Assembly: GCF_012927165.1 (NCBI RefSeq)
Contig: NZ_JABBGA010000005.1
Span: 62,001-126,000 of the forward strand
Source of the DNA: Zoogloea dura
Lineage (GTDB): Bacteria > Pseudomonadota > Gammaproteobacteria > Burkholderiales > Rhodocyclaceae
Reading direction: 5' to 3'
Length of the DNA: 64,000 nucleotides
This document shows, piece by piece, positions 1-64,000 of the stretch (positions are counted from its first letter, which is position 1; each line of letters opens with the position of its first letter). The translations under genes were made by a program, and so were the position numbers. The notes under the pieces are model-generated. The model worked only from the letters and a program-made list of their open reading frames with translations, was not told the origin of the DNA and made no database searches.

Positions 1-502
1 GCGGGTGCCCCTCCAGGTCGTAGAGGGAGATCATCAGGGTGGTGTGCAGCAGGGCCTCCACGGCCCGCACGGAGTCCGGCGCATGGGCACCGGCCGGCTG
101 GCCTTCGCACATCATGGCCATGCGCCCGTCGGCCAGGCGGTGGCCGCTGAAGCGCACATGGAGGGCTACCGCCTCACCCACCGGGTAGAGCGTCCATTGC
201 TCGGCGAAGATCGCGTTGTGGGCCTCGAAGTCGCGCTGGTACTGGGCGAGCCGGTGGGCGACGGTGGCCGACATGTCGCGGCCCAGGTCGCGGGCCTGCA
301 GTTCTTCGAGGGAGCGGGCCTTCCAGACCTGCAGGGCCGGGCTGTTGGCCCACAGCACGTGCCGGCGGTCGATGTCGAAAATCCAGACAGGCTGGCTGAT
401 CAGTTCAAGGGCGGCGTAGTCGTTTGCGGAAGGGAGGGGGGCGGCTCCGGCGGTGTTCGGCTGGCTGGAGGACGGAGCGGGTGGGGATGGCGGTGGAAGC
501 AT
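1..502 (-). CDS. PAS-domain protein (partial, C-terminus off the window)
   Basis: Reading leftward from an ATG at 502, the frame stays open to the window edge and gives about 167 residues. The first ~26 residues are a Pro/Ser/Ala-rich tail. A PAS-like domain follows, with segments such as QPVWIFDIDRRHVLWANS, ALQVWKARSLEEL and a later VALHVRFSGHRLADGRMAM strand pair, which is the usual order of a PAS sensor fold. PAS domains sense small ligands or redox state and normally feed a kinase, cyclase or phosphodiesterase. The output domain is not in the window, so the role is open. The gene is in the chromosomal flank and its promoter must lie in 503-752. Confidence 0.75.
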   Translation of the reverse strand, partial: MLPPPSPPAPSSSQPNTAGAAPLPSANDYAALELISQPVWIFDIDRRHVLWANSPALQVWKARSLEELQARDLGRDMSATVAHRLAQYQRDFEAHNAIFAEQWTLYPVGEAVALHVRFSGHRLADGRMAMMCEGQPAGAHAPDSVRAVEALLHTTLMISLYDLEGHP

Positions 503-752
503 GTAAGGTGCAGGACTCGGTGCAATCCCTTGTGCTTGCGATGGGAGGTCTGACCAGGCTGCCTGGCCACGTGCAAAGATACACTATTACACACTTATTC
601 TTGTGCTCCGGGCATATGCCTTGGGGTTTTCGGGGCGCTGCGTGACATCTTTCTTGTCACCCGCCTACATCCGCCCCAGGCCACCTCCCGGCCCGCCTGC
701 CATTCCTCCGGGGGTCGGTGGAGAGGCGGGAACGGTTGGGGCTGCGCGAGCC

Positions 753-1673
753 TCAGGCGGGTGCCCGGTAGACCAGCACCTTCAGTGAGCGCTCGCTCGA
801 TACGTCGGCAAACACCGGCGGGTTGGCGATGCGCTGCACGAATTCCAGTTGGGGGGCGATGGCCTGCATCTGCTCCTGCAGAAAGGCCACGCCCAGCTTC
901 GGGGAGTTAAGGCACAGCAGCGCGTGCCCGCCCGGGGCCAGCAGGTCGGGCAGGCGGCGCATCAGGCGCGCGTAGTCCTTGTCGGCGACGAAGCTGCCCT
1001 TCTGGTAGCTCGGCGGGTCGAGGATGATCAGCTCATAGGGCCCGTTGCGGGTGATCTTGCCCCAGGAGCTGAAGATGTCGTGGGGCAGGAAGCTGGCGCC
1101 CGCGGTGAGCCCGTTGAGCAGGTGATTGCGCTTGCCGATGGCCAGCGCGCCATCGCTCATGTCCACATTGATCACCTGCCGGGCGCCGGCCTGCAGGGCC
1201 ACCACCGAGAACGAGCAGGTGTAGGCGAACAGGTTGAGCACCTTCAGCCCGGGCCGGGCCGCCACGTGCTCGCGCACCCAGTGCCGGCCTTCGGCCATGT
1301 CCACAAAGAAACCATGGTTGAGGCCCTTGAGCAGATGCACCCGGAACTGCGCCCCGTTCTCGGTCACCACATGGGGCTCGGGCACGCTGCCCGCCATCAG
1401 CCGGGTCTCGGCCCGCGCCTCGAAGCGGTACTGGTAGACCCAGTTCAAGGGCTCACCGGGGCACAGCTGGTGCCAGCGTTCCGACAAGGCCATGTGGACG
1501 GCGGCCAGCTCGGCATCGCTGGCCGGCACGAAGCTGGTCAACACCCAGACGGGTGGAAAGACATCCAGCGTCCACTGCTCGCAGCCCGGGTAGAGGCCAC
1601 CCCGTCCATGGAAGATGCGCTGGGCATCGGCAGACAGGGGCGCAGCGGAGATGGCGTCGAGGAGGGCTTGCAT
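753..1673 (-). CDS. class I SAM-dependent methyltransferase, RlmI-like
   Basis: The 306-residue protein has the Rossmann-fold methyltransferase motifs of the RlmI/YccW-type RNA methyltransferases: an SAM-binding NLFAYTCSFSVVA segment, an acidic strand end at VINVDMSD, and the catalytic LDPPSY motif. An N-terminal region rich in aromatics precedes the fold. The family methylates cytosine or guanine in 23S rRNA. It is shorter than RlmI (about 396 residues) and lacks an obvious PUA domain, so the exact substrate is unknown. It is chromosomal and transcribed divergently from the gene at 1878. Confidence 0.85.
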   Translation of the reverse strand: MQALLDAISAAPLSADAQRIFHGRGGLYPGCEQWTLDVFPPVWVLTSFVPASDAELAAVHMALSERWHQLCPGEPLNWVYQYRFEARAETRLMAGSVPEPHVVTENGAQFRVHLLKGLNHGFFVDMAEGRHWVREHVAARPGLKVLNLFAYTCSFSVVALQAGARQVINVDMSDGALAIGKRNHLLNGLTAGASFLPHDIFSSWGKITRNGPYELIILDPPSYQKGSFVADKDYARLMRRLPDLLAPGGHALLCLNSPKLGVAFLQEQMQAIAPQLEFVQRIANPPVFADVSSERSLKVLVYRAPA

Positions 1674-1767
1674 GGGCGGGGCAGGGGGCAGGGGAGGGCC
1701 GGATTGTCCCGGAAAGCCGGCGGGAAGGCGAGGTGAGGGGGCAGGCAGGCTGCGTGTCTGTTGTCGA

Positions 1768-1797
1768 TTGATGTAGTGCCCATTCTGGTGCTATAAG
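1768..1797 (+). promoter_or_regulatory. putative sigma-70 promoter for the gene at 1878
   Basis: A TTGATG box at 1768-1773 and a TATAAG box at 1792-1797 are separated by 18 bases. Transcription would start near 1804, just before the inverted repeat at 1814-1841. The spacing and sequence fit a housekeeping promoter; nothing else supports it. Confidence 0.5.
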
Positions 1798-1813
1798 ATC
1801 GGCACTCTTCGTT

Positions 1814-1841
1814 GATGACATTTGGGAAAGCAAATGTCATC
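1814..1841. repeat. perfect 11-bp inverted repeat in a 5' leader
   Basis: GATGACATTTG (1814-1824) and CAAATGTCATC (1831-1841) are perfect inverted copies around the 6-base spacer ggaaag. The hairpin falls between the predicted promoter and the start codon at 1878. No T-run follows it, so it is not a typical terminator. It could be an operator or an mRNA leader hairpin. Confidence 0.6.
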
Positions 1842-1877
1842 GGTCTGTGGTCCCGTCAATGTCCAGGAGCCTTCCCC

Positions 1878-2345
1878 ATGACTCAGAACCTCGTCTCCAT
1901 CGAATTCGCCCCGGCTGATCTTGAAGCGATCGACAGCGCCCTCGACGTGCTCGAAGCCCGGCTCGATGGCCTCGTCGTGCTCTCTGCCGAAGAGCGCCGC
2001 AAAGCCATCAAGATGGGCGACAAGTCCGAAGTCTTCTGCCGCCAGACCGAACTGGTGTTGCGCCAGAACCCCGGCATCGTGCCCTCCAACTTCGATCTCG
2101 CCGGGCTCCAGCGCGACATCGCCGCCCTCGACGCCCTGCGCTCGCGCCTGCAGCGCCTGCGTACTCTCACCGACCGGGCGGACGACACCGAGCTGGCCCT
2201 CGGTAGCGACATCATGAGCGCATCCTTCGACGGCTATGCCCTGGCCAAGGTCGGCGGCAAGGGGACTGCCCTGGACACCCTCAAGAGCGCCATGCAGACC
2301 CGCCTCTCCCGCAAGCCGCGCAACCCCGGCAAGCCCGACGCCTGA
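1878..2345 (+). CDS. small conserved hypothetical protein
   Basis: The 155-residue protein begins MTQNLVSIEF; the ATG at 1878 has an AGGAG ribosome binding site at 1864-1868. It is mostly helical, with heptad-like Leu/Ala spacing around residues 12-35 and 75-105, and no signal peptide or membrane segment. I do not recognise the family. The N-terminal half is acidic and helical and the C-terminal tail is basic (RKPRNPGKPDA). It is a chromosomal gene with its own promoter-like sequence and leader hairpin. Confidence 0.8.
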   Translation: MTQNLVSIEFAPADLEAIDSALDVLEARLDGLVVLSAEERRKAIKMGDKSEVFCRQTELVLRQNPGIVPSNFDLAGLQRDIAALDALRSRLQRLRTLTDRADDTELALGSDIMSASFDGYALAKVGGKGTALDTLKSAMQTRLSRKPRNPGKPDA

Positions 2346-2675
2346 TCACAGGCTTCGCCGCCGGCCCGCTTCCCGGGCTTGCACACCGGATACCGACCCG
2401 GCCTGTCCGGCAGTGGCTCGCCCCAGGCTCGGCGAATGGCAGGCCCTGTCCGCGCGTGTCTCGCGAGCGCGAAAGGGACAGGCCCACCCTATCCCGCATA
2501 CAGGCCGGCCCACACCGCGAGCGCTTCGCGAGGCGCGTCGAGCTGCTCACGAGCAGCGTGGGGACTGGGGCGGGCGGTTTGGGGGAGGGCGCGGAGCAGC
2601 TCGGGGACTGGGGCGGCCTGGCTTCGACGCCGTCGCGACCAGAGCGTGACCAGACGGTCCGGCTGGCGACACCCG
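2346..2675. other. intergenic stretch, no gene seen
   Basis: No convincing coding frame is present. The stretch holds an imperfect direct repeat, gagcagcgtggggactgggg (from about 2552) and gagcagctcggggactgggg (from about 2595), and a G+C-rich hairpin with arms around 2441 and 2478. It looks like decayed sequence between the flank gene and the tRNA locus. Confidence 0.5.
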
Positions 2676-2960
2676 TCAGGCGACCTCCGCCACCAGCCTG
2701 ATCCGCTGCGCGGCTGCCCGGACTCCCTTCATCCGGCCGTGGCCCGGCAGGATCTTCTCCGAAGCCGTGCCCAAGCCCGTCCGCGCCAGCTCGTCCACAT
2801 CCCGCTTGGCCGCACTGCGGTCGCGATGGAGGCGCTCCGAGATCTGGGTGATCGAGCCAGGCATCTCCTTGATGGAACGGAGCAGGGCAAGCCGCGCTGT
2901 GGTGATCCTGCTCGAAGCGCTCTTCAATGTCTTCGAAGCTCACGAAGTCCACGGGCTCCA
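2676..2960 (-). pseudogene. broken HTH regulator, HVO_A0114-like
   Basis: Reading leftward, one frame encodes VEPVDFVSFEDIEE and then degenerates, while a second frame, one base off, continues LKSASSRITTARLALLRSIK, then a winged-helix body (PGSITQISERL, RDRSAAKRDVDELARTGL) and ends at 2676. Joined, they match the layout of the HVO_A0114 family of small regulators. A frameshift near 2930-2940 therefore splits the gene. The downstream frame alone could start at a TTG at 2927 and give 83 residues, so a short functional product is not excluded. The gene lies on the chromosomal side of the tRNA-Gly remnant. Confidence 0.5.
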
Positions 2961-2986
2961 CCACCCCGAAGCAGCAACCAGAAAAC

Positions 2987-3019
2987 AAAAAGGCCAACCC
3001 CTGGAAGGTTGGCCTTTTT
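2987..3019. terminator. bidirectional rho-independent terminator
   Basis: A 13-bp perfect stem, AAAAAGGCCAACC at 2987-2999 and GGTTGGCCTTTTT at 3007-3019, encloses a 7-base loop. The A/T tracts make it work on both strands. On the minus strand it lies 34 bases beyond the tRNA-Gly 3' end at 3053, so it was probably the terminator of that tRNA gene before the ICE inserted. Confidence 0.85.
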
Positions 3020-3052
3020 ACGCGCAGATCAACGACCTGCATGAATCTGATG

Positions 3053-3075
3053 TGGAGCGGGCGATGGGAATCGAA
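3053..3075 (-). other. attR-like site: 3' end of a tRNA-Gly gene
   Basis: On the minus strand, 3075-3053 reads TTCGATTCCCATCGCCCGCTCC plus A: the T-loop, T-stem and acceptor 3' half of a tRNA-Gly of the TCC-anticodon type, ending in the discriminator and CCA. Upstream of this 23-bp block (above 3075) similarity to a tRNA is lost, so no intact tRNA is present. The CCA side points to the chromosomal flank and the lost 5' half to the ICE. That is the geometry expected at the integrase-distal end of an ICE inserted in a tRNA 3' end. ICEclc-type elements use tRNA-Gly genes. Confidence 0.8.
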
Positions 3076-3726
3076 TCCGACCCCCAAGTTGTTGAGTCTT
3101 AATCGATTCTTCCAAACCTAAACCAGTCACTGGACTGGCTCATGGACTAGTTTACCCTGCCAGTCGGAAAGCAGGCAACGCCTTCGCTCCAAGGCGAGCC
3201 ATCCTCAGCCATGGACAGCCAGCGCACGGGGTGGCCTTCCTGGCCCACGTTGAACGCTCGTACCCTTCTGCGGCGCGATTCCTTTTTAGCCTATCAGCAT
3301 ACCGACCAGGTCTGACCCAGGGCGCTTTTGCCTGAAATTGGGTGGTGTGAGGCATCGCATTGCCGGATATCTCAAAGTCATAGATCGCCGCGAGATCAGT
3401 CCATTCCCAGCCGGTCTTGCCGGCGCTTCGCGCGATCATGATCCTCGCATGCGCGGCAACAGAGGCGCAGCCCCCATCTTGCTGACGCCGGAGCGACCTG
3501 CGTGCGATCACCGGCCATTCGTCAAGGCCCTGAGTGGGCTACCCCGGGGTAGCTCGCGTGTAACGCCGACATTGAGCCTGAATGGGAGGCGACTCGCGAT
3601 GAGGCTCGATCCCTCCGCGCAGGGCTGCGCAGCGCCATCGTACCGCTTACGGGTTTTCAAAGCACTGGCCTCGACCGGGACAGGCAGGAGTCCTTGATGG
3701 GGTAGCAGTTACAGGGAGGCAACTAC
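3076..3726. other. ICE end region, no gene called
   Basis: This 650-base stretch between attR and the first ICE gene has no frame with recognisable protein features. Frames at 3152-3511 (minus) and 3338-3697 (plus) overlap antisense and neither has a ribosome binding site or a family match I can see. The notable signal is a perfect 16-bp palindrome, GCTACCCCGGGGTAGC, at 3538-3553, 173 bases before the next start codon. Confidence 0.5.
3538..3553. promoter_or_regulatory. perfect 16-bp palindrome, candidate operator
   Basis: GCTACCCCGGGGTAGC reads the same on both strands. It closely resembles the CTATCCCC-N-GGGGATAG palindromes at 9306, 10938 and 12821, differing at one base per half-site and in lacking the central base. 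It lies 173 bases upstream of the first ICE gene, a plausible regulator-binding position. Confidence 0.45.
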
Positions 3727-4458
3727 ATGCAAGGGAGTTCGCTTTCGGAGGTGTATTACCGACCCATCGATGCGGCCATCCGATGGGCCGGGTTGTTCCG
3801 GTTCAGGGATGACATTCTCGCGGCCGTCAAGTCAAGAAGCCTGCCGGTAACGCTGGATTGCCCGCGCTGCAACGAGCTTCGTCTTTATACCGATCGCATC
3901 TACGATGCCATCTTCCACGGTGAACTGCCCTACGGACTGAACGGCATTACGATCAATGACGAGTCCCTGTGGGACTCACCCGATCTGACCGTTCGCCACG
4001 TCGACCTCAAGCGCTGGATGCTTCGGACCTATCCAGAGCAACGGCCGACCTTCCTTTTCTCCCGCCACGAGAGGATCACCCATCCGGTAATCACGCTGGA
4101 GACCGGTCATGCGCTCTTGGTGGAACGGGAAGCGCTGAAGTCCCAGCTGGAGCAGTGTCGCCATCAGTTGCATCAGCTCCAAGAGCAGCAGAAGAAGCAA
4201 GGGGCCCCGAATCTCAACTGCACCCCGTGCCCCCTCAGTGATCGTGCCGAGATCACCTATCTGAACATCATCGGCACGATGTTGGCCTTGATGCTCGGAC
4301 GAACACCTTCCGGGGCTCCATACTCCAGTTTCAACAGCCAGGACGCGATCATCAGCGCCCTGATCGCCCATCACGGCAACCTCATGGGCGTCACCGAGCG
4401 TACGCTGCAGGCCAAGTTCGCCCAGGCCCGCCGCAGGTTGCAGGCAGCGAACCATTGA
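3727..4458 (+). CDS. ICE-end conserved protein, probable regulator
   Basis: The 243-residue protein starts at an ATG preceded by GGGAGG. It has a CPRC pair near residue 40, a long glutamine-rich coiled-coil segment around residues 138-160 (REALKSQLEQCRHQLHQLQ), and a C-terminal helical region ending VTERTLQAKFAQARRRLQ that reads like a DNA-binding helix pair. It has no catalytic motif. Proteins like this sit next to AlpA at the end of many ICEs of this family and are sometimes mislabelled receptor tyrosine kinases; I see no kinase features. Its position beside alpA suggests a role in ICE regulation (inference). Confidence 0.8.
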   Translation: MQGSSLSEVYYRPIDAAIRWAGLFRFRDDILAAVKSRSLPVTLDCPRCNELRLYTDRIYDAIFHGELPYGLNGITINDESLWDSPDLTVRHVDLKRWMLRTYPEQRPTFLFSRHERITHPVITLETGHALLVEREALKSQLEQCRHQLHQLQEQQKKQGAPNLNCTPCPLSDRAEITYLNIIGTMLALMLGRTPSGAPYSSFNSQDAIISALIAHHGNLMGVTERTLQAKFAQARRRLQAANH

Positions 4459-4579
4459 AGAGCGTCAAGCCCCAATCTGCGGTCGCGGAAACCGCATTTG
4501 CGGTGTTCTTTCCCACGGGGTTCCTGTCAATTACGGGTCACGCCAAACAAGCGCCAGTAAGCGCTAAGGAGTGCCCCTC

Positions 4580-4795
4580 ATGTCGGACAAGCCACTTCCG
4601 CAGCCTGCGGGCGAACACCGCATCCTGCGCCGCGAGGAAGTCGAAGCCAAGACCGGTTTCAAGCGCGCCCACATCTACAGCCTGATGAAGGCGGGCAAGT
4701 TTCCGAAAGCCATGCGTTTGGGAATACGTGCGGTCGGCTGGGACTCGCTCGAAATCGAGCAATGGATCGCCGAGCGCCGCAGTGAGCGCATCTGA
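4580..4795 (+). CDS. alpA: AlpA-family transcriptional regulator
   Basis: The 71-residue protein has the AlpA/MerR-like winged helix: ILRREEVEAKTGFKRAHIYSLMKAGKFPKAMRLG followed by VGWDSLEIEQWIAERR. I chose the ATG at 4580, 9 bases after an AAGGA, over a GTG at 4571. AlpA-type proteins are small DNA-binding activators in prophages and ICEs. In ICEclc, alpA heads the operon that carries parA, shi and parB; the same order follows here with a 41-base gap to parA. Confidence 0.92.
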   Translation: MSDKPLPQPAGEHRILRREEVEAKTGFKRAHIYSLMKAGKFPKAMRLGIRAVGWDSLEIEQWIAERRSERI

Positions 4796-4836
4796 TCCTC
4801 GTTCAGCTCTCCAACAATGAAACGAGGAGTCTGACG

Positions 4837-5715
4837 ATGCTGGTCATCTCGATCATCTCCACCAAGGGCGGTGTGGGCAAGACGACAACGGCGGCCAACC
4901 TGGGTGGCCTTGCCGCCGACGCAGGGCTGCGCGTGCTGCTGCTCGATCTGGATGTGCAGCCCACGCTGTCGAGCTACTTCGCGCTGGACGCACGTGCGCC
5001 CGCTGGCATCTATGAGTTGCTGGCGTTCAACGAGCGTCGCATCGATCAACTGGTGTCGCGCACCGCCATCGCCGGGCTGGACCTGGTGCTGTCGAACGAC
5101 GACCGCGGAGAACTGAACACACTGCTGCTGCATGCGCCGGACGGACGCCTGCGGCTCCGACACCTGCTGCCGGTGCTGGCACCGTTCTATGACCTGCTGC
5201 TGATCGACACCCAGGGCGCTCGCAGCGTGCTGCTAGAAATGGCGGTGCTGGCCTCGAACCTGGCGCTGTCGCCGGTGACGCCGGAGATCCTGGCCGCACG
5301 CGAGCTGCGGCGCGGCACGCTGCAACTGATCGAGGACATCGGGCCGTATCGGCACCTCGGCATCGAGCCTCCGCCGCTGCACCTGCTCATCAATCGGGTG
5401 CACCCGGTGTCGTCGAATGCCCGGCTGATTCAGCAGACGCTGCGGCAGATGTTCCAAGGAACGACGGGCGTGCAGGTGCTGGACACCGACGTGCCAGCCA
5501 TCGAGGCCTATCCGCGCGCGGCGACGCGCGGCCTCCCGGTGCACCAGGTGGAGTGCCGACAGCCCGCCGGTCGTGTCGCGCCTTCGGCGCTGATGACGAT
5601 GCGCGCCCTGGCCGGCGAGCTGTTTCCGCAGTGGCGGGAACGCTTTGCGCGGGTGTCCGGCCGATGCGTTGCGAAAGGCCCGGCAGGGAGCGAGGGCAAT
5701 GACGAACGCGCATGA
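4837..5715 (+). CDS. parA: ParA-family partition ATPase
   Basis: The 292-residue protein opens MLVISIISTKGGVGKTTTAANLGG, a deviant Walker A motif at residues 9-17 typical of ParA/Soj ATPases, followed by LLLDLDVQPTLSSYF (Walker A') and LLLIDTQGA (Walker B). ParA ATPases bind DNA non-specifically in the ATP form and move cargo with ParB. On an ICE it probably stabilises the excised circle; in ICEclc parA with shi also slows host division. It overlaps the next gene by 17 bases. Confidence 0.95.
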   Translation: MLVISIISTKGGVGKTTTAANLGGLAADAGLRVLLLDLDVQPTLSSYFALDARAPAGIYELLAFNERRIDQLVSRTAIAGLDLVLSNDDRGELNTLLLHAPDGRLRLRHLLPVLAPFYDLLLIDTQGARSVLLEMAVLASNLALSPVTPEILAARELRRGTLQLIEDIGPYRHLGIEPPPLHLLINRVHPVSSNARLIQQTLRQMFQGTTGVQVLDTDVPAIEAYPRAATRGLPVHQVECRQPAGRVAPSALMTMRALAGELFPQWRERFARVSGRCVAKGPAGSEGNDERA

Positions 5716-5956
5716 CCTGGCCCGCGGCCACAAGCGGCTGCGGGCGCTGATCGACTTCGCCCTGGGTGAAGGTTGGCACGTGGTGCGCACACCGGGCGGT
5801 CACCTGAAGTTCACCAAGCCGGGCTGCGCGTCGGTCTACACCAGCTCGACGGCGAGCGACCACCGCGCCGGGCTCAATGCCCGTGCGCAGCTTCGCCGTT
5901 CCGACCGGCAGGCGCCCATCGGCGGGATACCGCCCCAGGACAACGGCCGTGGTTGA
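5699..5956 (+). CDS. HicA-like small protein at the shi position
   Basis: The ATG at 5699 lies inside the end of parA and gives 85 residues. The core GWHVVRTPGGHLKFTKPG has the layout of HicA mRNA-interferase toxins: a double-stranded-RNA-binding-like fold with a conserved His in a GGH/GSH turn. No HicB antitoxin gene is adjacent. In ICEclc the small gene between parA and parB is shi, which inhibits host growth in transfer-competent cells; that this protein does the same is inference. The C-terminal 25 residues are unlike HicA and overlap the ParB frame. Confidence 0.7.
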   Translation: MTNAHDLARGHKRLRALIDFALGEGWHVVRTPGGHLKFTKPGCASVYTSSTASDHRAGLNARAQLRRSDRQAPIGGIPPQDNGRG

Positions 5957-7637
5957 GCTGACCCCGCAGGACATGGCCGCCAAGCTGATGGCCTCCGGCT
6001 TCGAGCGCGGCGGTCCGACGGCCAAGGCCTTGAGCGACCCAATCGCCGACACACCGATGGTGGTGACGCTGGATCAATTGCGCCCTTACGACCATGACCC
6101 GCGCGTGACCCGCAACCCGGCCTACGAGGAGATCAAGGCGTCGATCCGTGAGCGCGGGCTGGATGCCCCACCCGCGATCACACGCCGGCCCGGAGGGGCC
6201 CACTACATCATCCGCAACGGCGGCAACACGCGCCTGGCGATCCTGCGTGATCTGTGGAGCGAGACCAAGGAAGAGCGGTTTTTCCGCATTGCCTGCCTGT
6301 TCCGGCCATGGCCGCAGCGCGGCGAGATCGTGGCGCTCACCGGCCACTTGGCCGAGAACGAACTGCGTGGCGGGCTCACCTTCATCGAGCGGGCACTGGG
6401 CATCGAGAAGGCACGCGGCCTTTACGAGCAGGAGAACGGCGGGCAGGCGCTGTCGCAGTCCGAACTGGCTCGGCGCCTAACGGCCGACGGCTACCCGGTG
6501 CAGCAGTCGCACATCAGCCGCATGCAGGACGCAGTGCGCTACCTGCTGCCGGCGATTCCGACGGTGCTGTACCGCGGGCTGGGCCGGCATCAGGTCGAAC
6601 GGCTCGCGGTGCTGCGCAAGGCTTGCGAGCGCGCTTGGGAACGGCGTGCGCTGGGCCATCAACCCGCCGTGGACTTCGCCTCGCTGTTCCAAGATGTGCT
6701 GTCGCAGTTCGACACGCAGCCGGATGGCTTCTCGCTCCAGCGGGTGCAGGACGAGCTGGTGGGCCAGATGGTCGAGCTGCTGGAAGCGGACTACGACACG
6801 CTGAGCCTGGAGATCGACGACAGCGAAATTCGGCAGCGGGCGTTGACCAGCGAGCCCCAGCCGATGAGCCCGGCGGCACCCATCATGCCTGCGGCGCCGC
6901 GGCCTGCATCACCACCTCCGGCGGGGATGCAGGTCGGCGCATCGGCTGCACCCGCTGCCGAGCTTCCCCCCACACAGAACGCTGTAGCACCCGTGGCTGG
7001 CAGTGGGCAAGGTGAGGGGGAAGACACCGCTCCAGTACTGGCAAGCCGCGATGCGGAGCGCCTGCAAGGGCACATCGTGTCTCCAGCACCAACCACCGAA
7101 CGCCTGCAATCCATTCAGCGCCTGGTAGCCGACCAGTTGGGCGACAAGCTGCCCGACTTTGAGACCAATGCCTTGCGCGCGATTCCCGTGCAGGTCGGCG
7201 GGCTCTACCCCATCTCGGATGTCTGGTACATCGAGCCCGGATTGGACGCGCCTGACCGGCTCCGCGTGCATATCGCGCAGTTCGCTCGTGAGATCGCCGA
7301 GGAAGCGGCGGTAGCGGGGCAAATCGAGCCCAGTGAGAGCGGCATCGGTTTCATTTGTGTAACTTCGACCATTGCCCAGGTGAAAGCGCTACCGGCCTTT
7401 GCCCGTGCGATGCTGACTCTGCTGGATGCGCTGAGCGCGGCGCCGGCACCCGCGACGGGGCTGGATCGTGCGCGACTGACCGACGACCTGGCGCCGCTGC
7501 TGCACGGCAGTGGCGGAACATCCATGCGCATGAGCGACGCCGGCCTGGTGAAGCTGTTCCGGCTGCTGCGCCTGGCGCGCCGGCTGCTGGACTTGGAAAG
7601 CGGTGCGGCTTCAGCCGACCCGGGCCGCGATTCCTGA
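5877..7637 (+). CDS. ParB-family protein, PFGI-1 class (BisD-like)
   Basis: The 586-residue protein has an N-terminal ParB/Spo0J nuclease-like fold (VTLDQLRPYDHDPRVTRN, then IRERGLDAPPAITRRPGGAHYIIRNGGNTRLAIL), a helix-turn-helix around SQSELARRLTADGYPVQQSHISRM, a Pro/Ala-rich linker at about 320-400, and a C-terminal alpha/beta domain. This matches the ICE ParB family TIGR03764. A GTG at 5949, overlapping the previous stop, is an alternative start that would remove 24 poorly conserved residues. As I recall, a ParB-like protein and the following DUF2857 protein form the BisDC activator in ICEclc, so this pair may be master regulators as well as partition proteins (family knowledge, not tested here). 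Confidence 0.9.
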   Translation: MPVRSFAVPTGRRPSAGYRPRTTAVVELTPQDMAAKLMASGFERGGPTAKALSDPIADTPMVVTLDQLRPYDHDPRVTRNPAYEEIKASIRERGLDAPPAITRRPGGAHYIIRNGGNTRLAILRDLWSETKEERFFRIACLFRPWPQRGEIVALTGHLAENELRGGLTFIERALGIEKARGLYEQENGGQALSQSELARRLTADGYPVQQSHISRMQDAVRYLLPAIPTVLYRGLGRHQVERLAVLRKACERAWERRALGHQPAVDFASLFQDVLSQFDTQPDGFSLQRVQDELVGQMVELLEADYDTLSLEIDDSEIRQRALTSEPQPMSPAAPIMPAAPRPASPPPAGMQVGASAAPAAELPPTQNAVAPVAGSGQGEGEDTAPVLASRDAERLQGHIVSPAPTTERLQSIQRLVADQLGDKLPDFETNALRAIPVQVGGLYPISDVWYIEPGLDAPDRLRVHIAQFAREIAEEAAVAGQIEPSESGIGFICVTSTIAQVKALPAFARAMLTLLDALSAAPAPATGLDRARLTDDLAPLLHGSGGTSMRMSDAGLVKLFRLLRLARRLLDLESGAASADPGRDS

Positions 7638-7652
7638 GCGCTGGAGGCAACC

Positions 7653-8213
7653 ATGTCGTCACCCCATCCGCTCAACCAGGCCGTCATCGCACAAGCCCTG
7701 CACGATCTGCGCAACGGCCAGTTGCGCCGCTGCAAGGCGATGGGTTTCGGCGAAGAGGAGCTGGACGCGCTCAAGCATCCGGCGCTGGTCAGCGTCCTGG
7801 TCAACGCCACGGTGTCGTGGTGTTCGGTCTCGGTCAACCGCGAGGTACTGAAGCGACTGCTGACGCAGGTGCATGACGTGGAGCAGGAAATCGCCACGGT
7901 GGACCGCATGCTGCGCCTGGGCGCGAGCACGGAGATGGTGAGCCGGTTCTACGGCCTCACCCATCAGGAGGTCGCCCTGCGGCGCGACATCCTCGGGCTG
8001 CCCAAGCGCAAGGGCCGGCACCCGGTGCTGGACGAGGCGCAGGAAACCACCCTGTGGGAGCACTGGAAAGCCGGAGTCACCGAGCGCCATATCGCGCTGG
8101 ACGACGAGTTGGCCATGTTGGGCCTGACCATGGACCTGGCCGAGACCCTGACGCTTCCGATGTCGGTGGTCTGGGCGGCGATACGGAACTGGATCGACCA
8201 GGGGCTGGTGTAG
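7653..8213 (+). CDS. DUF2857 protein (BisC-like)
   Basis: The 186-residue protein starts at an ATG after a GGAGG and lies 15 bases after the ParB-like gene. It is helical, with segments RRCKAMGFGEEELDALKHPALVSVL, EVLKRLLTQVHDVEQEIATVDRMLRLGASTEMVSRFYGLTHQEVALRRDILGLP cut by turns, and no enzyme motif. The middle helix pair resembles a helix-turn-helix. DUF2857 proteins always sit beside ICE ParB genes. In ICEclc the neighbouring pair is reported to activate the transfer-competence genes, with distant similarity to FlhC; I infer the same role here. Confidence 0.85.
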   Translation: MSSPHPLNQAVIAQALHDLRNGQLRRCKAMGFGEEELDALKHPALVSVLVNATVSWCSVSVNREVLKRLLTQVHDVEQEIATVDRMLRLGASTEMVSRFYGLTHQEVALRRDILGLPKRKGRHPVLDEAQETTLWEHWKAGVTERHIALDDELAMLGLTMDLAETLTLPMSVVWAAIRNWIDQGLV

Positions 8214-8216
8214 GCC

Positions 8217-9398
8217 ATGGCGACGGGCGGCGCACCACGGCGCGATGGTCCCATGGCGCTGTCGGCGCTGTTCGACGACGCGCTGCAGAACCTGGCGATG
8301 GCGCAAGGCACGGCGCCGGCCGGCGACGGGTTCCTGTACAGCGGCAATCGCCATGAAAGCGTGCCGCGTGCACTGTTCCTCGACCGGCGCCTGACGCCGC
8401 TGGAGCGCAACGCCTGGCAGGTCTTCCGCCTCCAGCTCAACGACGACGGCGTGACGGCCTTTCCGACCTATGAACAGCTTCGGCCTTACCTGGCCTCGAT
8501 GCCGTGCGGGGCGCGGGCCTCGCACGAGACCGTCGCGCGCGCCCTGACGCTGCTGCGCCTGACGCGCTGGCTCAGCCTAGTGCGCCGCCGCCGCGACCCC
8601 AAGACCGGCCGCATCCTGGGCAACCTCTATGTCCTGCACGACGAACCGCTGACGCCCTTCGAGGCGATGCAGCTCGACCCCGACTATCTGGGTCTGGTGA
8701 GCCAGGCACTTACCCATGCAGCCAAGGCGGTGCAAATCGTCGGCATGCACACGCTGAAGGAGATTGCCGAGGACCCGCTGCTCAGCGGCCGCACGCTGCC
8801 GACGCGCTTGCAGGTGCTGTCCCAGCACATGGCCCGGCATGGGTGGACGACGACGAGTTATCCACAGGAGGGTGTCGACCACGAATCCGAAGAAGGCAAA
8901 GATAGCTTGCTTCGGAATGCAGAACGCCCGTCTTCGGAATCCGAAGCGGGGCCGAAGCCCGCGCCGGATGGCTCTCTTCGGAATCCGAAGGAGGACCGTA
9001 CCGTACGTAAGGATCGTATTGATGAAGTACGTACAGTACCGCGCGCGAGGACGGTGCAGAACCTGCGACTGCCCGAGCGATTCCTGCGCTTGAAGGAAGA
9101 GCAGCAGGCAGGGGCGATGATCGCTTTGCAGCAGGTGGAAGAGACCCAGCGGCAGGCGGTGCTCGACGAGTGGGCAGCGCGGTGCCGCAGCAGCGCGGTG
9201 CGCAACCCGGCCGGCTATCTGTTCGGCATCATCCAGAAGGCGATCCGTGGAGAGTTCAAGGCGTGGGCAGGTCAGTCCGGCCGAGAGCATGGTCCACCGA
9301 CGCCCCTATCCCCTGGGGATAGCGCTTCCGCGCCTGCCACCCGCGAAGTTGCCCTGCGGCACATCGCCGACCTGCGGGAAAAGCTGCGATTGCGGTGA
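8217..9398 (+). CDS. STY4528-family ICE replication protein
   Basis: The 393-residue protein matches the STY4528 pathogenicity-island replication family. Its body has YSGNRHESVPRALFLDRRLTPLERNAWQV, then a winged-helix segment VTAFPTYEQLRPYL with HETVARALTLLRLTRWLSLVRRRRDPKTGR, and a C-terminal domain VRNPAGYLFGIIQKAI resembling replication initiator tails. A low-complexity linker (about residues 222-280) is encoded by DNA full of short palindromes (8884-9041). An ATG at 8253 is an alternative start. The protein is probably a replication or regulation factor for the excised ICE. Confidence 0.85.
   Translation: MATGGAPRRDGPMALSALFDDALQNLAMAQGTAPAGDGFLYSGNRHESVPRALFLDRRLTPLERNAWQVFRLQLNDDGVTAFPTYEQLRPYLASMPCGARASHETVARALTLLRLTRWLSLVRRRRDPKTGRILGNLYVLHDEPLTPFEAMQLDPDYLGLVSQALTHAAKAVQIVGMHTLKEIAEDPLLSGRTLPTRLQVLSQHMARHGWTTTSYPQEGVDHESEEGKDSLLRNAERPSSESEAGPKPAPDGSLRNPKEDRTVRKDRIDEVRTVPRARTVQNLRLPERFLRLKEEQQAGAMIALQQVEETQRQAVLDEWAARCRSSAVRNPAGYLFGIIQKAIRGEFKAWAGQSGREHGPPTPLSPGDSASAPATREVALRHIADLREKLRLR
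8884..9041. repeat. cluster of short palindromes inside the STY4528 gene
   Basis: CTTCGGAATCCGAAG, a perfect 15-bp palindrome, occurs twice (8932-8946 and 8976-8990). Half-site relatives AATCCGAAG (8884-8892) and CTTCGGAAT (8910-8918) precede them. A different imperfect inverted repeat follows, CCGTACCGTACGTA near 8996-9009 against TACGTACAGTACCG at 9028-9041. All lie in the codons of the protein's low-complexity linker. Several plasmid initiators carry their own binding sites or origin inside their gene, so this may be an origin or autoregulatory site (inference). Confidence 0.65.
9306..9322. promoter_or_regulatory. 17-bp palindrome CTATCCCCTGGGGATAG, copy 1
   Basis: A perfect inverted repeat of two 8-bp arms around a central T, inside the 3' end of the STY4528 gene. 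The same 17-mer occurs at 12821 and, with a central A, at 10938. It may serve the genes downstream (XRE/kinase pair) or the replication gene itself. No transcription factor can be named from sequence alone. Confidence 0.6.
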
Positions 9399-9464
9399 CT
9401 GCGGGGGCGCGGTCCGGCCGGAATCAGAATGTGCTACAGGCAAGATGGGGATCGGGGCGGGCGC

Positions 9465-9740
9465 TCAGCGCAAGCATTGCCGAAGATCACGGGCCTTGAC
9501 GCTGTCCTGGTAGATGGACACGAAGGTCGCGACATCGATACCCAGAATGCCGGCGATGTCGACGAACTCAGTGAAGTCGAGACGCCGCTCCCCTCGTTCG
9601 TACTTGGAGATGAAGCTCTGGGGCCGGCCGAGGGCCTTGGCAACCTGTACCTGGGTAAGCCCGGCGACTTCCCGCGCCTCGATCATCATCGTTCGGAAGA
9701 GCTCGTATTGGGGGCGGTGCAGCGAATTGACCATCCCCAT
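9465..9740 (-). CDS. XRE-family transcriptional regulator
   Basis: The 91-residue protein has a canonical Cro/CI helix-turn-helix: MIEAREVAGLTQVQVAKALGRPQSFISKYERGERRLDFTEFVDIAGILGID cut here by ordinary family turns; the recognition helix is PQSFISKYERG. It is transcribed leftward, away from the histidine kinase gene. The shared 49-base gap and its palindromes make it a likely repressor of itself and of the kinase. It is the only minus-strand gene in the ICE part of the window apart from a fragment at 51217-51381. Confidence 0.9.
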   Translation of the reverse strand: MGMVNSLHRPQYELFRTMMIEAREVAGLTQVQVAKALGRPQSFISKYERGERRLDFTEFVDIAGILGIDVATFVSIYQDSVKARDLRQCLR

Positions 9741-9750
9741 ACCTTAATAA

Positions 9751-9778
9751 CCCATTGTGGGATATCCCGAATCGGGAT
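9751..9778. promoter_or_regulatory. two adjacent palindromes between XRE and kinase genes
   Basis: CCCATTGTGGG (9751-9761, 4-bp arms) and ATCCCGA-A-TCGGGAT (9764-9778, perfect 7-bp arms) sit side by side in the divergent gap. They are natural operator candidates for the XRE protein. They overlap the upstream GTG that could start the kinase gene, which is one reason I prefer its later ATG at 9790. Confidence 0.6.
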
Positions 9779-9789
9779 CTCCTGATGAC

Positions 9790-10677
9790 ATGCATCCGGA
9801 TCGCGTATCGACGCTGGAGGAACGGACTTCCGACGAGGGGGACTCTCGCCCCTGCCCAGTAGCGGGCGGCGAGGTGCCGCCCGGCGTGGCCGGCGACCGG
9901 GGCGGTCGGCTGGCGGCGATCGAGGCCGAGTTTCGGGCCGCGAAGGAGCGCGCGCTGGCTGAAGCAGAGCACCTGCGCCAGCTCAAGGCAGAATTCGTGA
10001 ACAACATGCATCACGAATTGCGCACGCCCCTGTACGGCATCCTCGGCATGGCCACCGTCGGGATGCGTGCCAATGATGTTGAGAAATCCCGGCACGCCTG
10101 TCGGCGCATTCTGGAAGCAGGCCGCCGCTTGGCCGAGCTGGTGGAGAACGTCCTCGACTTTGCCCAGTTCGAGGCAGGCCACGGCCTTGTCAGGCCGGTG
10201 CCAACGGCACTCCGGAAGCCCCTGGAAGCGGTTGCGCGGCGTGCACTGGCGAGCGCGACGGCCAAGGGGCTGGGCTTCGAGCATCGGCATGAAGGCCCCC
10301 AGCCGGCCTACTGCGTGATCGACGGCCATCGACTGGAGGGTATCCTGGACCACCTCCTGGACAATGCCGTGAAATTCACCGATGAAGGGAGGGTCACCCT
10401 GGTTTCGGGGCGGGACGGCGACCAGCTGGTCTTCGTGGTGGCCGATACCGGCATCGGGATGGGTATCGACCACGTCCGACAGCTCTTCCGCCCCTTCGAA
10501 CAGGCGAACGGGAGTGCCTCGCGCCGCTTCGGCGGAATGGGACTCGGATTGGCCTTGACGGAGCGGGTGGGGCGGCTGATGGGCGGAACGATTCGGGTGG
10601 AGTCGACGCCAGGGCAGGGAAGCCGCTTCGAGGTACGGTTGCCGTATGTCGAAGCGGCGGATGCTGATCTTGAGTGA
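9790..10677 (+). CDS. orphan sensor histidine kinase, no sensor domain
   Basis: From the ATG at 9790 the protein has 295 residues. It has a short coiled coil (residues 43-70), the H box NNMHHELRTPLYGILG with phospho-acceptor His75, an N box LDNAVKF, a G1 box VADTGIGM, an F-box region LFRPFEQANGSASRRFGG and a G2 box GMGLGLAL. All catalytic boxes are intact. There is no membrane segment and no input domain, so it is a cytosolic core kinase. No response regulator follows. In this ICE family the corresponding interval usually holds other core genes, so the kinase is an unusual addition. A GTG at 9757 would add 11 residues. Confidence 0.9.
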   Translation: MHPDRVSTLEERTSDEGDSRPCPVAGGEVPPGVAGDRGGRLAAIEAEFRAAKERALAEAEHLRQLKAEFVNNMHHELRTPLYGILGMATVGMRANDVEKSRHACRRILEAGRRLAELVENVLDFAQFEAGHGLVRPVPTALRKPLEAVARRALASATAKGLGFEHRHEGPQPAYCVIDGHRLEGILDHLLDNAVKFTDEGRVTLVSGRDGDQLVFVVADTGIGMGIDHVRQLFRPFEQANGSASRRFGGMGLGLALTERVGRLMGGTIRVESTPGQGSRFEVRLPYVEAADADLE

Positions 10678-11075
10678 ATGCCTGCTGCGCTTCTGGCGCG
10701 GCCTTGAGATCTTCAACACCCCGACTGCCCCTTCCGCCCGGGATGCCAACGACCAAACGAAGGTCGCCACGCTGCGGCGCGTTGCGGCCGCGCGGAATCG
10801 GCGTACCGGGCAGGATGCAGCGTTTGCGTTCGCGGACGATCAGGAGTCGATCCTGCAGGCATTGCGGATCGCAGCCGTCGGCGGGCAACGCCGGGCCATC
10901 TTCTGCATTGTCCATCTCGATCTCGGCCAACGCCTGCCTATCCCCAGGGGATAGCCGGCACACACAGCCTTCCGCGTCGGGCAAACCGGGCGGACGTTGG
11001 ATGCGGTTTGTTGACTGACAGCCTTCCGGCTGGTGCCGATGCTGGCGACTCGTTCATTCATCGCGAGTCGTCTCC
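10678..11075. other. 398-base gap with a 17-bp palindrome, no gene called
   Basis: No frame shows a ribosome binding site with recognisable protein features; I looked specifically for a response regulator partner of the kinase and saw none. The region carries CTATCCCCAGGGGATAG at 10938-10954, 121 bases before the next start codon. It probably holds the promoter of the PFL_4669-DUF3158-ssb genes. Confidence 0.5.
10938..10954. promoter_or_regulatory. 17-bp palindrome CTATCCCCAGGGGATAG, copy 2
   Basis: A perfect inverted repeat of 8-bp arms around a central A, identical in its arms to the sites at 9306 and 12821. Its place upstream of the gene at 11076 fits an operator or activator site for the replication/SSB operon. 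Confidence 0.65.
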
Positions 11076-11840
11076 ATGGCCAACGAACCCCTGCAACTGA
11101 ATCTCGGATCGCTGCGCAGCGCGATGTCGCTGACGCTGCACACCCATCACGCATCGCGCATCTGGCATGGCCGCGCGCCGGCCGAGGGTCGTCCTGGCAT
11201 CATCGGCCTCAACGGCTACATCAGCGTGATGAACAAGATGAAGCGCGGTGCCGAGCAGGATGACCCCTACTCGGACTGGTGGATGCTGCGCATCGAAGAC
11301 AAGCTCACGCAGACCAAGACCAGCCTACAGGCGTTGCGCGAACAGGTGGACCAAGCACTGGCTGATGTGCCGCCCGCGCTGTCCCTGGGCGAGAACATGA
11401 ACGTGCAGCCAGTGAAGCTGCCGCTGTTCGTCAATGCGCAGCTTGGCTTCATGGCGGTGTACCTGCTGGCCGACTACGACGACCTCGCACGCAAGCTGAT
11501 CCTGGCCCATCACACGGCACTGATCGACCGCAGCACGCTGGAGCGCTGGCTCAACGACGGTGCGCATGCACTGCGCAGCCTGTTCTCCCTGGCGCAGCAG
11601 TACCGCTACTCAGGTGCGACGCGCGACGACTTTGCGGCGAAGAACGCCGTGGCGCGGGCGGCGCTGGAGAAGTTCGGCGAGCTGCCGCAGGACATTTTCG
11701 AAGGCACGCGCCGTTCGCGCTTTGCGCCACCCATCGCACGGAGGGGAAGCCGGCCCGAGTCACCGGTCGCTGATGCTTTGGAGTCAGGCATTGGCGCAGG
11801 CGACTCCGCGAGACAAGACGATGAGGGCGTCAACGCATGA
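11076..11840 (+). CDS. ICE protein, PFL_4669 (TIGR03761) family
   Basis: The 254-residue protein begins MANEPLQLNLGSLRSAMSLTLHTHHASRIWHGR, the family signature, and continues with GIIGLNGYISVMNKMKRGAEQDDPYSDWWMLRIEDKL. It is soluble and helical, with no known enzyme motif. The family is found only in this ICE class, always just before DUF3158 and SSB genes, so a part in ICE DNA metabolism is likely. The last ~35 residues are low complexity. It overlaps the next gene by 4 bases (ATGA). Confidence 0.88.
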   Translation: MANEPLQLNLGSLRSAMSLTLHTHHASRIWHGRAPAEGRPGIIGLNGYISVMNKMKRGAEQDDPYSDWWMLRIEDKLTQTKTSLQALREQVDQALADVPPALSLGENMNVQPVKLPLFVNAQLGFMAVYLLADYDDLARKLILAHHTALIDRSTLERWLNDGAHALRSLFSLAQQYRYSGATRDDFAAKNAVARAALEKFGELPQDIFEGTRRSRFAPPIARRGSRPESPVADALESGIGAGDSARQDDEGVNA

Positions 11841-12385
11841 CGGCACCTTCTTCTTCCGGCCACCCAGCGCGCTTCATTCCGCTGGGACAGACGGACTTCC
11901 AGCGGCTGGAACATGCAGGCTACCTAAAAGGCCTTTTACAGCCCTTTAAGGGTAAGGGGAGTCTGGAGACCTGGGCCAGCCAGTGCATGGCGCTGCGCGA
12001 CGGGTTGATCGCCCTGGCACAACGGCAGGTGTTGCCCCAGGCGCGGGCCTACCCCTTCAACCTGCTCGATGTGCAACTGGCCCAGCAGACGACTGGCGCA
12101 GGGACGACCTTTCTGCGCTGGCGCAACCTCGACCGCTCGGCCATGGGCGTGGCCTTGTGGGAGTCGCTGCTCGATCGCCCCGCGACACCGGCCTCGCTGA
12201 TCGACGACCTGTATGCGATGGAACTGCAGCGCATCGCGCTGAACATGCAGATCAGTCTGACCCACAGCATCACCCGCCTCGCCCTGGAATGCGCCAGCAG
12301 GGTGGACCGGGCCGAGGCAACCTATCTGCGGCGTGTCCACGGGCATGTCGCGTCCGTTCCCACCACTCCCAAGGAGTCACCATGA
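11837..12385 (+). CDS. DUF3158 family ICE protein
   Basis: The 182-residue protein has the segments FIPLGQTDFQRLEHAGYLKGLLQPFKGKGSLE cut by turns, then LRDGLIALAQRQVLP and RWRNLDRSAMGVALWE, typical of DUF3158. It is helical and soluble. Function is unknown; its fixed place between PFL_4669 and SSB genes suggests work on single-stranded or replicating ICE DNA. It starts in the stop of the previous gene and its last four bases overlap the SSB start. Confidence 0.85.
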   Translation: MTAPSSSGHPARFIPLGQTDFQRLEHAGYLKGLLQPFKGKGSLETWASQCMALRDGLIALAQRQVLPQARAYPFNLLDVQLAQQTTGAGTTFLRWRNLDRSAMGVALWESLLDRPATPASLIDDLYAMELQRIALNMQISLTHSITRLALECASRVDRAEATYLRRVHGHVASVPTTPKESP

Positions 12386-12765
12386 GCACGCACTTCGTCG
12401 GCGAGGGCAACATCGGTTCCGCGCCGGAGTACCGCGAATTCCCCAACGGCAACGACGAGCCGAGGCGGCTGCTGCGGCTGAACGTCTATTTCGACAATCC
12501 CATCCCGAAGAAGGATGGCGAGTACGAGGACCGCGGCGGCTTCTGGGCGCCCGTGGAGCTGTGGCATCGCGATGCCGAGCACTGGCAGTCGCTGTACCAG
12601 AAGGGCATGCGCGTACTGGTCGAAGGTCGCACCGTGCGCGATGAATGGGAGGACGCGGACGAGAACGAGCGCGTCACTTTCAAGATCGAGGCCCGGCGCG
12701 TCGGCATCCTGCCTTATCGCATCGAGGCGGTGACGCTCGGCGCCAAGCCTGCCGGGGGCCAGTGA
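12382..12765 (+). CDS. ssb: single-stranded DNA-binding protein, ICE type
   Basis: The 127-residue protein starts at an ATG after AAGGAG. It has an OB-fold layout: GEGNIGSAPEYREFP, LLRLNVYFDNPI, FWAPVELWHRDAEHWQSLYQKGMRVLVEGRTV, then VTFKIEARRVGILPYRI. It lacks the long acidic tail of chromosomal SSB, as usual for ICE versions. It would coat the transferred or replicating single strand. It is the last gene of the tightly packed 11076-12765 group. Confidence 0.88.
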   Translation: MSTHFVGEGNIGSAPEYREFPNGNDEPRRLLRLNVYFDNPIPKKDGEYEDRGGFWAPVELWHRDAEHWQSLYQKGMRVLVEGRTVRDEWEDADENERVTFKIEARRVGILPYRIEAVTLGAKPAGGQ

Positions 12766-12820
12766 CCAAGCATCGCGGGCGGCTGTAGCAACCGTCAGAC
12801 GCCCGCCTTGCACCAGTGGG

Positions 12821-12837
12821 CTATCCCCTGGGGATAG
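12821..12837. promoter_or_regulatory. 17-bp palindrome CTATCCCCTGGGGATAG, copy 3
   Basis: Identical over all 17 bases to the site at 9306. It lies in the 263-base gap before topoisomerase III, 191 bases upstream of the start codon. Being intergenic, it cannot be explained by codon constraint and is the strongest evidence that this palindrome is a regulatory site. Confidence 0.65.
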
Positions 12838-13028
12838 TTCCACTGCGGCCCACCGAGCTCCAGCCGCCCTCCCGACGCGAATTTCCCGCCCCTCATACCG
12901 CTGCGGCAACCATTCCCCAACCGAGGACAATTCGGTGTTCATGCCGTCCGGCTTCCTTGCTGCCGGTCTCTCCTGGCCCAGCCATGCTGTTGTCCATCTG
13001 ATGAACCGCACATTCCCGAGGAGGCTTC

Positions 13029-15044
13029 ATGCGCGTGTTCCTGTGCGAGAAGCCTTCGCAAGGCAAGGACATCGCCCGCGTGCTGGGTGCCGGCCAGCGT
13101 GGTTCCGGCTGCTACAGCGGCGCGGGTATCGTCGTGACCTGGTGCATCGGTCATCTGGTCGAAGCAGTTCCGCCCGAGGGTTATGACGAGCGCTACAAGC
13201 GCTGGGCCATCGAGCAACTGCCCATCATTCCCGAACGCTGGCGCGTCGAGCCCAAGGCTGCGACCGCCGCGCAGTTCAAGATCGTCAAGCAGCTCGTCGG
13301 CCAGGCCAACGAGCTGGTGATCGCCACCGATGCCGACCGCGAAGGCGAGATGATCGCCCGCGAGATCATCGAGCTGTGCGGCTATCGCGGACCGATCCAG
13401 CGGTTATGGCTGTCGGCGCTCAACGATGCGTCGATCCGCAAGGCACTGGGCGCGCTGAAGCCGTCGGCCGAGACGCTGCCGCTCTACTACTCGGCCCTGG
13501 CCCGCTCGCGTGCCGACTGGCTGATCGGCATGAACCTGAGCCGGCTGTTCACCCTGCTTGGACGCCAGGCCGGCTACACCGGTGTGCTGTCTGTGGGCCG
13601 GGTGCAGACCCCGACGCTCAAGCTGGTGGTGGATCGCGACCGCGAGATCGCCCGCTTCGTCTCGGTGCCGTTCTGGGCAATCGAGGTCACGCTGTCCCAT
13701 GTGGGGCAGTCCTTCACGGCGAGCTGGACGCCGCCGCAAGGCTGTACCGACGACGCCGGCCGCTGCCTGCAGCAGCCCGTGGCACAGCAGGCCGCCGACC
13801 GCATGCGCGCCGCCAGCAGAGCCCAGGTGGTGTCGGTCGAGACGGAGCGCGTGCGCGAAGGTCCGCCGCTACCGTTCGACCTGGGCACGCTGCAGGAGGT
13901 GTGTTCCAAGCAGTTGGGCCTGGATGTGCAGGAGACGCTGGACATCGCCCAGGCGCTGTACGAGACCCACAAGGCGACGACCTACCCGCGCTCCGACTCG
14001 GGCTACTTGCCCGAGAGCATGCTGGCCGAGGTGCCGACCGTTCTCGAGAGCCTGGTCAAGACCGATCCCGGCCTGCGCCCGTTGATCGACCGCCTGGACC
14101 CGACCCAGCGCTCGCGCGCCTGGAACGACGGCAAGGTCACGGCACACCACGGCATCATCCCGACACTGGAACCGGCCAAGCTCTCGGCCATGAACGACAA
14201 GGAGCTGGCCGTCTACCGGTTGATCCGCGCGCATTACTTGGCACAGTTCCTGCTCCACCACGAGTTCGACCGAACGGTGGCGCAGCTCGCGTGCGGCGGG
14301 CAGTCGCTACTGGCCGTGGGCAAGCAGATCGCCGTGGCCGGCTGGCGCCAGGTGCTGGCGGCGCCGGAGGAAAGCGATGCGGATGGCGACGACGCCCAGC
14401 GCAGCCAGGTGCTACCGGCACTGCAAGCAGGATTGTCCTGCCAGGTCGGCCATGTCGATCTGAAGGCGCTGAAGACCTTGCCGCCCAAGCCCTACACGCA
14501 GGGCGAACTGGTCAAGGCCATGAAGGGCGTCGCGAAGCTCGTCACCGACCCGCGCCTCAAGCAGAAGCTCAAGGACACGACAGGCATCGGCACCGAAGCC
14601 ACGCGCGCCAACATCATCGGCGGCCTGCTCGGTCGCGGCTATCTGCTGAAGAAGGGCCGCGCCATCCGTGCTTCGGATGCCGCCTTCACCTTGATCGACA
14701 CCGTGCCGGCGGCCATTGCCGATCCGGGCACGACAGCAGTCTGGGAGCAGGCACTGGACATGATCGAGGCCGGCCAGATGACACTGGACACTTTCATCGC
14801 CAGGCAATCCGCCTGGGTGGCTCAACTCGTGCAGGAGTACCGCGGTGCGACGCTCGCCATCAAGCTGCCGCCTTCGCCCTCCTGCCCCCAGTGCGGCGGG
14901 CAGATGCGGCAGCGCACCGGCAAGAGCGGCGCTTTCTGGTCATGCAGTCGCTATCCGGACTGCAAGGGAACGCTGCCGATCGACAGCTCGGCAGGCAAGC
15001 ACGGTGCGCCACGCAAGCAGAGGGCTTCCCGCAAGGCGTCCTGA
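13029..15044 (+). CDS. topB: DNA topoisomerase III
   Basis: The 671-residue protein starts after a strong GAGGAGG. It has an N-terminal TOPRIM domain (MRVFLCEKPSQGKDIARVLG and the acidic DADREGE triad near residue 100), the type IA body with RSRADWLIGMNLSRLFT and SVGRVQTPTLKLV, the active-site tyrosine in ATTYPRSDS (Tyr319), and a C-terminal zinc ribbon CPQCGGQM...CSRYPDC. It unlinks single strands during ICE replication or transfer. Plasmid/ICE topoisomerases of this length are standard in this family. Confidence 0.95.
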   Translation: MRVFLCEKPSQGKDIARVLGAGQRGSGCYSGAGIVVTWCIGHLVEAVPPEGYDERYKRWAIEQLPIIPERWRVEPKAATAAQFKIVKQLVGQANELVIATDADREGEMIAREIIELCGYRGPIQRLWLSALNDASIRKALGALKPSAETLPLYYSALARSRADWLIGMNLSRLFTLLGRQAGYTGVLSVGRVQTPTLKLVVDRDREIARFVSVPFWAIEVTLSHVGQSFTASWTPPQGCTDDAGRCLQQPVAQQAADRMRAASRAQVVSVETERVREGPPLPFDLGTLQEVCSKQLGLDVQETLDIAQALYETHKATTYPRSDSGYLPESMLAEVPTVLESLVKTDPGLRPLIDRLDPTQRSRAWNDGKVTAHHGIIPTLEPAKLSAMNDKELAVYRLIRAHYLAQFLLHHEFDRTVAQLACGGQSLLAVGKQIAVAGWRQVLAAPEESDADGDDAQRSQVLPALQAGLSCQVGHVDLKALKTLPPKPYTQGELVKAMKGVAKLVTDPRLKQKLKDTTGIGTEATRANIIGGLLGRGYLLKKGRAIRASDAAFTLIDTVPAAIADPGTTAVWEQALDMIEAGQMTLDTFIARQSAWVAQLVQEYRGATLAIKLPPSPSCPQCGGQMRQRTGKSGAFWSCSRYPDCKGTLPIDSSAGKHGAPRKQRASRKAS

Positions 15045-15627
15045 CACCGACGAATCCCTTCGCCACGCCAGCCGTTTCTAGCGGCGGGTCCAACCTCCCG
15101 TGCAATGCGGGATTCCCCAGCGCACGCCCCCTTCTGCAACGGTGTGCACGTCTGGCTGCCCAACGACGGGCTCGCAAGACGAGAAGGCCGTTTCTCCGCG
15201 AATCGCGTCTGTCGCGACTCCATTGATCGAGATGCTCCCGTCGATGACGAGGGGTCTCCTGACGCCTGGCGGACCTGTGTCGAAGCGAGCCGTCAGGAGA
15301 CCCCTCGGGTCGACGGTATTCGGTGCCGGTGCCCGCCGGCGGAACAACGGGCTCCCTTTGTGCGCGGATGTGTGCCGAAGGATGTCGACCCCAGCCACGA
15401 CACGGGTCGGGTGCGATTGCTGACGCAGCGAGCGGCTTTGACGACGGCCGGGACTGCCACAGCCCACAGGTGGTTTCTCTCTTCTCCGGCTGAAGGCTCA
15501 AGGGCCTTCGGCCCGTTGGTCATTGTTTGATCTTGGTCGGTGTCGCACAGCCTCAAAGCGGCCCTTGCGCGATGCACATTCCTAGAAGACGCCAGTGAGG
15601 CGTCGCGTCCATCCTGCAGTCATGTGC
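15045..15627. other. 583-base gap, hairpins, no gene called
   Basis: Frames on both strands overlap each other and lack ribosome binding sites. The stretch carries the perfect 17-bp inverted repeat at 15248-15307 and a GGGCC-TTC-GGCCC hairpin near 15510. It could hold the end of topB's transcript and a cis-acting site. Confidence 0.5.
15248..15307. repeat. perfect 17-bp inverted repeat with 26-base spacer
   Basis: CGAGGGGTCTCCTGACG at 15248-15264 is the exact reverse complement of CGTCAGGAGACCCCTCG at 15291-15307. No T-run follows. The arm length is much greater than chance would give. It may be an extruding hairpin site, an mRNA structure or the scar of a small inverted-repeat element. Confidence 0.7.
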
Positions 15628-15695
15628 TGCTGACGGTCGTCAGCACCATGCCCTGGCAGCCCCGGTCTTCAAGGCTGCAACGCGGTTTGCCGCGT
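15628..15695 (+). ncRNA. three-hairpin RNA element, copy A
   Basis: Hairpin 1 is TGCTGAC-ggtc-GTCAGCA (15628-15645). After a linker with the conserved CATGCCC comes hairpin 2, GCAGCC (15656-15661) with GGCTGC (15673-15678) around an 11-base loop ending in CTTCAA. Hairpin 3 is ACGCGG-tttg-CCGCGT (15680-15695). Four more copies in the window keep the structure with different stem bases. The tail to 15720 (gatcgaacc..cgcttcgcatc) is shared with copy E. It precedes the gene at 15832 by 136 bases. Confidence 0.75.
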
Positions 15696-15772
15696 GGATC
15701 GAACCAGTCCGCTTCGCATCACCACCGCGGACGTGCGTCTTCACGACGCCGATGCTTCTTCCTTCAACCCTT

Positions 15773-15830
15773 CGGGAGATATCCGCTCCCGTCCGGGTGT
15801 GGGCTCCCGGTCCTTCAACCAGGAGAGCCC
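15773..15830 (+). promoter_or_regulatory. leader with alternative pairing, gene at 15832
   Basis: CGGGAG at 15773-15778 can pair with CTCCCG at 15786-15791 or with CTCCCG at 15804-15809. The second C-rich arm otherwise belongs to a stem that hides the ribosome binding site: GGGCTC (15801-15806) with GAGCCC (15825-15830), plus TCCT (15811-15814) with AGGA (15821-15824). The two states exclude each other, as in a translational switch. Confidence 0.55.
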
Positions 15831-15831
15831 C

Positions 15832-16083
15832 ATGTCCCTTGCATTCGCATCGGCACCGCTGAGCGCCGCCCAAGCCCGCACCGAAGCCATTGGCTATCTG
15901 GCCCTGGCCTGCACCGGTAAGCGCCTGTCCCTGCAGGTGCGCCACAGCGCCGCCGGCCACTTCATCGGCACCGCCGATGAAGACGGCCCGGTGTCCCGAG
16001 AGTCCGTCGAGTACTTCCGCTCGCAGCACGCCGCCGAGCACGCCCTGGCAACAGGCCGCTGGCAGCAACGCATCCACCCCTGA
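15832..16083 (+). CDS. small ICE conserved hypothetical protein
   Basis: The 83-residue protein (MSLAFASAPLSAAQARTEAIG...) starts at 15832, 7 bases after AGGAG. It has two beta-like segments, CTGKRLSLQVRHSA and HFIGTADEDGPVSRESVEYF, and a helical tail. It has no signal peptide or known motif. I do not recognise a function. It follows RNA element copy A and its switch-like leader, and is 24 bases upstream of the next gene. Confidence 0.75.
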   Translation: MSLAFASAPLSAAQARTEAIGYLALACTGKRLSLQVRHSAAGHFIGTADEDGPVSRESVEYFRSQHAAEHALATGRWQQRIHP

Positions 16084-16107
16084 CTTCCACTCACAAGGAG
16101 CCATCTC

Positions 16108-16500
16108 ATGAACCAGTCTTTGCCCCAAGACGTACTTGATCAGATCGCCGCGGAAGAGCGGCATTTCGCCGAAGCCCCGCAGGCCTTCTTCGAAGGGTGG
16201 AAGCGCGGTGTGGAAATCGCCGGCGCCGAATGGTTCGGCGACGGCACGCCCGAAGGCCTGCAGCGCGCCACCAGCAAGTGGGATCTGCGCCCCAAGGTGC
16301 TGTTGCTCAACGACGCCCTGGATGTCCTCAGCGGCGGCCAGCGCATGTTCCTGTCCGCGATGGTGAGCTTCTACAACGCCCGCGAAGGCGGCGCGATGCT
16401 CAAGCGCTGCGGATTCGAGGGGCTTTCCGATCTGGGAGGTCTCGATCTGGATCGCCGCAAGGTCATCGCCGATCTGGTGCTGAACTACAGCGGCTGGTGA
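16108..16500 (+). CDS. ICE conserved hypothetical protein
   Basis: The 130-residue protein starts after AAGGAG. It is helical and acidic; the centre PKVLLLNDALDVLSGGQRMFLSAMVSFYNAREGGAMLKRCGF reads like a compact helical bundle, interrupted here only for length. It has no catalytic motif. It is probably cotranscribed with the preceding 83-residue gene. Function unknown. Confidence 0.8.
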   Translation: MNQSLPQDVLDQIAAEERHFAEAPQAFFEGWKRGVEIAGAEWFGDGTPEGLQRATSKWDLRPKVLLLNDALDVLSGGQRMFLSAMVSFYNAREGGAMLKRCGFEGLSDLGGLDLDRRKVIADLVLNYSGW

Positions 16501-16543
16501 TCCCGATTCGCTTGTTCGCCATCCGTTCCTTTTTTCCACCCAC

Positions 16544-16659
16544 GAGGGACATGCGCCTCCTTTCGAGGCGGTGTCCCTCCCTGTTCTCAACATCTCTTCA
16601 ACCACCCGCTGGGGGCTTGCTCCCCAGCCGGGGAATGGGCTCCACTTCCTCTGATGGAG
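16544..16659 (+). promoter_or_regulatory. structured leader of the gene at 16667
   Basis: A strong nested hairpin, GAGGGACA (16544-16551) with TGTCCCTC (16572-16579) around CGCCTC/GAGGCG, is followed by GCTGGGG (16608-16614) with CCCCAGC (16622-16628). CTCC at 16640-16643 can cover the GGAG ribosome binding site at 16656-16659. This is a leader of the same style as those after the three-hairpin elements, but without that element. Confidence 0.5.
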
Positions 16660-16666
16660 AAACCCC

Positions 16667-17383
16667 ATGTCCCCCGATTCCAACCCTTTCCTCCGCGGCT
16701 ACCAGAACCTGCGCATTGATCGCTCCCTGTGCATCACCTACGAGGACGACTGCCCGCCGGTCTGGCACCCGCTGCATCCCAGCCAGGCGCATCTGCCAGA
16801 CGACCAGATCGCGCTCTTCCCCTGCGTCTTCAACAACGACTTCGCTCTGATCACCGAAGGCCAGGACATTCCAGAAGACCTGGAGGCCCAATGCCAGACC
16901 GAGGGCGTGGTGCGCACCGTGGTCTACGCCGTCAGCGGCGACGACTTCGGCCAGCCCGTGCACGTCGGCGACACCTATTCGGAGGAAGCTGCGCGGGAAG
17001 TCGTGTGGCGACTGAGCTTCGAGACGGGCTTCTACAGCCGGTGCTGGGAGATCAGCAGCGCCCATCTCACCCCCGAGGCAGGCCGCTTCCTCGCCGGGTT
17101 GGCGGACATCGCCACACCGAGCGGCTTTCTGTTCGTCGCCTTCCGCATCCCGTACAGCCCCGCGATCGGCGTGAAGCTGATCGCCACCCCCTGGACGGAT
17201 GCGAACCTGCAGCTTGTCGAGGGCATTACCGCCGAAGAGCTGCGGCAGGAGCACCGGGCCAAGGGCATGCCGGAGTCCCTCGTGGAGGTATTGCACCTGG
17301 CCGCACTCGCCAACGTCCGCATGCTGATCTTCGATGCCGATGCGCCGGTGCTGGACGGATTGCCCTTGTACGAAGACGAGTAG
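16667..17383 (+). CDS. ICE conserved hypothetical protein
   Basis: The 238-residue protein is acidic and has mixed alpha/beta character, with segments IALFPCVFNNDFALITEGQ, EVVWRLSFETGFYSRCWEISSAHL and a C-terminal VRMLIFDADAPVLDGLPLYEDE. The C-terminal phrase is common in ICE proteins of unknown function. There is no signal peptide, membrane segment or enzyme motif I can identify. It ends just before a strong terminator, so it is likely a single-gene transcript. Confidence 0.8.
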   Translation: MSPDSNPFLRGYQNLRIDRSLCITYEDDCPPVWHPLHPSQAHLPDDQIALFPCVFNNDFALITEGQDIPEDLEAQCQTEGVVRTVVYAVSGDDFGQPVHVGDTYSEEAAREVVWRLSFETGFYSRCWEISSAHLTPEAGRFLAGLADIATPSGFLFVAFRIPYSPAIGVKLIATPWTDANLQLVEGITAEELRQEHRAKGMPESLVEVLHLAALANVRMLIFDADAPVLDGLPLYEDE

Positions 17384-17390
17384 CACCTTC

Positions 17391-17418
17391 GAGCCCCCAC
17401 CCGGGGCTCTTCCTTTTC
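17391..17418 (+). terminator. rho-independent terminator
   Basis: GAGCCCC (17391-17397) pairs with GGGGCTC (17403-17409) around a 5-base loop and is followed by ttccttttcg. It lies 8 bases after the stop of the 238-residue gene. Confidence 0.75.
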
Positions 17419-17494
17419 GTGGAACGAGGTGGCGACAGGTTGCCGATTCCCGGACGACGGGCACCTGCGCCTGCCGCACGCTTCCCGCATGTTC

Positions 17495-17560
17495 GCTGGC
17501 GTTGCCGGCAGCATGCCCAGGCAGTCGAGACCTTCGAGACTGCGGTGCGGTTCGCCGCGC
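17495..17560 (+). ncRNA. three-hairpin RNA element, copy B
   Basis: Hairpin 1 is GCTGGC-gtt-GCCGGC (17495-17509, one G-U). The linker AGCATGCCCAG follows. Hairpin 2 is GCAGTC (17521-17526) with GACTGC (17538-17543) around an 11-base loop. Hairpin 3 is GTGCGG-ttcg-CCGCGC (17545-17560). Hairpin 2 differs from copies C-E at two pairs, both compensated. Confidence 0.75.
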
Positions 17561-17608
17561 TGGTCGCTTCTTTCGCCGGACGCATGCCGCGTCCATCCAC
17601 CTCACCCT

Positions 17609-17659
17609 CAAGGGACATACCTCCCTTGCGGGCGGGAGTCCCTTGGTTGCCACAAGGAG
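17609..17659 (+). promoter_or_regulatory. leader with alternative pairing, gene at 17666
   Basis: CAAGGGAC at 17609-17616 can pair with TCCCTTG (17622-17628) or with GTCCCTTG (17638-17645). The latter contains CCTTG (17641-17645), which can otherwise pair with CAAGG at 17653-17657 and hide the AAGGAG ribosome binding site (17654-17659). Confidence 0.6.
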
Positions 17660-17665
17660 TCTCTC

Positions 17666-18463
17666 ATGGATACCCAAGCCATCCGCGCACAGATGCCGAC
17701 GCTCGTCCACGGCCATGTGCCTTCCAACGTCCGCAGCTTCAAGTTCAACATCTTCGACGGCCAGCCAAAGGTTTCGACGCTGGGCTTCCACATCGATCCC
17801 AAGCCCTTCGAGGGCAAGGTCATCGCCACCACCGAAGAGGCCATCGTCATCAAGACGGGACGCGCCGAATTCGCGGTGCTCGACCGGGCGCTCGTGACCG
17901 AGGTGCCCGGCGAGGGCGCCAAGGTGCAGGTCGAACCCTACGCCCGACGCCGTTTCGATGGTCTGCGCGCCGACACGCCCGAGGAAGAAACCGCATTCAC
18001 TGCCGACGGCAAGCCGTACACGGTGCAGCGGTTCGTGCTCGGTTCCGCACCGGCGAAGCTGCCAATTCCAGAGGTACGCAGCCCTGAGCTGCAGGAGCTG
18101 ATCCAGCAGATGGAACAGTTGCCCGCACCCGACGGCTACCGGCGCATCACCCATATGCTGGTGGATGCCGGCGCACGGGACTTCACCTGGGTCGATCCGC
18201 TGCCCAAGGACATCATCGCGACGCCACCGGCCATTGGCTTCACGGTGGCCACGGCGAAGTTCCAGGGACGCGTCACCGTGCTGTACGAGCGCGGGCTCGA
18301 CGTGTACGCAGTGGAACTGCACCGCGACGGCGAGCTGGTCGAACGGGTCGATGAGGTGTTCTTCGACTCTCTCGGCGAGACGCTGGAGCGGCGGATCGAC
18401 GACGGGAACTGGCGGCGCATTCGCGTGCAATGCCTGTCCGGTCGCAAGCCTGTCCGGCACTGA
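17666..18463 (+). CDS. ICE conserved hypothetical protein
   Basis: The 265-residue protein starts at the ATG after AAGGAG; frames further upstream run through the RNA leader and are not real. It begins MDTQAIRAQMPTLVHGHVPSNVRSFKFNIFDGQP cut by turns, continues with beta-rich segments (GKVIATTEEAIVIKTGRAEFAVLD) and ends with ITVLYERGLDVYAVELHRDGELV-like strands. No enzyme motif is visible. It is led by RNA element copy B. Function unknown. Confidence 0.8.
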   Translation: MDTQAIRAQMPTLVHGHVPSNVRSFKFNIFDGQPKVSTLGFHIDPKPFEGKVIATTEEAIVIKTGRAEFAVLDRALVTEVPGEGAKVQVEPYARRRFDGLRADTPEEETAFTADGKPYTVQRFVLGSAPAKLPIPEVRSPELQELIQQMEQLPAPDGYRRITHMLVDAGARDFTWVDPLPKDIIATPPAIGFTVATAKFQGRVTVLYERGLDVYAVELHRDGELVERVDEVFFDSLGETLERRIDDGNWRRIRVQCLSGRKPVRH

Positions 18464-18473
18464 CCTCCACGCA

Positions 18474-18498
18474 GCCTCCCGTCCTCTCGGCGGGAGGC
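18474..18498 (+). promoter_or_regulatory. leader hairpin before the DUF3085 gene
   Basis: GCCTCCCG (18474-18481) pairs with CGGGAGGC (18491-18498) around a 9-base loop. It may end the previous transcript or form part of the DUF3085 leader; a conserved DUF3085 RNA motif has been proposed upstream of such genes, but I cannot check the match. Confidence 0.5.
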
Positions 18499-18528
18499 CC
18501 TTCATTCGTTTTCCTGGAGATCACATCC

Positions 18529-18894
18529 ATGTCTGTTCGATTCAAAGGTACCGACCTGCGGCCCGTGCTCGCCGAAGCGGTGGTCAATCAATGTCGTGTC
18601 GTCCTGGTCAAGGACCAGGGCGTGTACTTCCTGGCCGAGCGCGGTGAGCGCAGGCCCGATGGGCGCCAGAAGCTCATCGCCTACGCCGTGCACTGCAATC
18701 CGGATGTCGATGCGTTCGATGATTGGTGGGAGCTGGCGCGCGCCGAGTTCGGTGGCGACGACTTCGGCGAGTTCTTCGATCCGCACGATGGTGTCTTCGC
18801 GCTCATCCTGAGCGGCGAGGGCGACCTCGAGGTGTCCGCGACCGCGACGCACTTGTCATTGCATGCCGTGGCCCCTGCGCACAACGGCAATTGA
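18529..18894 (+). CDS. DUF3085 family protein
   Basis: The 121-residue protein starts at 18529 after TGGAGA. It matches DUF3085: FKGTDLRPVLAEAVVNQC, VVLVKDQGVYFLAERGERR, LIAYAVHCNPDVDAFDDWWELARAEFGGDDF cut by turns, and a C-terminal LSLHAVAP. It is a compact soluble alpha/beta protein of unknown role, restricted to ICEs and plasmids. It ends before a strong terminator. Confidence 0.85.
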   Translation: MSVRFKGTDLRPVLAEAVVNQCRVVLVKDQGVYFLAERGERRPDGRQKLIAYAVHCNPDVDAFDDWWELARAEFGGDDFGEFFDPHDGVFALILSGEGDLEVSATATHLSLHAVAPAHNGN

Positions 18895-18909
18895 CAACCC
18901 CTTCCCCAT

Positions 18910-18935
18910 GCCCCCTTTTCGGGGGCTTCTTTTTG
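18910..18935 (+). terminator. rho-independent terminator after DUF3085
   Basis: GCCCCC (18910-18915) and GGGGGC (18921-18926) form a 6-bp stem with a 5-base loop, followed by ttctttttg. Confidence 0.8.
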
Positions 18936-18954
18936 CTGGCCTACAGTCGTTGTG

Positions 18955-19029
18955 ATGCACTTCTTTGCCTACCAGAACGACCTGTTGGACTCGGCCAAAG
19001 AGTCGATGGCCCGGTTCTGCGACGCCTGA
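18955..19029 (+). pseudogene. 24-codon orphan open frame, possible gene remnant
   Basis: The frame MHFFAYQNDLLDSAKESMAR then FCDA ends at a TGA. The sequence reads like the N-terminus of a helical protein cut short rather than random codons. There is no clear ribosome binding site and no continuation in another frame that I recognise. It lies between the DUF3085 terminator and RNA element copy C. Confidence 0.25.
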
Positions 19030-19117
19030 GTCAGACCCTCGCCAATGCGGGAACCAGATGGTGCCAATTCCGACTGGCGCGGGCATTGACCTCGGGCCAC
19101 GCTTCCCACCATGTTCC

Positions 19118-19186
19118 GCTGACTTCCGTCAGCAGCATGCCCAGGTAGCCACGATCCTCAAGGCTACGACGCAGTTCCGACCGCGT
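19118..19186 (+). ncRNA. three-hairpin RNA element, copy C
   Basis: Hairpin 1 is GCTGAC-ttcc-GTCAGC (19118-19133). The linker AGCATGCCCAG follows. Hairpin 2 is GTAGCC (19145-19150) with GGCTAC (19162-19167), loop ending CCTCAA. Hairpin 3 has ACGC (19169-19172) with GCGT (19183-19186), one A-C mismatch inside. It leads the DUF3577 gene. A DUF3577 RNA motif has been proposed upstream of this gene family; whether it is this element needs a covariance-model search. Confidence 0.75.
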
Positions 19187-19272
19187 TGATCCCACCAGTT
19201 CGCACCGGCGTCCATGCGCGAACGGCCATCGGTTCTCGATGGCGATGCCACCAAGCTGTTCCATCAACCCAC

Positions 19273-19336
19273 GCGGGGGTTCCACACCTTCCCCGCCTGG
19301 GTCGGGTGTGTCTCCGCCTCTTTGTTCTTCAGGAGA
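19273..19336 (+). promoter_or_regulatory. leader with alternative pairing, DUF3577 gene
   Basis: GCGGGG (19273-19278) can pair with CCCCGC (19291-19296) or with CTCCGC (19312-19317, one G-U). The second arm overlaps TCTCC (19311-19315), which can pair with GGAGA (19332-19336) and hide the ribosome binding site. Confidence 0.55.
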
Positions 19337-19342
19337 TTCACC

Positions 19343-19897
19343 ATGACTACTTCCACCGAAAAGTCCTACTTCGATCTGCACATCACCGGCCTCGGGTACC
19401 TCAATCGCATCCGCGAAGTGAAGCCCAAGAAAGGCGATGCGTTCCTGGCCTGCGACATCGCGGCCCTGAACGGTCCCAGCGATGACGTCTCGTACGTGCG
19501 TTTCGACACGCGCGTATCGGGTTCGGAAGCGCAGCACCTGGTTCGTCGCTGCATCGACGCCGTCGAGGCAGAGAAGAAAGTGATGATCGGCTTCCGCCTG
19601 GGCGACCTGTGGACCGACACCTTCACCTATTCCAAGGGGAAGCGTGCCGGCGAGCAGGGTGTGAGCCTCAAGGCACGCCTGCTGTTCGTCAGTTGGATCA
19701 AGGTCGACGGCAAGCTCGTCTACAAGGCCGAATCCAAGCCGATCGAGACCGACGCGCGCGAGCCGGAAGTCCCCGAGGCTTCCGAGGTGCCCGCCGCGCA
19801 GCAAGCCTCGACACCGGAGCCCTCCAGGCCCGCTGCCGAAGCTGCCGACGATGCTGACGCCGATGCCCCCGCTTTGGCCGCTGCCGAGCCGTTCTGA
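19343..19897 (+). CDS. DUF3577 / STY4534 family ICE protein
   Basis: The 184-residue protein begins MTTSTEKSYFDLHITGLGYL and has KKGDAFLACDIAALNG, VRFDTRVSGSEAQHLVRRC and GFRLGDLWTDTFTY, the signature of STY4534/DUF3577. The fold resembles an OB-type or SSB-like domain (inference from the strand pattern). The last ~50 residues are a Pro/Ala/Glu-rich tail. STY4534 proteins are linked with ICE replication. The ATG at 19343 follows CAGGAG. Confidence 0.88.
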   Translation: MTTSTEKSYFDLHITGLGYLNRIREVKPKKGDAFLACDIAALNGPSDDVSYVRFDTRVSGSEAQHLVRRCIDAVEAEKKVMIGFRLGDLWTDTFTYSKGKRAGEQGVSLKARLLFVSWIKVDGKLVYKAESKPIETDAREPEVPEASEVPAAQQASTPEPSRPAAEAADDADADAPALAAAEPF

Positions 19898-19901
19898 TCC
19901 G

Positions 19902-19934
19902 CAAGGCCCCGTTCCCTGGGGCCTTGTCTTCTCT
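19902..19934 (+). terminator. terminator or leader hairpin after DUF3577
   Basis: CAAGGCCCC (19902-19910) pairs with GGGGCCTTG (19918-19926) around 7 bases and is followed by tcttctctt. It is close to the next start (19954), so it may work as an attenuator. Confidence 0.65.
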
Positions 19935-19953
19935 TCGTCAGCAGGAGACCTTC

Positions 19954-20562
19954 ATGATCACCATCCCCGGCCAACTGGCCATCAAGACCATCCACGGCCG
20001 CAACGGCGATTTCAACGTCGGCCGCCTCGCGACCTCCATCGGCGAGTTCGTCGTGAAGAACGCTGAGCTCGACCAGTACGCCGAAGGCAAGTACGAGGGC
20101 GATTTCGCCATTGCCGAGATTCGTCCCTCCACCTACAACGCCAACGGCCGCATGGTCATCGAGATCCGCGCCCTTCTGGGCGGGATGACGCTGTCCAACA
20201 TCGACGCTCTGAGCCGCGACGAAGCCCGCCGGCTGAGTCCGCAGGAAGTCGATCCGATCGACGAGGAAGCGCAGGCACCCGCGCCGGCCGTACCCCAGGC
20301 CAAGCCGAAGGCGAAGCCACGCAACCCGCGCGATCCCCTGGTCGACACCACGCCGTTCGGCAGCGAGCCGACCGCATCCCCCGAGGCCTCGGCCAACGCG
20401 GATGACGCGGCGCTGTTCGGTGCGCTCTGGCCGCTGGGCGAGATCGTCAAGCTCGATGCCACCGTCGATCGCCGCGTCCTGCGTCAGCAGCGCGACCGTC
20501 TCGGTGTGTTGGGCTACGAGTTCGCTCCGCTGTCCCAGGACTGGCATCTCGCCAAGGCCTGA
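19954..20562 (+). CDS. DUF3275 family protein
   Basis: The 202-residue protein begins MITIPGQLAIKTIHGRNGDF and has FNVGRLATSIGEFVVKNAELDQY and GDFAIAEIRPSTYNANGRMVIEIRA in its N-terminal beta-rich half, as in DUF3275. A Pro/Ala linker (about 100-130) leads to a helical tail ALFGALWPLGEIVKLDATVDRRVLR cut here. DUF3275 genes travel with DUF3577 and DUF932 genes in ICEs. Function unknown. The ATG follows CAGGAGA. Confidence 0.85.
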   Translation: MITIPGQLAIKTIHGRNGDFNVGRLATSIGEFVVKNAELDQYAEGKYEGDFAIAEIRPSTYNANGRMVIEIRALLGGMTLSNIDALSRDEARRLSPQEVDPIDEEAQAPAPAVPQAKPKAKPRNPRDPLVDTTPFGSEPTASPEASANADDAALFGALWPLGEIVKLDATVDRRVLRQQRDRLGVLGYEFAPLSQDWHLAKA

Positions 20563-20597
20563 TTCCCAACGCCGCGCCAGCGACGTTCCACCACCCG

Positions 20598-20646
20598 CCG
20601 GGGTTCCTCCCCGGTGGGGCGGGGCTCCGGTCTCTCATCCAAGGAG
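20598..20646 (+). promoter_or_regulatory. leader with alternative pairing, DUF932 gene
   Basis: CCGGGG (20598-20603) can pair with CCCCGG (20609-20614) or with CTCCGG (20625-20630, one G-U). The second arm contains CTCC (20625-20628), which can cover the GGAG ribosome binding site at 20643-20646. No three-hairpin element precedes it. Confidence 0.55.
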
Positions 20647-20652
20647 ATCGTC

Positions 20653-21480
20653 ATGCAACTCGCATCCCGCTTCACTTATCGCTCCCCGGTGCTGCGGTCG
20701 AATCATCCGCTGTCCGATGACCAGATTCGCACCGTAGCGCCGTCCATCTTCGCGGACACCCCGCACGAGAGCCGCTCCGAGCGGTACAGCTACATCCCCA
20801 CGGCGGCAGTGCTGACCGAACTGCGCAAGGAAGGCTTCCAGCCGTTCATGGTGTGCCAGACCCGCGTGCGCCAGGAGGACCGCCGCGACTACACCAAGCA
20901 CATGCTGCGCCTTCGCCATGCGAGCCAGATCAACGGCGCCGAGGCCAACGAGATCATCCTGCTCAATTCGCACGATGGCACCAGCAGCTACCAGATGCTG
21001 GCGGGCATGTTCCGCTTCGTCTGCCAGAACGGTCTGGTGTGCGGCGACACCTTCGCCGACGTGCGCGTGCCTCACAAGGGCAACGTCACCGATCACGTGA
21101 TCGAGGGTGCCTACGAGGTGCTGCATGGCTTCGAGCAGGTGCAGGACTCGCGCGACGCCATGCGTGCCATCACGCTCGACGACGGCGAGGCCGAGGTCTT
21201 CGCCAGATCGGCCCTGGTCCTCAAGTACGACGAACCCGGCAAGACCGTGCCGATCACGGAAGGCCAGATCCTGCGCCCCCGTCGTTTCGACGACAACCAC
21301 GCGGATTTGTGGTCCACGTTCAACCGCATCCAGGAGAACCTCGTCAAAGGCGGTCTGACCGGCCGCACTGCCAACGGGCGCCAGCAGCGCACACGGCCTG
21401 TCCAGGGCATCGACCAGAACGTCCGGCTCAACCGGGCACTCTGGCTGCTCGCGGAAGGCCTGCGTAAGCTGAAAGCCTGA
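20653..21480 (+). CDS. DUF932 family protein
   Basis: The 275-residue protein matches DUF932: TYRSPVLRSNHPLSDDQI, FADTPHESRSERYSYIPTAAVLTELRKEGFQP cut by turns, LRLRHASQ, EIILLNSHDGTSSYQMLAGMFRFVCQNGLVCG and WSTFNRIQENLVKGG. DUF932 proteins are common on plasmids, phages and ICEs; a recombination or anti-restriction role has been suggested but not settled. The ATG follows AAGGAG. Confidence 0.9.
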   Translation: MQLASRFTYRSPVLRSNHPLSDDQIRTVAPSIFADTPHESRSERYSYIPTAAVLTELRKEGFQPFMVCQTRVRQEDRRDYTKHMLRLRHASQINGAEANEIILLNSHDGTSSYQMLAGMFRFVCQNGLVCGDTFADVRVPHKGNVTDHVIEGAYEVLHGFEQVQDSRDAMRAITLDDGEAEVFARSALVLKYDEPGKTVPITEGQILRPRRFDDNHADLWSTFNRIQENLVKGGLTGRTANGRQQRTRPVQGIDQNVRLNRALWLLAEGLRKLKA

Positions 21481-21629
21481 CCTCCAAGCGGATCGTGCCC
21501 ATCGCGGCATGATCCGCTTCTTCTTTGTCGAGGTGCCCGAATGCGCGAGGGCCGATCAACGTGAGCAGTGCGCGCAGCGGTTTGTCGCTCACGTCCCGCT
21601 CGGCAATGAGGCAGGCTATGCCCATGTCC

Positions 21630-21695
21630 GTCGGCGAAGCCGACAGCATGCCCAGGTAGCCAAAACCTTCAAGGCTACGGCGCGTTGCGACGCGT
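21630..21695 (+). ncRNA. three-hairpin RNA element, copy D
   Basis: Hairpin 1 is GTCGGC-gaa-GCCGAC (21630-21644). The linker AGCATGCCCAG follows. Hairpin 2 is GTAGCC (21656-21661) with GGCTAC (21673-21678), loop ending CTTCAA. Hairpin 3 is CGCG (21681-21684) with CGCG (21691-21694). Hairpin 1 shares no strand sequence with copy C yet keeps all six pairs. Confidence 0.75.
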
Positions 21696-21743
21696 AGGTC
21701 GTCCTTCTTTGCCAAGCCGCTTGCGGCGCTTTTTCCACCCCTT

Positions 21744-21792
21744 GGGGCAGTGAGTGCCCCGGCGGGCCGTGCTGCCTCCGATTCCTTCGAGG
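21744..21792 (+). promoter_or_regulatory. leader with alternative pairing, gene at 21801
   Basis: GGGGCAG (21744-21750) can use GGGGCA to pair with TGCCCC (21755-21760), or pair fully with CTGCCTC (21772-21778, one G-U). The second arm contains CCTC (21775-21778), which can cover the GAGG ribosome binding site at 21789-21792. Confidence 0.5.
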
Positions 21793-21800
21793 ACAACACC

Positions 21801-22457
21801 ATGCCTGTCACACATCCCTCCAAGACGCTGTATCGCATCGATGAATGCCCCGACCTCATGGCCGACGGCTGCATCGGTAACGAGAACGGCAACCTGGTCT
21901 TTCTCTCCATCTGGGCGCGCGACACCGCGGTTCAGGAATTCCTCGCTCGCCTGACCCTGGGACGGGATGAACAGGGACTGGACCAGTTCCATCTCATCAC
22001 CGAGCAAGGCGGCAGCGTCCCGGTTTTCGTCGGCAACGTCGAGAATCTGGAAAAGCGCAGCGCGCGCGCCTACCGGCGCACGCTGTTCGGCTCGCTTTCC
22101 AACGTGTGGCTGTTCGACCGCCGTTGCGTGCGTCCCGATAAGGCCAACGCCAGCGCGCTGGCGCTTCTGCCACGCGACTCCACACACCGGCTCGACCGGC
22201 TGTGGTTGCTGGTGCGCGACACCTGCCCGCTGCCGCTGCTCGATCACTGGCGCGACCTCGTGCTGGAGCTGCTGCAGGCGAAGTCGATGCTGACCCGCCT
22301 GCCGTTCGCCCTCGGCCCACTGGAAGGCCACCGACTCGCCATCGACGTGCCGGTGCTGACCCAGACCCTGGGCGGCTTGATCCGCAGTGGGGTGCTCGCC
22401 GCTGAGACGCCTCGGCCCGAGCCTGTCTCAGCGCTGCCGCTCGAAACGGTGGCTTGA
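21801..22457 (+). CDS. ICE conserved hypothetical protein
   Basis: The 218-residue protein begins MPVTHPSKTLYRIDECPDL. It has SIWARDTAVQEFLARLTLG, FHLITEQGGSVPVFVGNVENL, and SLSNVWLFDRRCVRPDKAN, then a Leu-rich C-terminal half. It is soluble with no motif I can assign. Homologues of this type occupy the same position after DUF932 in related ICEs. It is led by RNA element copy D. Function unknown. Confidence 0.8.
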   Translation: MPVTHPSKTLYRIDECPDLMADGCIGNENGNLVFLSIWARDTAVQEFLARLTLGRDEQGLDQFHLITEQGGSVPVFVGNVENLEKRSARAYRRTLFGSLSNVWLFDRRCVRPDKANASALALLPRDSTHRLDRLWLLVRDTCPLPLLDHWRDLVLELLQAKSMLTRLPFALGPLEGHRLAIDVPVLTQTLGGLIRSGVLAAETPRPEPVSALPLETVA

Positions 22458-22523
22458 GACGCTTCCCCATCGGGCATGCCCCGCATGTCCGCTTTCCTTC
22501 ATTCCCGCCTTCAGGAGAATCCC

Positions 22524-23633
22524 ATGGCACTCATGTTTCCGCGGCTCGCCCGCAATTTCGTTAAGAACGGGTATTTCCCCACGGACGAGCCCACGCTCGA
22601 AAGAGCGCTCACTGCGCTGGCCCCTTCTGACGGGCCGATGTGCATTCTCGATCCCTGCGCCGGCGAAGGCGTGGCGATTGCCGAAGTCGCTCACGCCCTC
22701 GGGCGCGAGCAGGTCAAGGCTTTCGCCGTCGAGTACGACGACGAACGCGCCGCACACGCACGCGGACTCGTCGATCGCTGCATCCATGGCGACCTGATGG
22801 ACACGCTGATCTCGCGCCAGACCTTTGGCCTGCTGTGGCTCAACCCGCCCTATGGCGACCTGAGCAAGGACGCCAACGGGAACATCGGCTACCAGGGCCA
22901 GGGTCGGGCCAGGCTGGAGAAGCTGTTCTATCAGCGTGCGCTGCCGCTGCTGCAGTACGGCGGCGTGCTGGTCTTCATCGTGCCGTCCTACGTGCTCGAT
23001 GCCGAACTGGTCGGATGGCTGACGCGCCACTTCGCCGATCTGCGCATCTACCGTGCGGTGGAGACGCAGTTCAAGCAGGTGGTGGTCTTCGGTCGCAGGG
23101 TTCGCCAGCGCGACCAGGCATCGGATTCGGTCAAGGCCACGCGCGGTCTGCTGCTACAGATCGGGCAAGGCGACGCCGAAGCCGAGGAACTGCCGCTGGA
23201 ATGGCCGTTCCTGCCGTACTCGGTCCCCATCAGCCCGGCCGAACCGGAGCACTTCTATCGCGTGACGATGGAACCCGAGCAGTTCGCCGACGAGGTCGGC
23301 CGGCTGCAAGGGCTCTGGCCGGCACTCGATACGCACCTCGGTGCCGCGCAGCAGGCGCTGCGCCCTCCGGCACGGGCCTTGTCGCATTGGCATCTCGCCC
23401 TGGCCCTGGCCGCGGGCGCGATCTCTGGCGTGGTGAGGTCCAGGACCGGGCGCGTGCTCGTCGTCAAAGGTGATACCCACAAGGAGAAGACTCTCCAGAC
23501 GGAATACACCGAACGCGACGACGGCTCCGTGGCCGAGACGCGCATCCTCACCGACAAGTTCGTGCCGGTCATCCGCGCCTGGGACATGACGCCAGGTTCC
23601 CCGACACGGGGAGATGTGCTGACCATCCGCTGA
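22524..23633 (+). CDS. DNA methyltransferase-fold protein, DUF6094 type
   Basis: The 369-residue protein has the SAM-binding motif ILDPCAGEGVAIAEVA (residues ~40-55) and a catalytic NPPY in LLWLNPPYGDLSKDANG (near residue 110), which together indicate an N6-adenine-type methyltransferase fold. FIVPSYVLDAELVGWLTRHFADLRIYR follows, split here by turns. The C-terminal third (lengthy, after ~230) lacks a clear target-recognition domain. No restriction enzyme is next to it, so it may modify ICE DNA or RNA, or protect it from host restriction (inference). The ATG at 22524 follows CAGGAGA. Confidence 0.82.
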   Translation: MALMFPRLARNFVKNGYFPTDEPTLERALTALAPSDGPMCILDPCAGEGVAIAEVAHALGREQVKAFAVEYDDERAAHARGLVDRCIHGDLMDTLISRQTFGLLWLNPPYGDLSKDANGNIGYQGQGRARLEKLFYQRALPLLQYGGVLVFIVPSYVLDAELVGWLTRHFADLRIYRAVETQFKQVVVFGRRVRQRDQASDSVKATRGLLLQIGQGDAEAEELPLEWPFLPYSVPISPAEPEHFYRVTMEPEQFADEVGRLQGLWPALDTHLGAAQQALRPPARALSHWHLALALAAGAISGVVRSRTGRVLVVKGDTHKEKTLQTEYTERDDGSVAETRILTDKFVPVIRAWDMTPGSPTRGDVLTIR

Positions 23634-23675
23634 TCGCTGTTCCCTGACGGTTCGCCGTCGCTTTCATCCACCCAC

Positions 23676-23724
23676 CGGGGTCATGTCGCCCCGATGGGGT
23701 GCCGTGGCCCCTTCTTCCAGAAGG
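23676..23724 (+). promoter_or_regulatory. leader with alternative pairing, gene at 23735
   Basis: GGGGTCA (23677-23683) can pair with TGGCCCC (23705-23711), or, as CGGGG (23676-23680), with CCCCG (23689-23693). The distal arm overlaps CCTTCT (23710-23715), which can pair with AGAAGG (23719-23724) and hide the ribosome binding site. Confidence 0.55.
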
Positions 23725-23734
23725 AGAGCCCACC

Positions 23735-24040
23735 ATGGCACTCGCAGTCCTCAACCTCGCGTCACAAGCACGTTTCTCGCCCGGTCAGGTAGTCATGACC
23801 ATCGGCATCGATGCATTGGTCCAGCAGGGCCGGCTCAATCCGTCTCCGTACCTGCGTCGCCATCTCAGCGGCGATTGGGGCGATCTCGACGAAGGTGACA
23901 GGCAGCAGAACGACGCCGCACTGAAATCCGGCGAAGATCGTTTGTTCTCGTCCTACCAGGTCGCGCCCGATCTGAAGCTCTGGATCATCACCGAATGGGA
24001 TCGCAGCGTCACGACGCTGCTGTTGCCCAGCGAGTACTGA
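23735..24040 (+). CDS. small ICE/plasmid protein with C-terminal DRSVTTLLLPSEY motif
   Basis: The 101-residue protein has an N-terminal ATPGA-like segment (SPGQVVMTIGIDALVQQGRLNP), then RHLSGDWGDLDEGDRQQNDAAL and a C-terminal LWIITEWDRSVTTLLLPSEY. This family is widespread on plasmids and ICEs and is often mislabelled type I restriction subunit M. I see no methyltransferase or restriction feature. It lies between the methyltransferase and helicase genes. Function unknown. Confidence 0.82.
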   Translation: MALAVLNLASQARFSPGQVVMTIGIDALVQQGRLNPSPYLRRHLSGDWGDLDEGDRQQNDAALKSGEDRLFSSYQVAPDLKLWIITEWDRSVTTLLLPSEY

Positions 24041-24081
24041 TCCTTCTCGACGGCCCCGCGCCGTTCCATTCTCCCCACCCC

Positions 24082-24120
24082 GGGGCATGCCATCGCCCTG
24101 CAGGGGGAGGTGCATGCCCC
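24082..24120 (+). promoter_or_regulatory. leader hairpin before the helicase gene
   Basis: GGGGCATGC (24082-24090) and GCATGCCCC (24112-24120) form a 9-bp stem. The loop contains the palindrome CCCTGCAGGG. The ribosome binding site TTGGAG follows outside the stem, so this leader differs from the switch-like ones. Confidence 0.5.
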
Positions 24121-24139
24121 ATTACTTTGGAGCATCACC

Positions 24140-26410
24140 ATGTCCCTCGATCTCGAAACCACTCCCGAAACCGCTGTGCAGGGCGATCTGCTCGAATCGT
24201 CCGCTTCTCCTCTCACTCTCAGTCTGCAGGATTTCGTGTCCGAATTCGGCGACGAGCTGCTGGACTCGCTCAACCGAGCCAATCCCCCGGTCTACGCCGG
24301 ACAGGCACGGTCGCATCGGCAGATCGTCCTCGCCAGTCTCAAGCGCAAGCTGTTCCAGGCGCAAGCCGATGTAGTCCATGCCGTCACCGAGCTGTTGGTT
24401 GACCGCGGCGAACGCGCCGCGATCGTCAATGGCGAGATGGGATGCGGCAAGACGACCGTCGGCATCGCGACGGCCGCCGTGCTCAACGCCGAAGGCTACC
24501 GCCGCACCTTGGTGCTCTCGCCACCTCACCTGGTCTACAAGTGGCGGCGCGAAATCCAGGAGACGGTGGCCGGCGCCAAGGTCTGGGTGCTCAACGGCCC
24601 GGACACCTTGCTCAAGCTGCTGAAGCTCCGCGAGCAGTTGGGCGTGCCGGCGAGCGGCCAGGAGTTCTTCGTCCTGGGCCGCGTGCGGATGCGGATGGGG
24701 TTCCACTGGAAACCTGTCTTCACCCTCCACCGCACACGCCACGGCGACGTGGGGGCGTGCCCGGACTGCGGCCATGTCATTGCCGACCTCGACGGCGAGC
24801 CGGCCAACCCGGTCGAGCTGGAAGCCGAGGAGTACCGCCGCAAGTGCAGCCAGTGCGCCGCACCGCTGTGGACGCTGATCCGCCCGAGGAGCCTGTCCGC
24901 CAGCGACCAGTCCTCGTCCGTGCTCAAAGCCTTGAAGCGCATCCCGACCATCGGGGAAGTCACCGCGCAGAAGCTGATGCAGAAGTTCGGCGATGCGTTC
25001 CTTGCGTCGATGCTCGGCGACAACATCCACGAGTTCATCAACCTGATGGACGACCGGGGTGAGTTGGTCTTCTCGGATCGCCAGGCGCACCGCATGGAGC
25101 GCGCGATGGCGAACATGGAGTTTGGTTTTGGCGAGGGCGGCTACCAGCCGTCCGAGTACATCAAGCGCTATCTGCCCCAGGGCACGTTCGACCTGCTCAT
25201 CGCCGACGAGGCACACGAGTACAAGAACGGCGGTTCCGCTCAGGGCCAGGCCATGGGCGTGCTCGCAGCGAAGTCGCGCAAGACCTTGCTGCTCACCGGC
25301 ACGCTGATGGGCGGCTACGGCGACGACCTGTTCCATCTGCTGTTCCGAGCCCTGCCCGGGCGGATGATCGAAGACGGCTACCGCCCGACCAAGAGCGGCA
25401 GCATGACCTCGGCCGCGATGGCGTTCATGCGCGATCACGGCGTGCTCAAGGACATCTATTCGGAGAGCACGGGCACGGCGCACAAGACGGCCAAGGGCAC
25501 CAAGGTGTCGGTGCGCACGGTCAAGGCGCCGGGTTTCGGTCCCAAGGGCGTGCTGCGTTGCGTCCTGCCGTTCACCGTCTTCCTCAAGCTCAAGGACATC
25601 GGTGGCAACGTGTTGCCGCCCTACGACGAGGAGTTCCGCGAAGTCGCGATGGATACGGCGCAGGCCGCAGCCTACCGCGATCTGGCGGGTCGACTGACCC
25701 AGGAGCTGAAGCAGGCCCTGGCCAAACGCGACACGACACTGCTCGGCGTGGTCCTCAACGTGCTGCTGGCCTGGCCGGATTGCTGCTTCCGGTCGGAAAC
25801 CGTGGTGCATCCGCGCACGCGCAACACCCTGGAATTCGTCCCGGCTCAGTTCAACGAGCTGGAGGTGATGCCCAAGGAGCGCGAGCTGATCGAGATATGC
25901 AAGCAGGAGAAAGCGGAAGGTCGCAAGACTCTGGTCTATTCGGTCTACACCGGCACGCGCGACACCACGTCGCGCCTGAAGGTGCTGCTGGAGCAGGAGG
26001 GCTTCAAGGTGGCGGTGCTGCGCGCAAGCGTGGATGCCTCCCGCCGCGAGGACTGGATCGCCGAGCAGTTGGACCGCGGCATCAACGTGCTCATCACCAA
26101 TCCCGAGCTGGTCAAAACCGGGCTGGACCTGCTGGAATTCCCGACCATCGTTTTCATGCAATCGGGCTACAACGTGTATTCGCTGCAGCAGGCGGCGCGG
26201 CGCTCATGGCGCATCGGCCAGAAGCAACCGGTGCGCGTGATCTATCTCGGCTACGCCAGTTCCTCGCAGATGACTTGCCTGGGGCTGATGGCCAGGAAGA
26301 TCATGGTCTCGCAATCCACCTCGGGCGACGTACCTGAATCGGGGCTCGATGTCCTGAACCAGGATGGCGATTCGGTGGAGGTGGCGCTGGCACGGCAGTT
26401 GGTGCATTGA
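24140..26410 (+). CDS. SNF2/DEAD-like helicase with zinc ribbon
   Basis: The 756-residue protein has a Walker A motif GEMGCGKTT (residues 98-106), a zinc-ribbon insertion with CPDC and CSQC pairs (about residues 212-245), a helix-hairpin-helix-like segment IPTIGEVTAQKLMQKFG, the DEAH box IADEAHEYKN (Asp356), motif III LTGTLMGG, and a C-terminal helicase domain with VYSVYTGTRDTTSRLK and QAARRSWRIGQKQPVRVIYLGYA cut by turns. The RRSWRIGQ motif VI is typical of SNF2-type enzymes. It is a standard gene of this ICE class, with a probable role in replication or recombination. The ATG follows TTGGAG. Confidence 0.9.
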   Translation: MSLDLETTPETAVQGDLLESSASPLTLSLQDFVSEFGDELLDSLNRANPPVYAGQARSHRQIVLASLKRKLFQAQADVVHAVTELLVDRGERAAIVNGEMGCGKTTVGIATAAVLNAEGYRRTLVLSPPHLVYKWRREIQETVAGAKVWVLNGPDTLLKLLKLREQLGVPASGQEFFVLGRVRMRMGFHWKPVFTLHRTRHGDVGACPDCGHVIADLDGEPANPVELEAEEYRRKCSQCAAPLWTLIRPRSLSASDQSSSVLKALKRIPTIGEVTAQKLMQKFGDAFLASMLGDNIHEFINLMDDRGELVFSDRQAHRMERAMANMEFGFGEGGYQPSEYIKRYLPQGTFDLLIADEAHEYKNGGSAQGQAMGVLAAKSRKTLLLTGTLMGGYGDDLFHLLFRALPGRMIEDGYRPTKSGSMTSAAMAFMRDHGVLKDIYSESTGTAHKTAKGTKVSVRTVKAPGFGPKGVLRCVLPFTVFLKLKDIGGNVLPPYDEEFREVAMDTAQAAAYRDLAGRLTQELKQALAKRDTTLLGVVLNVLLAWPDCCFRSETVVHPRTRNTLEFVPAQFNELEVMPKERELIEICKQEKAEGRKTLVYSVYTGTRDTTSRLKVLLEQEGFKVAVLRASVDASRREDWIAEQLDRGINVLITNPELVKTGLDLLEFPTIVFMQSGYNVYSLQQAARRSWRIGQKQPVRVIYLGYASSSQMTCLGLMARKIMVSQSTSGDVPESGLDVLNQDGDSVEVALARQLVH

Positions 26411-26425
26411 GAGTTGCTGGACTTG

Positions 26426-26452
26426 GCGGCCCCTTCGGGGGCCGCTTCTTTT
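26426..26452 (+). terminator. rho-independent terminator after the helicase
   Basis: GCGGCCCC (26426-26433) pairs with GGGGCCGC within 26437-26445 around a ttc loop, followed by ttctttt. It separates the maintenance block from the secretion block. Confidence 0.8.
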
Positions 26453-26629
26453 CAGCGAAGCTGGCGCTGTTTCCGTTCCTTGTCCCGAAGTTCTCGATCC
26501 GGCGGATGTCGCACGCCTGGGGCGCATGGCACCTCCTCGGAATTGGGGAACGGTCAATGCCCGATTCCCGGCTGCCTGCACGGCACCTTTCTGCAATGGT
26601 GATGGCATCTCGTCGCCAAGGGTTGCCAC

Positions 26630-27202
26630 ATGCCATCATCTTCTGCCCGACTACTTTGTGCGCTTTTCGTGCTCGGCGGATTGCTGTCCGGCTGCACGAC
26701 GATTCCGGCCCCCTCTGAACCCGGAAGCCTTTCGCCGGTCGAGGCTGTGCCTGAGCAGACGCCGGAACTCGTTCCCGTCGTCCGCCAGGGGCGCTACACC
26801 CTGGTCGAGCTGGTGCCGGAACCGGCTCAGCGTGACCTGATGGAGCAGGTCGTCGAGGTCGCGATTCCACCCACCTTCGACGCGAGCGTGGGCGACGCCA
26901 TGCGTCACGTCCTCCGCCGAACGGGCTATCGCCTTTGTGACGCTGCGGATGCCACGGCCCTGTATGCGCTTCCGTTGCCCGCAGCGCATCTGCGTCTCGG
27001 GCCGCTGGCTCTGCGCGACGCGCTGCTGGTGCTCGCCGGCCCGGCATGGGTTTTGTCGGTCGACGATGCCTCCCGCCACGTGTGCTTCCTGCGCCAGGCG
27101 GCACCCGCTTCCGCCAGTTCGATCGCAGTCCCGACTGGCGTCGTTCCGGGCGCAGATCAAGATCGGGTCGAGGCCGCAGAGCCTCGGGAGGTCCGGCCAT
27201 GA
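26630..27202 (+). CDS. pilL: PilL-like lipoprotein (TIGR03748 family)
   Basis: The 190-residue protein has a lipoprotein signal peptide with lipobox LSGC (Cys22). The mature part has GRYTLVELVPEPAQRDLMEQVVEVAIPPTF cut by turns, and VGDAMRHVLRRTGYRLCD, as in the PilL N-terminal domain that resembles secretin/STN folds. It is probably anchored in the outer membrane and takes part in pilus or mating-channel assembly. It is the first gene of the ICE secretion cluster and overlaps the next by 4 bases. Confidence 0.85.
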   Translation: MPSSSARLLCALFVLGGLLSGCTTIPAPSEPGSLSPVEAVPEQTPELVPVVRQGRYTLVELVPEPAQRDLMEQVVEVAIPPTFDASVGDAMRHVLRRTGYRLCDAADATALYALPLPAAHLRLGPLALRDALLVLAGPAWVLSVDDASRHVCFLRQAAPASASSIAVPTGVVPGADQDRVEAAEPREVRP

Positions 27203-27843
27203 ACATCCCTCAGATCCCTCCCGCCAGCAACGACCGCACGCGCTGGCTCAGGATCGCCGCAGGCGTCTGGCTGCTGCTCGTCAGCGCTCTGACCATCGTC
27301 AACAGTGTCGGACTGTCGCGCCTGACCGAGCAAAGCCACACCAGCGCCCAGGACGCCCATGTCCAGGCACTCGCCACGCGCGTCGGCGACCTCGAACAGC
27401 AGGCCGAAGCGGTCAAGCACCAGCCCAAGCCTATCACCCAGACGGACTTCGACGCCGCCCGCCAGGCCCTCGAGGAGCGGCTGTCGCACGTCGAACAGGT
27501 ACAGGCGGCGGATGCCCGCGGCGAAGACCTTCAGGCACTGCAGGTTCGCGTGGGCGCGATCGAAGCGCGCCTGAAGAAGGCGCCGCCACCAGCGACGGTA
27601 TCCCGCCGCACCGCCGAGGCAGCGAAACCCAAGGTGCTCGAACCGCCGTTCAGCGTGGTCGGCCTTGAGCTGCGCGGCGGCGAACGCTTCCTGTCGGTTG
27701 CGGCGCCAGGAGCGACTTCGCTACCCGAAGTGCGGCTGCTGCGTGAGGGCAATTCCGTCGGTGCATGGCACCTGCAGGCCATCGAGGTGCATGTCGCCGT
27801 GTTCCGCGTGGATGGCCAGACGCTCCGCATCACGTTGCCGTAG
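27199..27843 (+). CDS. single-pass membrane protein with coiled coil, ICE type
   Basis: The 214-residue protein has one N-terminal membrane segment (IAAGVWLLLVSALTIVNSV, about residues 19-37), a long coiled coil (residues ~50-135: VQALATRVGDLEQQAEAV, LEERLSHVEQVQAAD) and a C-terminal beta domain FSVVGLELRGGERFLSVAAPG. This is the topology of an inner-membrane scaffold or pilus-assembly protein. It overlaps pilL by 4 bases and is followed after 11 bases by the TIGR03759 gene. No closer family assignment. Confidence 0.82.
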   Translation: MNIPQIPPASNDRTRWLRIAAGVWLLLVSALTIVNSVGLSRLTEQSHTSAQDAHVQALATRVGDLEQQAEAVKHQPKPITQTDFDAARQALEERLSHVEQVQAADARGEDLQALQVRVGAIEARLKKAPPPATVSRRTAEAAKPKVLEPPFSVVGLELRGGERFLSVAAPGATSLPEVRLLREGNSVGAWHLQAIEVHVAVFRVDGQTLRITLP

Positions 27844-27854
27844 GAGCGTGTGCC

Positions 27855-28586
27855 ATGAAACCGGGATTTGCGTCTGCGATCAGCCTTGCCATGGCCCTCA
27901 CCATCGCTGCGGCCGATACAGTCGCGCAATCAGCACCGGTGACCACTTCCCGAGCGGCTCCGAGCCAGGTGCAGAACAGCATGGACGCCGCACTCGACGA
28001 ACGCCAGGCGCGGGACTGGGGGCTGCGCCCCGAGGAATGGGCGCGCTACCGGCAACTGATGCAGGGGCCGCTCGGCATCTATTCGCCCAACCTCGATCCA
28101 CTCACTGCCCTGGGCATCGAGGCCCGCAGCTACGAGGAACGCAACCGCTATGCGGAACTGCAGGTGCAGGCGGAATCCAGGCGCGTGAATAAGACACTTG
28201 CCTACCAACGCGCCTACGATGCTGCGTGGAAGCGCCTCTTCCCGGGCCAGCAGCGCGTGAACCTGCCCGGCGCGCATGCGCCCGGTTCCGGCAACAAGGG
28301 GTCCGGCCGGCTGGCCGTTTTCGTGAAAGCCGATTGCCCGCCGTGCGAGCAGCGCGTGCGCCAATTGCAGGCGGCCGGCACATCCTTCGATCTCTACATG
28401 GTCGGAAGCCGTCAGGACGATGCGCGCATCCGCCAGTGGGCGGCCCAGGCCGGCATCGATCCCGGACGCGTCCAGGCACGCACGATCACGCTCAATCACG
28501 ACGCCGGGCGCTGGCTGTCCCTTGGCTTGCCCGGCGAACTGCCAGCCGTGGTGCACGAGGTGAACGGCCAATGGCAGCGCCAATAG
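27855..28586 (+). CDS. ICE secretion protein, TIGR03759 family
   Basis: The 243-residue protein has a signal peptide (residues 1-25), DERQARDWGLRPEEWARYRQLMQGPLGIYSPNLDP cut by turns, which is the family hallmark, and a C-terminal thioredoxin-like domain with ADCPPCEQRVRQL (a CxxC pair). It is periplasmic and may help disulfide formation or pilus assembly. It overlaps the next gene by 16 bases. Confidence 0.88.
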   Translation: MKPGFASAISLAMALTIAAADTVAQSAPVTTSRAAPSQVQNSMDAALDERQARDWGLRPEEWARYRQLMQGPLGIYSPNLDPLTALGIEARSYEERNRYAELQVQAESRRVNKTLAYQRAYDAAWKRLFPGQQRVNLPGAHAPGSGNKGSGRLAVFVKADCPPCEQRVRQLQAAGTSFDLYMVGSRQDDARIRQWAAQAGIDPGRVQARTITLNHDAGRWLSLGLPGELPAVVHEVNGQWQRQ

Positions 28587-29179
28587 CCACCGGGCGCCTA
28601 GTGCAGTGGAGTGCAATGGCCGCCCATGCCGCACTGGTTCTCGGCACCTGCACTTGTGCGTCCCCCGCTCCTGCCCGGGAACTGCCGCCCCCAGCCTACC
28701 AGCTCGCTGCGCAACAGGTGGGTGTGCCGTCGCCGGTGCTGTACGCAGTGGCCCTGCAGGAGAGCGGCACCCGGCTGCGCGGCCGCCTGATTCCCTGGCC
28801 GTGGACGCTCAATGTCGCCGGCAGGGCCGAGCGCTACCCCACGCGGGCCAACGCCTGCACCGGACTTCGCAAGGCTCTCTCTCACACGCCGGCCAGCCGC
28901 ATCGATGCCGGCCTCGGGCAGGTCAACCTCGGCCACCATGCGCACCGCTACGTCCACCCCTGCGAACTGCTCGATCCATACCGCAATCTCGCGATCGCTG
29001 CGGAGATCCTGCAGGAGCAACACACGGCCGGTGAGGATTGGCTGGTCGCCATCGGTCGCTACCACCGACCTGCAGGTGGCGCACCGGCCGCCCGTTACCG
29101 CCGCAGCGTCCACCAGCACCTCGCCCGGGTGCTGGGTCCGGATGCGTCCCTTTCCTCCATCCGGACCACCACACCATGA
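28571..29179 (+). CDS. periplasmic lytic transglycosylase
   Basis: The 202-residue protein has a signal peptide and a lysozyme-like SLT domain: YQLAAQQVGVPSPVLYAVALQESG, with the catalytic Glu in ALQESG, then WPWTLNVAG and DAGLGQVNLGHHAH. The order matches type IV secretion transglycosylases (VirB1/PilT class) that open the peptidoglycan for the mating channel. It starts inside the end of the TIGR03759 gene and overlaps the next gene by 4 bases. Confidence 0.9.
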   Translation: MAAPIATGRLVQWSAMAAHAALVLGTCTCASPAPARELPPPAYQLAAQQVGVPSPVLYAVALQESGTRLRGRLIPWPWTLNVAGRAERYPTRANACTGLRKALSHTPASRIDAGLGQVNLGHHAHRYVHPCELLDPYRNLAIAAEILQEQHTAGEDWLVAIGRYHRPAGGAPAARYRRSVHQHLARVLGPDASLSSIRTTTP

Positions 29180-29712
29180 ACCGCATCCTCTTCACCGCCA
29201 CTCTGGGACTGCTCTTGGCCGCGAGTACCGCCGTCCAAGCCACCTCCGAACCGCTGATCGTCGTCGAGGACCGCAGTGGCACCTCGGCGCTGCCGTACTA
29301 CCAGGCATTGGGTCCCCAAGACTCGGATCGCGCCACACCCCCGGTGCCGGAACCGGTTCCCCGCGTGGGTAGCGCGGCCGATGCCGAGGCGGCCATGCTG
29401 CCGGTGCGCTCGGCGCGGCTGTCACCGGGCGACGAGCCACGCCGTGTGATTCGCGCATCGGGCCTCACGCCGCTATTCCTGCTCGGCGACGACGACCGGT
29501 CCCGCACCTGGCTCAAGCAGAGGCGGGCGGCGCTGCAGGAGCTGCACGCGGTGGGGCTGGTGGTCAACGTGGCTTCGCCCGAAGCTCTGGCCGAGCTGCG
29601 CCGCCTCGCACCGGGGCTGACGCTCTCGCCGGCCTCGGGCGACGACCTGGCCCAGCGGCTGGGCATCCGCCACTACCCGGTGCTGATCACCGCCACCGGC
29701 ATCGAGCCCTGA
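29176..29712 (+). CDS. ICE protein, TIGR03765 family
   Basis: The 178-residue protein has a signal peptide (MNRILFTATLGLLLAASTAVQA), then LIVVEDRSGTSALPYYQAL, and a C-terminal domain with PLFLLGDDDRSRTWLKQRRAALQ and IRHYPVLITATGIEP, the family signature. It is a periplasmic component of the PFGI-1 machinery with unknown precise role. It precedes traD by 20 bases. Confidence 0.88.
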   Translation: MNRILFTATLGLLLAASTAVQATSEPLIVVEDRSGTSALPYYQALGPQDSDRATPPVPEPVPRVGSAADAEAAMLPVRSARLSPGDEPRRVIRASGLTPLFLLGDDDRSRTWLKQRRAALQELHAVGLVVNVASPEALAELRRLAPGLTLSPASGDDLAQRLGIRHYPVLITATGIEP

Positions 29713-29732
29713 AGTGACGTGAAGCGCCGGCC

Positions 29733-31904
29733 ATGGCCCAGTCCCAAGCCGTCGAGGTGTTGCTGCGGCCAGCGGTGGAGCTGTACACCGTCGCGGTCTG
29801 TGCCGGCGCCGCGCTACTGTGCCTGGTGGCGCCGTGGTCGCTCGCGCTGAGCCCCTTGCTGGGGCTGGGCAGCGCGCTGGCATTTCTGACCTTCGGCACC
29901 ATCCGCCTGCGGGACGCTTGGGCCATCCTGCGCTACCGGCGCAACATCCGCAGATTGCCGCGCTACGTGATGACGAGCCGCGACGTACCGGTGAGCCAGC
30001 AGCGGCTGTTCATCGGCCGGGGCTTCCGCTGGGACCAGCGCCACACGCACCGGCTCATGCAGACCTACCGGCCGGAGTTCCGCCGCTACGTGGAGCCGAC
30101 GGCGATCTATCGGGCGGCGCGGCGGATCGAGGAACGGCTGGAGTTCGCCCCGTTCCCGGTCTCGAAGTTGGCGAAGGCCCTGGCCTGGGACAGCCCGCTC
30201 AATCCGGCGCGCCCGCTGCAGCCAGTCGGCGGACTGCCTCGCCTGCACGGCATCGAGCCGAACGAGGTCGACGTCACCTTGCCGCTGGGGGAGCGGGTCG
30301 GCCATTCGCTGGTCCTGGGCACCACGCGCGTGGGCAAGACACGCCTGGGCGAACTCTTCATCACCCAGGACATTCGCCGCAAGGTCAATGGCCAGCACGA
30401 GGTGGTGATCGTCTTCGACCCCAAGGGCGATGCCGATCTGCTGAAACGCATGTACGTGGAGGCCGGGCGCGCCGGGCGCGAAGGCGAGTTCTACGTCTTC
30501 CACCTGGGCTGGCCGGACATCTCGGCGCGCTACAACGCCGTGGGCCGTTTCGGTCGCATCTCGGAAGTCGCCACCCGCATCGCGGGCCAGCTCTCGGGCG
30601 AGGGCAACAGCGCCGCCTTCCGCGAGTTCGCCTGGCGCTTCGTCAACATCATCGCCCGGGCCCTGGTGGAACTGGGGCAGCGGCCCGACTACCTGCTGAT
30701 CCAGCGCCACGTCGTCAACATCGATGCGCTGTTCATCGAGTACGCCCAGCACTTCTTCGCGAAGAACGAGCCGAAGGCCTGGGAGATCATCGTCCAGCTC
30801 GAAGCCAGGCTGAACGACAAGAACATCCCGCGCAACATGATCGGCCGCGAGAAGCGCGTCGTAGCGCTGGAGCAGTACCTCTCGCAGGTGCGCATCTACG
30901 ACCCGGTGCTTGACGGCCTGCGCAGCGCGGTGCGCTATGACCGCACCTACTTCGACAAGATCGTGGCGAGTCTCCTGCCGCTCCTGGAGAAGCTGACCAC
31001 CGGCAAGATCGCCCAACTGCTCGCACCGAACTACTCGGACCTCGACGACCCGCGGCCGATCTTCGACTGGATGCAGATCATCCGCAAGCGTGCGGTGGTC
31101 TACGTCGGTCTGGATGCGCTGTCGGATGCGGAGGTCGCCGCCGCCGTGGGCAATTCGATGTTCAGCGACCTGGTGTCGGTTGCCGGGCACATCTACAAGT
31201 TCGGCATCGACGATGGCCTGCCGGGCGCCTCCGCCGGCGTAAAGGTGCCGATCAACGTCCATGCCGACGAGTTCAACGAGCTGATGGGCGACGAGTTCAT
31301 CCCGATGATCAACAAGGGCGGTGGCGCCGGAGTCCAGGTCACGGCCTACACGCAGACGCTCTCGGACATCGAAGCGCGCATCGGCAACCGCGCCAAGGCC
31401 GGCCAGGTCGTCGGCAACTTCAACAACCTGTTCATGCTGCGCGTGCGCGAGACCGCCACGGCCGAGCTGCTGACGCGGCAACTTCCCAAGGTCGAGGTCT
31501 ATGCAACCACGGTGATGAGCGGCGCGACCGACAGCTCCGACCCGACCGGCAACACCGCATTCACCTCCAACACCCAGGACCGAATCAGCAGCAACAGCGT
31601 GCCGCTGATCGAGCCGGCACACGTGGTCGGACTACCCAAAGGACAATGCTTCGCGCTCATCGAAGGCGGGCAACTGTGGAAGATCCGCATGCCGCTGCCG
31701 GCACCCGACCCCGACGAGGCTATGCCCAAGGACTTGCAGGAGCTGGCCGGCTACATGCGGCAGCATTACGTCGAGGCCGGCGAGTGGTGGGAGAGCGAGG
31801 GCGTCCCTGGCTTCCAGGATCAGGCGCTGCCGGACGATCTGCTGGCGAACTTCCAGCAGATGGCTGCGGCCGATGAGGCTGGCGAGGAAGGCGCCTGCAC
31901 GTGA
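29733..31904 (+). CDS. traD: type IV coupling protein TraD
   Basis: The 723-residue protein has two N-terminal membrane segments (about residues 18-60), a Walker A motif GTTRVGKTRLGEL (residues 196-208), Walker B in EVVIVFDPKGDADL, and a C-terminal RecA-type region with VHADEFNELMGDEF and GGAGVQVTAYTQTLSD. It matches the SXT/ICE TraD family (TIGR03743). It brings the relaxosome DNA to the secretion channel and powers its transfer. It overlaps the following gene by 4 bases. Confidence 0.95.
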   Translation: MAQSQAVEVLLRPAVELYTVAVCAGAALLCLVAPWSLALSPLLGLGSALAFLTFGTIRLRDAWAILRYRRNIRRLPRYVMTSRDVPVSQQRLFIGRGFRWDQRHTHRLMQTYRPEFRRYVEPTAIYRAARRIEERLEFAPFPVSKLAKALAWDSPLNPARPLQPVGGLPRLHGIEPNEVDVTLPLGERVGHSLVLGTTRVGKTRLGELFITQDIRRKVNGQHEVVIVFDPKGDADLLKRMYVEAGRAGREGEFYVFHLGWPDISARYNAVGRFGRISEVATRIAGQLSGEGNSAAFREFAWRFVNIIARALVELGQRPDYLLIQRHVVNIDALFIEYAQHFFAKNEPKAWEIIVQLEARLNDKNIPRNMIGREKRVVALEQYLSQVRIYDPVLDGLRSAVRYDRTYFDKIVASLLPLLEKLTTGKIAQLLAPNYSDLDDPRPIFDWMQIIRKRAVVYVGLDALSDAEVAAAVGNSMFSDLVSVAGHIYKFGIDDGLPGASAGVKVPINVHADEFNELMGDEFIPMINKGGGAGVQVTAYTQTLSDIEARIGNRAKAGQVVGNFNNLFMLRVRETATAELLTRQLPKVEVYATTVMSGATDSSDPTGNTAFTSNTQDRISSNSVPLIEPAHVVGLPKGQCFALIEGGQLWKIRMPLPAPDPDEAMPKDLQELAGYMRQHYVEAGEWWESEGVPGFQDQALPDDLLANFQQMAAADEAGEEGACT

Positions 31905-32650
31905 GCGATCCGGCCGTCGCGGCGCAGCGCCAGCAGGTCCGCCAGCAGGGGCTGATCGCGGGCCTCATCACCTTGCCGTTCCGGTTCTTCGGCGTGCTGT
32001 GCGGTTCGCTTCTCCTGTGCATCGTGATCGAGTGCGTCGGGATGCACTTCTTCTGGCCCGAGGAAAGCTGGCGCCACGCCCAGGGCATGCTCAACCACGA
32101 GCTGGCCCTGGTGTCTGAGAGCTTCACGCGCAGCGTACTGGTGCAGGAACCAGGACGCGCCACCCTGCATCTCGTTGAGCTGGCCTACGACTGGTTGTTC
32201 GTGAAAAGCGGGTTGCTCGACTGGATACGCGATGCCGCCACGCAGGCCAGCGCCGGCGCCCGCAGCAAGACCCATGACTTCCGGTACTACTTGGGCATGG
32301 TCTATGTGCATATGGAGAGCTACCTGATCGCCTCGGCCTACACCGTGCTCGTATTTCTCGTGAGGCTGCTGGTGCTGACGCTGACCTTGCCGCTGTTCCT
32401 GATGGCCGCCTTCGTCGGCCTGGTGGATGGGCTGGTGCGGCGCGACGTGCGCAGCTTCGGAGCTGGGCGCGAATCAGGGTTCGTCTACCACCGTGCGAAA
32501 GCCAGCCTGATGCCGCTGGCTATCCTGCCGTGGGTGACTTACTTGGCACTGCCGGTGAGCGTCCATCCGCTGCTGATCCTGCTGCCTAGTGCAGTATTGC
32601 TGGGGGCTGCGGTGGACATCGCGGCGGGAACGTTCAAGAAATATTTATAG
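31901..32650 (+). CDS. ICE integral membrane protein, TIGR03747 family
   Basis: The 249-residue protein starts at a GTG inside the traD stop. It has four to five membrane segments: around residues 20-45, 145-170 and 195-235. The family motif GLITLPFRFFGVLCGSLL and FVYHRAKASLMPLAI are present. It is an inner-membrane partner of TraD in this secretion class. Its stop is followed directly by the cargo. Confidence 0.9.
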   Translation: MSDPAVAAQRQQVRQQGLIAGLITLPFRFFGVLCGSLLLCIVIECVGMHFFWPEESWRHAQGMLNHELALVSESFTRSVLVQEPGRATLHLVELAYDWLFVKSGLLDWIRDAATQASAGARSKTHDFRYYLGMVYVHMESYLIASAYTVLVFLVRLLVLTLTLPLFLMAAFVGLVDGLVRRDVRSFGAGRESGFVYHRAKASLMPLAILPWVTYLALPVSVHPLLILLPSAVLLGAAVDIAAGTFKKYL

Positions 32651-32658
32651 CGCATGCC

Positions 32659-32690
32659 TTGTATCTGATGAGGGCTGTATTGGGTTAATA
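32659..32690 (+). promoter_or_regulatory. possible cargo promoter
   Basis: The 82-base gap before the AbrB-like gene is AT-rich compared with the ICE. TTGTAT (32659-32664) and TTAATA (32685-32690) are possible -35 and -10 boxes, but the 20-base spacing is poor, so this is a weak call. Confidence 0.3.
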
Positions 32691-32732
32691 TTCCCTACTT
32701 TACTGACCAGTTTTCGCCCTGATGGGTACTTC

Positions 32733-32951
32733 ATGAAGATTCATTTCGGTACAAAAAAAGTACAGAAAATGGGACGAATTGCCCTCACTGAAGCGTTGCT
32801 ACGCAATGCCGGCATCCAGGAGGGTGATTCAGTGGATCTGTATTTCGACGCTACCACAAAGGCCATCATCGTCGAACGCTCTCCATCGGCAGAGGCCGCT
32901 GAGGCTTCTATCGGCGCGAAACGCACCAAGAACAAGACCAAGGCACCATGA
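32733..32951 (+). CDS. AbrB/SpoVT-like small protein
   Basis: The 72-residue protein has a swapped-hairpin AbrB/MazE-like core, GRIALTEALLRNAGIQEGD then SVDLYFDATTKAIIVER, and a basic tail. Such proteins bind DNA as dimers and often act as repressors or antitoxins. It heads the cargo operon and its ATGA overlaps the DUF4007 gene, so it is probably the operon's autoregulator (inference). No MazF-like toxin follows. Confidence 0.7.
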   Translation: MKIHFGTKKVQKMGRIALTEALLRNAGIQEGDSVDLYFDATTKAIIVERSPSAEAAEASIGAKRTKNKTKAP

Positions 32952-33853
32952 CAGTCACCGATCGCTTTTCCGGACACGAGTCCTTCGTCTGCCGATATGG
33001 CTGGTTACCAAAGGCCTACCAGGCGGTCTCTGTCGAGCCCGGCCTTTTGAAGGATGAAGAGCGGGCAATGCACGCTCTGGGTATCGGTCGCAACATGCTG
33101 AAGTCGCTGCAATTCTGGTGCGAGGCCACGGGCATTCTTGTGTCCGTGACGGGTCATGGGCACCAACCTGGTCCCGTCGGACGCAAGCTGCTCGACCCCA
33201 AGCACGGGTGGGACCAGCATCTGGAGTCTCTTGAGTCGCTGTGGTTGTTGCATTGGCGTCTATGTACTCGTGCGGCGCTGGCAGCCTGGTCAGAAGTGTT
33301 TGGTGAGGGGCGACTGGTGCGCTTCGACCGTCAGCGGCTGGTCGCGGCACTGGCCCAACGCGCCGAAGGTTCAGCCAGGCCGCTCGCCGCCAGCACGCTG
33401 GAGCAGCATGCAGCCATCTTTCTCCAAAGTTACTACCAAGCCGAGCGTAGTGGCGACGACACCTCTTGGTGCCCGCTGCAGGATCTTGCATTGCTGCGCG
33501 CCGCCAAGGAAGAAGATGGACGTATCGTCTTTAACACCGATCTTCGCGCGCCAATCGGTTTGAGCCTGCGCGTGTTTGCTATTGCGTTAGTGGAGTTTGT
33601 AGCTTCGTCCGAACAAGGCTCGTCATCTGTGGATTTCCATCGTCTGCTCAAGGGGGTGAACAGCCCCGGGGTCGTCTTCCGCTTAGATGAACACCAGTTG
33701 CGCGCTTTCGTGGAGAACGTGGCACAAGGCCCCTTGCGCGATGCCGTGCGTTTCGTCGACACCTCCGACACGCAAAGCGTTGTACTTCACCGCGACCGCG
33801 TCGATCCGTACTACCTACTGGATGCACACGAGGAGGCTCCCATCCATGCTTAA
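32948..33853 (+). CDS. DUF4007 family protein
   Basis: The 301-residue protein begins with the DUF4007 hallmark FSGHESFVCRYGWLPKAYQAV, followed by LGIGRNMLKSLQFWCEATGI and GRKLLDPKHGWDQHLESLESLWLLHW cut by turns. DUF4007 proteins are nearly always encoded next to a PAPS-reductase-family gene and a large ATPase in phage-defence islands, as here. The N-terminal helices read like a winged-helix DNA-binding unit. Its exact role is unknown. It overlaps both neighbours by a few bases, indicating translational coupling. Confidence 0.85.
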   Translation: MTVTDRFSGHESFVCRYGWLPKAYQAVSVEPGLLKDEERAMHALGIGRNMLKSLQFWCEATGILVSVTGHGHQPGPVGRKLLDPKHGWDQHLESLESLWLLHWRLCTRAALAAWSEVFGEGRLVRFDRQRLVAALAQRAEGSARPLAASTLEQHAAIFLQSYYQAERSGDDTSWCPLQDLALLRAAKEEDGRIVFNTDLRAPIGLSLRVFAIALVEFVASSEQGSSSVDFHRLLKGVNSPGVVFRLDEHQLRAFVENVAQGPLRDAVRFVDTSDTQSVVLHRDRVDPYYLLDAHEEAPIHA

Positions 33854-36800
33854 ACGAATCATCGATGGACTGGAGCTGAACGCGCACCACACCCGCTCAA
33901 TCTCGCTGAGCCGCGACCTTCACGACGATACGACCATCGCCAGCTACCTGCCTACGCCCAATGCCGTCCAGGCGCTCAAGCAGATCGGTACGGCGCTTGC
34001 GGAGTGTCGGTCTCAGCGTGCCTGGAAAGTGGTTGGTCCGTACGGAAGCGGCAAGTCGGCGCTGGGGATTGTGCTTGCCCAATTGCTCGCTGGTCGTGAC
34101 ACTCATCCTGCGGCCTCGGAAATGCTGCGGGAAGCCTCCGCGTCTGTCGCCGACCTATTCGCAAGTTCCAAGCGTTTCGCGCTCGCGATCGTGGGAGCGC
34201 GGCTGTCCATCGGATTAGCGCTGGAAGCGGAAGTCCATCGCGCTCTGGAAGGCTGGCACCAAGGCAAAGGGGCAAACGCCCTGAAGCGCCATCTGAGCGA
34301 GCCGGGCCTCTACAAGGGGCGCCCCATCAACGCGGTTGCCGGGGAACTGATGCGCGATTTCGCGTCTGTCGCTCGAGCACAGGGTTTCTCTGGCACGTTG
34401 CTCCTGGTTGATGAAGTGGGCAAGTTCGTCGAGCACGCCGCGATGCACCCAGAAGCAGGGGACCTGATCGCACTTCAACAACTGGCTGAGGAAGCATGCC
34501 GGCAAGGGGACGATTCTCTCGCGATGGTTGTGCTTCAGCACCAGCACTTCGCGAGCTACGCGGCAGGCATTGGCCGCGCTCTGGGGGACGAATGGCACAA
34601 GGTCGCGTCGCGCTTCGAGGAGATACCCTTCGACGAGCCCGTCGAGCGCTACGTCCACTTCGCGACCCATGCGCTAGGCACTAAGCCGGCGCTGCACCGC
34701 GATTCCAAACTCGTGGGTGCCGCACGGTCTCTATTCGCAACGGCGCTGGAGCAATCCATCCTTCGGGCGCCAACCCCCGCTGACCGTCGTCTGTTCCAGC
34801 ATCCCGAGAAACTTTACCCCCTCCATCCGCTGACGCTGGCTTCGCTGGCCGTCGTCTCCAAACGCTATGGTCAGAGCGAGCGCTCATTCCATGCCTTCCT
34901 CAACAGCAACGAGCCGGCGGGGCTTCGGGACTTTGCGCAAGTCACCTCCGTAGAGGGATACCCCTGGTATCGCCTGGCTCAGGTGTTCGACTATCTGGCT
35001 TCGGGGAATGGGCTACGCTTTCGCGATCTCGCTGCAGAGCGTCGTTGGGCATTTGCACTCGTCAGCATTGAGAGGCAGGCGAAAGACGCGGACGCTCTGG
35101 TGGCACTCAAGACCATCGCCGTGTTGGAGTTGGTGCAGGCACCCCTCGCGCTACGCATTACTCCGGAGTTGGTCGCATTCGCGCTCGGCAACCTCTCAGT
35201 CTCTGAGACACGGACGCTACTTGACCGCCTGGTGGACCAAGGCTTGCTGATCTGCCGCCACAGCCGTTCCGAATACGGATTCGCTGTATCAGATGCCATT
35301 AACATCGAAGCGCTCTACGAGCAAGCGGCGCAGGCGGGCGACGACGAGCTTACTGTGCGTGGTGCTTCGCACGCGCTTGGGAATCGGTTGGTTGTGGCCA
35401 ACAAGCACTATGACCGCCGGGGAACGATCCGCACACTAGCCATTGATGTCGGAACAGTCACCGCGTGGCCCCATGCAGGCGCCAACAGAAGTGATTCAGA
35501 CGGGCAACCTGACGGCTGGCTCCGCTTAATCCTGGTGACGGCAGACTCACGGGAAGAGCGACAAGTCCTGGACCGCGTACGCGACGCGGACGATCCGCTC
35601 AGCGTGCACTGCTGCCTGTCGCTGTCCGCTCGGGGGCGGGCGGCGCTCGCAGAGTTGGCGATCTGGCTGGCGGTGCAGCGCGAGGTAGCGGCCAAGCGGC
35701 TCGATCCCTGGACCAGCCAGTACGTCGAGAGCCGCCTCCATCAGGCCAAAGAGGATGTCGATGCACTCGTGTTGTCCGCATTGGCGTCTAATCCGGGGCG
35801 CATTGGCCCAGTGTATTGGCACCAGGGTAAGGCTGTGCCGGACAGCGAGTCGATGAACGTCGGCCAGGTGGCATCTTGGATGTTCGAGAAGGTCTTCCAC
35901 CGTGCTCCGCGCATCATCAACGAGCTGATCAACAAGGATCGCCCCGCTTCCGCTATCGTCCTTGCGCGTCAGCGGTTGCTTGACGCTCTGCTGGCTGGTT
36001 CCGGTGGAGCCACACTCTTTCGCGACAACGAGTACCCGCCCGAGCGGCTAATCCACGCCACGCTGTTGCGCGACACGGGCATATGGCAGGCCGACGGCAA
36101 CGACTGCGAGCTCGTTGAACCCAAGCTTGGGGCTCGCGTCGACATCTGCGCACTCTGGACTGAGATTTCGCTCGTCCTGACGAGAGACGAGGCACCCACG
36201 TTCGAGCAAGTGCTTCAGGAGCTTGCAGCTCCGCCGTTTGGTGTACGCAATGGTCCAGCCAGCGTATGGGTCACGCTTTACCTGATGATCCATCGCAGTC
36301 GCTGCGCAGTCTTCGAGCGGGGCACACTGGTGCTGGAACTCACGAGCGAGCACCTTCAGCGCATGCATCGGAATCCGCACACGTTCACGTTGCGCGAACT
36401 CCCGCAGGCGCAGGGCGGCCACAATTTGTTGCGTGACTACGGCGCTGTGCTTGCCTCGCTTGGGGCCGTGCCCAGCGGCGAAGCGACATATCTGGAGCTA
36501 GCTCGGGCCCTGTACCGCTGGTTCGGACGGCTGTCGGATTTCACTCAACAGACAGGACGAGTCAGCAAGGATGCCGCACTGGTTCGCTCGGCTTTGCGCA
36601 AAGCGCAGGATCCGATCCAGTTGCTGACCTCGACGCTGCCTAAAGTGTATGCCCAGAGCAAGGGGAAACGCCCCTTTCAAGAATGGCTGTCTGCGGCGCT
36701 GGTTGATCTGGGCATGAGCCAACGCAAGCTGCAGGATGTTGTGGTCACAGAGCTGGGGCAAGCGTTTGAGATGATCGGCCCGCTTGGCAAGATCCGCAGC

Positions 36801-37304
36801 CAGTTGCAGTCCGAATGCTCTGGTACCGCTACCGGATTGGCAGACGCCCGACTCAAGAGCTTTATCCTGCGTTGCACGGACTTAACGCTGACGGACGAGA
36901 AGTGGCTCGATTCCGTGGCCAGCCTACTCGTCCAGCTCCCTTTGGACGCCTGGACGGACGAGACTGTCGTCAGTTTTGCTCAGGCTGTGACAGACATCTC
37001 CGGCCACTACCGACGCTGGCTGCGTCTGGTGATGCAGCGCAAGGGCGCACCGCGCGCTGCCGAACGCTTCATGAGCCTGACGCTCACCAGCGCTAGCGGG
37101 CAGGAGTCCGCGTTGCTGGTCGCCACGACCGAGCATTCCACCCGGCTTGCGCACAACCTGTTGGACCTGCTCGCGCAGGAGGCCGGTGCTGACCCACAGA
37201 CCGCCGCTGCTGCACTGGCGCAGGCACTGCAGAACTTGCAGGTAACGCGTGCACCGACGAATTCCACCGAGGAGAAGCACCATGACAAGCGAGAAGCGGG
37301 TTAG
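33846..37304 (+). CDS. large P-loop ATPase of the DUF4007-sulfurtransferase module
   Basis: From the ATG at 33846 (overlapping the DUF4007 stop) the protein has 1152 residues. It has a Walker A motif GPYGSGKSAL (residues 64-73) and a Walker B motif LLLVDEVGKFVE (Asp189-Glu190), giving an AAA+/STAND-like ATPase at the N-terminus. A long helical C-terminal region follows without known catalytic motifs. It takes the place that DndD or SspC ATPases hold in phosphorothioation operons but does not look like an SMC protein. It overlaps the sulfurtransferase gene by 23 bases, so the two are coupled and probably form a complex (inference). Confidence 0.85.
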   Translation: MLKRIIDGLELNAHHTRSISLSRDLHDDTTIASYLPTPNAVQALKQIGTALAECRSQRAWKVVGPYGSGKSALGIVLAQLLAGRDTHPAASEMLREASASVADLFASSKRFALAIVGARLSIGLALEAEVHRALEGWHQGKGANALKRHLSEPGLYKGRPINAVAGELMRDFASVARAQGFSGTLLLVDEVGKFVEHAAMHPEAGDLIALQQLAEEACRQGDDSLAMVVLQHQHFASYAAGIGRALGDEWHKVASRFEEIPFDEPVERYVHFATHALGTKPALHRDSKLVGAARSLFATALEQSILRAPTPADRRLFQHPEKLYPLHPLTLASLAVVSKRYGQSERSFHAFLNSNEPAGLRDFAQVTSVEGYPWYRLAQVFDYLASGNGLRFRDLAAERRWAFALVSIERQAKDADALVALKTIAVLELVQAPLALRITPELVAFALGNLSVSETRTLLDRLVDQGLLICRHSRSEYGFAVSDAINIEALYEQAAQAGDDELTVRGASHALGNRLVVANKHYDRRGTIRTLAIDVGTVTAWPHAGANRSDSDGQPDGWLRLILVTADSREERQVLDRVRDADDPLSVHCCLSLSARGRAALAELAIWLAVQREVAAKRLDPWTSQYVESRLHQAKEDVDALVLSALASNPGRIGPVYWHQGKAVPDSESMNVGQVASWMFEKVFHRAPRIINELINKDRPASAIVLARQRLLDALLAGSGGATLFRDNEYPPERLIHATLLRDTGIWQADGNDCELVEPKLGARVDICALWTEISLVLTRDEAPTFEQVLQELAAPPFGVRNGPASVWVTLYLMIHRSRCAVFERGTLVLELTSEHLQRMHRNPHTFTLRELPQAQGGHNLLRDYGAVLASLGAVPSGEATYLELARALYRWFGRLSDFTQQTGRVSKDAALVRSALRKAQDPIQLLTSTLPKVYAQSKGKRPFQEWLSAALVDLGMSQRKLQDVVVTELGQAFEMIGPLGKIRSQLQSECSGTATGLADARLKSFILRCTDLTLTDEKWLDSVASLLVQLPLDAWTDETVVSFAQAVTDISGHYRRWLRLVMQRKGAPRAAERFMSLTLTSASGQESALLVATTEHSTRLAHNLLDLLAQEAGADPQTAAAALAQALQNLQVTRAPTNSTEEKHHDKREAG

Positions 37305-38109
37305 ACATATTCTCAGCTTGTCTGGCGGGAAGGACAGCGCGGCACTGGCCATTTACCTGCGTGACCGCGTGCCGGAGATGGAATACATCTTCAGCGACAC
37401 GCGCAAGGAGCTTCCCGAGACCTACGAGTATCTGCAACGCATCTCGAACTACCTCGGCAAGGAAGTGACGCATCTCAATGCAGACGTCGGGTTCGACCAC
37501 TGGTACGAGATGTACGGCGGCATGATTCCATCCAATCACCGGCGCTGGTGCACGCGGGCCTTGAAGCTCAAGCCTTTCGAGCAATATTGCGGCAACGACG
37601 AGGTCGTGAACTACGTTGGATTGCGCGCTGACGAGGACCGCAGCGGCTACATCAGCCACAAGCCGAACATCAAGGCTGTCTATCCGTTCCGCGAAGACGG
37701 ACTGGTGCTGCGCGACATCGAAGAAATCCTGAGGAATTCCGGCGTCGGCATGCCTCCATACACACGCTGGGGCCGTACCCGCTCGGGATGTTACTTCTGC
37801 TTCTACCAGCAGAAGATTGAGTGGGTCCGCCTCAAGGAAACGTATCCGGACTTGTACGACAAGGCCAAGGCGTACGAAAAGCCATACGAGAAGACCGGTA
37901 ACTTCTTCACGTGGAGCCAGGGGGAAAGCCTGGCAGAGCTGGAGCGGCCGGAACGCATGGAGGAAATCAAGCGCGAGCACGTGATCCGTATCGAGCGCAA
38001 GGCCCAGCGCCGCGAAAACGTGACGCTGATGGAGGTCTTCTCCCAAGCGGATTCCGCCGAGGTGCCGGAGGACGATGATGATCAAGGGTGCCTCGTATGT
38101 CAGTTGTAG
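37282..38109 (+). CDS. DndC/SspD-like PAPS-reductase-family sulfurtransferase
   Basis: The 275-residue protein has the PP-loop LSLSGGKDSAALAIYL (SGGKDS at 14-19), an acidic FSDTRKELPETYEY segment, and six cysteines: Cys90 in RRWCTRALK, Cys103, the CYFC pair at 170/173 and the C-terminal CLVC pair at 270/273. DndC and SspD use the PP-loop to adenylate and an Fe-S cluster for sulfur insertion into the DNA backbone; Cys90/170/173 could ligate such a cluster. It starts within the end of the ATPase gene after GAGGAG. No cysteine desulfurase is encoded; host IscS could serve. Sulfur modification of DNA is the best guess, not proven. Confidence 0.85.
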   Translation: MTSEKRVRHILSLSGGKDSAALAIYLRDRVPEMEYIFSDTRKELPETYEYLQRISNYLGKEVTHLNADVGFDHWYEMYGGMIPSNHRRWCTRALKLKPFEQYCGNDEVVNYVGLRADEDRSGYISHKPNIKAVYPFREDGLVLRDIEEILRNSGVGMPPYTRWGRTRSGCYFCFYQQKIEWVRLKETYPDLYDKAKAYEKPYEKTGNFFTWSQGESLAELERPERMEEIKREHVIRIERKAQRRENVTLMEVFSQADSAEVPEDDDDQGCLVCQL

Positions 38110-38155
38110 CTGCTGTTGAGCACAGAGCCATCTTGTCGGGAAACTTCCGAGCGTC

Positions 38156-38182
38156 GAGCGCCCCCCTGTTGATTGGGCGCTC
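38156..38182 (+). terminator. terminator-like hairpin inside the cargo
   Basis: GAGCGCCC (38156-38163) pairs with GGGCGCTC (38175-38182) around 11 bases. No T-run follows, so termination may be weak or partial. It separates the modification-like genes from the kinase-like genes and may split the cargo into two transcripts. Confidence 0.5.
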
Positions 38183-38209
38183 AGCTCTTGCACCGGTAGG
38201 TAATTGTCT

Positions 38210-40594
38210 GTGGGTATAACAGTCAAGGCTCGCGTCCTGCTTGAACTCGGTGCTGAGTTGATCAGCTCCGACCAGATCGCTATCTACGAGTTGGTGAAGA
38301 ACTCTTTAGATGCGCGGGCCACGCGCATTGCAGTACATGTTCGCGTCACATTACCGCGCAGTGAATACCTCGGCATTCGCCAGAGCCTTGAGCGATCTTT
38401 CCAGAAGAAGGAAAGTCTCTCTCGGGATACGGTTCGGCAAATGCTCGAGGCCGGCATGGAGCCCACGGCAGCGCAGGCGGACCGTGATGCATTTCTAGAG
38501 AAGGCGCTGTCGCCGTCAAATGGTGATTACATCCAGGCACTAGATGCCGCCTACACACGCTGCAATTGGGTCGAGATTACTGACGACGGTGGCGGCATGT
38601 CGTTCGAGGACCTTGGTGGCGTCTATCTCACCATTGGCACCACCCACCGCCTGGACGATCGAATGCGCAACAGCACCCACACGGTGCTTGGTGAAAAGGG
38701 CATCGGCCGCCTCTCCGCCGTGCGCCTTGGCGATCAGCTTCACGTCTTGACGTCTAAGACGGGCGATAAGACGCTGCATGAACTCAAGATCGACTGGTCC
38801 ACGATCAAACGCAATCCACACCTCAACCTAGACGAGTTCCCTGCAGCTCCCAACGTCGGGCCGAAGAAGAACAAGGCGTCTGATCACGGCACAATCATCC
38901 GCATGTCGAACCTGACGAGCGAGTGGTCGATCGAAAAGATGGAGTCTCTTGCGAAGACAGATTTCGCCAAGTTGGTGGATCCGTTCCTGACTTCGTTCAG
39001 CCGCCCGAATGTGCGACTGTACTTTAATGGGCAGTCAGTCGACATCCCTTCGTTTCAGACGCGTCAGCTCGCATACGCGCATGCACGATGCTCGGCGAGT
39101 TTCGCGCTCGATGCCGACGGGCAACCTGTCCTATCGGGTGAGGTAACTTACAAGGCCTACGGACAGAGCAAGACCTTCAGCCTGGAGGGGATGCATCTTC
39201 TCAGCGCACTGACTTTGAAGGGCAAGCGTCCAAAGACGGGCGAGGCATTCCGTCCAGCGGGTACGCTGATGCAGGGTCTAGCGAGCCTAGGCCCTTTTGA
39301 GATGGAGGCGCATTGGTTTAACCGGCAGAAGCTTCGCCTCGATAAGCCTGATGGCTATGAAGCGGCCCTGCAGTGGTTGACTCACTGGGGCGGAGGGTTA
39401 CTGCTTTATCGCGATCACTATCGCGTATATCCGTACGCAGAGGCGCGTGACGACTGGCTCGACCTGGACGGCATTGCGTTGGCCACGCAGGGCTACAAAA
39501 TGAATCGGAAACAGCTGGTCGGTGCGGTCCGCATCTCCAGTCGTGGCAACCCACATCTGCAGGATCAGACCAATCGGGAAGGCTTGCGCGACACGGAAGA
39601 GAAAGCAGCACTGATCGCACTATTGCGCCACATCTTGGTGGTCGAGTTCAAGAGCTACCTCAACGCTGTTGAGGGGGCACAGGACGAGTCGGCGGCTAAG
39701 GAGTTTCCGAAGCTGGAGAAGCGCCTGGAGGAAGCCCAGAAACAGGCGCTGAAACAGGTCCAACACCTGAGGACCAAAGTCAAGGCTCCGGAGGACGTCG
39801 CGGCGATCAACACCCTGCTTGCTCGCATGACGGACATGTCCGAAGCCTGGGAGCGTTCGAAGATGACCGTGCGCGCCTATGAGGAGGACATTGACAAATA
39901 CGTCCATCTCGCGGGCGTCGGCCTAATGACGGAGTTCATCTTCCATGAATTGGCGCGCCTTTCCGCAAACGCCTTGAAGCTGCTGCAGACCTACAAGCCG
40001 AGCAACGCTACCGAAAACCGCCAGCTTCGGAATCTGCGAGATCAACTGAGCACTCTCGAGAGGCGGATCCGAATCCTAGATCCATTGTCGACGCCGGGGC
40101 GTCAAAGGAAGGAATCGTTTGACCTAGTTCAGATGCTGCGGGATGTCGTGGAAATGCACGAACCTCAATGTGGGCGTCATGGAATCCGAGTCGACCTGAC
40201 CGGTCTAGGCAAGACGCCCGTGCTGATCAAGGCCGTCCGCGGGCAGCTTCTGCAGATCGTAGAAAACTTCATCTCCAACTCGGTTTATTGGCTCAAATTG
40301 CTTGCGACGACGACGAGGTTCGAGCCCATCATCAGCTTCAGCATCGACAGGGCTGCCAACACACTCACCGTTTTGGACAACGGTCCTGGGATTTCAGAAG
40401 ACCGCGGCGATGAAGTATTCAATGCGTTCTTCACGACCAAGCCTTCTGGCGAAGGGCGCGGGATGGGTTTGTATATCGCGAAGAAGCTTGCGGAAGGTAA
40501 TGCGATGGAAATCGCACTTGCGGAAGCCGATGAAGACCGGATCCATCATGGATTCGTTGTCAGCTATAGAGGGGCAAGGAATGGAGGCTCTTGA
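38210..40594 (+). CDS. dual-GHKL ATPase, kinase-like
   Basis: I chose the GTG at 38210 (9 bases after GGTAGG) over a TTG at 38204; the product has 794 residues. The N-terminal GHKL domain is Hsp90/MutL-like: AIYELVKNSLDARA (Asn31), ITDDGGGMSFEDL, and GEKGIGRLSAVRLGD. A coiled coil follows (about residues 500-530, 550-565). The C-terminal half is a histidine-kinase core: H-box-like FIFHELARLSANAL, N box IVENFISNSV, G1 LDNGPGIS, FNAFFTTKPSG and G2 GRGMGLYIAKKLAE. Two complete GHKL ATPase sites in one protein are unusual. It is the first of a coupled pair with the receiver protein and probably passes a phosphoryl or conformational signal to it. Confidence 0.85.
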   Translation: MGITVKARVLLELGAELISSDQIAIYELVKNSLDARATRIAVHVRVTLPRSEYLGIRQSLERSFQKKESLSRDTVRQMLEAGMEPTAAQADRDAFLEKALSPSNGDYIQALDAAYTRCNWVEITDDGGGMSFEDLGGVYLTIGTTHRLDDRMRNSTHTVLGEKGIGRLSAVRLGDQLHVLTSKTGDKTLHELKIDWSTIKRNPHLNLDEFPAAPNVGPKKNKASDHGTIIRMSNLTSEWSIEKMESLAKTDFAKLVDPFLTSFSRPNVRLYFNGQSVDIPSFQTRQLAYAHARCSASFALDADGQPVLSGEVTYKAYGQSKTFSLEGMHLLSALTLKGKRPKTGEAFRPAGTLMQGLASLGPFEMEAHWFNRQKLRLDKPDGYEAALQWLTHWGGGLLLYRDHYRVYPYAEARDDWLDLDGIALATQGYKMNRKQLVGAVRISSRGNPHLQDQTNREGLRDTEEKAALIALLRHILVVEFKSYLNAVEGAQDESAAKEFPKLEKRLEEAQKQALKQVQHLRTKVKAPEDVAAINTLLARMTDMSEAWERSKMTVRAYEEDIDKYVHLAGVGLMTEFIFHELARLSANALKLLQTYKPSNATENRQLRNLRDQLSTLERRIRILDPLSTPGRQRKESFDLVQMLRDVVEMHEPQCGRHGIRVDLTGLGKTPVLIKAVRGQLLQIVENFISNSVYWLKLLATTTRFEPIISFSIDRAANTLTVLDNGPGISEDRGDEVFNAFFTTKPSGEGRGMGLYIAKKLAEGNAMEIALAEADEDRIHHGFVVSYRGARNGGS

Positions 40595-42548
40595 AGAAGC
40601 GCTCGTCAAGCCGTTAAAGAAGGTTGTCGTAATCGACGATGCCTATGCATCGGCTGATCCCGTCGATATTGATGGAGAAGCGGTATCTCGATTTCGCGAC
40701 ACCCTACTCGATGTACCGAAGCGGTTGACGCAGGTGAAGAGGGAGTTTCATCGCCCAGAGCTTGATCCCTCAGTTCCGCAGCACCTTGATGAGCTTCTTC
40801 AAGACACGGCCACTGTGGCCCGGCTTTGGGCTTTGCGAGAGAAGCAAGCTTGGTCCTGGCTAGTTGAAACCGTCTTCCGAAAATATGCAGAGGACGTAGA
40901 AGAAAAGCTAGGCGCTCTCGAAGGGCTTGAGGGCTTCTTGAATGAGCAGAAATGGCGCGTCAACCGAGTTTCGAAGTTTGACCCCGCGATGCTCGATGTT
41001 ACCGGATACCAGGTCATCTTTCTGGACTTCTACCTCAAAGACGAGAGAGATCCAGAGCGGTCATTAGCGCGCGCCGCGCAGCTTGCTCAACTGATCATTG
41101 ATGCGAGGCACAAAGGTACTCTCAAGCAGTACCCGTTGGTTGTTCTGATGTCGTCGAGGCCTGGGGCTGCAGAACAGCAGGGAGCTTTCAAGGAACGAAC
41201 GGGGCTTCGGGCGGATTTCTTCTGCTTCGTCGAGAAGAACCAGATCCCCCAACAGCTCATGCCGAAGCTCAGACGCATGCTTGAGGGCTACCATGGCAAA
41301 CAGTCTTGGGCGCACATGCTCGACGAGTTCTGGCTAGGTGCCATTCGTGCAGCGATGACGTTGCGGCAGAATCTGTCGAAGATCGAGCCTTCGGAAATCG
41401 CGCTGCTTCATGAAGCTGAGCTTGCTGTCGAAGAGGCTAGGCTGCCTGATTACCTGTCATGGTTAGTCTCGGAGTCGCTCGCGAGCGGTCTGCTGGAGGA
41501 CGCGGGAGTGCGCGCCTTGGGGGCGCAACTGCCAGACTTGATTGGGCACAGCGCGTTTCCCGGGACGGTACCGCCCGGCAGTCGACTGGCCGAGATGCAC
41601 GTGCGCTCGGTGATGCGGCTGGATATCACTGACGACCTCCCAGAGACCAAGAGTTCGCCGGTCCAACTGGGTGACCTCTTCGCGAGATTGAACGGGGACG
41701 GCACACCGAAAGAGTTCCTTCTCGTGGTTGATCAGAGCTGTGACCTCGCAAGACCCCATTCCAGTCAGAAGACCGTGGTCTTGTGCCTGCGCTGTGTTCC
41801 GCAAGAGATCAGCGACGTGGCACTCGCGTTCTATCGGACGGCGTACGGATCGGTCGACTTGGTCAGCATGACTTTCGGCGAGGGGCAAAAGTACTACCTG
41901 GCGAGTTGGGATCCGGTGAACCCCACGACCCCGGAATTGGCGGAACTGTCCCAACGCAGGGGTGGCATCAAACGGCTGGCTCGATTGAAGCCAGTTGCTG
42001 CGCTTGCACGTCAAGAAGACTTAACTCAGCGCGTCGGGCGGATCGGTCAGCCTGTTGCGCCGCCGTCGGTGACAGCGTATCGCGCAAAGCTTGTCCTGAT
42101 AGGCAAAGATGGGTTCCAGAAGGAATTTGATGCCACTAAAGAGCCTTGGGCTTCTGTGATCATCGTGCAAGGACGCCATATGCCCAAGCCAGACCCTGTC
42201 GACGGCGGCGCAACATCGAAGAAGAAGCCTCCGACAACGACGACCTTGAGTCTGACATCGGACTTCGGCGAATGGCTCTCGGGCAAGCTGGACCGCGCAC
42301 ACTTGGCAGACGCTCAAGCTTCCAGCCAAGCCAACCTGCTGAAGCAGCACTTGGCAGCTGGGACGGTACAGCGCGTGAGCTTTGAGAGCGGTGACCAGAT
42401 TAAGGCGAGCCTTGGACGGGCATGGAGAAAGGCAAGCCTTAAGAAGCCACCGACTGCCATCCATTGCGTCTTCGACAAGACCATACCGAAGGATCTGACG
42501 GACGCCATGATCGTGCTGCTCTTAACGCCTTATGAGCAGCAGCTCTGA
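40581..42548 (+). CDS. oversized receiver-domain-like protein
   Basis: The 655-residue protein starts at an ATG after AAGGA, 14 bases before the kinase stop. It has receiver-like signatures: KKVVVIDDAY (Asp19-Asp20), a strand QVIFLDFYL with candidate phospho-acceptor Asp149, and LVVLMSSRP with Ser191/192. The gap between the acidic pair and Asp149 is about 129 residues against about 35-45 normally, so a helical insertion splits the domain. The remaining ~450 residues have no DNA-binding domain I recognise; they include FLLVVDQSCDLARPHSS, which resembles a nuclease-like or ligand-binding strand. It is the obvious partner of the dual-GHKL protein. Confidence 0.7.
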   Translation: MEALEEALVKPLKKVVVIDDAYASADPVDIDGEAVSRFRDTLLDVPKRLTQVKREFHRPELDPSVPQHLDELLQDTATVARLWALREKQAWSWLVETVFRKYAEDVEEKLGALEGLEGFLNEQKWRVNRVSKFDPAMLDVTGYQVIFLDFYLKDERDPERSLARAAQLAQLIIDARHKGTLKQYPLVVLMSSRPGAAEQQGAFKERTGLRADFFCFVEKNQIPQQLMPKLRRMLEGYHGKQSWAHMLDEFWLGAIRAAMTLRQNLSKIEPSEIALLHEAELAVEEARLPDYLSWLVSESLASGLLEDAGVRALGAQLPDLIGHSAFPGTVPPGSRLAEMHVRSVMRLDITDDLPETKSSPVQLGDLFARLNGDGTPKEFLLVVDQSCDLARPHSSQKTVVLCLRCVPQEISDVALAFYRTAYGSVDLVSMTFGEGQKYYLASWDPVNPTTPELAELSQRRGGIKRLARLKPVAALARQEDLTQRVGRIGQPVAPPSVTAYRAKLVLIGKDGFQKEFDATKEPWASVIIVQGRHMPKPDPVDGGATSKKKPPTTTTLSLTSDFGEWLSGKLDRAHLADAQASSQANLLKQHLAAGTVQRVSFESGDQIKASLGRAWRKASLKKPPTAIHCVFDKTIPKDLTDAMIVLLLTPYEQQL

Positions 42549-42579
42549 TACTTAGTTTAACGCTGTTGGAAAAGGGATA

Positions 42580-44427
42580 ATGACGATCGACGCCGAAAAA
42601 TGGATCAGCTTCGTCAGGCAATATGGTCCTCTCGCGCGCAACGCGAACATGTACGACGAGGAGATTCGACGCTGGTCGAAGAAGCTCAGCGTCACACCCA
42701 TTGCCTTCGAGCATCCGCTCAGCCGCGACGTACTCGCCTCCTTCACCGACCGCAAAGAAGGCCACGGCGGCGTGGTCATACTCACCGGCACAGCCGGTGA
42801 CGGCAAGAGCTACCTCTGCTACCAAGTATGGGAGGCGTTGGGAGGCTCACCAGACGCCTGGGCCAGCAATATGTCCTATTACAAGCTGCCTGTGACCATC
42901 AATGGCCACGCCTACACACTCCATCTCATTCGCGACCTGACGCCGTTCTGCAAGAACGATCCAGACGGCTCAAAGGCCCAGCTTCTGCAGGAACTGAGCT
43001 CCGCGCTATTCGAGCCCTCGTCCAATCTGTTCCTGGTCGCCGCCAATGACGGGCCGCTCGTCGAAAACTGGCGAAAGCTAGGCAACCATGCTGCCTCACA
43101 GCGCGCCTTGGCGTTGTTCGAAGCCCGGCTCATGAATGACGAAGATCCAGAGCCGACCGACCGCCTGCATTTCTTCAATCTCAGCGCAGTGCCCAGTGCG
43201 ACGGTACTGGCACTCTGTCTCGACGCACTCCTTGGCCACGAGGGCTGGGAGAGTTGCTATGCCGCCGCGCAACCGAACGGATTCTTCGGTCCCGGATGTC
43301 CGATCCGGCACAATTTTGAGCTTTTGCGCGACCCGCTCGTGCGTACCCGGCTCGTGGCGTTATTCCAACTCTTGGACTTCAACGAGCTCCACACCCCGGT
43401 CCGGCGCGTCCTTCTACTGCTTGCCAACGCTATCCTGGGCCATCCCGCAGCCAAGGACGGTCTCATGTCTGCATCTGACGTGGCCAAGATCCTCGCCGCT
43501 GGAGAAACCCACAAGGCGAGTCTCTTCGCCAATCTCTTCGGTGCCAATCTGAAGAGCGCGAAACGCGATGCACAGGAAATCTTCGACTATCTCAGTCGAT
43601 TTGGCATCGGTTTTGAGACCACGAACCGGATCGACAACATCCTGATTTTCGGTTCGGAAGACGAGAACGTCAGCCAATATTTTCATGACCTGGTCGAGGC
43701 CGACGGCTTCTATGGTGCAACCGAACGATATCGCGGCGAGCAACGCAGCTATATCGAGATGCCAGAGGCGCAAAACGGCGAACGGCACCCCTTCCTAGAC
43801 ATGCTCATTGACCAGAGGCGCGGCTTGTTTTTCAAGATTCCAGATGCCCACGCCGACGAACTGAAACTTTGGTGTTTAACCGTATTCAATAGTGCTGGCG
43901 AATATCTGCGCGATGTCGCACAACCATTAAACGACGGCAGGCGTGTGTCGCGTCAAACAGTCAGCAAGCTCGTAAATGGGCTCAACCGCATCTTCACTGG
44001 ACTCCTTACCACGACGAAGAGCGAGCTGCTGCTAGCGACCAGTCTGTCGCACTCCGGCGCCAAGATTAGCCAACTGCTCGAAGACAAAGTCGCCATCAAC
44101 TCCCACGGGCGTGTGGAGCGAGTCGAAATATCCCTGTGCCGCGACTTTCCGCATCTGATCGTGACGCTGCCCAACGGACAAACGAGATCGCTGGCCCTCA
44201 ACCTCACGCGCTACGAATTCCTCATGCGCGTGAGCGAAGGCGCACTACCTGGCAATTTCTCCCGCGAATGCTATGAGGATCTGCTGGCATTCAAGAGCGC
44301 TCTTCTCTCGGCTGCGGGGATCGACCGTCATGTGCTGGACGATGATGATGGCCTGATATTCCGGCTCCTTGCCCTGGATACCACCGGCAATGCCATCGAC
44401 CAAGTTGTAGAGCTCTCAAATGACTGA
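42580..44427 (+). CDS. DptF-like ATPase
   Basis: The 615-residue protein has a Walker A motif GTAGDGKSYL (residues 70-79) and a long helical body; FFNLSAVPSATVLALCLDAL and LLLANAILGHPAAKDGL are typical helical stretches. Its size, position before a DptG-sized and a DptH-sized gene, and the GDGKS loop suggest the ATPase of a Dnd-dependent restriction module (DptF/DndF class); this is inference from layout and length. Codon use is visibly richer in A/T than in the ICE core. It is coupled to the next gene by an 8-base overlap. Confidence 0.65.
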   Translation: MTIDAEKWISFVRQYGPLARNANMYDEEIRRWSKKLSVTPIAFEHPLSRDVLASFTDRKEGHGGVVILTGTAGDGKSYLCYQVWEALGGSPDAWASNMSYYKLPVTINGHAYTLHLIRDLTPFCKNDPDGSKAQLLQELSSALFEPSSNLFLVAANDGPLVENWRKLGNHAASQRALALFEARLMNDEDPEPTDRLHFFNLSAVPSATVLALCLDALLGHEGWESCYAAAQPNGFFGPGCPIRHNFELLRDPLVRTRLVALFQLLDFNELHTPVRRVLLLLANAILGHPAAKDGLMSASDVAKILAAGETHKASLFANLFGANLKSAKRDAQEIFDYLSRFGIGFETTNRIDNILIFGSEDENVSQYFHDLVEADGFYGATERYRGEQRSYIEMPEAQNGERHPFLDMLIDQRRGLFFKIPDAHADELKLWCLTVFNSAGEYLRDVAQPLNDGRRVSRQTVSKLVNGLNRIFTGLLTTTKSELLLATSLSHSGAKISQLLEDKVAINSHGRVERVEISLCRDFPHLIVTLPNGQTRSLALNLTRYEFLMRVSEGALPGNFSRECYEDLLAFKSALLSAAGIDRHVLDDDDGLIFRLLALDTTGNAIDQVVELSND

Positions 44428-45946
44428 CATTGTCCAGCTTCCTCCGCCACCGGCGAGCTATCATGATGACAATGACCTGTGGCTCGACGAACAAATCTGG
44501 GGCCATCGACTGTGGGAGCAGGACCCATGGCTCCTATTCCTCGAATTTCTCTCGGTCGCAGAAGCTTCTCATGCAACCGGACAGCTATTCGCAGCTGACG
44601 CGACGCAATTTCCATTCAGTTTCCGGCCGGCGCAACGGCCCTATCTGCGTAATCTCTTGTTCAACAACGACAAGCTGCTGGAGCTCGCCGATCTCTATCC
44701 CGATAACGAAACCGGATGGGCTAAATGGCTCGAGTGGATGCAGAGCAACGCCAAGATGGTCGCCCACCGCGACTTTTCTTACCTCAAGAACAGATTTCAG
44801 AACTTCGAACAGCTCGTCAAAGTCATCGAAATGCTGCGCTCTGCGACGATCGAAAGCAGCATGAATAAGAGATGGAGTTCGCGCTTCGTATTTCCGTTCG
44901 GGCGCCATGCGATTTATGAAGACCTCAACACTGAGGGTAACCGCGAATACATCAATTTCACGCGCAACGGCGATCTGCTTTATCAGATGCTCGCGCGATC
45001 AAGCGCCGCACCCGAGCTCGCGCGGCATTTTGCACATCTGTTCGAGCGGCGTGATCCCTGCGATCGCCTAACCGAACTCCTCCAACCGGAAATCGCCGAG
45101 GAGCGGCATACGCGAAGCGGCAGCTACCTGCCTTACGCCAAGCATCCCGCCTTTGAGGTGCTGGCCCAGGATTGGCTGGCCGTTCTCGAGCTCCAGCTCC
45201 CGAGATTCGACGCCTATCCGTACCTGACGATCCTTGGAGCACTTCATATCACCCTTTATCAGCTACAGGTCGCCGCCCACGTCTGTGACAAGCCCAAACC
45301 CCACTTCATTTGCGAAGTTGTCGCGCCCAAGAAGACGCTGGTTCGCGAGCTTTCGGCAGGCAATTACATCGCGAACAACCAACTGTCGCTTTCGGCTGTC
45401 GATACCTATGTGCGAAACATCGGCAATTCGTCGGAGTGGATCGCAGCGGCGGCAGAGCAGTCGGGATTTGTGGCATGCCGTGAAATCATGCGAGAAAAAG
45501 TGCGTTGGCCCGATGAGGACTACACCGGCCCAGTCGACCCTGACGCTCTCCTCGAAAATCTGCGTCACACAGCGCAGCGGCGCCATCGTCAGCATACGGC
45601 CAACATCCACAACAGCCTCGGACGAGGCGCAGGGCTGGTCTCGCGTCGCGGCACCAATCGGCTGCGCTACGCACCAACCGATGAACTTCTCAAGGCCCTA
45701 ATCCTCGCCAACGTTCCGGTGCGCATGGACTACGGCCAATTCCTTGGCCGCCTCTACGACCGCTACGGCCTCGTCTTTGGGGAGCAGGAGGGCCAGCTCG
45801 CCATCACCACGGAAGATTTCGACAAGCGCGCGTTTCAAGCCAATGCCTCGCGGCTCGAAAATCGCCTCAAGACTATCGGCATGCTACGGCGGCTCTCTGA
45901 CGCCTGCGCCTATGTCGAAAATCCCTTGCGGAGATCCGCAGCATGA
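44420..45946 (+). CDS. DptG-position protein of the restriction-like triplet
   Basis: The 508-residue protein begins MTDIVQLPPPPASYHDDNDL and has a Trp-rich N-terminal segment (WLDEQIWGHRLWEQDPWLLF). It is helical and soluble without a known catalytic motif. It overlaps its neighbours by 8 and 4 bases, so all three products are probably made in fixed ratio and act together. Position between the ATPase and the FtsK-like motor corresponds to DptG/DndG; sequence similarity cannot be judged here. Confidence 0.6.
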   Translation: MTDIVQLPPPPASYHDDNDLWLDEQIWGHRLWEQDPWLLFLEFLSVAEASHATGQLFAADATQFPFSFRPAQRPYLRNLLFNNDKLLELADLYPDNETGWAKWLEWMQSNAKMVAHRDFSYLKNRFQNFEQLVKVIEMLRSATIESSMNKRWSSRFVFPFGRHAIYEDLNTEGNREYINFTRNGDLLYQMLARSSAAPELARHFAHLFERRDPCDRLTELLQPEIAEERHTRSGSYLPYAKHPAFEVLAQDWLAVLELQLPRFDAYPYLTILGALHITLYQLQVAAHVCDKPKPHFICEVVAPKKTLVRELSAGNYIANNQLSLSAVDTYVRNIGNSSEWIAAAAEQSGFVACREIMREKVRWPDEDYTGPVDPDALLENLRHTAQRRHRQHTANIHNSLGRGAGLVSRRGTNRLRYAPTDELLKALILANVPVRMDYGQFLGRLYDRYGLVFGEQEGQLAITTEDFDKRAFQANASRLENRLKTIGMLRRLSDACAYVENPLRRSAA

Positions 45947-48900
45947 ACGTAGCCTCGCTCGTCGGCGCAGTCGCCGCCGCCTATCTCCGCGAAGAACTCC
46001 AGGCCGATACGGGCGCAGTGCAGTCGACTGCGCGGTATGTGCTCAATCTCAGCGCCGAACAGGTCGCAGCCGTCGCACGCGCCGTGCTCGCGGATCCGTT
46101 TCTCAAAGAGCGCATCGACATCAAGCTACCGACCTCGCTTGTGAGCGGCCAAGGCCTACCCGATGAGACTCTGACGACCGAAAGCGCCACCTTCTATCGA
46201 AACGCTGATTGTCCGAAGGCCGCCTATCTACTTGCCGAACACGAACATGGTGAAGACGCCTCGATTCGTGAAATTGCGAAACTTGGCCCCCCTGAGCTAC
46301 TGGAGCGCATCGACCTTTGGGTTCGCGAGGCCTCAAAAGGCCTGCCTATCGCCCAGGAACAGCAAAAATGGTGGGAAAAAGCCCTGACTGGGCTCCGTGA
46401 TCTTCGAATCGTCTCGATCGACCGCTTTGCCGTCTACATCTTGCGCACCCGCCGAGAAAACGAGGAAGCGGGTCGCCCCATCATCGATGCGCTGGGCGCC
46501 GCAATGCCGGCACTACGTCTTCCTAACGACCCTGCGTGCTTCGGAAGCCTCAAAGAGCGCCAGCGCGGACATGCATCTGCATGGAAGCAGCAATTCAACA
46601 ACGCTCACAAGAGGCGATCCGGGCTGCTCCTCAAGCAGACCTCAAGCCAGCTCCTGCTCAGCGAAGAAGACCTGCGCAACGCGTTCGAAAAGGTTGCGCA
46701 CCAGATCCCGAATGCCTGTCATCCCGCGATCGAAGCCTTTATCGGGGCGCCCAGCGGCTGGAACGCCCAGGCCGAAGCTTTAGCAGAACAAGATTGGGAG
46801 CAAATAAAGCCGATCTTCGATGGCCTGCAGCGTGAGAAATTCAACCTTGGCAAAAACACACTTGAATACTTCAGTGAGCTAGAAGAAGACAAGCTTGAGG
46901 ATGAGGAGCGGGAATATCTCAAGCTCTTGTCCAAGCGGTCGGAAAAAATCGATGAAGACACGGATTTTTATGAAGCCCACCGTAGCGAAATCAAAGACGA
47001 CAAGAAGCTGAAGTCTGCTTGGGATCGCTTCGTATATGGCCGCCCCATCGAAACAACCGACTTCATCGCCGGCATTTGCGCGGTTATGGAGCCACTTTAC
47101 AACCGGATGCCGCCAGGCGATCAGCGCAAGCTGAAAATCAAATGCGAATCCGCGACTAAGAGAGACCTGCGATCTCTCAACTATGAAGCAGGTCTCTATT
47201 TCGCGCACCGCTACGCCGGCCTGCGTCGTCTGTTCGGCGGGATGATCGATTGGGATGTCGGCGATCTCTTCGAATTCGACAAGCTTGTCTCCGACTGGAA
47301 AAAGGGCGACAAGGCCAAGAACAAGCTCAACACGTCCACCGCCAAACCGGCGCTTCAGCTCAAATTCGTCGTCGAATTGGAGACAACGACCGACGGGGAC
47401 AGCATTCAAAAGCATTCGACGCAGCTGATCTGGCGCTACGACCCCTCATGCGTCGCGAGCCAATTGGTCGACGACTGGGGGCGGTTGACCCAAAATCCCT
47501 TCACGGCCTGCCGCACACAGCGCGAATTCACCGCTGACAAATCGATCGATTTGGCCAACGTAAAGACGTTCATGCCGGCGTTCGACCGTGATCGCGGCTC
47601 ATTCGTGCCAGCGGCCAAACCTGACCGGAATCTCGACGCGCTTTGGCGCAACAATGTCAAAGAGTGCGTCGATCAAGCTTATCTCTCCGCCCAGGATGCC
47701 AAGACATTGGGTGAGGCCTTTACAGCCTTTGAAAGTGCCTACAAGCTCGCAATCGTCGACTTCTCGACGAAAGGAGGCGGCGCCGACTCCGTACTCAATC
47801 AGACGACAGCGTACGCTGCGCTGCTCGAAACCGTCCTAACACTCGCCAAGGGCGATCGCAATCGCGACAAGCTGCTCAAGCCACTGCTCATGATTGGTGT
47901 CGCGCCGATCGACGGCGGCAGGCCGGCGGCCGTCGTCGCGCCCTGGCATCCGATGCGTCTGGTCGCCATATGGCGAAAGTCTAAGCTTGCCGTCGATCTC
48001 GTCAGTCAGGTTCTCGGCAGCATCGAGGCAGAGGGCGATCCAAAGCTGTTCTTCCGGGATATCGCTCATGATTTCGAGCACGCGCTATACCCTGAGATTG
48101 TGTCGATCTGGACGAATGACGGCCCACAATTCCTTACGGTAAGCGACGTGGTCGCCGACTACAGTCTGCATGAACCTCCCGTCGCCGACCCCAAAGGCGA
48201 GAACGACACCAATGAAAGCCCAGCTGAGGGCGGCTCCTGCGTCCATGACCTCGTCAAGCGCTATCTCGCCCTGCAACCGCACGAACGCTCCAACCTGTCG
48301 GTCGTACTGTTTAATTGCGATTCCGCGCGGCTGCCTCAGGCGGTCGTGGCGAAGATCGGCGGCATGCAGGATGACGAGGACGACGTTCGATGCCAAGTTC
48401 TGCTGCGCCACATCGAAAGCCAGAAGCTTCGTAACATCTATTGCTCGATCTTGAGCTCCGAAGCTACGGCAGACGCCTATAGCGCGAGTGAAGCTTCTCA
48501 AGACTTCATGGCCCGCCTGCGGATCTCGGTGATTGCTGACCAGGCGCCGCCGCCCAACCCCAAAGACGGCCATCCATACGACATCGTCTTTTCGCAAGAT
48601 GTCATATCGCGTCACGCGCAACTTGAATGGTATCTCGAACAAGGCGAACCAGCCGACATTCGCAAGCTGTTGCCGTCACGCTGGTCGCGCCGCCGGCCGG
48701 CCGCCAGAGACGACCTTAAGTCAGCGGTCTTCCTATGCTGCCCGGTACAAAGCGCCGAGGGCTGGGCCTATATCTCCGCCGTCGCGAGCATTTTCAAAGG
48801 CGACCGCGATGAATCGACATCCAAACGGTTTTTGCCCGTTCGCCAGCTCGACTTTGCCGACGGCCGGACCAAGCGCATCTTCGAAGAGACCCACGACCTA

Positions 48901-51216
48901 GGCAATTGGGTCGTCAATTTCGACGAGCTTCTCGACCGGCGTCAGCTAATGAACCACCAGGTCCGGGTCATACGCTACAAGCAGATCTCGACCCAGGGGC
49001 GCAACCTGATCATCTCTTCGCGGGCGCCAATGACGCTTTTGCGCTCGATGATTATGAGCCGCCTCAAGGCGCTGCAGCTGCCGCTGACCGACGCCGAGGT
49101 GCGGACACTGGCCGATCGCCTGATCGACGACGCTAATGATGTGTCGGGTGACATCGTGCTGCGTGCGGCCACATGCGGCCAGAGCGCCAGCGAACTCATG
49201 GGCATCGTGCTGAGCCGCCGCATGTTGCGTGACGACTTGGGTGCCGATCAGCTGATCGGCTGGTACTTTCTTGATGACTATGCGTCCTGGCTTGGCCAGC
49301 GCGAACAACAGATCGCCGATCTGCTCGCAATCTGCCCCCAAGTCGCCGAAGAAGGCACACTGCGAATCACGCTCGCTGTCAGCGAAGCGAAATACGTCGA
49401 GATCGAGAGCCTGGCCGCCAAGCGCAAAGAATCGCAAAAACAGCTGCGCGATACGCTTGAGCGCCTAGAAGACGCCATATTCGGTGATCCGGAGCGGCTC
49501 GACCGCCAATCCTGGCTAGCTCGGCTGGCTGACCTCATGCTTGACGGCATCCGCATCCCGGCCGCCCGCGGCATTGATCTCGGCGAATGGCGCCGCGCTA
49601 TGCGCGAGGGCCGCTGCGAGGTCCACCTCAAAGGCCTATCTCATGTCTTCGTTCCGACCTCGTCCGACGCCGACGATCTCACGATCGCAACCGAGGTCGC
49701 CGACACTCGCTACGCCTATCAGGAAATCATCGGCCGCAAGGCGCTCAAGCAGCTCTTGATGGCCTACTGGCACAACCAGAGCACCGCCGACGTCCGGCGC
49801 AGCATGGGTTTCTACCATATGGACTTTGAGCCAACCTGGCGTGCTCCGGGCTCCGGCGTTGCCTTTCTCCGCAGTGCATATCGCGCGCCTGTCCGCAGAC
49901 CGGCGCCCCTGCCTGCACTCCCTGTTCCTGAAGCGCCGGACACACCCGCTGAAGCGCCAACGGAACCGAGCATCGAAAATCTGTTCCACACGCCGCTCCC
50001 TGGCGATAGCGTGCCGTTACCCGTCGATTCTTCGCCGACACGGGCGCAAGCTCATTGGGCCTATTCGGAGATCGCCGATTTGCTCGCGTCGGCGCTCCAC
50101 GTGGCCACTATCGCACCTGAAGAAGGGGAATGGCTCAAGCAAACAGCCTTTTCGACGCGCAGCGCCCTGCAGCAGTTACAGCTTCAGGCCAAATTGATCG
50201 AGTCCGCTCTTACGCCCAATTCTGCGCTATTGCGGTTCGCCGGCAACGCCAACCTCACTGTCGAGCAGGTCTTGAAGAAGCGGTCCGAGCTTTTGACGAC
50301 CTATGGACTGAACGTCATCTCGGTCCGCCCAGAACCCGGTGCCGTCATCGTCGCGGTGGAGCGACCCAAACGCCAGATCATTGATATCCGCTCCCTTTGG
50401 TCCGATTGGTCACCGGCCTCGAACGGTTGGGGTAATCAAGAGCTCATGATCGCAGTGCAAGAAAACTCGGGCGCTCCCCTGTTCCTCTCACCTGGTAAAG
50501 ACCATGCGCCACACACGCTGATCGCGGGCAGCACCGGCAGTGGCAAGTCCGTGCTGATGCAGAACATTATCATGGGGATCGCCGCGACCAACACACCGGA
50601 ACAAGCGAAGATCGTCCTGATTGACCCCAAACAAGGCGTTGACTATTTCGCTTTCGACAGGCTGCCGCATATCGACGGCGGTGTCATCGATGATCAGATC
50701 TTGGCAACTCAGCGGCTCGAAGAACTCGTGGCCGAAATGGACCTCCGCTACGCTCGCTTCAAGGAAACGCGCGTATCCAATCTGGCCGCCTTCAATGCCA
50801 AGGTCGCAGCAAACGAACGCCTGCCTGTCATCTGGCTCATTCACGACGAGTTCGCCGAATGGATGCTGACGGAAGATTACAAGGACGCCGTGTCGGCAAT
50901 CGTTCAGCGGCTCGGTGTGAAGGCTCGAGCCGCGGGCATCTATCTAATTTTCGCCGCCCAGCGGCCGGATGCCAATGTTATGCCGATGCAACTGCGCTCA
51001 AATTTGGGCAATCGCCTGATTCTGCGTGTCGACTCGGAAGGAACATCCGAAATCGCTCTTGGCGAAAAAGGCGCGGAACGTCTGCTGGGCAAAGGTCATC
51101 TGTTAGCGAAACTCGAAGGTGAGAGGGAGGTGATCTACGCCCAAGTTCCATTTGTCGACATTGAATTCGTCGAGACGCTCATCAAGAAAATGCTCAAAGA
51201 GCACACGGCCGCCTAG
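45943..51216 (+). CDS. DptH-like FtsK/HerA-type DNA translocase, 1757 residues
   Basis: The C-terminal ~270 residues are a complete FtsK/HerA motor: Walker A HTLIAGSTGSGKSVLMQN (GSTGSGKS at 1529-1536), Walker B-like IVLIDPKQGVDYF, VIWLIHDEFAEWML, and LIFAAQRPDANVMP with RLILRVDS. The first ~1450 residues are novel helical sequence containing a charged coiled coil near residues 300-350. The length and the position of the motor match DptH/DndH (about 1600-1700 residues), the motor of phosphorothioation-dependent restriction. It ends 8 bases before the fragment that marks the cargo's right edge. Its nuclease, if any, is not visible as a known motif. Confidence 0.75.
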   Translation: MNVASLVGAVAAAYLREELQADTGAVQSTARYVLNLSAEQVAAVARAVLADPFLKERIDIKLPTSLVSGQGLPDETLTTESATFYRNADCPKAAYLLAEHEHGEDASIREIAKLGPPELLERIDLWVREASKGLPIAQEQQKWWEKALTGLRDLRIVSIDRFAVYILRTRRENEEAGRPIIDALGAAMPALRLPNDPACFGSLKERQRGHASAWKQQFNNAHKRRSGLLLKQTSSQLLLSEEDLRNAFEKVAHQIPNACHPAIEAFIGAPSGWNAQAEALAEQDWEQIKPIFDGLQREKFNLGKNTLEYFSELEEDKLEDEEREYLKLLSKRSEKIDEDTDFYEAHRSEIKDDKKLKSAWDRFVYGRPIETTDFIAGICAVMEPLYNRMPPGDQRKLKIKCESATKRDLRSLNYEAGLYFAHRYAGLRRLFGGMIDWDVGDLFEFDKLVSDWKKGDKAKNKLNTSTAKPALQLKFVVELETTTDGDSIQKHSTQLIWRYDPSCVASQLVDDWGRLTQNPFTACRTQREFTADKSIDLANVKTFMPAFDRDRGSFVPAAKPDRNLDALWRNNVKECVDQAYLSAQDAKTLGEAFTAFESAYKLAIVDFSTKGGGADSVLNQTTAYAALLETVLTLAKGDRNRDKLLKPLLMIGVAPIDGGRPAAVVAPWHPMRLVAIWRKSKLAVDLVSQVLGSIEAEGDPKLFFRDIAHDFEHALYPEIVSIWTNDGPQFLTVSDVVADYSLHEPPVADPKGENDTNESPAEGGSCVHDLVKRYLALQPHERSNLSVVLFNCDSARLPQAVVAKIGGMQDDEDDVRCQVLLRHIESQKLRNIYCSILSSEATADAYSASEASQDFMARLRISVIADQAPPPNPKDGHPYDIVFSQDVISRHAQLEWYLEQGEPADIRKLLPSRWSRRRPAARDDLKSAVFLCCPVQSAEGWAYISAVASIFKGDRDESTSKRFLPVRQLDFADGRTKRIFEETHDLGNWVVNFDELLDRRQLMNHQVRVIRYKQISTQGRNLIISSRAPMTLLRSMIMSRLKALQLPLTDAEVRTLADRLIDDANDVSGDIVLRAATCGQSASELMGIVLSRRMLRDDLGADQLIGWYFLDDYASWLGQREQQIADLLAICPQVAEEGTLRITLAVSEAKYVEIESLAAKRKESQKQLRDTLERLEDAIFGDPERLDRQSWLARLADLMLDGIRIPAARGIDLGEWRRAMREGRCEVHLKGLSHVFVPTSSDADDLTIATEVADTRYAYQEIIGRKALKQLLMAYWHNQSTADVRRSMGFYHMDFEPTWRAPGSGVAFLRSAYRAPVRRPAPLPALPVPEAPDTPAEAPTEPSIENLFHTPLPGDSVPLPVDSSPTRAQAHWAYSEIADLLASALHVATIAPEEGEWLKQTAFSTRSALQQLQLQAKLIESALTPNSALLRFAGNANLTVEQVLKKRSELLTTYGLNVISVRPEPGAVIVAVERPKRQIIDIRSLWSDWSPASNGWGNQELMIAVQENSGAPLFLSPGKDHAPHTLIAGSTGSGKSVLMQNIIMGIAATNTPEQAKIVLIDPKQGVDYFAFDRLPHIDGGVIDDQILATQRLEELVAEMDLRYARFKETRVSNLAAFNAKVAANERLPVIWLIHDEFAEWMLTEDYKDAVSAIVQRLGVKARAAGIYLIFAAQRPDANVMPMQLRSNLGNRLILRVDSEGTSEIALGEKGAERLLGKGHLLAKLEGEREVIYAQVPFVDIEFVETLIKKMLKEHTAA

Positions 51217-51381
51217 ATTAGTCCGTTCCATCAGCTTCGAGCACGCGACCTCGGAGTCGCCCTGACGCAGCCGCATCAGGGCCCGGCGGTACTCAACATC
51301 TCGGTGCTCCTGCGGGCCGCCGCCTTCCTCCTGCCGAACACGCATTGGCTCCCATATGCCAGTCGGTGACAACATGGTCAT
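51217..51381 (-). pseudogene. gene fragment at the right cargo junction
   Basis: Reading leftward from an ATG at 51381 (or 51375) the frame gives MLSPTGIWEPMRVRQEE, then EHRDVEYRRALMRLRQGDSE and VACSKLMERTN before running into the antisense of the preceding gene. The composition looks like a true protein N-terminus (YRRALMRLRQGDSE is a natural-looking helix). It is cut off exactly where the cargo ends, as if the insertion removed its 3' part. I cannot name the family; a transposase or ICE-encoded protein is possible. Confidence 0.4.
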
Positions 51382-51461
51382 GCGGTGTTCCACATTGATT
51401 GCGGCGCGAAGCGAAAACGTGCCACAGCATTTAGCCATTCGCTTCAAGAGGGAATGGCACG

Positions 51462-51830
51462 ATGGGACAGACCTGCCGGCGCACATTAGCATGGCCTCGC
51501 TTGATGGCAGGCTTGCCACTAGCATTAGCTGTGTCGTTCTTAGTTCTGCGTCCTGCCCATGCCACCGACGACGCGCCAGAGCGCGAGCAACTTGCCACAC
51601 TCGTACGCCAGCTTGACCTGATCGACCGTCTGGCCGAGCATGCGGCCAGCACTGCTCCGCGGGAACGTGCCCACTACCACTTCAACTACGCCCGGCTGCG
51701 CGCCGACCTCAAGCGCATCCGCGCCGGCCTGCAGGACTACCTCGTCCCGCAGCGTGCCCAACCACGCGATCCCGCTCCGCTGGCTGGCGACTACGTACGC
51801 AGCGATGAACGGCAGGAGCCGTTGCCATGA
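51462..51830 (+). CDS. RAQPRD family ICE secretion protein
   Basis: The 122-residue protein has a signal peptide ending ...RPAHA and the family's namesake motif RAQPRDPAPLAGDY near the C-terminus (residues 99-112). The middle is helical (QLATLVRQLDLIDRLAEHA). It is a small periplasmic part of the PFGI-1 secretion system. It overlaps the next gene by 4 bases and resumes the secretion cluster after the cargo. Confidence 0.92.
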   Translation: MGQTCRRTLAWPRLMAGLPLALAVSFLVLRPAHATDDAPEREQLATLVRQLDLIDRLAEHAASTAPRERAHYHFNYARLRADLKRIRAGLQDYLVPQRAQPRDPAPLAGDYVRSDERQEPLP

Positions 51831-52066
51831 CACCTTCCGCCGATCAAGTCGCCGCCTTCCAGGCCAACGGCGGTTTCACGCCCGTGACCGTCTCCACCGT
51901 TGTCCTCGGCTTCGTCTTCGCCATCCTGTTGCTGTGGGGCGTGTGGGCGATGCGTACCGCCTATGTCGGTTGGGCCGAGAACCGGCTGACCCAGCGCCAG
52001 TTCCTCGGCGTGGTCGTGCGCTTCGTCGCGATGTACCTGGTGCTGAGTTTCTTCCTCCTGTCCTGA
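51827..52066 (+). CDS. ICE membrane protein, TIGR03758 family
   Basis: The 79-residue protein has two membrane segments (residues 22-42 and 63-78) joined by the basic loop RTAYVGWAENRLTQRQF, the family pattern. It is a small inner-membrane subunit of the mating channel, possibly VirB3- or pilin-like (inference). Confidence 0.9.
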   Translation: MTPSADQVAAFQANGGFTPVTVSTVVLGFVFAILLLWGVWAMRTAYVGWAENRLTQRQFLGVVVRFVAMYLVLSFFLLS

Positions 52067-52089
52067 CCACCACGAAAGGTTGAATCGCC

Positions 52090-52455
52090 ATGAACCCTTC
52101 TTCGACTTCTCATCGCGCCGCGCGCATTGCCGCCGTACTCGCTCCGCTGGGCATCGCGGCCACGCCGCTGGCTTCGTTCGCTGCCGGCTTGCCGACCATG
52201 GAAGACCCGTCGCGCGGCGCGGGCAGCGGCATCATGCAGACGCTGCAGAACTACGGCTACGACATCGTGCTGCTGATCGCGCTGCTCGTGGTCGCCTCGA
52301 TGTTCGTCGGGGTCTGCTACCACGCCTATACGCGCTATGCCGAAATCCACACCGGCCGCACCACGTGGGGCCAGTTCGGCCTGACGGTGGCGGTAGGCGC
52401 GATCCTGCTGGTCGTCGGCATCTGGCTGCTGACCAAGGCCACCGGCGTGCTCTGA
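52090..52455 (+). CDS. ICE membrane protein, TIGR03745 family (pilin-like)
   Basis: The 121-residue protein has a signal peptide (residues 1-31), then GLPTMEDPSRGAGSGIMQT, and two membrane segments (about 55-75 and 95-118). The two-helix layout after a cleaved leader is that of VirB2-type pilins, which fits its place before the VirB3-like gene. Confidence 0.9.
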   Translation: MNPSSTSHRAARIAAVLAPLGIAATPLASFAAGLPTMEDPSRGAGSGIMQTLQNYGYDIVLLIALLVVASMFVGVCYHAYTRYAEIHTGRTTWGQFGLTVAVGAILLVVGIWLLTKATGVL

Positions 52456-52467
52456 GGGCCGGCACCG

Positions 52468-52941
52468 ATGGCCGGCTCCCCGGAGAGTCCGCGCGACGGG
52501 CTCGTGACCTTCCTGCCGCATCGCCTGAACCGCCACCCGGTGGTCGTGCGCGGACTGACCGCCGACGAGCTGTGGGTCTGCGCTGGTCTGTCGGCCGTAG
52601 CTGGATTTCTGGCCGGCATACCGCTGGCCTGGCTCACGCACAGCATCGCCATGGTGCCGACGCTGATCGTCGTCGGCATCGGGCTCGGCGTGTTTGCGGG
52701 TAGCGGCTTCCTGCGCCGGCAAAAGCGCGGCCGGCCCGACATCTGGCTGTACCGCCAGCTCCAGTGGCGGCTCGCACTGCGCTATCCTGCCCTGGCGGCC
52801 CACGTGGGGGGACGGCAGCTCATCACCCGCTCGGGCTGGTGGACCACGCGGCGCCAGCGGCCTTCCACGTCCATCCGTCGAGGTGCTGCCCATCCTCCCT
52901 CGGGAAGGGCGTCACGCAGTGACAGGGGGGCTGTCCAGTGA
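52468..52941 (+). CDS. ICE membrane protein, TIGR03750 family (VirB3/TraL-like)
   Basis: The 157-residue protein has FLPHRLNRHPVVVRGLTADELW, two membrane segments (about 33-50 and 58-75) and RGRPDIWLYRQLQWRLAL-like sequence, as in the TraL/VirB3-type TIGR03750 family. The last ~30 residues are basic and low complexity and may be an extension specific to this element. It overlaps the next start (GTG) by 4 bases. Confidence 0.88.
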   Translation: MAGSPESPRDGLVTFLPHRLNRHPVVVRGLTADELWVCAGLSAVAGFLAGIPLAWLTHSIAMVPTLIVVGIGLGVFAGSGFLRRQKRGRPDIWLYRQLQWRLALRYPALAAHVGGRQLITRSGWWTTRRQRPSTSIRRGAAHPPSGRASRSDRGAVQ

Positions 52942-53627
52942 GTCGGTTCAAGAACGAAGTCATGCACCTGCGGGCGCACGTCAAGACCTTGCGCCTCGGC
53001 GCCGCCGCGCTCTTCGTCGTGGCACTGCTGCTTGGGTTCGGCTGGTGGAGCGCGCCGAAGAGCCTGACCATCCACGTACCCCCGGACTTGCGCTCCGGCA
53101 GCACCCGCAAGTGGTGGGACGTGCCTCCAGAAAGCGTCTACGCCTTCACCTTCTACATCTGGCAGCAGGCCCAGCGCTGGCCAACCAACGGCGAGGAAGA
53201 CTACCCGCGCAACCTCAAGGCGCTGTCTGCCTACCTCACGCCGAGTTGCCGCTCGTTCCTGCAGCAGGACTACGAATTCCGGCGCAGCAACGGCGAGTTG
53301 CGTCAGCGCGTGCGCGGTATCTACGAGATTCCCGGCCGGGGTTACGGCGACGATCCCACGTCGCGCGTCCAGGTCGTGTCGGCAAAGAACTGGATCGTCA
53401 CCCTCGACGTGAGCGCCGACGAGTACCTGGGCTCCGAGCAGGTCAAGCGCGCACTGGTGCGCTACGCCTTGAAGGTCGAACGCATGGACGTCGATCCGGA
53501 GCGCAACCCCTTCGGCCTGGCCCTGGATTGCTACGCGAGCGCGCCGCAGCGCATTGAACCGGCGCCGGCACCTGCGCCGGCCGCCCAGCCCGCCGCAGCC
53601 AACCACCTGCAAGGAGGAGCCTCATGA
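52938..53627 (+). CDS. ICE secretion protein, TIGR03746 family (VirB8/TraE-like)
   Basis: The 229-residue protein starts at a GTG in the previous stop. It has one N-terminal membrane segment (about residues 20-38) and a periplasmic domain with KWWDVPPESVYAFTFYIWQQAQRWP cut by turns and YLTPSCRSFLQQDYEFR. This topology is that of VirB8/TraE bridge proteins. A Pro/Ala-rich tail ends the protein. It overlaps the next gene by 4 bases. Confidence 0.9.
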   Translation: MSRFKNEVMHLRAHVKTLRLGAAALFVVALLLGFGWWSAPKSLTIHVPPDLRSGSTRKWWDVPPESVYAFTFYIWQQAQRWPTNGEEDYPRNLKALSAYLTPSCRSFLQQDYEFRRSNGELRQRVRGIYEIPGRGYGDDPTSRVQVVSAKNWIVTLDVSADEYLGSEQVKRALVRYALKVERMDVDPERNPFGLALDCYASAPQRIEPAPAPAPAAQPAAANHLQGGAS

Positions 53628-54544
53628 AGCGCCTTGTCCTGCCGGCCCTGGCCGGCTTCCTGCTCAGCATGGGGCTCGTCTCCACCAGCCAGGCCGTGGA
53701 GATCCTGCGCTGGGAGCGTCTGCCCCTGGCCGTACCGCTCGTGGTCGGCCAGGAGCGCGTGATCTTCATCGACCGCAACGTGCGCATCGGCGTGCCGGAG
53801 AGCATCGGATCGCACCTGCGGGTGCAGAGCGCGGGCGGTGCGATCTACCTGCGCGCGAGCGAGCCGATTCCGCCGTCGCGACTGGAACTGCAGGATGCCG
53901 AATCCGGGGCGCTGATCCTGATCGACATTGCCGCCGAGCCGGCCAAGGCGGGCCAGCCGGCGCTGGAGCCCGTGCGCATCGTGGAAGCGGAGGCCCCCGC
54001 GAAGCGCTACGGCGGCAGTGCAGCAAGCGGCGCGGACCAGCAGGCAGAAGCGCCCGCAGACAAATCCGTTCCCCGGCGCGAAACGCCGGTATCGGTCGTG
54101 CTGACGCGCCATGCCGCGCAAAACTTGTACGCGCCGCTGCGCACCGTCGAGCCGGTCGCCGGCATCGGGCGCGTGAACCTGCGCCGCGGCCTCGCGCTGA
54201 GCACCTTGCTGCCCACGCTGCCGGTGCGCGCACAGGCGCTGGCCGCATGGCGGCTCGAAGACCAGTGGGTGACGGCCGTGAGGCTCACCAACACCTCCGC
54301 GCGCTGGCTGAACCTCGATCCGCGCGCCCTGCAGGGCGATTTCGTCGCGGCGACCTTTCAGCATGCGAGCCTGGGGCCCGCCGGCCAATCGGCCGACACC
54401 ACCGTGGTCTACCTCGTCACCCGTGGCCATGGCCTGGCCGAGTCGCTGCTGCCGAAGGTCGCGCCGATCGACGCGGCGGTGAGTCTGCCGCCGGCAGCCG
54501 CAGCCGGCCAGGCCGAAGGAGGAGGCGCTCGCGATGAAGAGTAA
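53624..54544 (+). CDS. ICE secretion protein, TIGR03749 family (VirB9/TraK-like)
   Basis: The 306-residue protein has a signal peptide (residues 1-26, ...TSQAVE) and a beta-rich body: ILRWERLPLAVPLVVGQERVIF, VGVPESIG-like strands, and a C-terminal LVTRGHGLAESLLPKV. It matches DUF3438/TIGR03749, the outer-membrane-complex VirB9/TraK counterpart. It overlaps the next gene by 11 bases. Confidence 0.9.
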   Translation: MKRLVLPALAGFLLSMGLVSTSQAVEILRWERLPLAVPLVVGQERVIFIDRNVRIGVPESIGSHLRVQSAGGAIYLRASEPIPPSRLELQDAESGALILIDIAAEPAKAGQPALEPVRIVEAEAPAKRYGGSAASGADQQAEAPADKSVPRRETPVSVVLTRHAAQNLYAPLRTVEPVAGIGRVNLRRGLALSTLLPTLPVRAQALAAWRLEDQWVTAVRLTNTSARWLNLDPRALQGDFVAATFQHASLGPAGQSADTTVVYLVTRGHGLAESLLPKVAPIDAAVSLPPAAAAGQAEGGGARDEE

Positions 54545-55997
54545 CCCTCTCCTCAAGTGGCTGCTGATCCCGATGGCGCTGCTGGTGATCTTCGTCGGCA
54601 TCAAGCTGTTCTCGGGCGACCGCGGCGCCAAACCCGCGCAACCCGGCGCCGCCAATCCGCTCACGCCCGAGGAGATGAAGGCCCTGGGCATCGAGGGCGA
54701 CACACCGCGCGACACCGTTGCCACGCTGGTCGCCCAGGTCAAGCAGTTGCGCAACGAGCTGCAGACCGCGCTCACCGACAACAAGAACCAGAAGGCCGAG
54801 AACGAACGCATGCGCGCCCGCGAGAGCGCGGTCGACCAGCGCATCCAGACTGCCCTGGACGGCGAGCGCGGCCGCCTGCAGCAGGACCGTGAGCAGGTCG
54901 CCAGCGACCGCCAGCAGACGCAGAGCCTGCTGCAGGACCTGCAGCGGCGCCTTGATGGCCTCACCGGCAAGGGCGGCCAGGCCGATCTGCCTGTCGGGCT
55001 GGGCCTGGAGGAAGGCGACGGCAAGAACTTCGGCGGCAGCTTGGGCAGCGGCGCTCGCGGCAGTAGCACGCGCTGGGTGGAGCCGGACGACGCCAAGCCA
55101 CCGAAGAACGGCGCCGCGAGCAGCGGCCCAACATTTCCCACCAGCTTCGGACCCGCGCAGAAAGCCCTGACCAATACGGCCGACAGCGTTGCGAGCACCG
55201 TCGCCGATGCGGGCAGCCGCGCCATGGGTGCCTCCGCCAAGCCGGTCTACACGGTGCCGTCGAACTCGACGCTGATGGGGTCGATTGCCATGACGGCGCT
55301 GATCGGACGCGTGCCGATCGACGGCACGGTCAATGACCCGTACCCCTTTAAGGTGCTGATCGGGCCGGACAACCTGACCGCCAACGGCATCGACATCCCC
55401 GACGTGGCCGGCGCCGTGGTCAGCGGCACCGCCTCGGGCGACTGGACGCTCTCGTGCGTGCGCGGACAGATCCGTAGCGTGACCTTCGTGTTCCAGGACG
55501 GGACCATCCGCACCGTGCCGGAGAACAGTTCGCGCAGCCAGGGTGGCAACGGCGGCCAAACCGGCGGCAGTGCCACTCAGGGCGGCCTGGGCTGGATCAG
55601 CGATCCCTACGGCATCCCCTGCGTCTCCGGCGAGCGGCGCAGCAACGCCCAGCAGTACCTCGGCTCGCAGGCCCTGATCACCGCGGCCGGTGCCGGTGCG
55701 GCCTCGCTGATCAAGTCCGACAACGGCAGTATGGCGGTGGTCGCCAACAGCAACGGCTCGCTCGGCACGGTCGGCATCTCGGGCAACGAGGCCATGGGCC
55801 GCATCCTGGCCGGTGGCGTGCGCGACATGGCCGATTGGGTCAACAAGCTCTACGGCCAGGCTTTCGCCGCCATCTACGTGCAGCCCGGCGCGAAGGTCGC
55901 CGTCCACCTGGAGCAGCCCCTCAACATCGACTACGACGCCAAGGGGCGCCGGGTCAATCACCGCATCGGAGGCGCCCATGCGTCGGAACTGGACTGA
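54534..55997 (+). CDS. ICE secretion protein, TIGR03752 family (VirB10/TraB-like)
   Basis: The 487-residue protein has one membrane segment (residues 9-26), a coiled coil (about 60-135: TLVAQVKQLRNELQTALTDN and AVDQRIQTALDGERGRLQQ), a Gly-rich linker, and a C-terminal VirB10-like domain with VPSNSTLMGSIAMTALIG and the GDWTLSCVRGQIRS region. It should span both membranes and link the inner-membrane ATPases to the outer pore. It overlaps the next gene by 20 bases. Confidence 0.92.
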   Translation: MKSNPLLKWLLIPMALLVIFVGIKLFSGDRGAKPAQPGAANPLTPEEMKALGIEGDTPRDTVATLVAQVKQLRNELQTALTDNKNQKAENERMRARESAVDQRIQTALDGERGRLQQDREQVASDRQQTQSLLQDLQRRLDGLTGKGGQADLPVGLGLEEGDGKNFGGSLGSGARGSSTRWVEPDDAKPPKNGAASSGPTFPTSFGPAQKALTNTADSVASTVADAGSRAMGASAKPVYTVPSNSTLMGSIAMTALIGRVPIDGTVNDPYPFKVLIGPDNLTANGIDIPDVAGAVVSGTASGDWTLSCVRGQIRSVTFVFQDGTIRTVPENSSRSQGGNGGQTGGSATQGGLGWISDPYGIPCVSGERRSNAQQYLGSQALITAAGAGAASLIKSDNGSMAVVANSNGSLGTVGISGNEAMGRILAGGVRDMADWVNKLYGQAFAAIYVQPGAKVAVHLEQPLNIDYDAKGRRVNHRIGGAHASELD

Positions 55998-56412
55998 TAC
56001 GGTCGTGGCAATGCTCGTGGCCACGGCGCTGGGCGGCTGTGCCACCAGCAAGGACAAGGTGCTGCCGCATGGCGATCACACCATGCTAGATGTCTGGAAC
56101 CAGGAGACCGGCGGCAGCGCTGGCGGGGGCCAGTCGGCCCGGCAACTGCTCGATGCGCGCCAGGGCCTGCGCCGGCCGCTGATCGAGGCCGACGTGCAGG
56201 CCGCGCCCGCGAACAATGCGGCCTACACCCGCACGGCGGCCAACGAAATCTACCGCCAGTTCCACCGGCTGCCGAACCCGGACCTGGTGATGTACGTCTT
56301 GCCGCACCTGGCCGGCACCGACCCCGTGCCGGTGCCCGGTTACACCACGGTGTTTCCGCTCTACCAGCGGGTTCAGTACGCCATGCCGGGCGAGCGTCTG
56401 GAGGACTACTGA
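55978..56412 (+). CDS. ICE lipoprotein, TIGR03751 family (VirB7/TraV-like)
   Basis: The 144-residue protein has a lipoprotein signal peptide with lipobox LGGC (Cys21), a Gly-rich stretch, then the family motif YTRTAANEIYRQFHRLPNPDLVMYVLPHLA cut by turns and PGYTTVFPLYQRV. It stabilises the outer-membrane pore. The start lies in the end of TIGR03752 and its stop overlaps the VirB4 start (TGATG). Confidence 0.92.
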   Translation: MRRNWTDTVVAMLVATALGGCATSKDKVLPHGDHTMLDVWNQETGGSAGGGQSARQLLDARQGLRRPLIEADVQAAPANNAAYTRTAANEIYRQFHRLPNPDLVMYVLPHLAGTDPVPVPGYTTVFPLYQRVQYAMPGERLEDY

Positions 56413-59300
56413 TGACCTGGTCCGTTCCCTTCCTGCAGGCGCGCCCGGCCGAAACCCCAGCCGGCGCAGAGGCAGATGCCGACGACGCATGGACGCGGCA
56501 CGTGTCGATGCTGGCTACGCATGGCATCAGCGAGCCCGGCAGTGCGCTGGCCGTCCGCCGCCGCAAGCCGGCCACCGAGGCGGACGCCCAGGCGCTCTAC
56601 GGCGTGGCCCCGTCCTTCGCCGATCTGTTGCCCTGGGTGGAATACCTGAACGAGTCGAAGTGCATGCTGCTGGAAGACGGCCAGTCGGTCGCCGCGTTCT
56701 TTGAATTGGCGCCGGTCGGCACCGAGGGTCGCGAACTGGCCTGGCTGTGGCAGGCGCGCGATGCGCTGGAGAACGCGCTGCAAGACTCCTTCGACGAACT
56801 CGACGAGAACCCCTGGGTGGTCCAGCTCTACGCCCAGGACGAGGCGAACTGGGACGGCTATCTGCGCGGGCTGGCCAGCTACGTGCGGCCACGCGCCCGG
56901 GGCAGCGCCTTCAGCGAATTCTACCTGCGCTTCTTCGCCCACCACCTGCGCGCGATCGCCAAGCCCGGCGGCCTGTTCGAGGACACCACGGTGACACGCC
57001 TGCCATGGCGCGGCCAAGTCCGGCGCGTGCGCATGGTGGTCTACCGGCGTACCCCGACCACCGCGTCGTCGCGGCGCGGCCAGTCCCCCGGGCAGGCCCT
57101 GGCCACGATCTGCGACCGGCTCGCCGGCGGGCTCGCGAACGCGGGCGTGAAGGCGCGGCGCATGAACGCCGCCGACATCCACGACTGGCTGTTGCGCTGG
57201 TTCAATCCCCACCCGACGCTGCTGGGGCCGAGCGCCGAGGATCGGGAGCGCTTCTATGCGCTGACCCGCTATCCCGAGGAGACGGAAGAGGGTGAGATCG
57301 AGCTGGCCAGCGGCGACTTCGCGCAACGCCTGTTCTTCGGCCAGCCGGGCTCGGACGTGGGCAACGGCACTTGGCTCTTCGACGGCATGCCACACCGGGT
57401 GATCGTGATGGACCGCCTGCGCATGCCGCCGCCAACGGGCCACATCACCGGCGAGACCCGCAAGGGCGGTGATGCGGTCAATGCGCTGTTCGACCAGATG
57501 CCGGAAGACACGGTGATGTGCCTCACGCTGGTCGCCACGCCCCAGGACGTGCTGGAAGCGTACCTGAACCACCTGAGCAGGAAGTCGGTCGGCGAGACGC
57601 TCGCTTCGGAGCAGACCCGCCAGGACGTGCAGCACGCGCGCAGCCTGATCGGCAGCGCGCACAAGCTCTATCGCGGGGCGCTGGCGTTCTTCCTGCGCGG
57701 GCGCGATCTGGCGCAGCTCGACGCCCGCGGCCTGCAACTGGTCAATGTCATGCTCAATGCTGGTCTACAGCCGGTGCGCGAGGAAGACGAGGTGGCGCCG
57801 CTCAACAGCTACCTGCGCTGGCTGCCCTGCATCTTCGACCCGGCCCTCGACAGGCGCCAGTGGTACACCCAGCTCATGTTCGTGCAGCACGCCGCGAACC
57901 TCGCGCCGGTCTGGGGCCGCAGCCAGGGGACGGGGCATCCGGGCATCACCTTCTTCAACCGCGGCGGCGGACCGATCACCTTCGATCCCTTGAATCGCCT
58001 CGACCGGCAGATGAACGCGCACCTGTTCCTGTTCGGCCCCACCGGCTCGGGCAAGAGCGCCACGCTCAACAACATCCTGAACCAGGTGACGGCGATCTAC
58101 CGGCCGCGCCTCTTCATCGTCGAGGCGGGCAACAGCTTCGGCCTCTTCGGCGACTTCGCGGCGCGGCTGGGCCTCACGGTGCATCGCGTAAAGCTCGCAC
58201 CCGGCGCAGGGGTCAGCCTCGCCCCGTTCGCCGACGCACACCGCCTGGTGGAAACGCCCAGCCAGGTGCAGACGCTGGATGCTGATGACCTGGACGAAGA
58301 CCGCGACGAGGTAGCGCAGGTCGCCGATGCCGACGAGCAGCGCGACGTGCTGGGCGAACTGGAGATTACCGCGCGGCTGATGATCACCGGTGGCGAGGAC
58401 AAGGAAGAGGCTCGCATGACGCGCGCCGACCGCAGCCTGATCCGCCAGTGCATCCTCGATGCGTCTCAGCGCTGCGTGGCGGAGAAGCGCACCGTGCTCA
58501 CGCGCGACGTGCGCGACGCGCTGCGCGAACGCGCCCGCGATGCGACGCTGCCGGAGGCACGGCGCACCCGGCTGCTGGAGATGGCCGACGCCATGGACAT
58601 GTTCTGCCAGGGTGTCGACGGCGAGATGTTCGACCGTCCCGGCACACCCTGGCCCGAGGCCGATATCACGATCGTGGACCTGGCGACCTTCGCCCGCGAG
58701 GGCTACAACGCCCAGCTCTCGATTGCCTACATCAGCCTCATCAACTCGGTGAACAACATCGCCGAACGCGATCAGTTCCTCGGACGACCGATCATCAATG
58801 TCACCGACGAGGGCCACATCATCACCAAGAACCCGCTGCTCGCGCCCTACGTGGTCAAGATCACCAAGATGTGGCGCAAGCTCGGCGCCTGGTACTGGCT
58901 GGCGACCCAGAACATCGACGACCTGCCCAAGGCGGCCGAACCGATGCTCAACATGATCGAGTGGTGGATCTGCCTCTCCATGCCCCCGGACGAGGTGGAG
59001 AAGATCGCGCGCTTCCGCGAGCTGAACCCGGCGCAGAAGGCGCTGATGCTCTCCGCCCGCAAGGAGGCCGGCAAATTTAGCGAAGGCGTGATCCTCTCGA
59101 AGTCGATGGAGGTGCTGTTCCGCGCGGTGCCGCCCAGTCTGTACCTAGCGCTGGCCCAAACCGAGCCGGAGGAGAAGGCCGAGCGCTACCAATTGATGCA
59201 GCAGTACGGCATCGGCGAGCTGGATGCCGCCTTCAAAGTGGCCGAGAAAATCGACCATGCCCGCGGCATCGAGTCGCTGGCGCTCGATACGCTGGCGTGA
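56412..59300 (+). CDS. conjugative transfer ATPase, VirB4/TraC-like (TIGR03744)
   Basis: The 962-residue protein has an N-terminal VirB4-type domain, a Walker A motif LFGPTGSGKSATLNN (GPTGSGKS at 542-549), a long insertion with acidic DEDRDEVAQVADADEQRD, and C-terminal motifs including DITIVDLATFAREGYN, INVTDEGHIITKN and WYWLATQNIDDLPK. It is the assembly ATPase of the mating channel. Full length for the family. Confidence 0.95.
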   Translation: MTWSVPFLQARPAETPAGAEADADDAWTRHVSMLATHGISEPGSALAVRRRKPATEADAQALYGVAPSFADLLPWVEYLNESKCMLLEDGQSVAAFFELAPVGTEGRELAWLWQARDALENALQDSFDELDENPWVVQLYAQDEANWDGYLRGLASYVRPRARGSAFSEFYLRFFAHHLRAIAKPGGLFEDTTVTRLPWRGQVRRVRMVVYRRTPTTASSRRGQSPGQALATICDRLAGGLANAGVKARRMNAADIHDWLLRWFNPHPTLLGPSAEDRERFYALTRYPEETEEGEIELASGDFAQRLFFGQPGSDVGNGTWLFDGMPHRVIVMDRLRMPPPTGHITGETRKGGDAVNALFDQMPEDTVMCLTLVATPQDVLEAYLNHLSRKSVGETLASEQTRQDVQHARSLIGSAHKLYRGALAFFLRGRDLAQLDARGLQLVNVMLNAGLQPVREEDEVAPLNSYLRWLPCIFDPALDRRQWYTQLMFVQHAANLAPVWGRSQGTGHPGITFFNRGGGPITFDPLNRLDRQMNAHLFLFGPTGSGKSATLNNILNQVTAIYRPRLFIVEAGNSFGLFGDFAARLGLTVHRVKLAPGAGVSLAPFADAHRLVETPSQVQTLDADDLDEDRDEVAQVADADEQRDVLGELEITARLMITGGEDKEEARMTRADRSLIRQCILDASQRCVAEKRTVLTRDVRDALRERARDATLPEARRTRLLEMADAMDMFCQGVDGEMFDRPGTPWPEADITIVDLATFAREGYNAQLSIAYISLINSVNNIAERDQFLGRPIINVTDEGHIITKNPLLAPYVVKITKMWRKLGAWYWLATQNIDDLPKAAEPMLNMIEWWICLSMPPDEVEKIARFRELNPAQKALMLSARKEAGKFSEGVILSKSMEVLFRAVPPSLYLALAQTEPEEKAERYQLMQQYGIGELDAAFKVAEKIDHARGIESLALDTLA

Positions 59301-59313
59301 CGGGGAGGCGGCA

Positions 59314-60066
59314 ATGCACCTGCCCGGATTCGTACGATCCCGCCGTTTCATTCTGCTCGCGTTGCTGACAGCCGCCTTGCTTCTGCTCGCCGCCTTGTCC
59401 TTCCTGCGCCCGCGTGCCACGGCACAAGTTGAAACCCGCCCTCTAAGCTCCACAGAGACGGTGCCGTCTGTACCTTCACCACCATCCAGGCCACCCTGGC
59501 GCTATGGCCGGCCCGATGCGCGTTTCACGGTGGTTGAGTATGCCGATCTGGAGTGTCCGTTCTGTCGAACCTATTTCCCGGTACTCAAGCACTGGATCGA
59601 TGGACATCCAGAAATGAGCTGGCAATGGCATCACCTGCCGCTGGCCATGCATGAACCGGCGGCCTCCGCCGAGGCACGCCTGGTCGAGTGCATCGGTGAG
59701 GCCGGCGGCCCCGCCGCGTTCTGGCAGGCCGTAGACTGGGTCTACGCGAACACGCGTGGCGACGGGCAGGGGCTGCCCGAAGGGCTGCGCTATCCCGACC
59801 TCACGCCTGCCGCGCAGCAGTGTCTCGCCAGTGATCGGCCCGACGCGGTGATCCACGCCCAGGTTGAGGAGGCGGTAAAGAACGGCGTTTCCGCTACGCC
59901 GGCGCTGCAACTACGTGACCGGGAGACCGGCAAGGCTCTCTTGTTGCACGGCTCCGTCGAGGGCGATGCTCTGCTGTCTGCTCTCGATCTGCTCACTGCG
60001 AGCGGCACCACCGGCTTGCCATCGAAGGAAATGCCAGCCGACTCTGTCGGCGACATGCCCAGGTAG
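59314..60066 (+). CDS. DsbC/DsbA-like periplasmic thioredoxin protein
   Basis: The 250-residue protein has an uncleaved or signal-anchor N-terminus (FILLALLTAALLLLAALSFL) and a DsbA-type fold with active site DLECPFCRTYFPVLK (CPFC) and a cis-Pro loop VSATPALQL. It probably makes disulfides in cysteine-rich secretion proteins such as TIGR03755/03756. Its last 10 codons overlap RNA element copy E, an unusual coding/structure overlap. Confidence 0.9.
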   Translation: MHLPGFVRSRRFILLALLTAALLLLAALSFLRPRATAQVETRPLSSTETVPSVPSPPSRPPWRYGRPDARFTVVEYADLECPFCRTYFPVLKHWIDGHPEMSWQWHHLPLAMHEPAASAEARLVECIGEAGGPAAFWQAVDWVYANTRGDGQGLPEGLRYPDLTPAAQQCLASDRPDAVIHAQVEEAVKNGVSATPALQLRDRETGKALLLHGSVEGDALLSALDLLTASGTTGLPSKEMPADSVGDMPR

Positions 60067-60104
60067 CCATCGATCTTCAAGGCTACGGTGCGGCTCGACC
60101 GCAC
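60037..60104 (+). ncRNA. three-hairpin RNA element, copy E
   Basis: Hairpin 1 is GCCGAC-tct-GTCGGC (60037-60051). The linker GACATGCCCAG follows. Hairpin 2 is GTAGCC (60063-60068) with GGCTAC (60081-60086), 12-base loop ending CTTCAA. Hairpin 3 is GTGCGG (60088-60093) with CCGCAC (60099-60104). Hairpin 1 lies inside the end of the thioredoxin gene. It leads radC, 34-45 kb from the other copies, which shows the element is mobile or selected rather than a local duplication. Confidence 0.78.
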
Positions 60105-60201
60105 TGATCGAACCCGTTCGCTTCGCATCCTCGCCTGCGAACAGCCGCCGCGTTTGTGGCGGTGGATGCCTCTTCTTCCTCTGTTCCATCCCCGTCGTCC
60201 T

Positions 60202-60254
60202 TTGGAGGGTTTGCCCTCCTGGGGCATACGCCCTCCAATCTCATCCATTGGAGG
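60202..60254 (+). promoter_or_regulatory. radC leader with alternative pairing
   Basis: TTGGAGGG (60202-60209) can pair fully with CCCTCCAA (60231-60238), or form a local hairpin through GGAGGG (60204-60209) with CCCTCC (60214-60219). CCTCCAAT (60232-60239) can instead pair with ATTGGAGG (60247-60254), which contains the radC ribosome binding site. Pairing of the first arm with the distal arm frees the site; the local hairpin leaves it hidden. Confidence 0.65.
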
Positions 60255-60260
60255 TTCGCC

Positions 60261-60755
60261 ATGTCTTGTGTCGTCGCCGATTCCCGCCCGGAGTCGCTTA
60301 CCCTGATCGCCGCCCAGCACGAAGGCTGGATCATCCAGCAGGCCATTAACTTGCTGGAGAAACGCATCTTCAAAGCCGGGGCGTTGCTGGACAGTCCTGC
60401 CGCCGTGCGTGACTACCTGCGCCTGAAACTGGTCGTGGAGCCCAACGAAGTCTTCGCTGTCGTGTTCCTCGACAGCCAGCACCAGGTGCTCGCCTACGAG
60501 CCGTTGTTCAAGGGTTCAGTCGACCAAACCTCGGTATACCCGCGGGTGGTCGTCCAGCGCGCCTTGGCCCTCAACGCGTCGGCGCTGATCCTGGCGCACC
60601 AGCATCCCTCTGGGGTGACCGAGCCTTCGACCGCTGATCGCTCGCTCACGGATCGACTCAAAGCCGCTCTGGCCATTGTCGATGTCCGGGTGGTGGACCA
60701 CTTCATCGTCGGCAAGGGCAAGCCGTACTCCTTCGCTGAGGCCGGTCTGCTGTAG
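60261..60755 (+). CDS. radC: RadC-family JAB-domain protein
   Basis: The 164-residue protein is the MPN/JAB domain alone, with no N-terminal helix-hairpin-helix. It has EVFAVVFLDSQHQVLAYEPLFKG, RALALNASALILAHQHPSG (the metal-binding HQHPSG with a later Asp in ADRSLTDRL) and DHFIVGKGKPYSFAEAGLL. ICE-borne RadC proteins are common; their role (DNA processing or deubiquitinase-like peptidase fold) is unsettled. It is led by RNA element copy E and ended by a strong terminator. Confidence 0.92.
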   Translation: MSCVVADSRPESLTLIAAQHEGWIIQQAINLLEKRIFKAGALLDSPAAVRDYLRLKLVVEPNEVFAVVFLDSQHQVLAYEPLFKGSVDQTSVYPRVVVQRALALNASALILAHQHPSGVTEPSTADRSLTDRLKAALAIVDVRVVDHFIVGKGKPYSFAEAGLL

Positions 60756-60790
60756 CTCCCCGCTGTCCCGGCATCCGCCGTTCATCCCAA

Positions 60791-60817
60791 TGGGAGCCCT
60801 CGGGCTCCCATACTTTT
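60791..60817 (+). terminator. rho-independent terminator after radC
   Basis: TGGGAGCC (60791-60798) pairs with GGCTCCCA (60803-60810) around a 4-base loop, followed by tactttt. Confidence 0.8.
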
Positions 60818-60922
60818 GCAGCACTCCTGAAAAATGGGGACTCCCCGGCAACGGATTCTTTGTCGCTCCGCACACGCTCTTGGTTTCGACTACAGCCTGT
60901 ATCGACCCCCCGGAGGCGCGAC

Positions 60923-61375
60923 ATGCTGTTTTCATCTCACGGCTTTCTTCCTGGCTCACCGTCGTGGCAATCCATGGCTGCCGTAGTGGTGACGGGGTTG
61001 TGCATGGTCTTGTTGAGCGGGGTAGCACTGGCCGACGTGCTGGTCGTAACCGACAGCCGTCACCCGATCCAGCGCATGGGTGGTGAACGTGTCATAGAAC
61101 TGGACCTCCCAGCCCGGATCGAAGCCGAACTGTCGACGGGGCTACCGGCCGATCCGGGGCGGGCCGAGGCAATCATGCAGCAGCGATTGCGTGAGGGCAA
61201 CGAGACGTTGCAACGCCACATTGGGCTTGCCTACCAGGATGTTGCCGAAGCTTGGGGCTTGGGTATCGTCAAGATTCCCGCAGTGGTGGTCGATCGACGC
61301 TACGTGATCTACGGCGAGCCCAACGTGGCGCGTGCCGCCGCCCGTATCGATGCCTATCGGAGCGCGCGGCCATGA
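60923..61375 (+). CDS. ICE secretion protein, TIGR03757 family
   Basis: The 150-residue protein starts after CGGAGG and has a signal peptide (residues 18-37). The mature part, VLVVTDSRHPIQRMGGERVIELDLPARIE cut by turns, and VAEAWGLGIVKIPAVVVDRRYVIYG, is thioredoxin-like and matches TIGR03757 (TrbC/TraW-type). It is periplasmic. It overlaps the next gene by 4 bases. Confidence 0.9.
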   Translation: MLFSSHGFLPGSPSWQSMAAVVVTGLCMVLLSGVALADVLVVTDSRHPIQRMGGERVIELDLPARIEAELSTGLPADPGRAEAIMQQRLREGNETLQRHIGLAYQDVAEAWGLGIVKIPAVVVDRRYVIYGEPNVARAAARIDAYRSARP

Positions 61376-62322
61376 CCCGTCTGTCAACAGCGCCGTCCCA
61401 ACGCTTGCGGACAGTCATGGCTTCGCTGTTGCTATGCGGAGCCACGTCGAGCTTCGCGCTGAACACGGCGACCATCACTTCATCGTCCTTGTCGCCTGAT
61501 TGCCTGGAATACCGCGTTGTCGGTGTCTGCTACTGGTTGTTCTGCACCATGTTCGGTTGCTCGGTACGCACCTCGGTCAAGGTTCGCCACTACGTTCCCG
61601 ATGCGGTGGTATCCAGCTATTCGAACACCGGCGCGAACCCGTGGGGGGAAGTGCGGGCGATGAGCACGCCCAATTCCATGGCGCAGGCCGGCGGCGATGG
61701 CACCACGAACCACGACAACGAGAACAACCTCGCCAAGTTCAAGAACGCCGATGTGATCGGGCATCCCGGTGGCTCGGTGTTCAGCCAGTTCGCCAGCGCT
61801 TCCGGCTACACCTGTCAGGGAGCCGGCGCAGCCTTCATGCCCTACCTGCTGAGCACGCTCGACACGCTGGCCTGGCGCTACTACATCCCCGAGATGGTGT
61901 TCCCGGAAGCGCTCATTCCCGGTATGCGTGAGATCGGAAGCTACGCCAGCGCCAACCTGTGGGGCAGCGTCTACCCACGCGGCGGCTTCCTGCATCAAAC
62001 CGACGACTACAAGAGCGGCGCGGTGGTGGTGCAGCGCGCGGGTGACATCGTGACCCGGCGTGGTCAGATCCACGTTTATCAGCCGCTGCTTGCGAATGCG
62101 CGCGATGGCTACTGGCCGGCTGGGGCGTTGATGGAGGGCGACGCTTCCACCGGCAAGTGGCAGGAACTGACGCCCACACTTTCCAGCACTTGTGCCGTCT
62201 TCCCTCACAGCAACACGCGCGTACAAGCGCAGCAAGGCGACTACGCCTGGGCGCTGTGGCGGCCCTATGCCTGCTGCCAGCGCCGTGGGCAGGTTTTCCT
62301 CGGTAGCGTTGATTTCCAGTGA
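61372..62322 (+). CDS. ICE secretion protein, TIGR03756 family (TraU-like)
   Basis: The 316-residue protein has a signal peptide (residues 14-29) and a cysteine-rich mature region with CLEYRVVGVCYWLFCTMFGC, VKVRHYVPDAVVSSY, and PYACCQRRGQVFLGSVDFQ at the end. It matches TraU, which helps pilus extension and mating-pair stability; its many cysteines fit the nearby DsbA-like protein. Confidence 0.92.
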   Translation: MTRLSTAPSQRLRTVMASLLLCGATSSFALNTATITSSSLSPDCLEYRVVGVCYWLFCTMFGCSVRTSVKVRHYVPDAVVSSYSNTGANPWGEVRAMSTPNSMAQAGGDGTTNHDNENNLAKFKNADVIGHPGGSVFSQFASASGYTCQGAGAAFMPYLLSTLDTLAWRYYIPEMVFPEALIPGMREIGSYASANLWGSVYPRGGFLHQTDDYKSGAVVVQRAGDIVTRRGQIHVYQPLLANARDGYWPAGALMEGDASTGKWQELTPTLSSTCAVFPHSNTRVQAQQGDYAWALWRPYACCQRRGQVFLGSVDFQ

Positions 62323-62332
62323 GGTGCCCGCG

Positions 62333-63733
62333 ATGAAGGTGTCCTTTTCCCACATCACTCAGCGAGCCAGGCTCTACACCCTGGCCGTTGCGCTCGCCTG
62401 TGCCGTCATGGCAGCGGGCGTCGCTTGGGCGCAGACCCGCATCAATCCCAGGGGCGTCAGTGTGAATGGCAGCGTCATCGGCGACGACGTGCTCTACAGC
62501 ATCGGTGGCGGCCGGGCCGTTTCCATGGGTGGTGCGGGAAACATGCAGAGCATCGGCGTCGGTGTCGGTTGGAACAGCAACCTGATCTGCGGAAACATGA
62601 GCATCACGACCACGCTGCAGAACCAGCTCAATGGCATCACCAACGGCTTCCAGGCGATCATGAGCACGGTGATCCAGAACGCCACCAGTGCCGTGGCGTC
62701 GCTGCCGGCGCTGATCATCCAGCGTGCCGATCCGGGCCTCTACAACCTACTCACCAACGGCGTCCTGCAGGCTCGCCTGGACTTCGACCGCTCGAAGATG
62801 ACCTGCCGGGCCATCGCCAACCGCCTCGCGGACATGGCGGGCGGCCAGGCAGGCTGGGACCAACTCGCTGAGGGCATGGCGCTGCGCGATGCGGTGAGCA
62901 GCACCGATGCCGTGTCGGCCGTCGAGCAGGCCGAGTCGAACAGGGGCAACAACGGCGTGCCCTGGGTCGGCGGCGGCAACGCGGGCGGCTCGGGCCAGGG
63001 GTCGATCAAGGTGGTGGGCGACGTGACGCGCGCAGGCTACAACCTGCTCAACGGGCGCAGTGTGACGGACACCTCGTCGATCTCTCGCGCCACCTGCGGC
63101 AACCGGCTGACCTGCCAGACCTGGTCCTCGCCTGGTGCGGCTGCAGCCTGGGCGACGCGCGTGCTGGGCGAGCGTGAGCAGCGCACCTGCGAAAGCTGCA
63201 CCAAGACCCAAACCACGCCCGGTGTCGGGCTCACACCGGTGATCCAGGAGGAGTACGAGACCAAGCTGCAGGCGTTGCAGGAACTGGTGACCGGCGCCAA
63301 GCCGACGACGGTGGCGAACCTGGAAGCGGCCGGCAGCAACTCGCTGCCGATCACCCGCGGCGTGATCGAGGCCCTGCGTGACGAGCCCGACCAGGATCTG
63401 CTGGGCAAGCGCCTGGCCTCGGAGGCGGCGCTGTCCAGCGTGCTGGAGAAGGCACTGCTGTTGCAGCGGACGCTGCTGACCGGCAAGAAGGAGCCCAACG
63501 TCGCGGCCAACGAGCTGGCCGTGAAGGCGGTCGATCAGGAGAACGGCGCGCTGGAGCAGGAGATCAGCAATCTCAAGACTGAACTCGAATTGCGGCGCAC
63601 GCTGGCGGGCAACTCCGCGATGGCCATCGTCCAGCGCCACGGCACGCGCGCCGGCGGCTCGCGCGGCATCTTCGAGGGCGACACCACGCGCGACCGCCTC
63701 AAGGAAGTCCAGAAACCCCGGAGCACACCATGA
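62333..63733 (+). CDS. ICE secretion protein, TIGR03755 family (TraH-like)
   Basis: The 466-residue protein has a signal peptide (residues 12-33, ...GVAWA). It has a Gly-rich beta start (YSIGGGRAVSMGGAGNM), conserved cysteines, and coiled coils near 345-375 and 430-465 (QENGALEQEISNLKTELELRR). It matches TIGR03755, the TraH-type periplasmic protein of this system. It overlaps the next gene by 4 bases. Confidence 0.9.
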   Translation: MKVSFSHITQRARLYTLAVALACAVMAAGVAWAQTRINPRGVSVNGSVIGDDVLYSIGGGRAVSMGGAGNMQSIGVGVGWNSNLICGNMSITTTLQNQLNGITNGFQAIMSTVIQNATSAVASLPALIIQRADPGLYNLLTNGVLQARLDFDRSKMTCRAIANRLADMAGGQAGWDQLAEGMALRDAVSSTDAVSAVEQAESNRGNNGVPWVGGGNAGGSGQGSIKVVGDVTRAGYNLLNGRSVTDTSSISRATCGNRLTCQTWSSPGAAAAWATRVLGEREQRTCESCTKTQTTPGVGLTPVIQEEYETKLQALQELVTGAKPTTVANLEAAGSNSLPITRGVIEALRDEPDQDLLGKRLASEAALSSVLEKALLLQRTLLTGKKEPNVAANELAVKAVDQENGALEQEISNLKTELELRRTLAGNSAMAIVQRHGTRAGGSRGIFEGDTTRDRLKEVQKPRSTP

Positions 63734-64000
63734 CCGGCCGCACGTGGCTGCGGCCTACGTGGCTGTTCAACCGCCGGGTGGGCGTCGCACTGCTGTGGGC
63801 GCTGCTGGTGGCCGGAATCGCGGTGGCAGTGAACGTCGCCGGCATTCATGTCGTCGGCGGTATTGATGGCTGGGAGCGCTGGCTGCACGCGCATTCCGCC
63901 CACTTCCTCGTCTGGCGGCTTTTTCTCTACGCGGCGACGGCCTATGGCTGGTGGTGGATGCGGAAGCGCCTGCGGCAACGCGAGCCGTCAGCCGAAACGC
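63730..64000 (+). CDS. ICE membrane protein (runs off the window)
   Basis: The 5' 90 codons are present. The frame begins MTGRTWLRPTWLFNRRVGVALLWALLVAG cut by turns and has two membrane segments (about residues 17-36 and 60-78). It starts in the stop of the TIGR03755 gene, so it belongs to the secretion operon. The end is outside the window, and the family cannot be fixed. Confidence 0.8.
   Translation, partial: MTGRTWLRPTWLFNRRVGVALLWALLVAGIAVAVNVAGIHVVGGIDGWERWLHAHSAHFLVWRLFLYAATAYGWWWMRKRLRQREPSAET

Follow-up and report, generated by a model that had tools for sequence, protein, structure and literature searches.

The window analysed here, a 64,000-nt stretch of DNA from Zoogloea dura, contains the core of an ICE, with genes for a topoisomerase, DUF3085, DUF3577/STY4534, DUF3275, DUF932, TraD/TraG-like, TraC and RadC proteins. 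A cmscan search of this 64-kb window with the 4227 families of Rfam 15 identified five copies of radC RNA (Rfam RF01754), all on the forward strand, at 15611-15755, 17478-17635, 19100-19248, 21613-21757 and 60020-60169. Each match was full-length (model positions 1-149 of 149), with scores of 85.6-126.4 bits against a gathering score of 40 and E-values of 1.5e-14 to 8e-24, and a scan of the whole host genome gave the same five matches and none besides at E up to 0.001. The gene context of the family was also present: RadC at 60261 and DUF3577 at 19343 are encoded downstream of copies. An earlier note on this DNA had reported five dispersed copies of a three-hairpin element and suggested that they might be the DUF3577 RNA motif. 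The five copies are there, the starts that it gave corresponding to the inner P1 stem (15628 lies one base ahead of the stem). The proposed identity did not hold, since the Infernal search with Rfam named RF01754 for all five; neither DUF3577 nor DUF3085 RNA gave a match in the window at the gathering score or at E ≤1, a negative that applies to the models Rfam 15 contains. No second family reached its gathering score in the window, and at E ≤1 only one sub-threshold snoRNA match was added.

As folded here, a complete element consists of five helices (P1-P5) and two pseudoknot pairings (PK1 and PK2), and all features listed are on the forward strand. Copy B (15621-15755, 115.8 bits) has P1 at 15621-15650, P2 at 15656-15661/15673-15678, PK1 at 15663-15667/15697-15701, P3 at 15679-15695, P4 at 15707-15712/15727-15732, P5 at 15735-15749 and PK2 at 15716-15720/15751-15755. 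The gene that it leads (15832-16083) encodes 83 aa without a Pfam or NCBIfam family and is by position the homologue of ICEclc ORF88400. Copy D (17488-17627, 99.2 bits) lies just downstream of a terminator-like hairpin (17391-17409) and has P1, P2 (17521-17526/17538-17543), PK1 (17529-17532/17562-17565), P3 (17544-17561), P4 (17578-17583/17589-17594) and a hairpin at 17610-17627, with no PK2 seen; its gene (17666-18463), homologous by position to ICEclc ORF84835, shows similarity to KfrB below the Pfam cut-off. Copy C (19110-19249, 121.3 bits) also has a terminator-like hairpin upstream (18910-18926) and contains P1, P2 (19145-19150/19162-19167), PK1 (19153-19156/19188-19191), P3 (19168-19187), P4 (19198-19203/19218-19223), P5 (19225-19243) and PK2 (19207-19212/19244-19249). 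It leads the gene for a DUF3577/STY4534-family ICE replication protein (19343-19897; PF12101, 3.4e-61; NF040584). Within unit C, another terminator-like hairpin (19901-19927) is situated between the DUF3577 and DUF3275 genes.

Copy E (21623-21760, 85.6 bits), preceded by a terminator-like hairpin at 21486-21519, has P1, P2 (21656-21661/21673-21678), PK1 (21665-21667/21697-21699), P3 (21679-21695), P4 (21714-21720/21723-21731) followed by a U run, and a hairpin at 21744-21760, again with no PK2 seen; the gene downstream (21801-22457) encodes 218 aa without a family. Copy A (60031-60169, 126.4 bits) leads radC (60261-60755; PF04002, 3.3e-42) and has P1, P2 (60063-60068/60081-60086), PK1 (60071-60075/60106-60110), P3 (60087-60105), P4 (60116-60121/60137-60142), P5 (60144-60163) and PK2 (60125-60130/60164-60169). 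The upstream CDS (59224-60066) runs with its last codons into this copy; within 60019-60066, P1 encodes the final residues EMPADSVGDMPR and the stop of that gene, whose product shows thioredoxin-like similarity far below the cut-off. Because the stop codon lies inside P2, translation of the upstream gene could open the element. Terminator-like hairpins were in slight excess only (8 found versus 4.6 +/- 2.4 in shuffles). By eye, a different hairpin, ACCCnnCGGGG..CCCCGnnGGGU, recurs at 16600-16666, at 20590-20650 and in the leaders after copies B-E, where it is located between the element and the ribosome-binding site; it is also found ahead of genes without an element and is perhaps a second ICE leader structure.

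The fold was derived from homologous elements. We aligned 25 diverse copies, built a covariance model that contained nested helices only, and searched it against 100 sources (231 matches), then six more sources, and then 46 further loci (73 matches). The best 150 of the 231 matches and all 73 were used as alignment input, leaving out those from the six-source search; the 223 rows represented 170 distinct sequences, which were reduced to 65 cluster representatives. The D and E copies among the 231 scored below 71 bits and so fell outside the best 150.

In the 65 representatives, the fold is P1 followed by two tandem H-type pseudoknots, P2/P3/PK1 and P4/P5/PK2, built on one plan: a stem, a loop strand that pairs downstream, and a hairpin inserted before its pairing partner. 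Stems that vary in sequence while remaining paired had been noticed in the five copies, and in 100 distinct homologues (which include window copies A, B and C and exclude D and E) 95.9% of cells were paired, with changes on both sides at 25 of 43 pairs. This is far above chance: neither pairing value was reached in any of 500 shuffles, and slid registers all stayed below 49% paired. In the same 100 sequences, both parts of P1, P2 and P3 were paired in 96.6-99.7% of cells, the P1 counts excluding one MAFFT alignment in which P1 slipped by one base, while P4 was paired in all cells, one of its pairs showing 38 double changes, and had variants such as GUUCGC/GCGAAC, GUCCGC/GCGGAC, GUGCGA/UCGCAC and GAUCGC/GCGAUC. 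RNAalifold, unaided, recovered P2-P5 and did not recover P1.

In PK1, the P2 loop pairs with the bases directly after P3 (GAUC/GAUC, GGUC/GACC, GAACC/GGUUC, GGGUU/AACCC and others), and in PK2 the P4 loop pairs with those that follow P5 (GCAUCC/GGAUGC, GGCAUC/GAUGCC, GCUUCU/AGAAGC, GCACUC/GAGUGC and others). Pairing was tested in 64 of the 65 representatives for PK1 and in 61 for PK2 (those with a P4 loop of 9-19 nt). PK1 of at least 4 bp could form in 63/64, compared with 43.1 when partners were shuffled, and PK2 of at least 5 bp in 59/61, compared with 34.3; with Watson-Crick pairs only, the values were 56/64 versus 21.8 and 53/61 versus 22.9. The helices were represented by 33 distinct sequences for PK1 and 18 for PK2. 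Since both lie outside the nested model, the alignment did not favour their pairing, and because PK2 was mis-registered between classes in two alignments, its claim is based on this register-free test.

Copies D and E (17477 and 21612) lie outside the set of 65 representatives. Both retain P1-P3 with a short PK1, and they have a different 3' half. Of the three-hairpin description in the earlier note, hairpins 1-3 exist, together with the quoted hairpin-2 stems and the loop end (C/T)TC(A/G)A, but the fold supported by covariation comprises five helices and two pseudoknots, from which these two copies deviate in the 3' half. The constant spacing extends from P1 to PK1 and is lost 3' of PK1. P4, PK1 and PK2 covary strongly, and none of them is part of the structure that cmscan prints for RF01754, although Rfam may hold pseudoknots that this output omits. 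The printed structure instead has a closing 3-bp helix (117-119/147-149), which only 32 of 59 representatives could form and which is incompatible with P4 and PK2. Its poor fit questions that helix of the model and not the membership of these elements in RF01754.

Pairing could in principle be selected in DNA. Promoters of the Frpo type fold the template strand, and a structure formed by the transferred single strand, as in the Frpo promoter of the F plasmid, might serve early expression in the recipient. However, P2-P5 of the 65 representatives contain 137 G-U against 22 A-C combinations; as a template-DNA structure would show the reverse, this asymmetry argues that the sense strand is under selection for pairing, as for RNA. 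Many elements also follow sequence resembling a duplex promoter (see below). We therefore regard the DNA reading as very unlikely, even though the element resides in a conjugative element and its discoverers weighed single-stranded DNA for the STAXI motif, where they nevertheless judged RNA likelier (PMC2864571). Together, covariation in homologues and placement bear out the view that a selected RNA structure stands ahead of several ICE genes.

Such a double pseudoknot might bind a protein, a small RNA or a metabolite and switch translation or transcription of the operon behind it, so that the units would form one post-transcriptional regulon. Several copies occur per ICE, ahead of unrelated genes; an unpaired GCCCAGG is present in 34/65 representatives and a P2 loop ending in UUCAA or UUCGA in 35/65; and the discoverers' table rates radC RNA 'Y' as an RNA, 'y' as cis-regulatory and '?' as a riboswitch (PMC2864571). 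On the other hand, the unpaired strings are exact in only about half of the 65 representatives, and no ligand or partner is known. We consider a regulated switch doubtful, yet nearly as likely as the protection or processing of 5' ends discussed below.

The 5' end of the motif coincides with promoter-like sequence, for which two designs were observed among the 65 representatives. In the first, TTGAC begins 20-25 nt before motif position 1 (22/65; shuffled mean 0.26, max 3), and a -10-like hexamer occupies motif positions 1-6. The second, which covers most of the others, has a box, AAnGCGG-N-TGCCGATT, and a CATCCT/CACGCT-like hexamer without a -35 element; the box was located at -35 to -37 in 26 of 41 representatives without TTGAC (shuffled 2.8, max 10). 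The CAUG or CGUG of P1 was found in 42 of the 65 representatives, and in 39 of these it starts 5 nt downstream of the hexamer. If transcription initiates 7 nt after the hexamer, a start predicted from the hexamer itself, the 5' end would fall inside CAUG. On such sequence comparisons, motif positions 1-6 resemble a -10 box, and we infer an mRNA start at P1.

In the window, the box (AAnGCGG...TGCnnATT, a putative activator site) was found on the forward strand upstream of copies B (15553-15586, PWM 19.0 bits), D (17421-17454, 22.0 bits) and C (19042-19075, 22.6 bits), compared with 13.7 bits for the best match in three shuffled windows. The matrix was derived from 24 sites, excluding those of the window and of locus L125 and including homologues of copies B, C and D, and the matches at these three copies are therefore not independent. 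The box of copy E (21556-21589, 9.8 bits) scored under the shuffled best. Hexamers on the same strand are CATCCT for copy B (15610-15615), whose position is conserved in homologues, CACGCT for copies D (17477-17482) and C (19098-19103), and CAGGCT for copy E (21612-21617). A sigma-70 scan of single copies was not significant for most copies of the ICEclc type, and no sigma-70 promoter passed within window positions 15000-22600, where the reading of box plus hexamer rests on their fixed spacing. Neither box nor -10 hexamer was found upstream of copy A, which sits at a gene junction; 5'-terminal placement is thus not universal.

Additional box matches were seen in the window. At 10982-11075, a box (14.0 bits) and TTGACTGACAGCC...TGCCGATGCT precede the gene for a PFL_4669 ICE protein without a radC element, an apparent homologue of the ICEclc PinR promoter. 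The fourth-best match (48371-48404, 16.3 bits) is inside a long ORF, also without an element, and is either a chance match or an unmapped promoter. In Pseudomonadaceae, a variant of radC RNA at four loci (L135, L136, L137 and L142) combines TTGACC with an A/T-rich stretch where the -10 would be. An upstream ORF beginning at the P1 AUG was rejected as a general feature: its M-X-X-UGA frame, present in many copies, varies with the sequence of the stem and disappears with the P1 stems GCUGGC, GUCGGC and GCUGUC. For copy D, this AUG is out of register with the KfrB-like gene in 5 of the 13 loci that have it, and its frame contains no stop in any of the 15 loci listed, which leaves some room for an upstream-ORF reading.

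We examined the occurrence of RF01754 and found it in 8 of 60 near relatives (7 above the cut-off) and in 2 of 369 genomes sampled across the class, the host genome being included in both counts, and in 133 of 398 Pseudomonadaceae. A locus in Aromatoleum tolulyticum had 100% protein identity to the window for the compared genes found there. In the 80 named loci with DUF3577 (the best 80 of 371), an element was present at most 450 nt before the DUF3577 gene in all but one (L054). Of the 59 loci with the gene led by copy E, 14 had element E, all with DUF932, and among the 45 lacking the element DUF932 occurred in one locus only (L059). In Pseudomonadaceae, the element was also observed ahead of other small genes and of a transposase-like gene, first genes there having been called automatically and several being spurious; at L137, a DUF3987 gene starts ~550 nt downstream of the element. 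Element C is immediately preceded, in 25 loci, by 0.8-9.3 kb in which none of the compared window genes had a match, as would be expected if the element were a cassette-border repeat that provides homology for exchange of gene blocks and whose RNA fold is secondary. We think this highly improbable, because covariation keeps pairing rather than sequence, which is adverse to homology.

A studied element for comparison is ICEclc. One genome, G584, contains both printed ICEclc promoter strings and is read as that of Pseudomonas knackmussii B13; it had two near-identical sets of radC RNA matches. When anchored at position 102,305 of the paper, tblastn ORF ends agreed within ~30 nt for ORF91884, 88400, 84835, 81655 and 58432, whereas the inrR start in the ICEclc table is ~170 nt off from the position of the printed -10 on this anchor. 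ICEclc has the same core genes and gene order as the window and five radC elements. In our mapping, four of the five directly precede ORF88400, 84835, 81655 and 58432, each of which is the first gene of a published transcript (PMC2892462). The fifth lies between ORF89746 and ORF89247, a placement by position only, as the ORF end there mismatches that name. Promoters and published transcripts thus lend support to the shared regulon suggested in the earlier note, at their own level.

The predicted 5' end is 224 nt upstream of ORF81655, near a weak primer-extension product reported ~250 nt upstream (PMC2892462). Three of nine bimodal ICEclc promoters carry the element (88400, 81655 and 58432), and that of ORF58432 was described as weak or not independent (PMC9286271), in line with the lack of promoter-like sequence at copy A. 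Of the three regions that had more reads yet lacked a bimodal reporter, two carry the element (84835 and 89247) and the third, 73676, has the box only. The UR84835 reporter was at background and UR89247 somewhat above it, and the authors considered that fragments were possibly too short or suspected processing (PMC9286271). Reads upstream of ORF81655 were the highest, yet its reporter resembled that of Pint, a contrast from which the authors suggested post-transcriptional mechanisms (PMC9286271); the reporter fragment may or may not include the element.

A box scan over 60 kb of ICEclc detected eight places that scored higher than the shuffles (12.3); five of these have no element, suggesting that promoter and RNA are separable layers. 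Independent matches were those at inrR, ORF67231, topB, ORF73676 and after radC. The best score was upstream of ORF84835, despite the reported absence of promoter activity in that fragment. At PinR, the box is 35-68 nt upstream of the start expected from the printed -10. The ICEclc authors reported that their 27-bp promoter motif does not occur outside their promoters and is 152 bp away from the start of PinR, so that it is probably distinct from our box.

The RNA put is a processive antiterminator and was used as a comparison. A put-like leader would modify RNA polymerase and thereby carry transcription of long ICE operons past the terminator-like hairpins within them, and the location of the element near the transcript start, together with the hairpin at 19901-19927 inside unit C, would suit such a role. 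One element does lead a 14.3-kb ICEclc transcript, but other element-led units are short (2.3 kb; PMC2892462), and the inrR-topB transcript had no radC element in our scan. Antitermination is therefore unlikely in our judgement.

We consider it probable that the five copies are cis-acting radC RNA leaders of core operons in an ICEclc-type ICE that act after transcription starts, with mRNA 5'-end stability or processing as the leading candidate for their effect. Outside copy A, the element would be fused to the promoter, its first six positions forming the -10 box, and the mRNA would begin in or beside the CAUG of P1. Fused to a promoter or placed at a gene junction, as in copy A, the element should act on RNA after initiation. 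The 5'-terminal helix and the compact double pseudoknot may shield 5' ends from entry of RppH and RNase E, an internal element such as copy A may be a processing site, and each ICE gene block would thereby acquire its own mRNA lifetime. RppH prefers single-stranded 5' ends, and both RppH and RNase E disfavour a helix located at the first nucleotide or close to it (PMC3997798). Because of this preference, the high reads at ORF81655 with an ordinary reporter, and the position of copy A at a transcript boundary without a clear promoter, protection or processing is our first choice of mechanism, although taken on its own we propose it tentatively. More speculatively still, radC RNA may be a modular 5' leader of repeated insert-type pseudoknots fused to ICE operon promoters, through which the transfer-competence programme would have a post-transcriptional layer of its own that defines or protects 5' ends, with STAXI maybe as a second branch.

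These results tie an orphan Rfam entry to promoter-like sites and published ICEclc transcripts, with pseudoknots that can be tested. As reporters and mutants of ICEclc are available in Pseudomonas, the timing and stability of conjugative-element mRNAs are open to direct experiment. They also call for caution in using RF01754, whose first six positions may be promoter DNA.

Literature searches on the names of radC RNA gave the discovery and folding-method papers and no functional study, and wider searches gave none among the matches listed; radC did not occur in the main texts of the ICEclc papers searched, nor was it mentioned in the available part of a dRNA-seq paper (PMC4603805). The family itself was described by Weinberg et al. 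2010 (PMC2864571). It shares sequence and hairpins 1-3 with the elements reported here, occurs in Proteobacteria and has radC among its led genes; unlike the fold presented here, its printed cmscan structure lacks P4, PK1 and PK2, and its first six positions are promoter-like rather than RNA-like. Rivas 2020 (CaCoFold) noted that database structures of radC miss covarying pairs (PMC7657543), and the structure of RF01754 drawn in that work may already include P4, PK1 and PK2. The STAXI motif (RF01728) resembles radC RNA in its tandem pseudoknots and occurs near ssb, topoisomerase, antirestriction and integrase genes (PMC2864571); in contrast to RF01754, its model had no match in the window at the gathering score or at E ≤1. 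The transfer-competence regulon of ICEclc in P. knackmussii B13 has the same core genes in the same order, and four of its five elements stand before the first genes of transcripts, although its 27-bp promoter motif may well differ from the box found here. Thus, the family was already known, and CaCoFold had flagged missing pairs in 2020, whereas the double pseudoknot, the promoter overlap and the ICEclc map are the additions made here.
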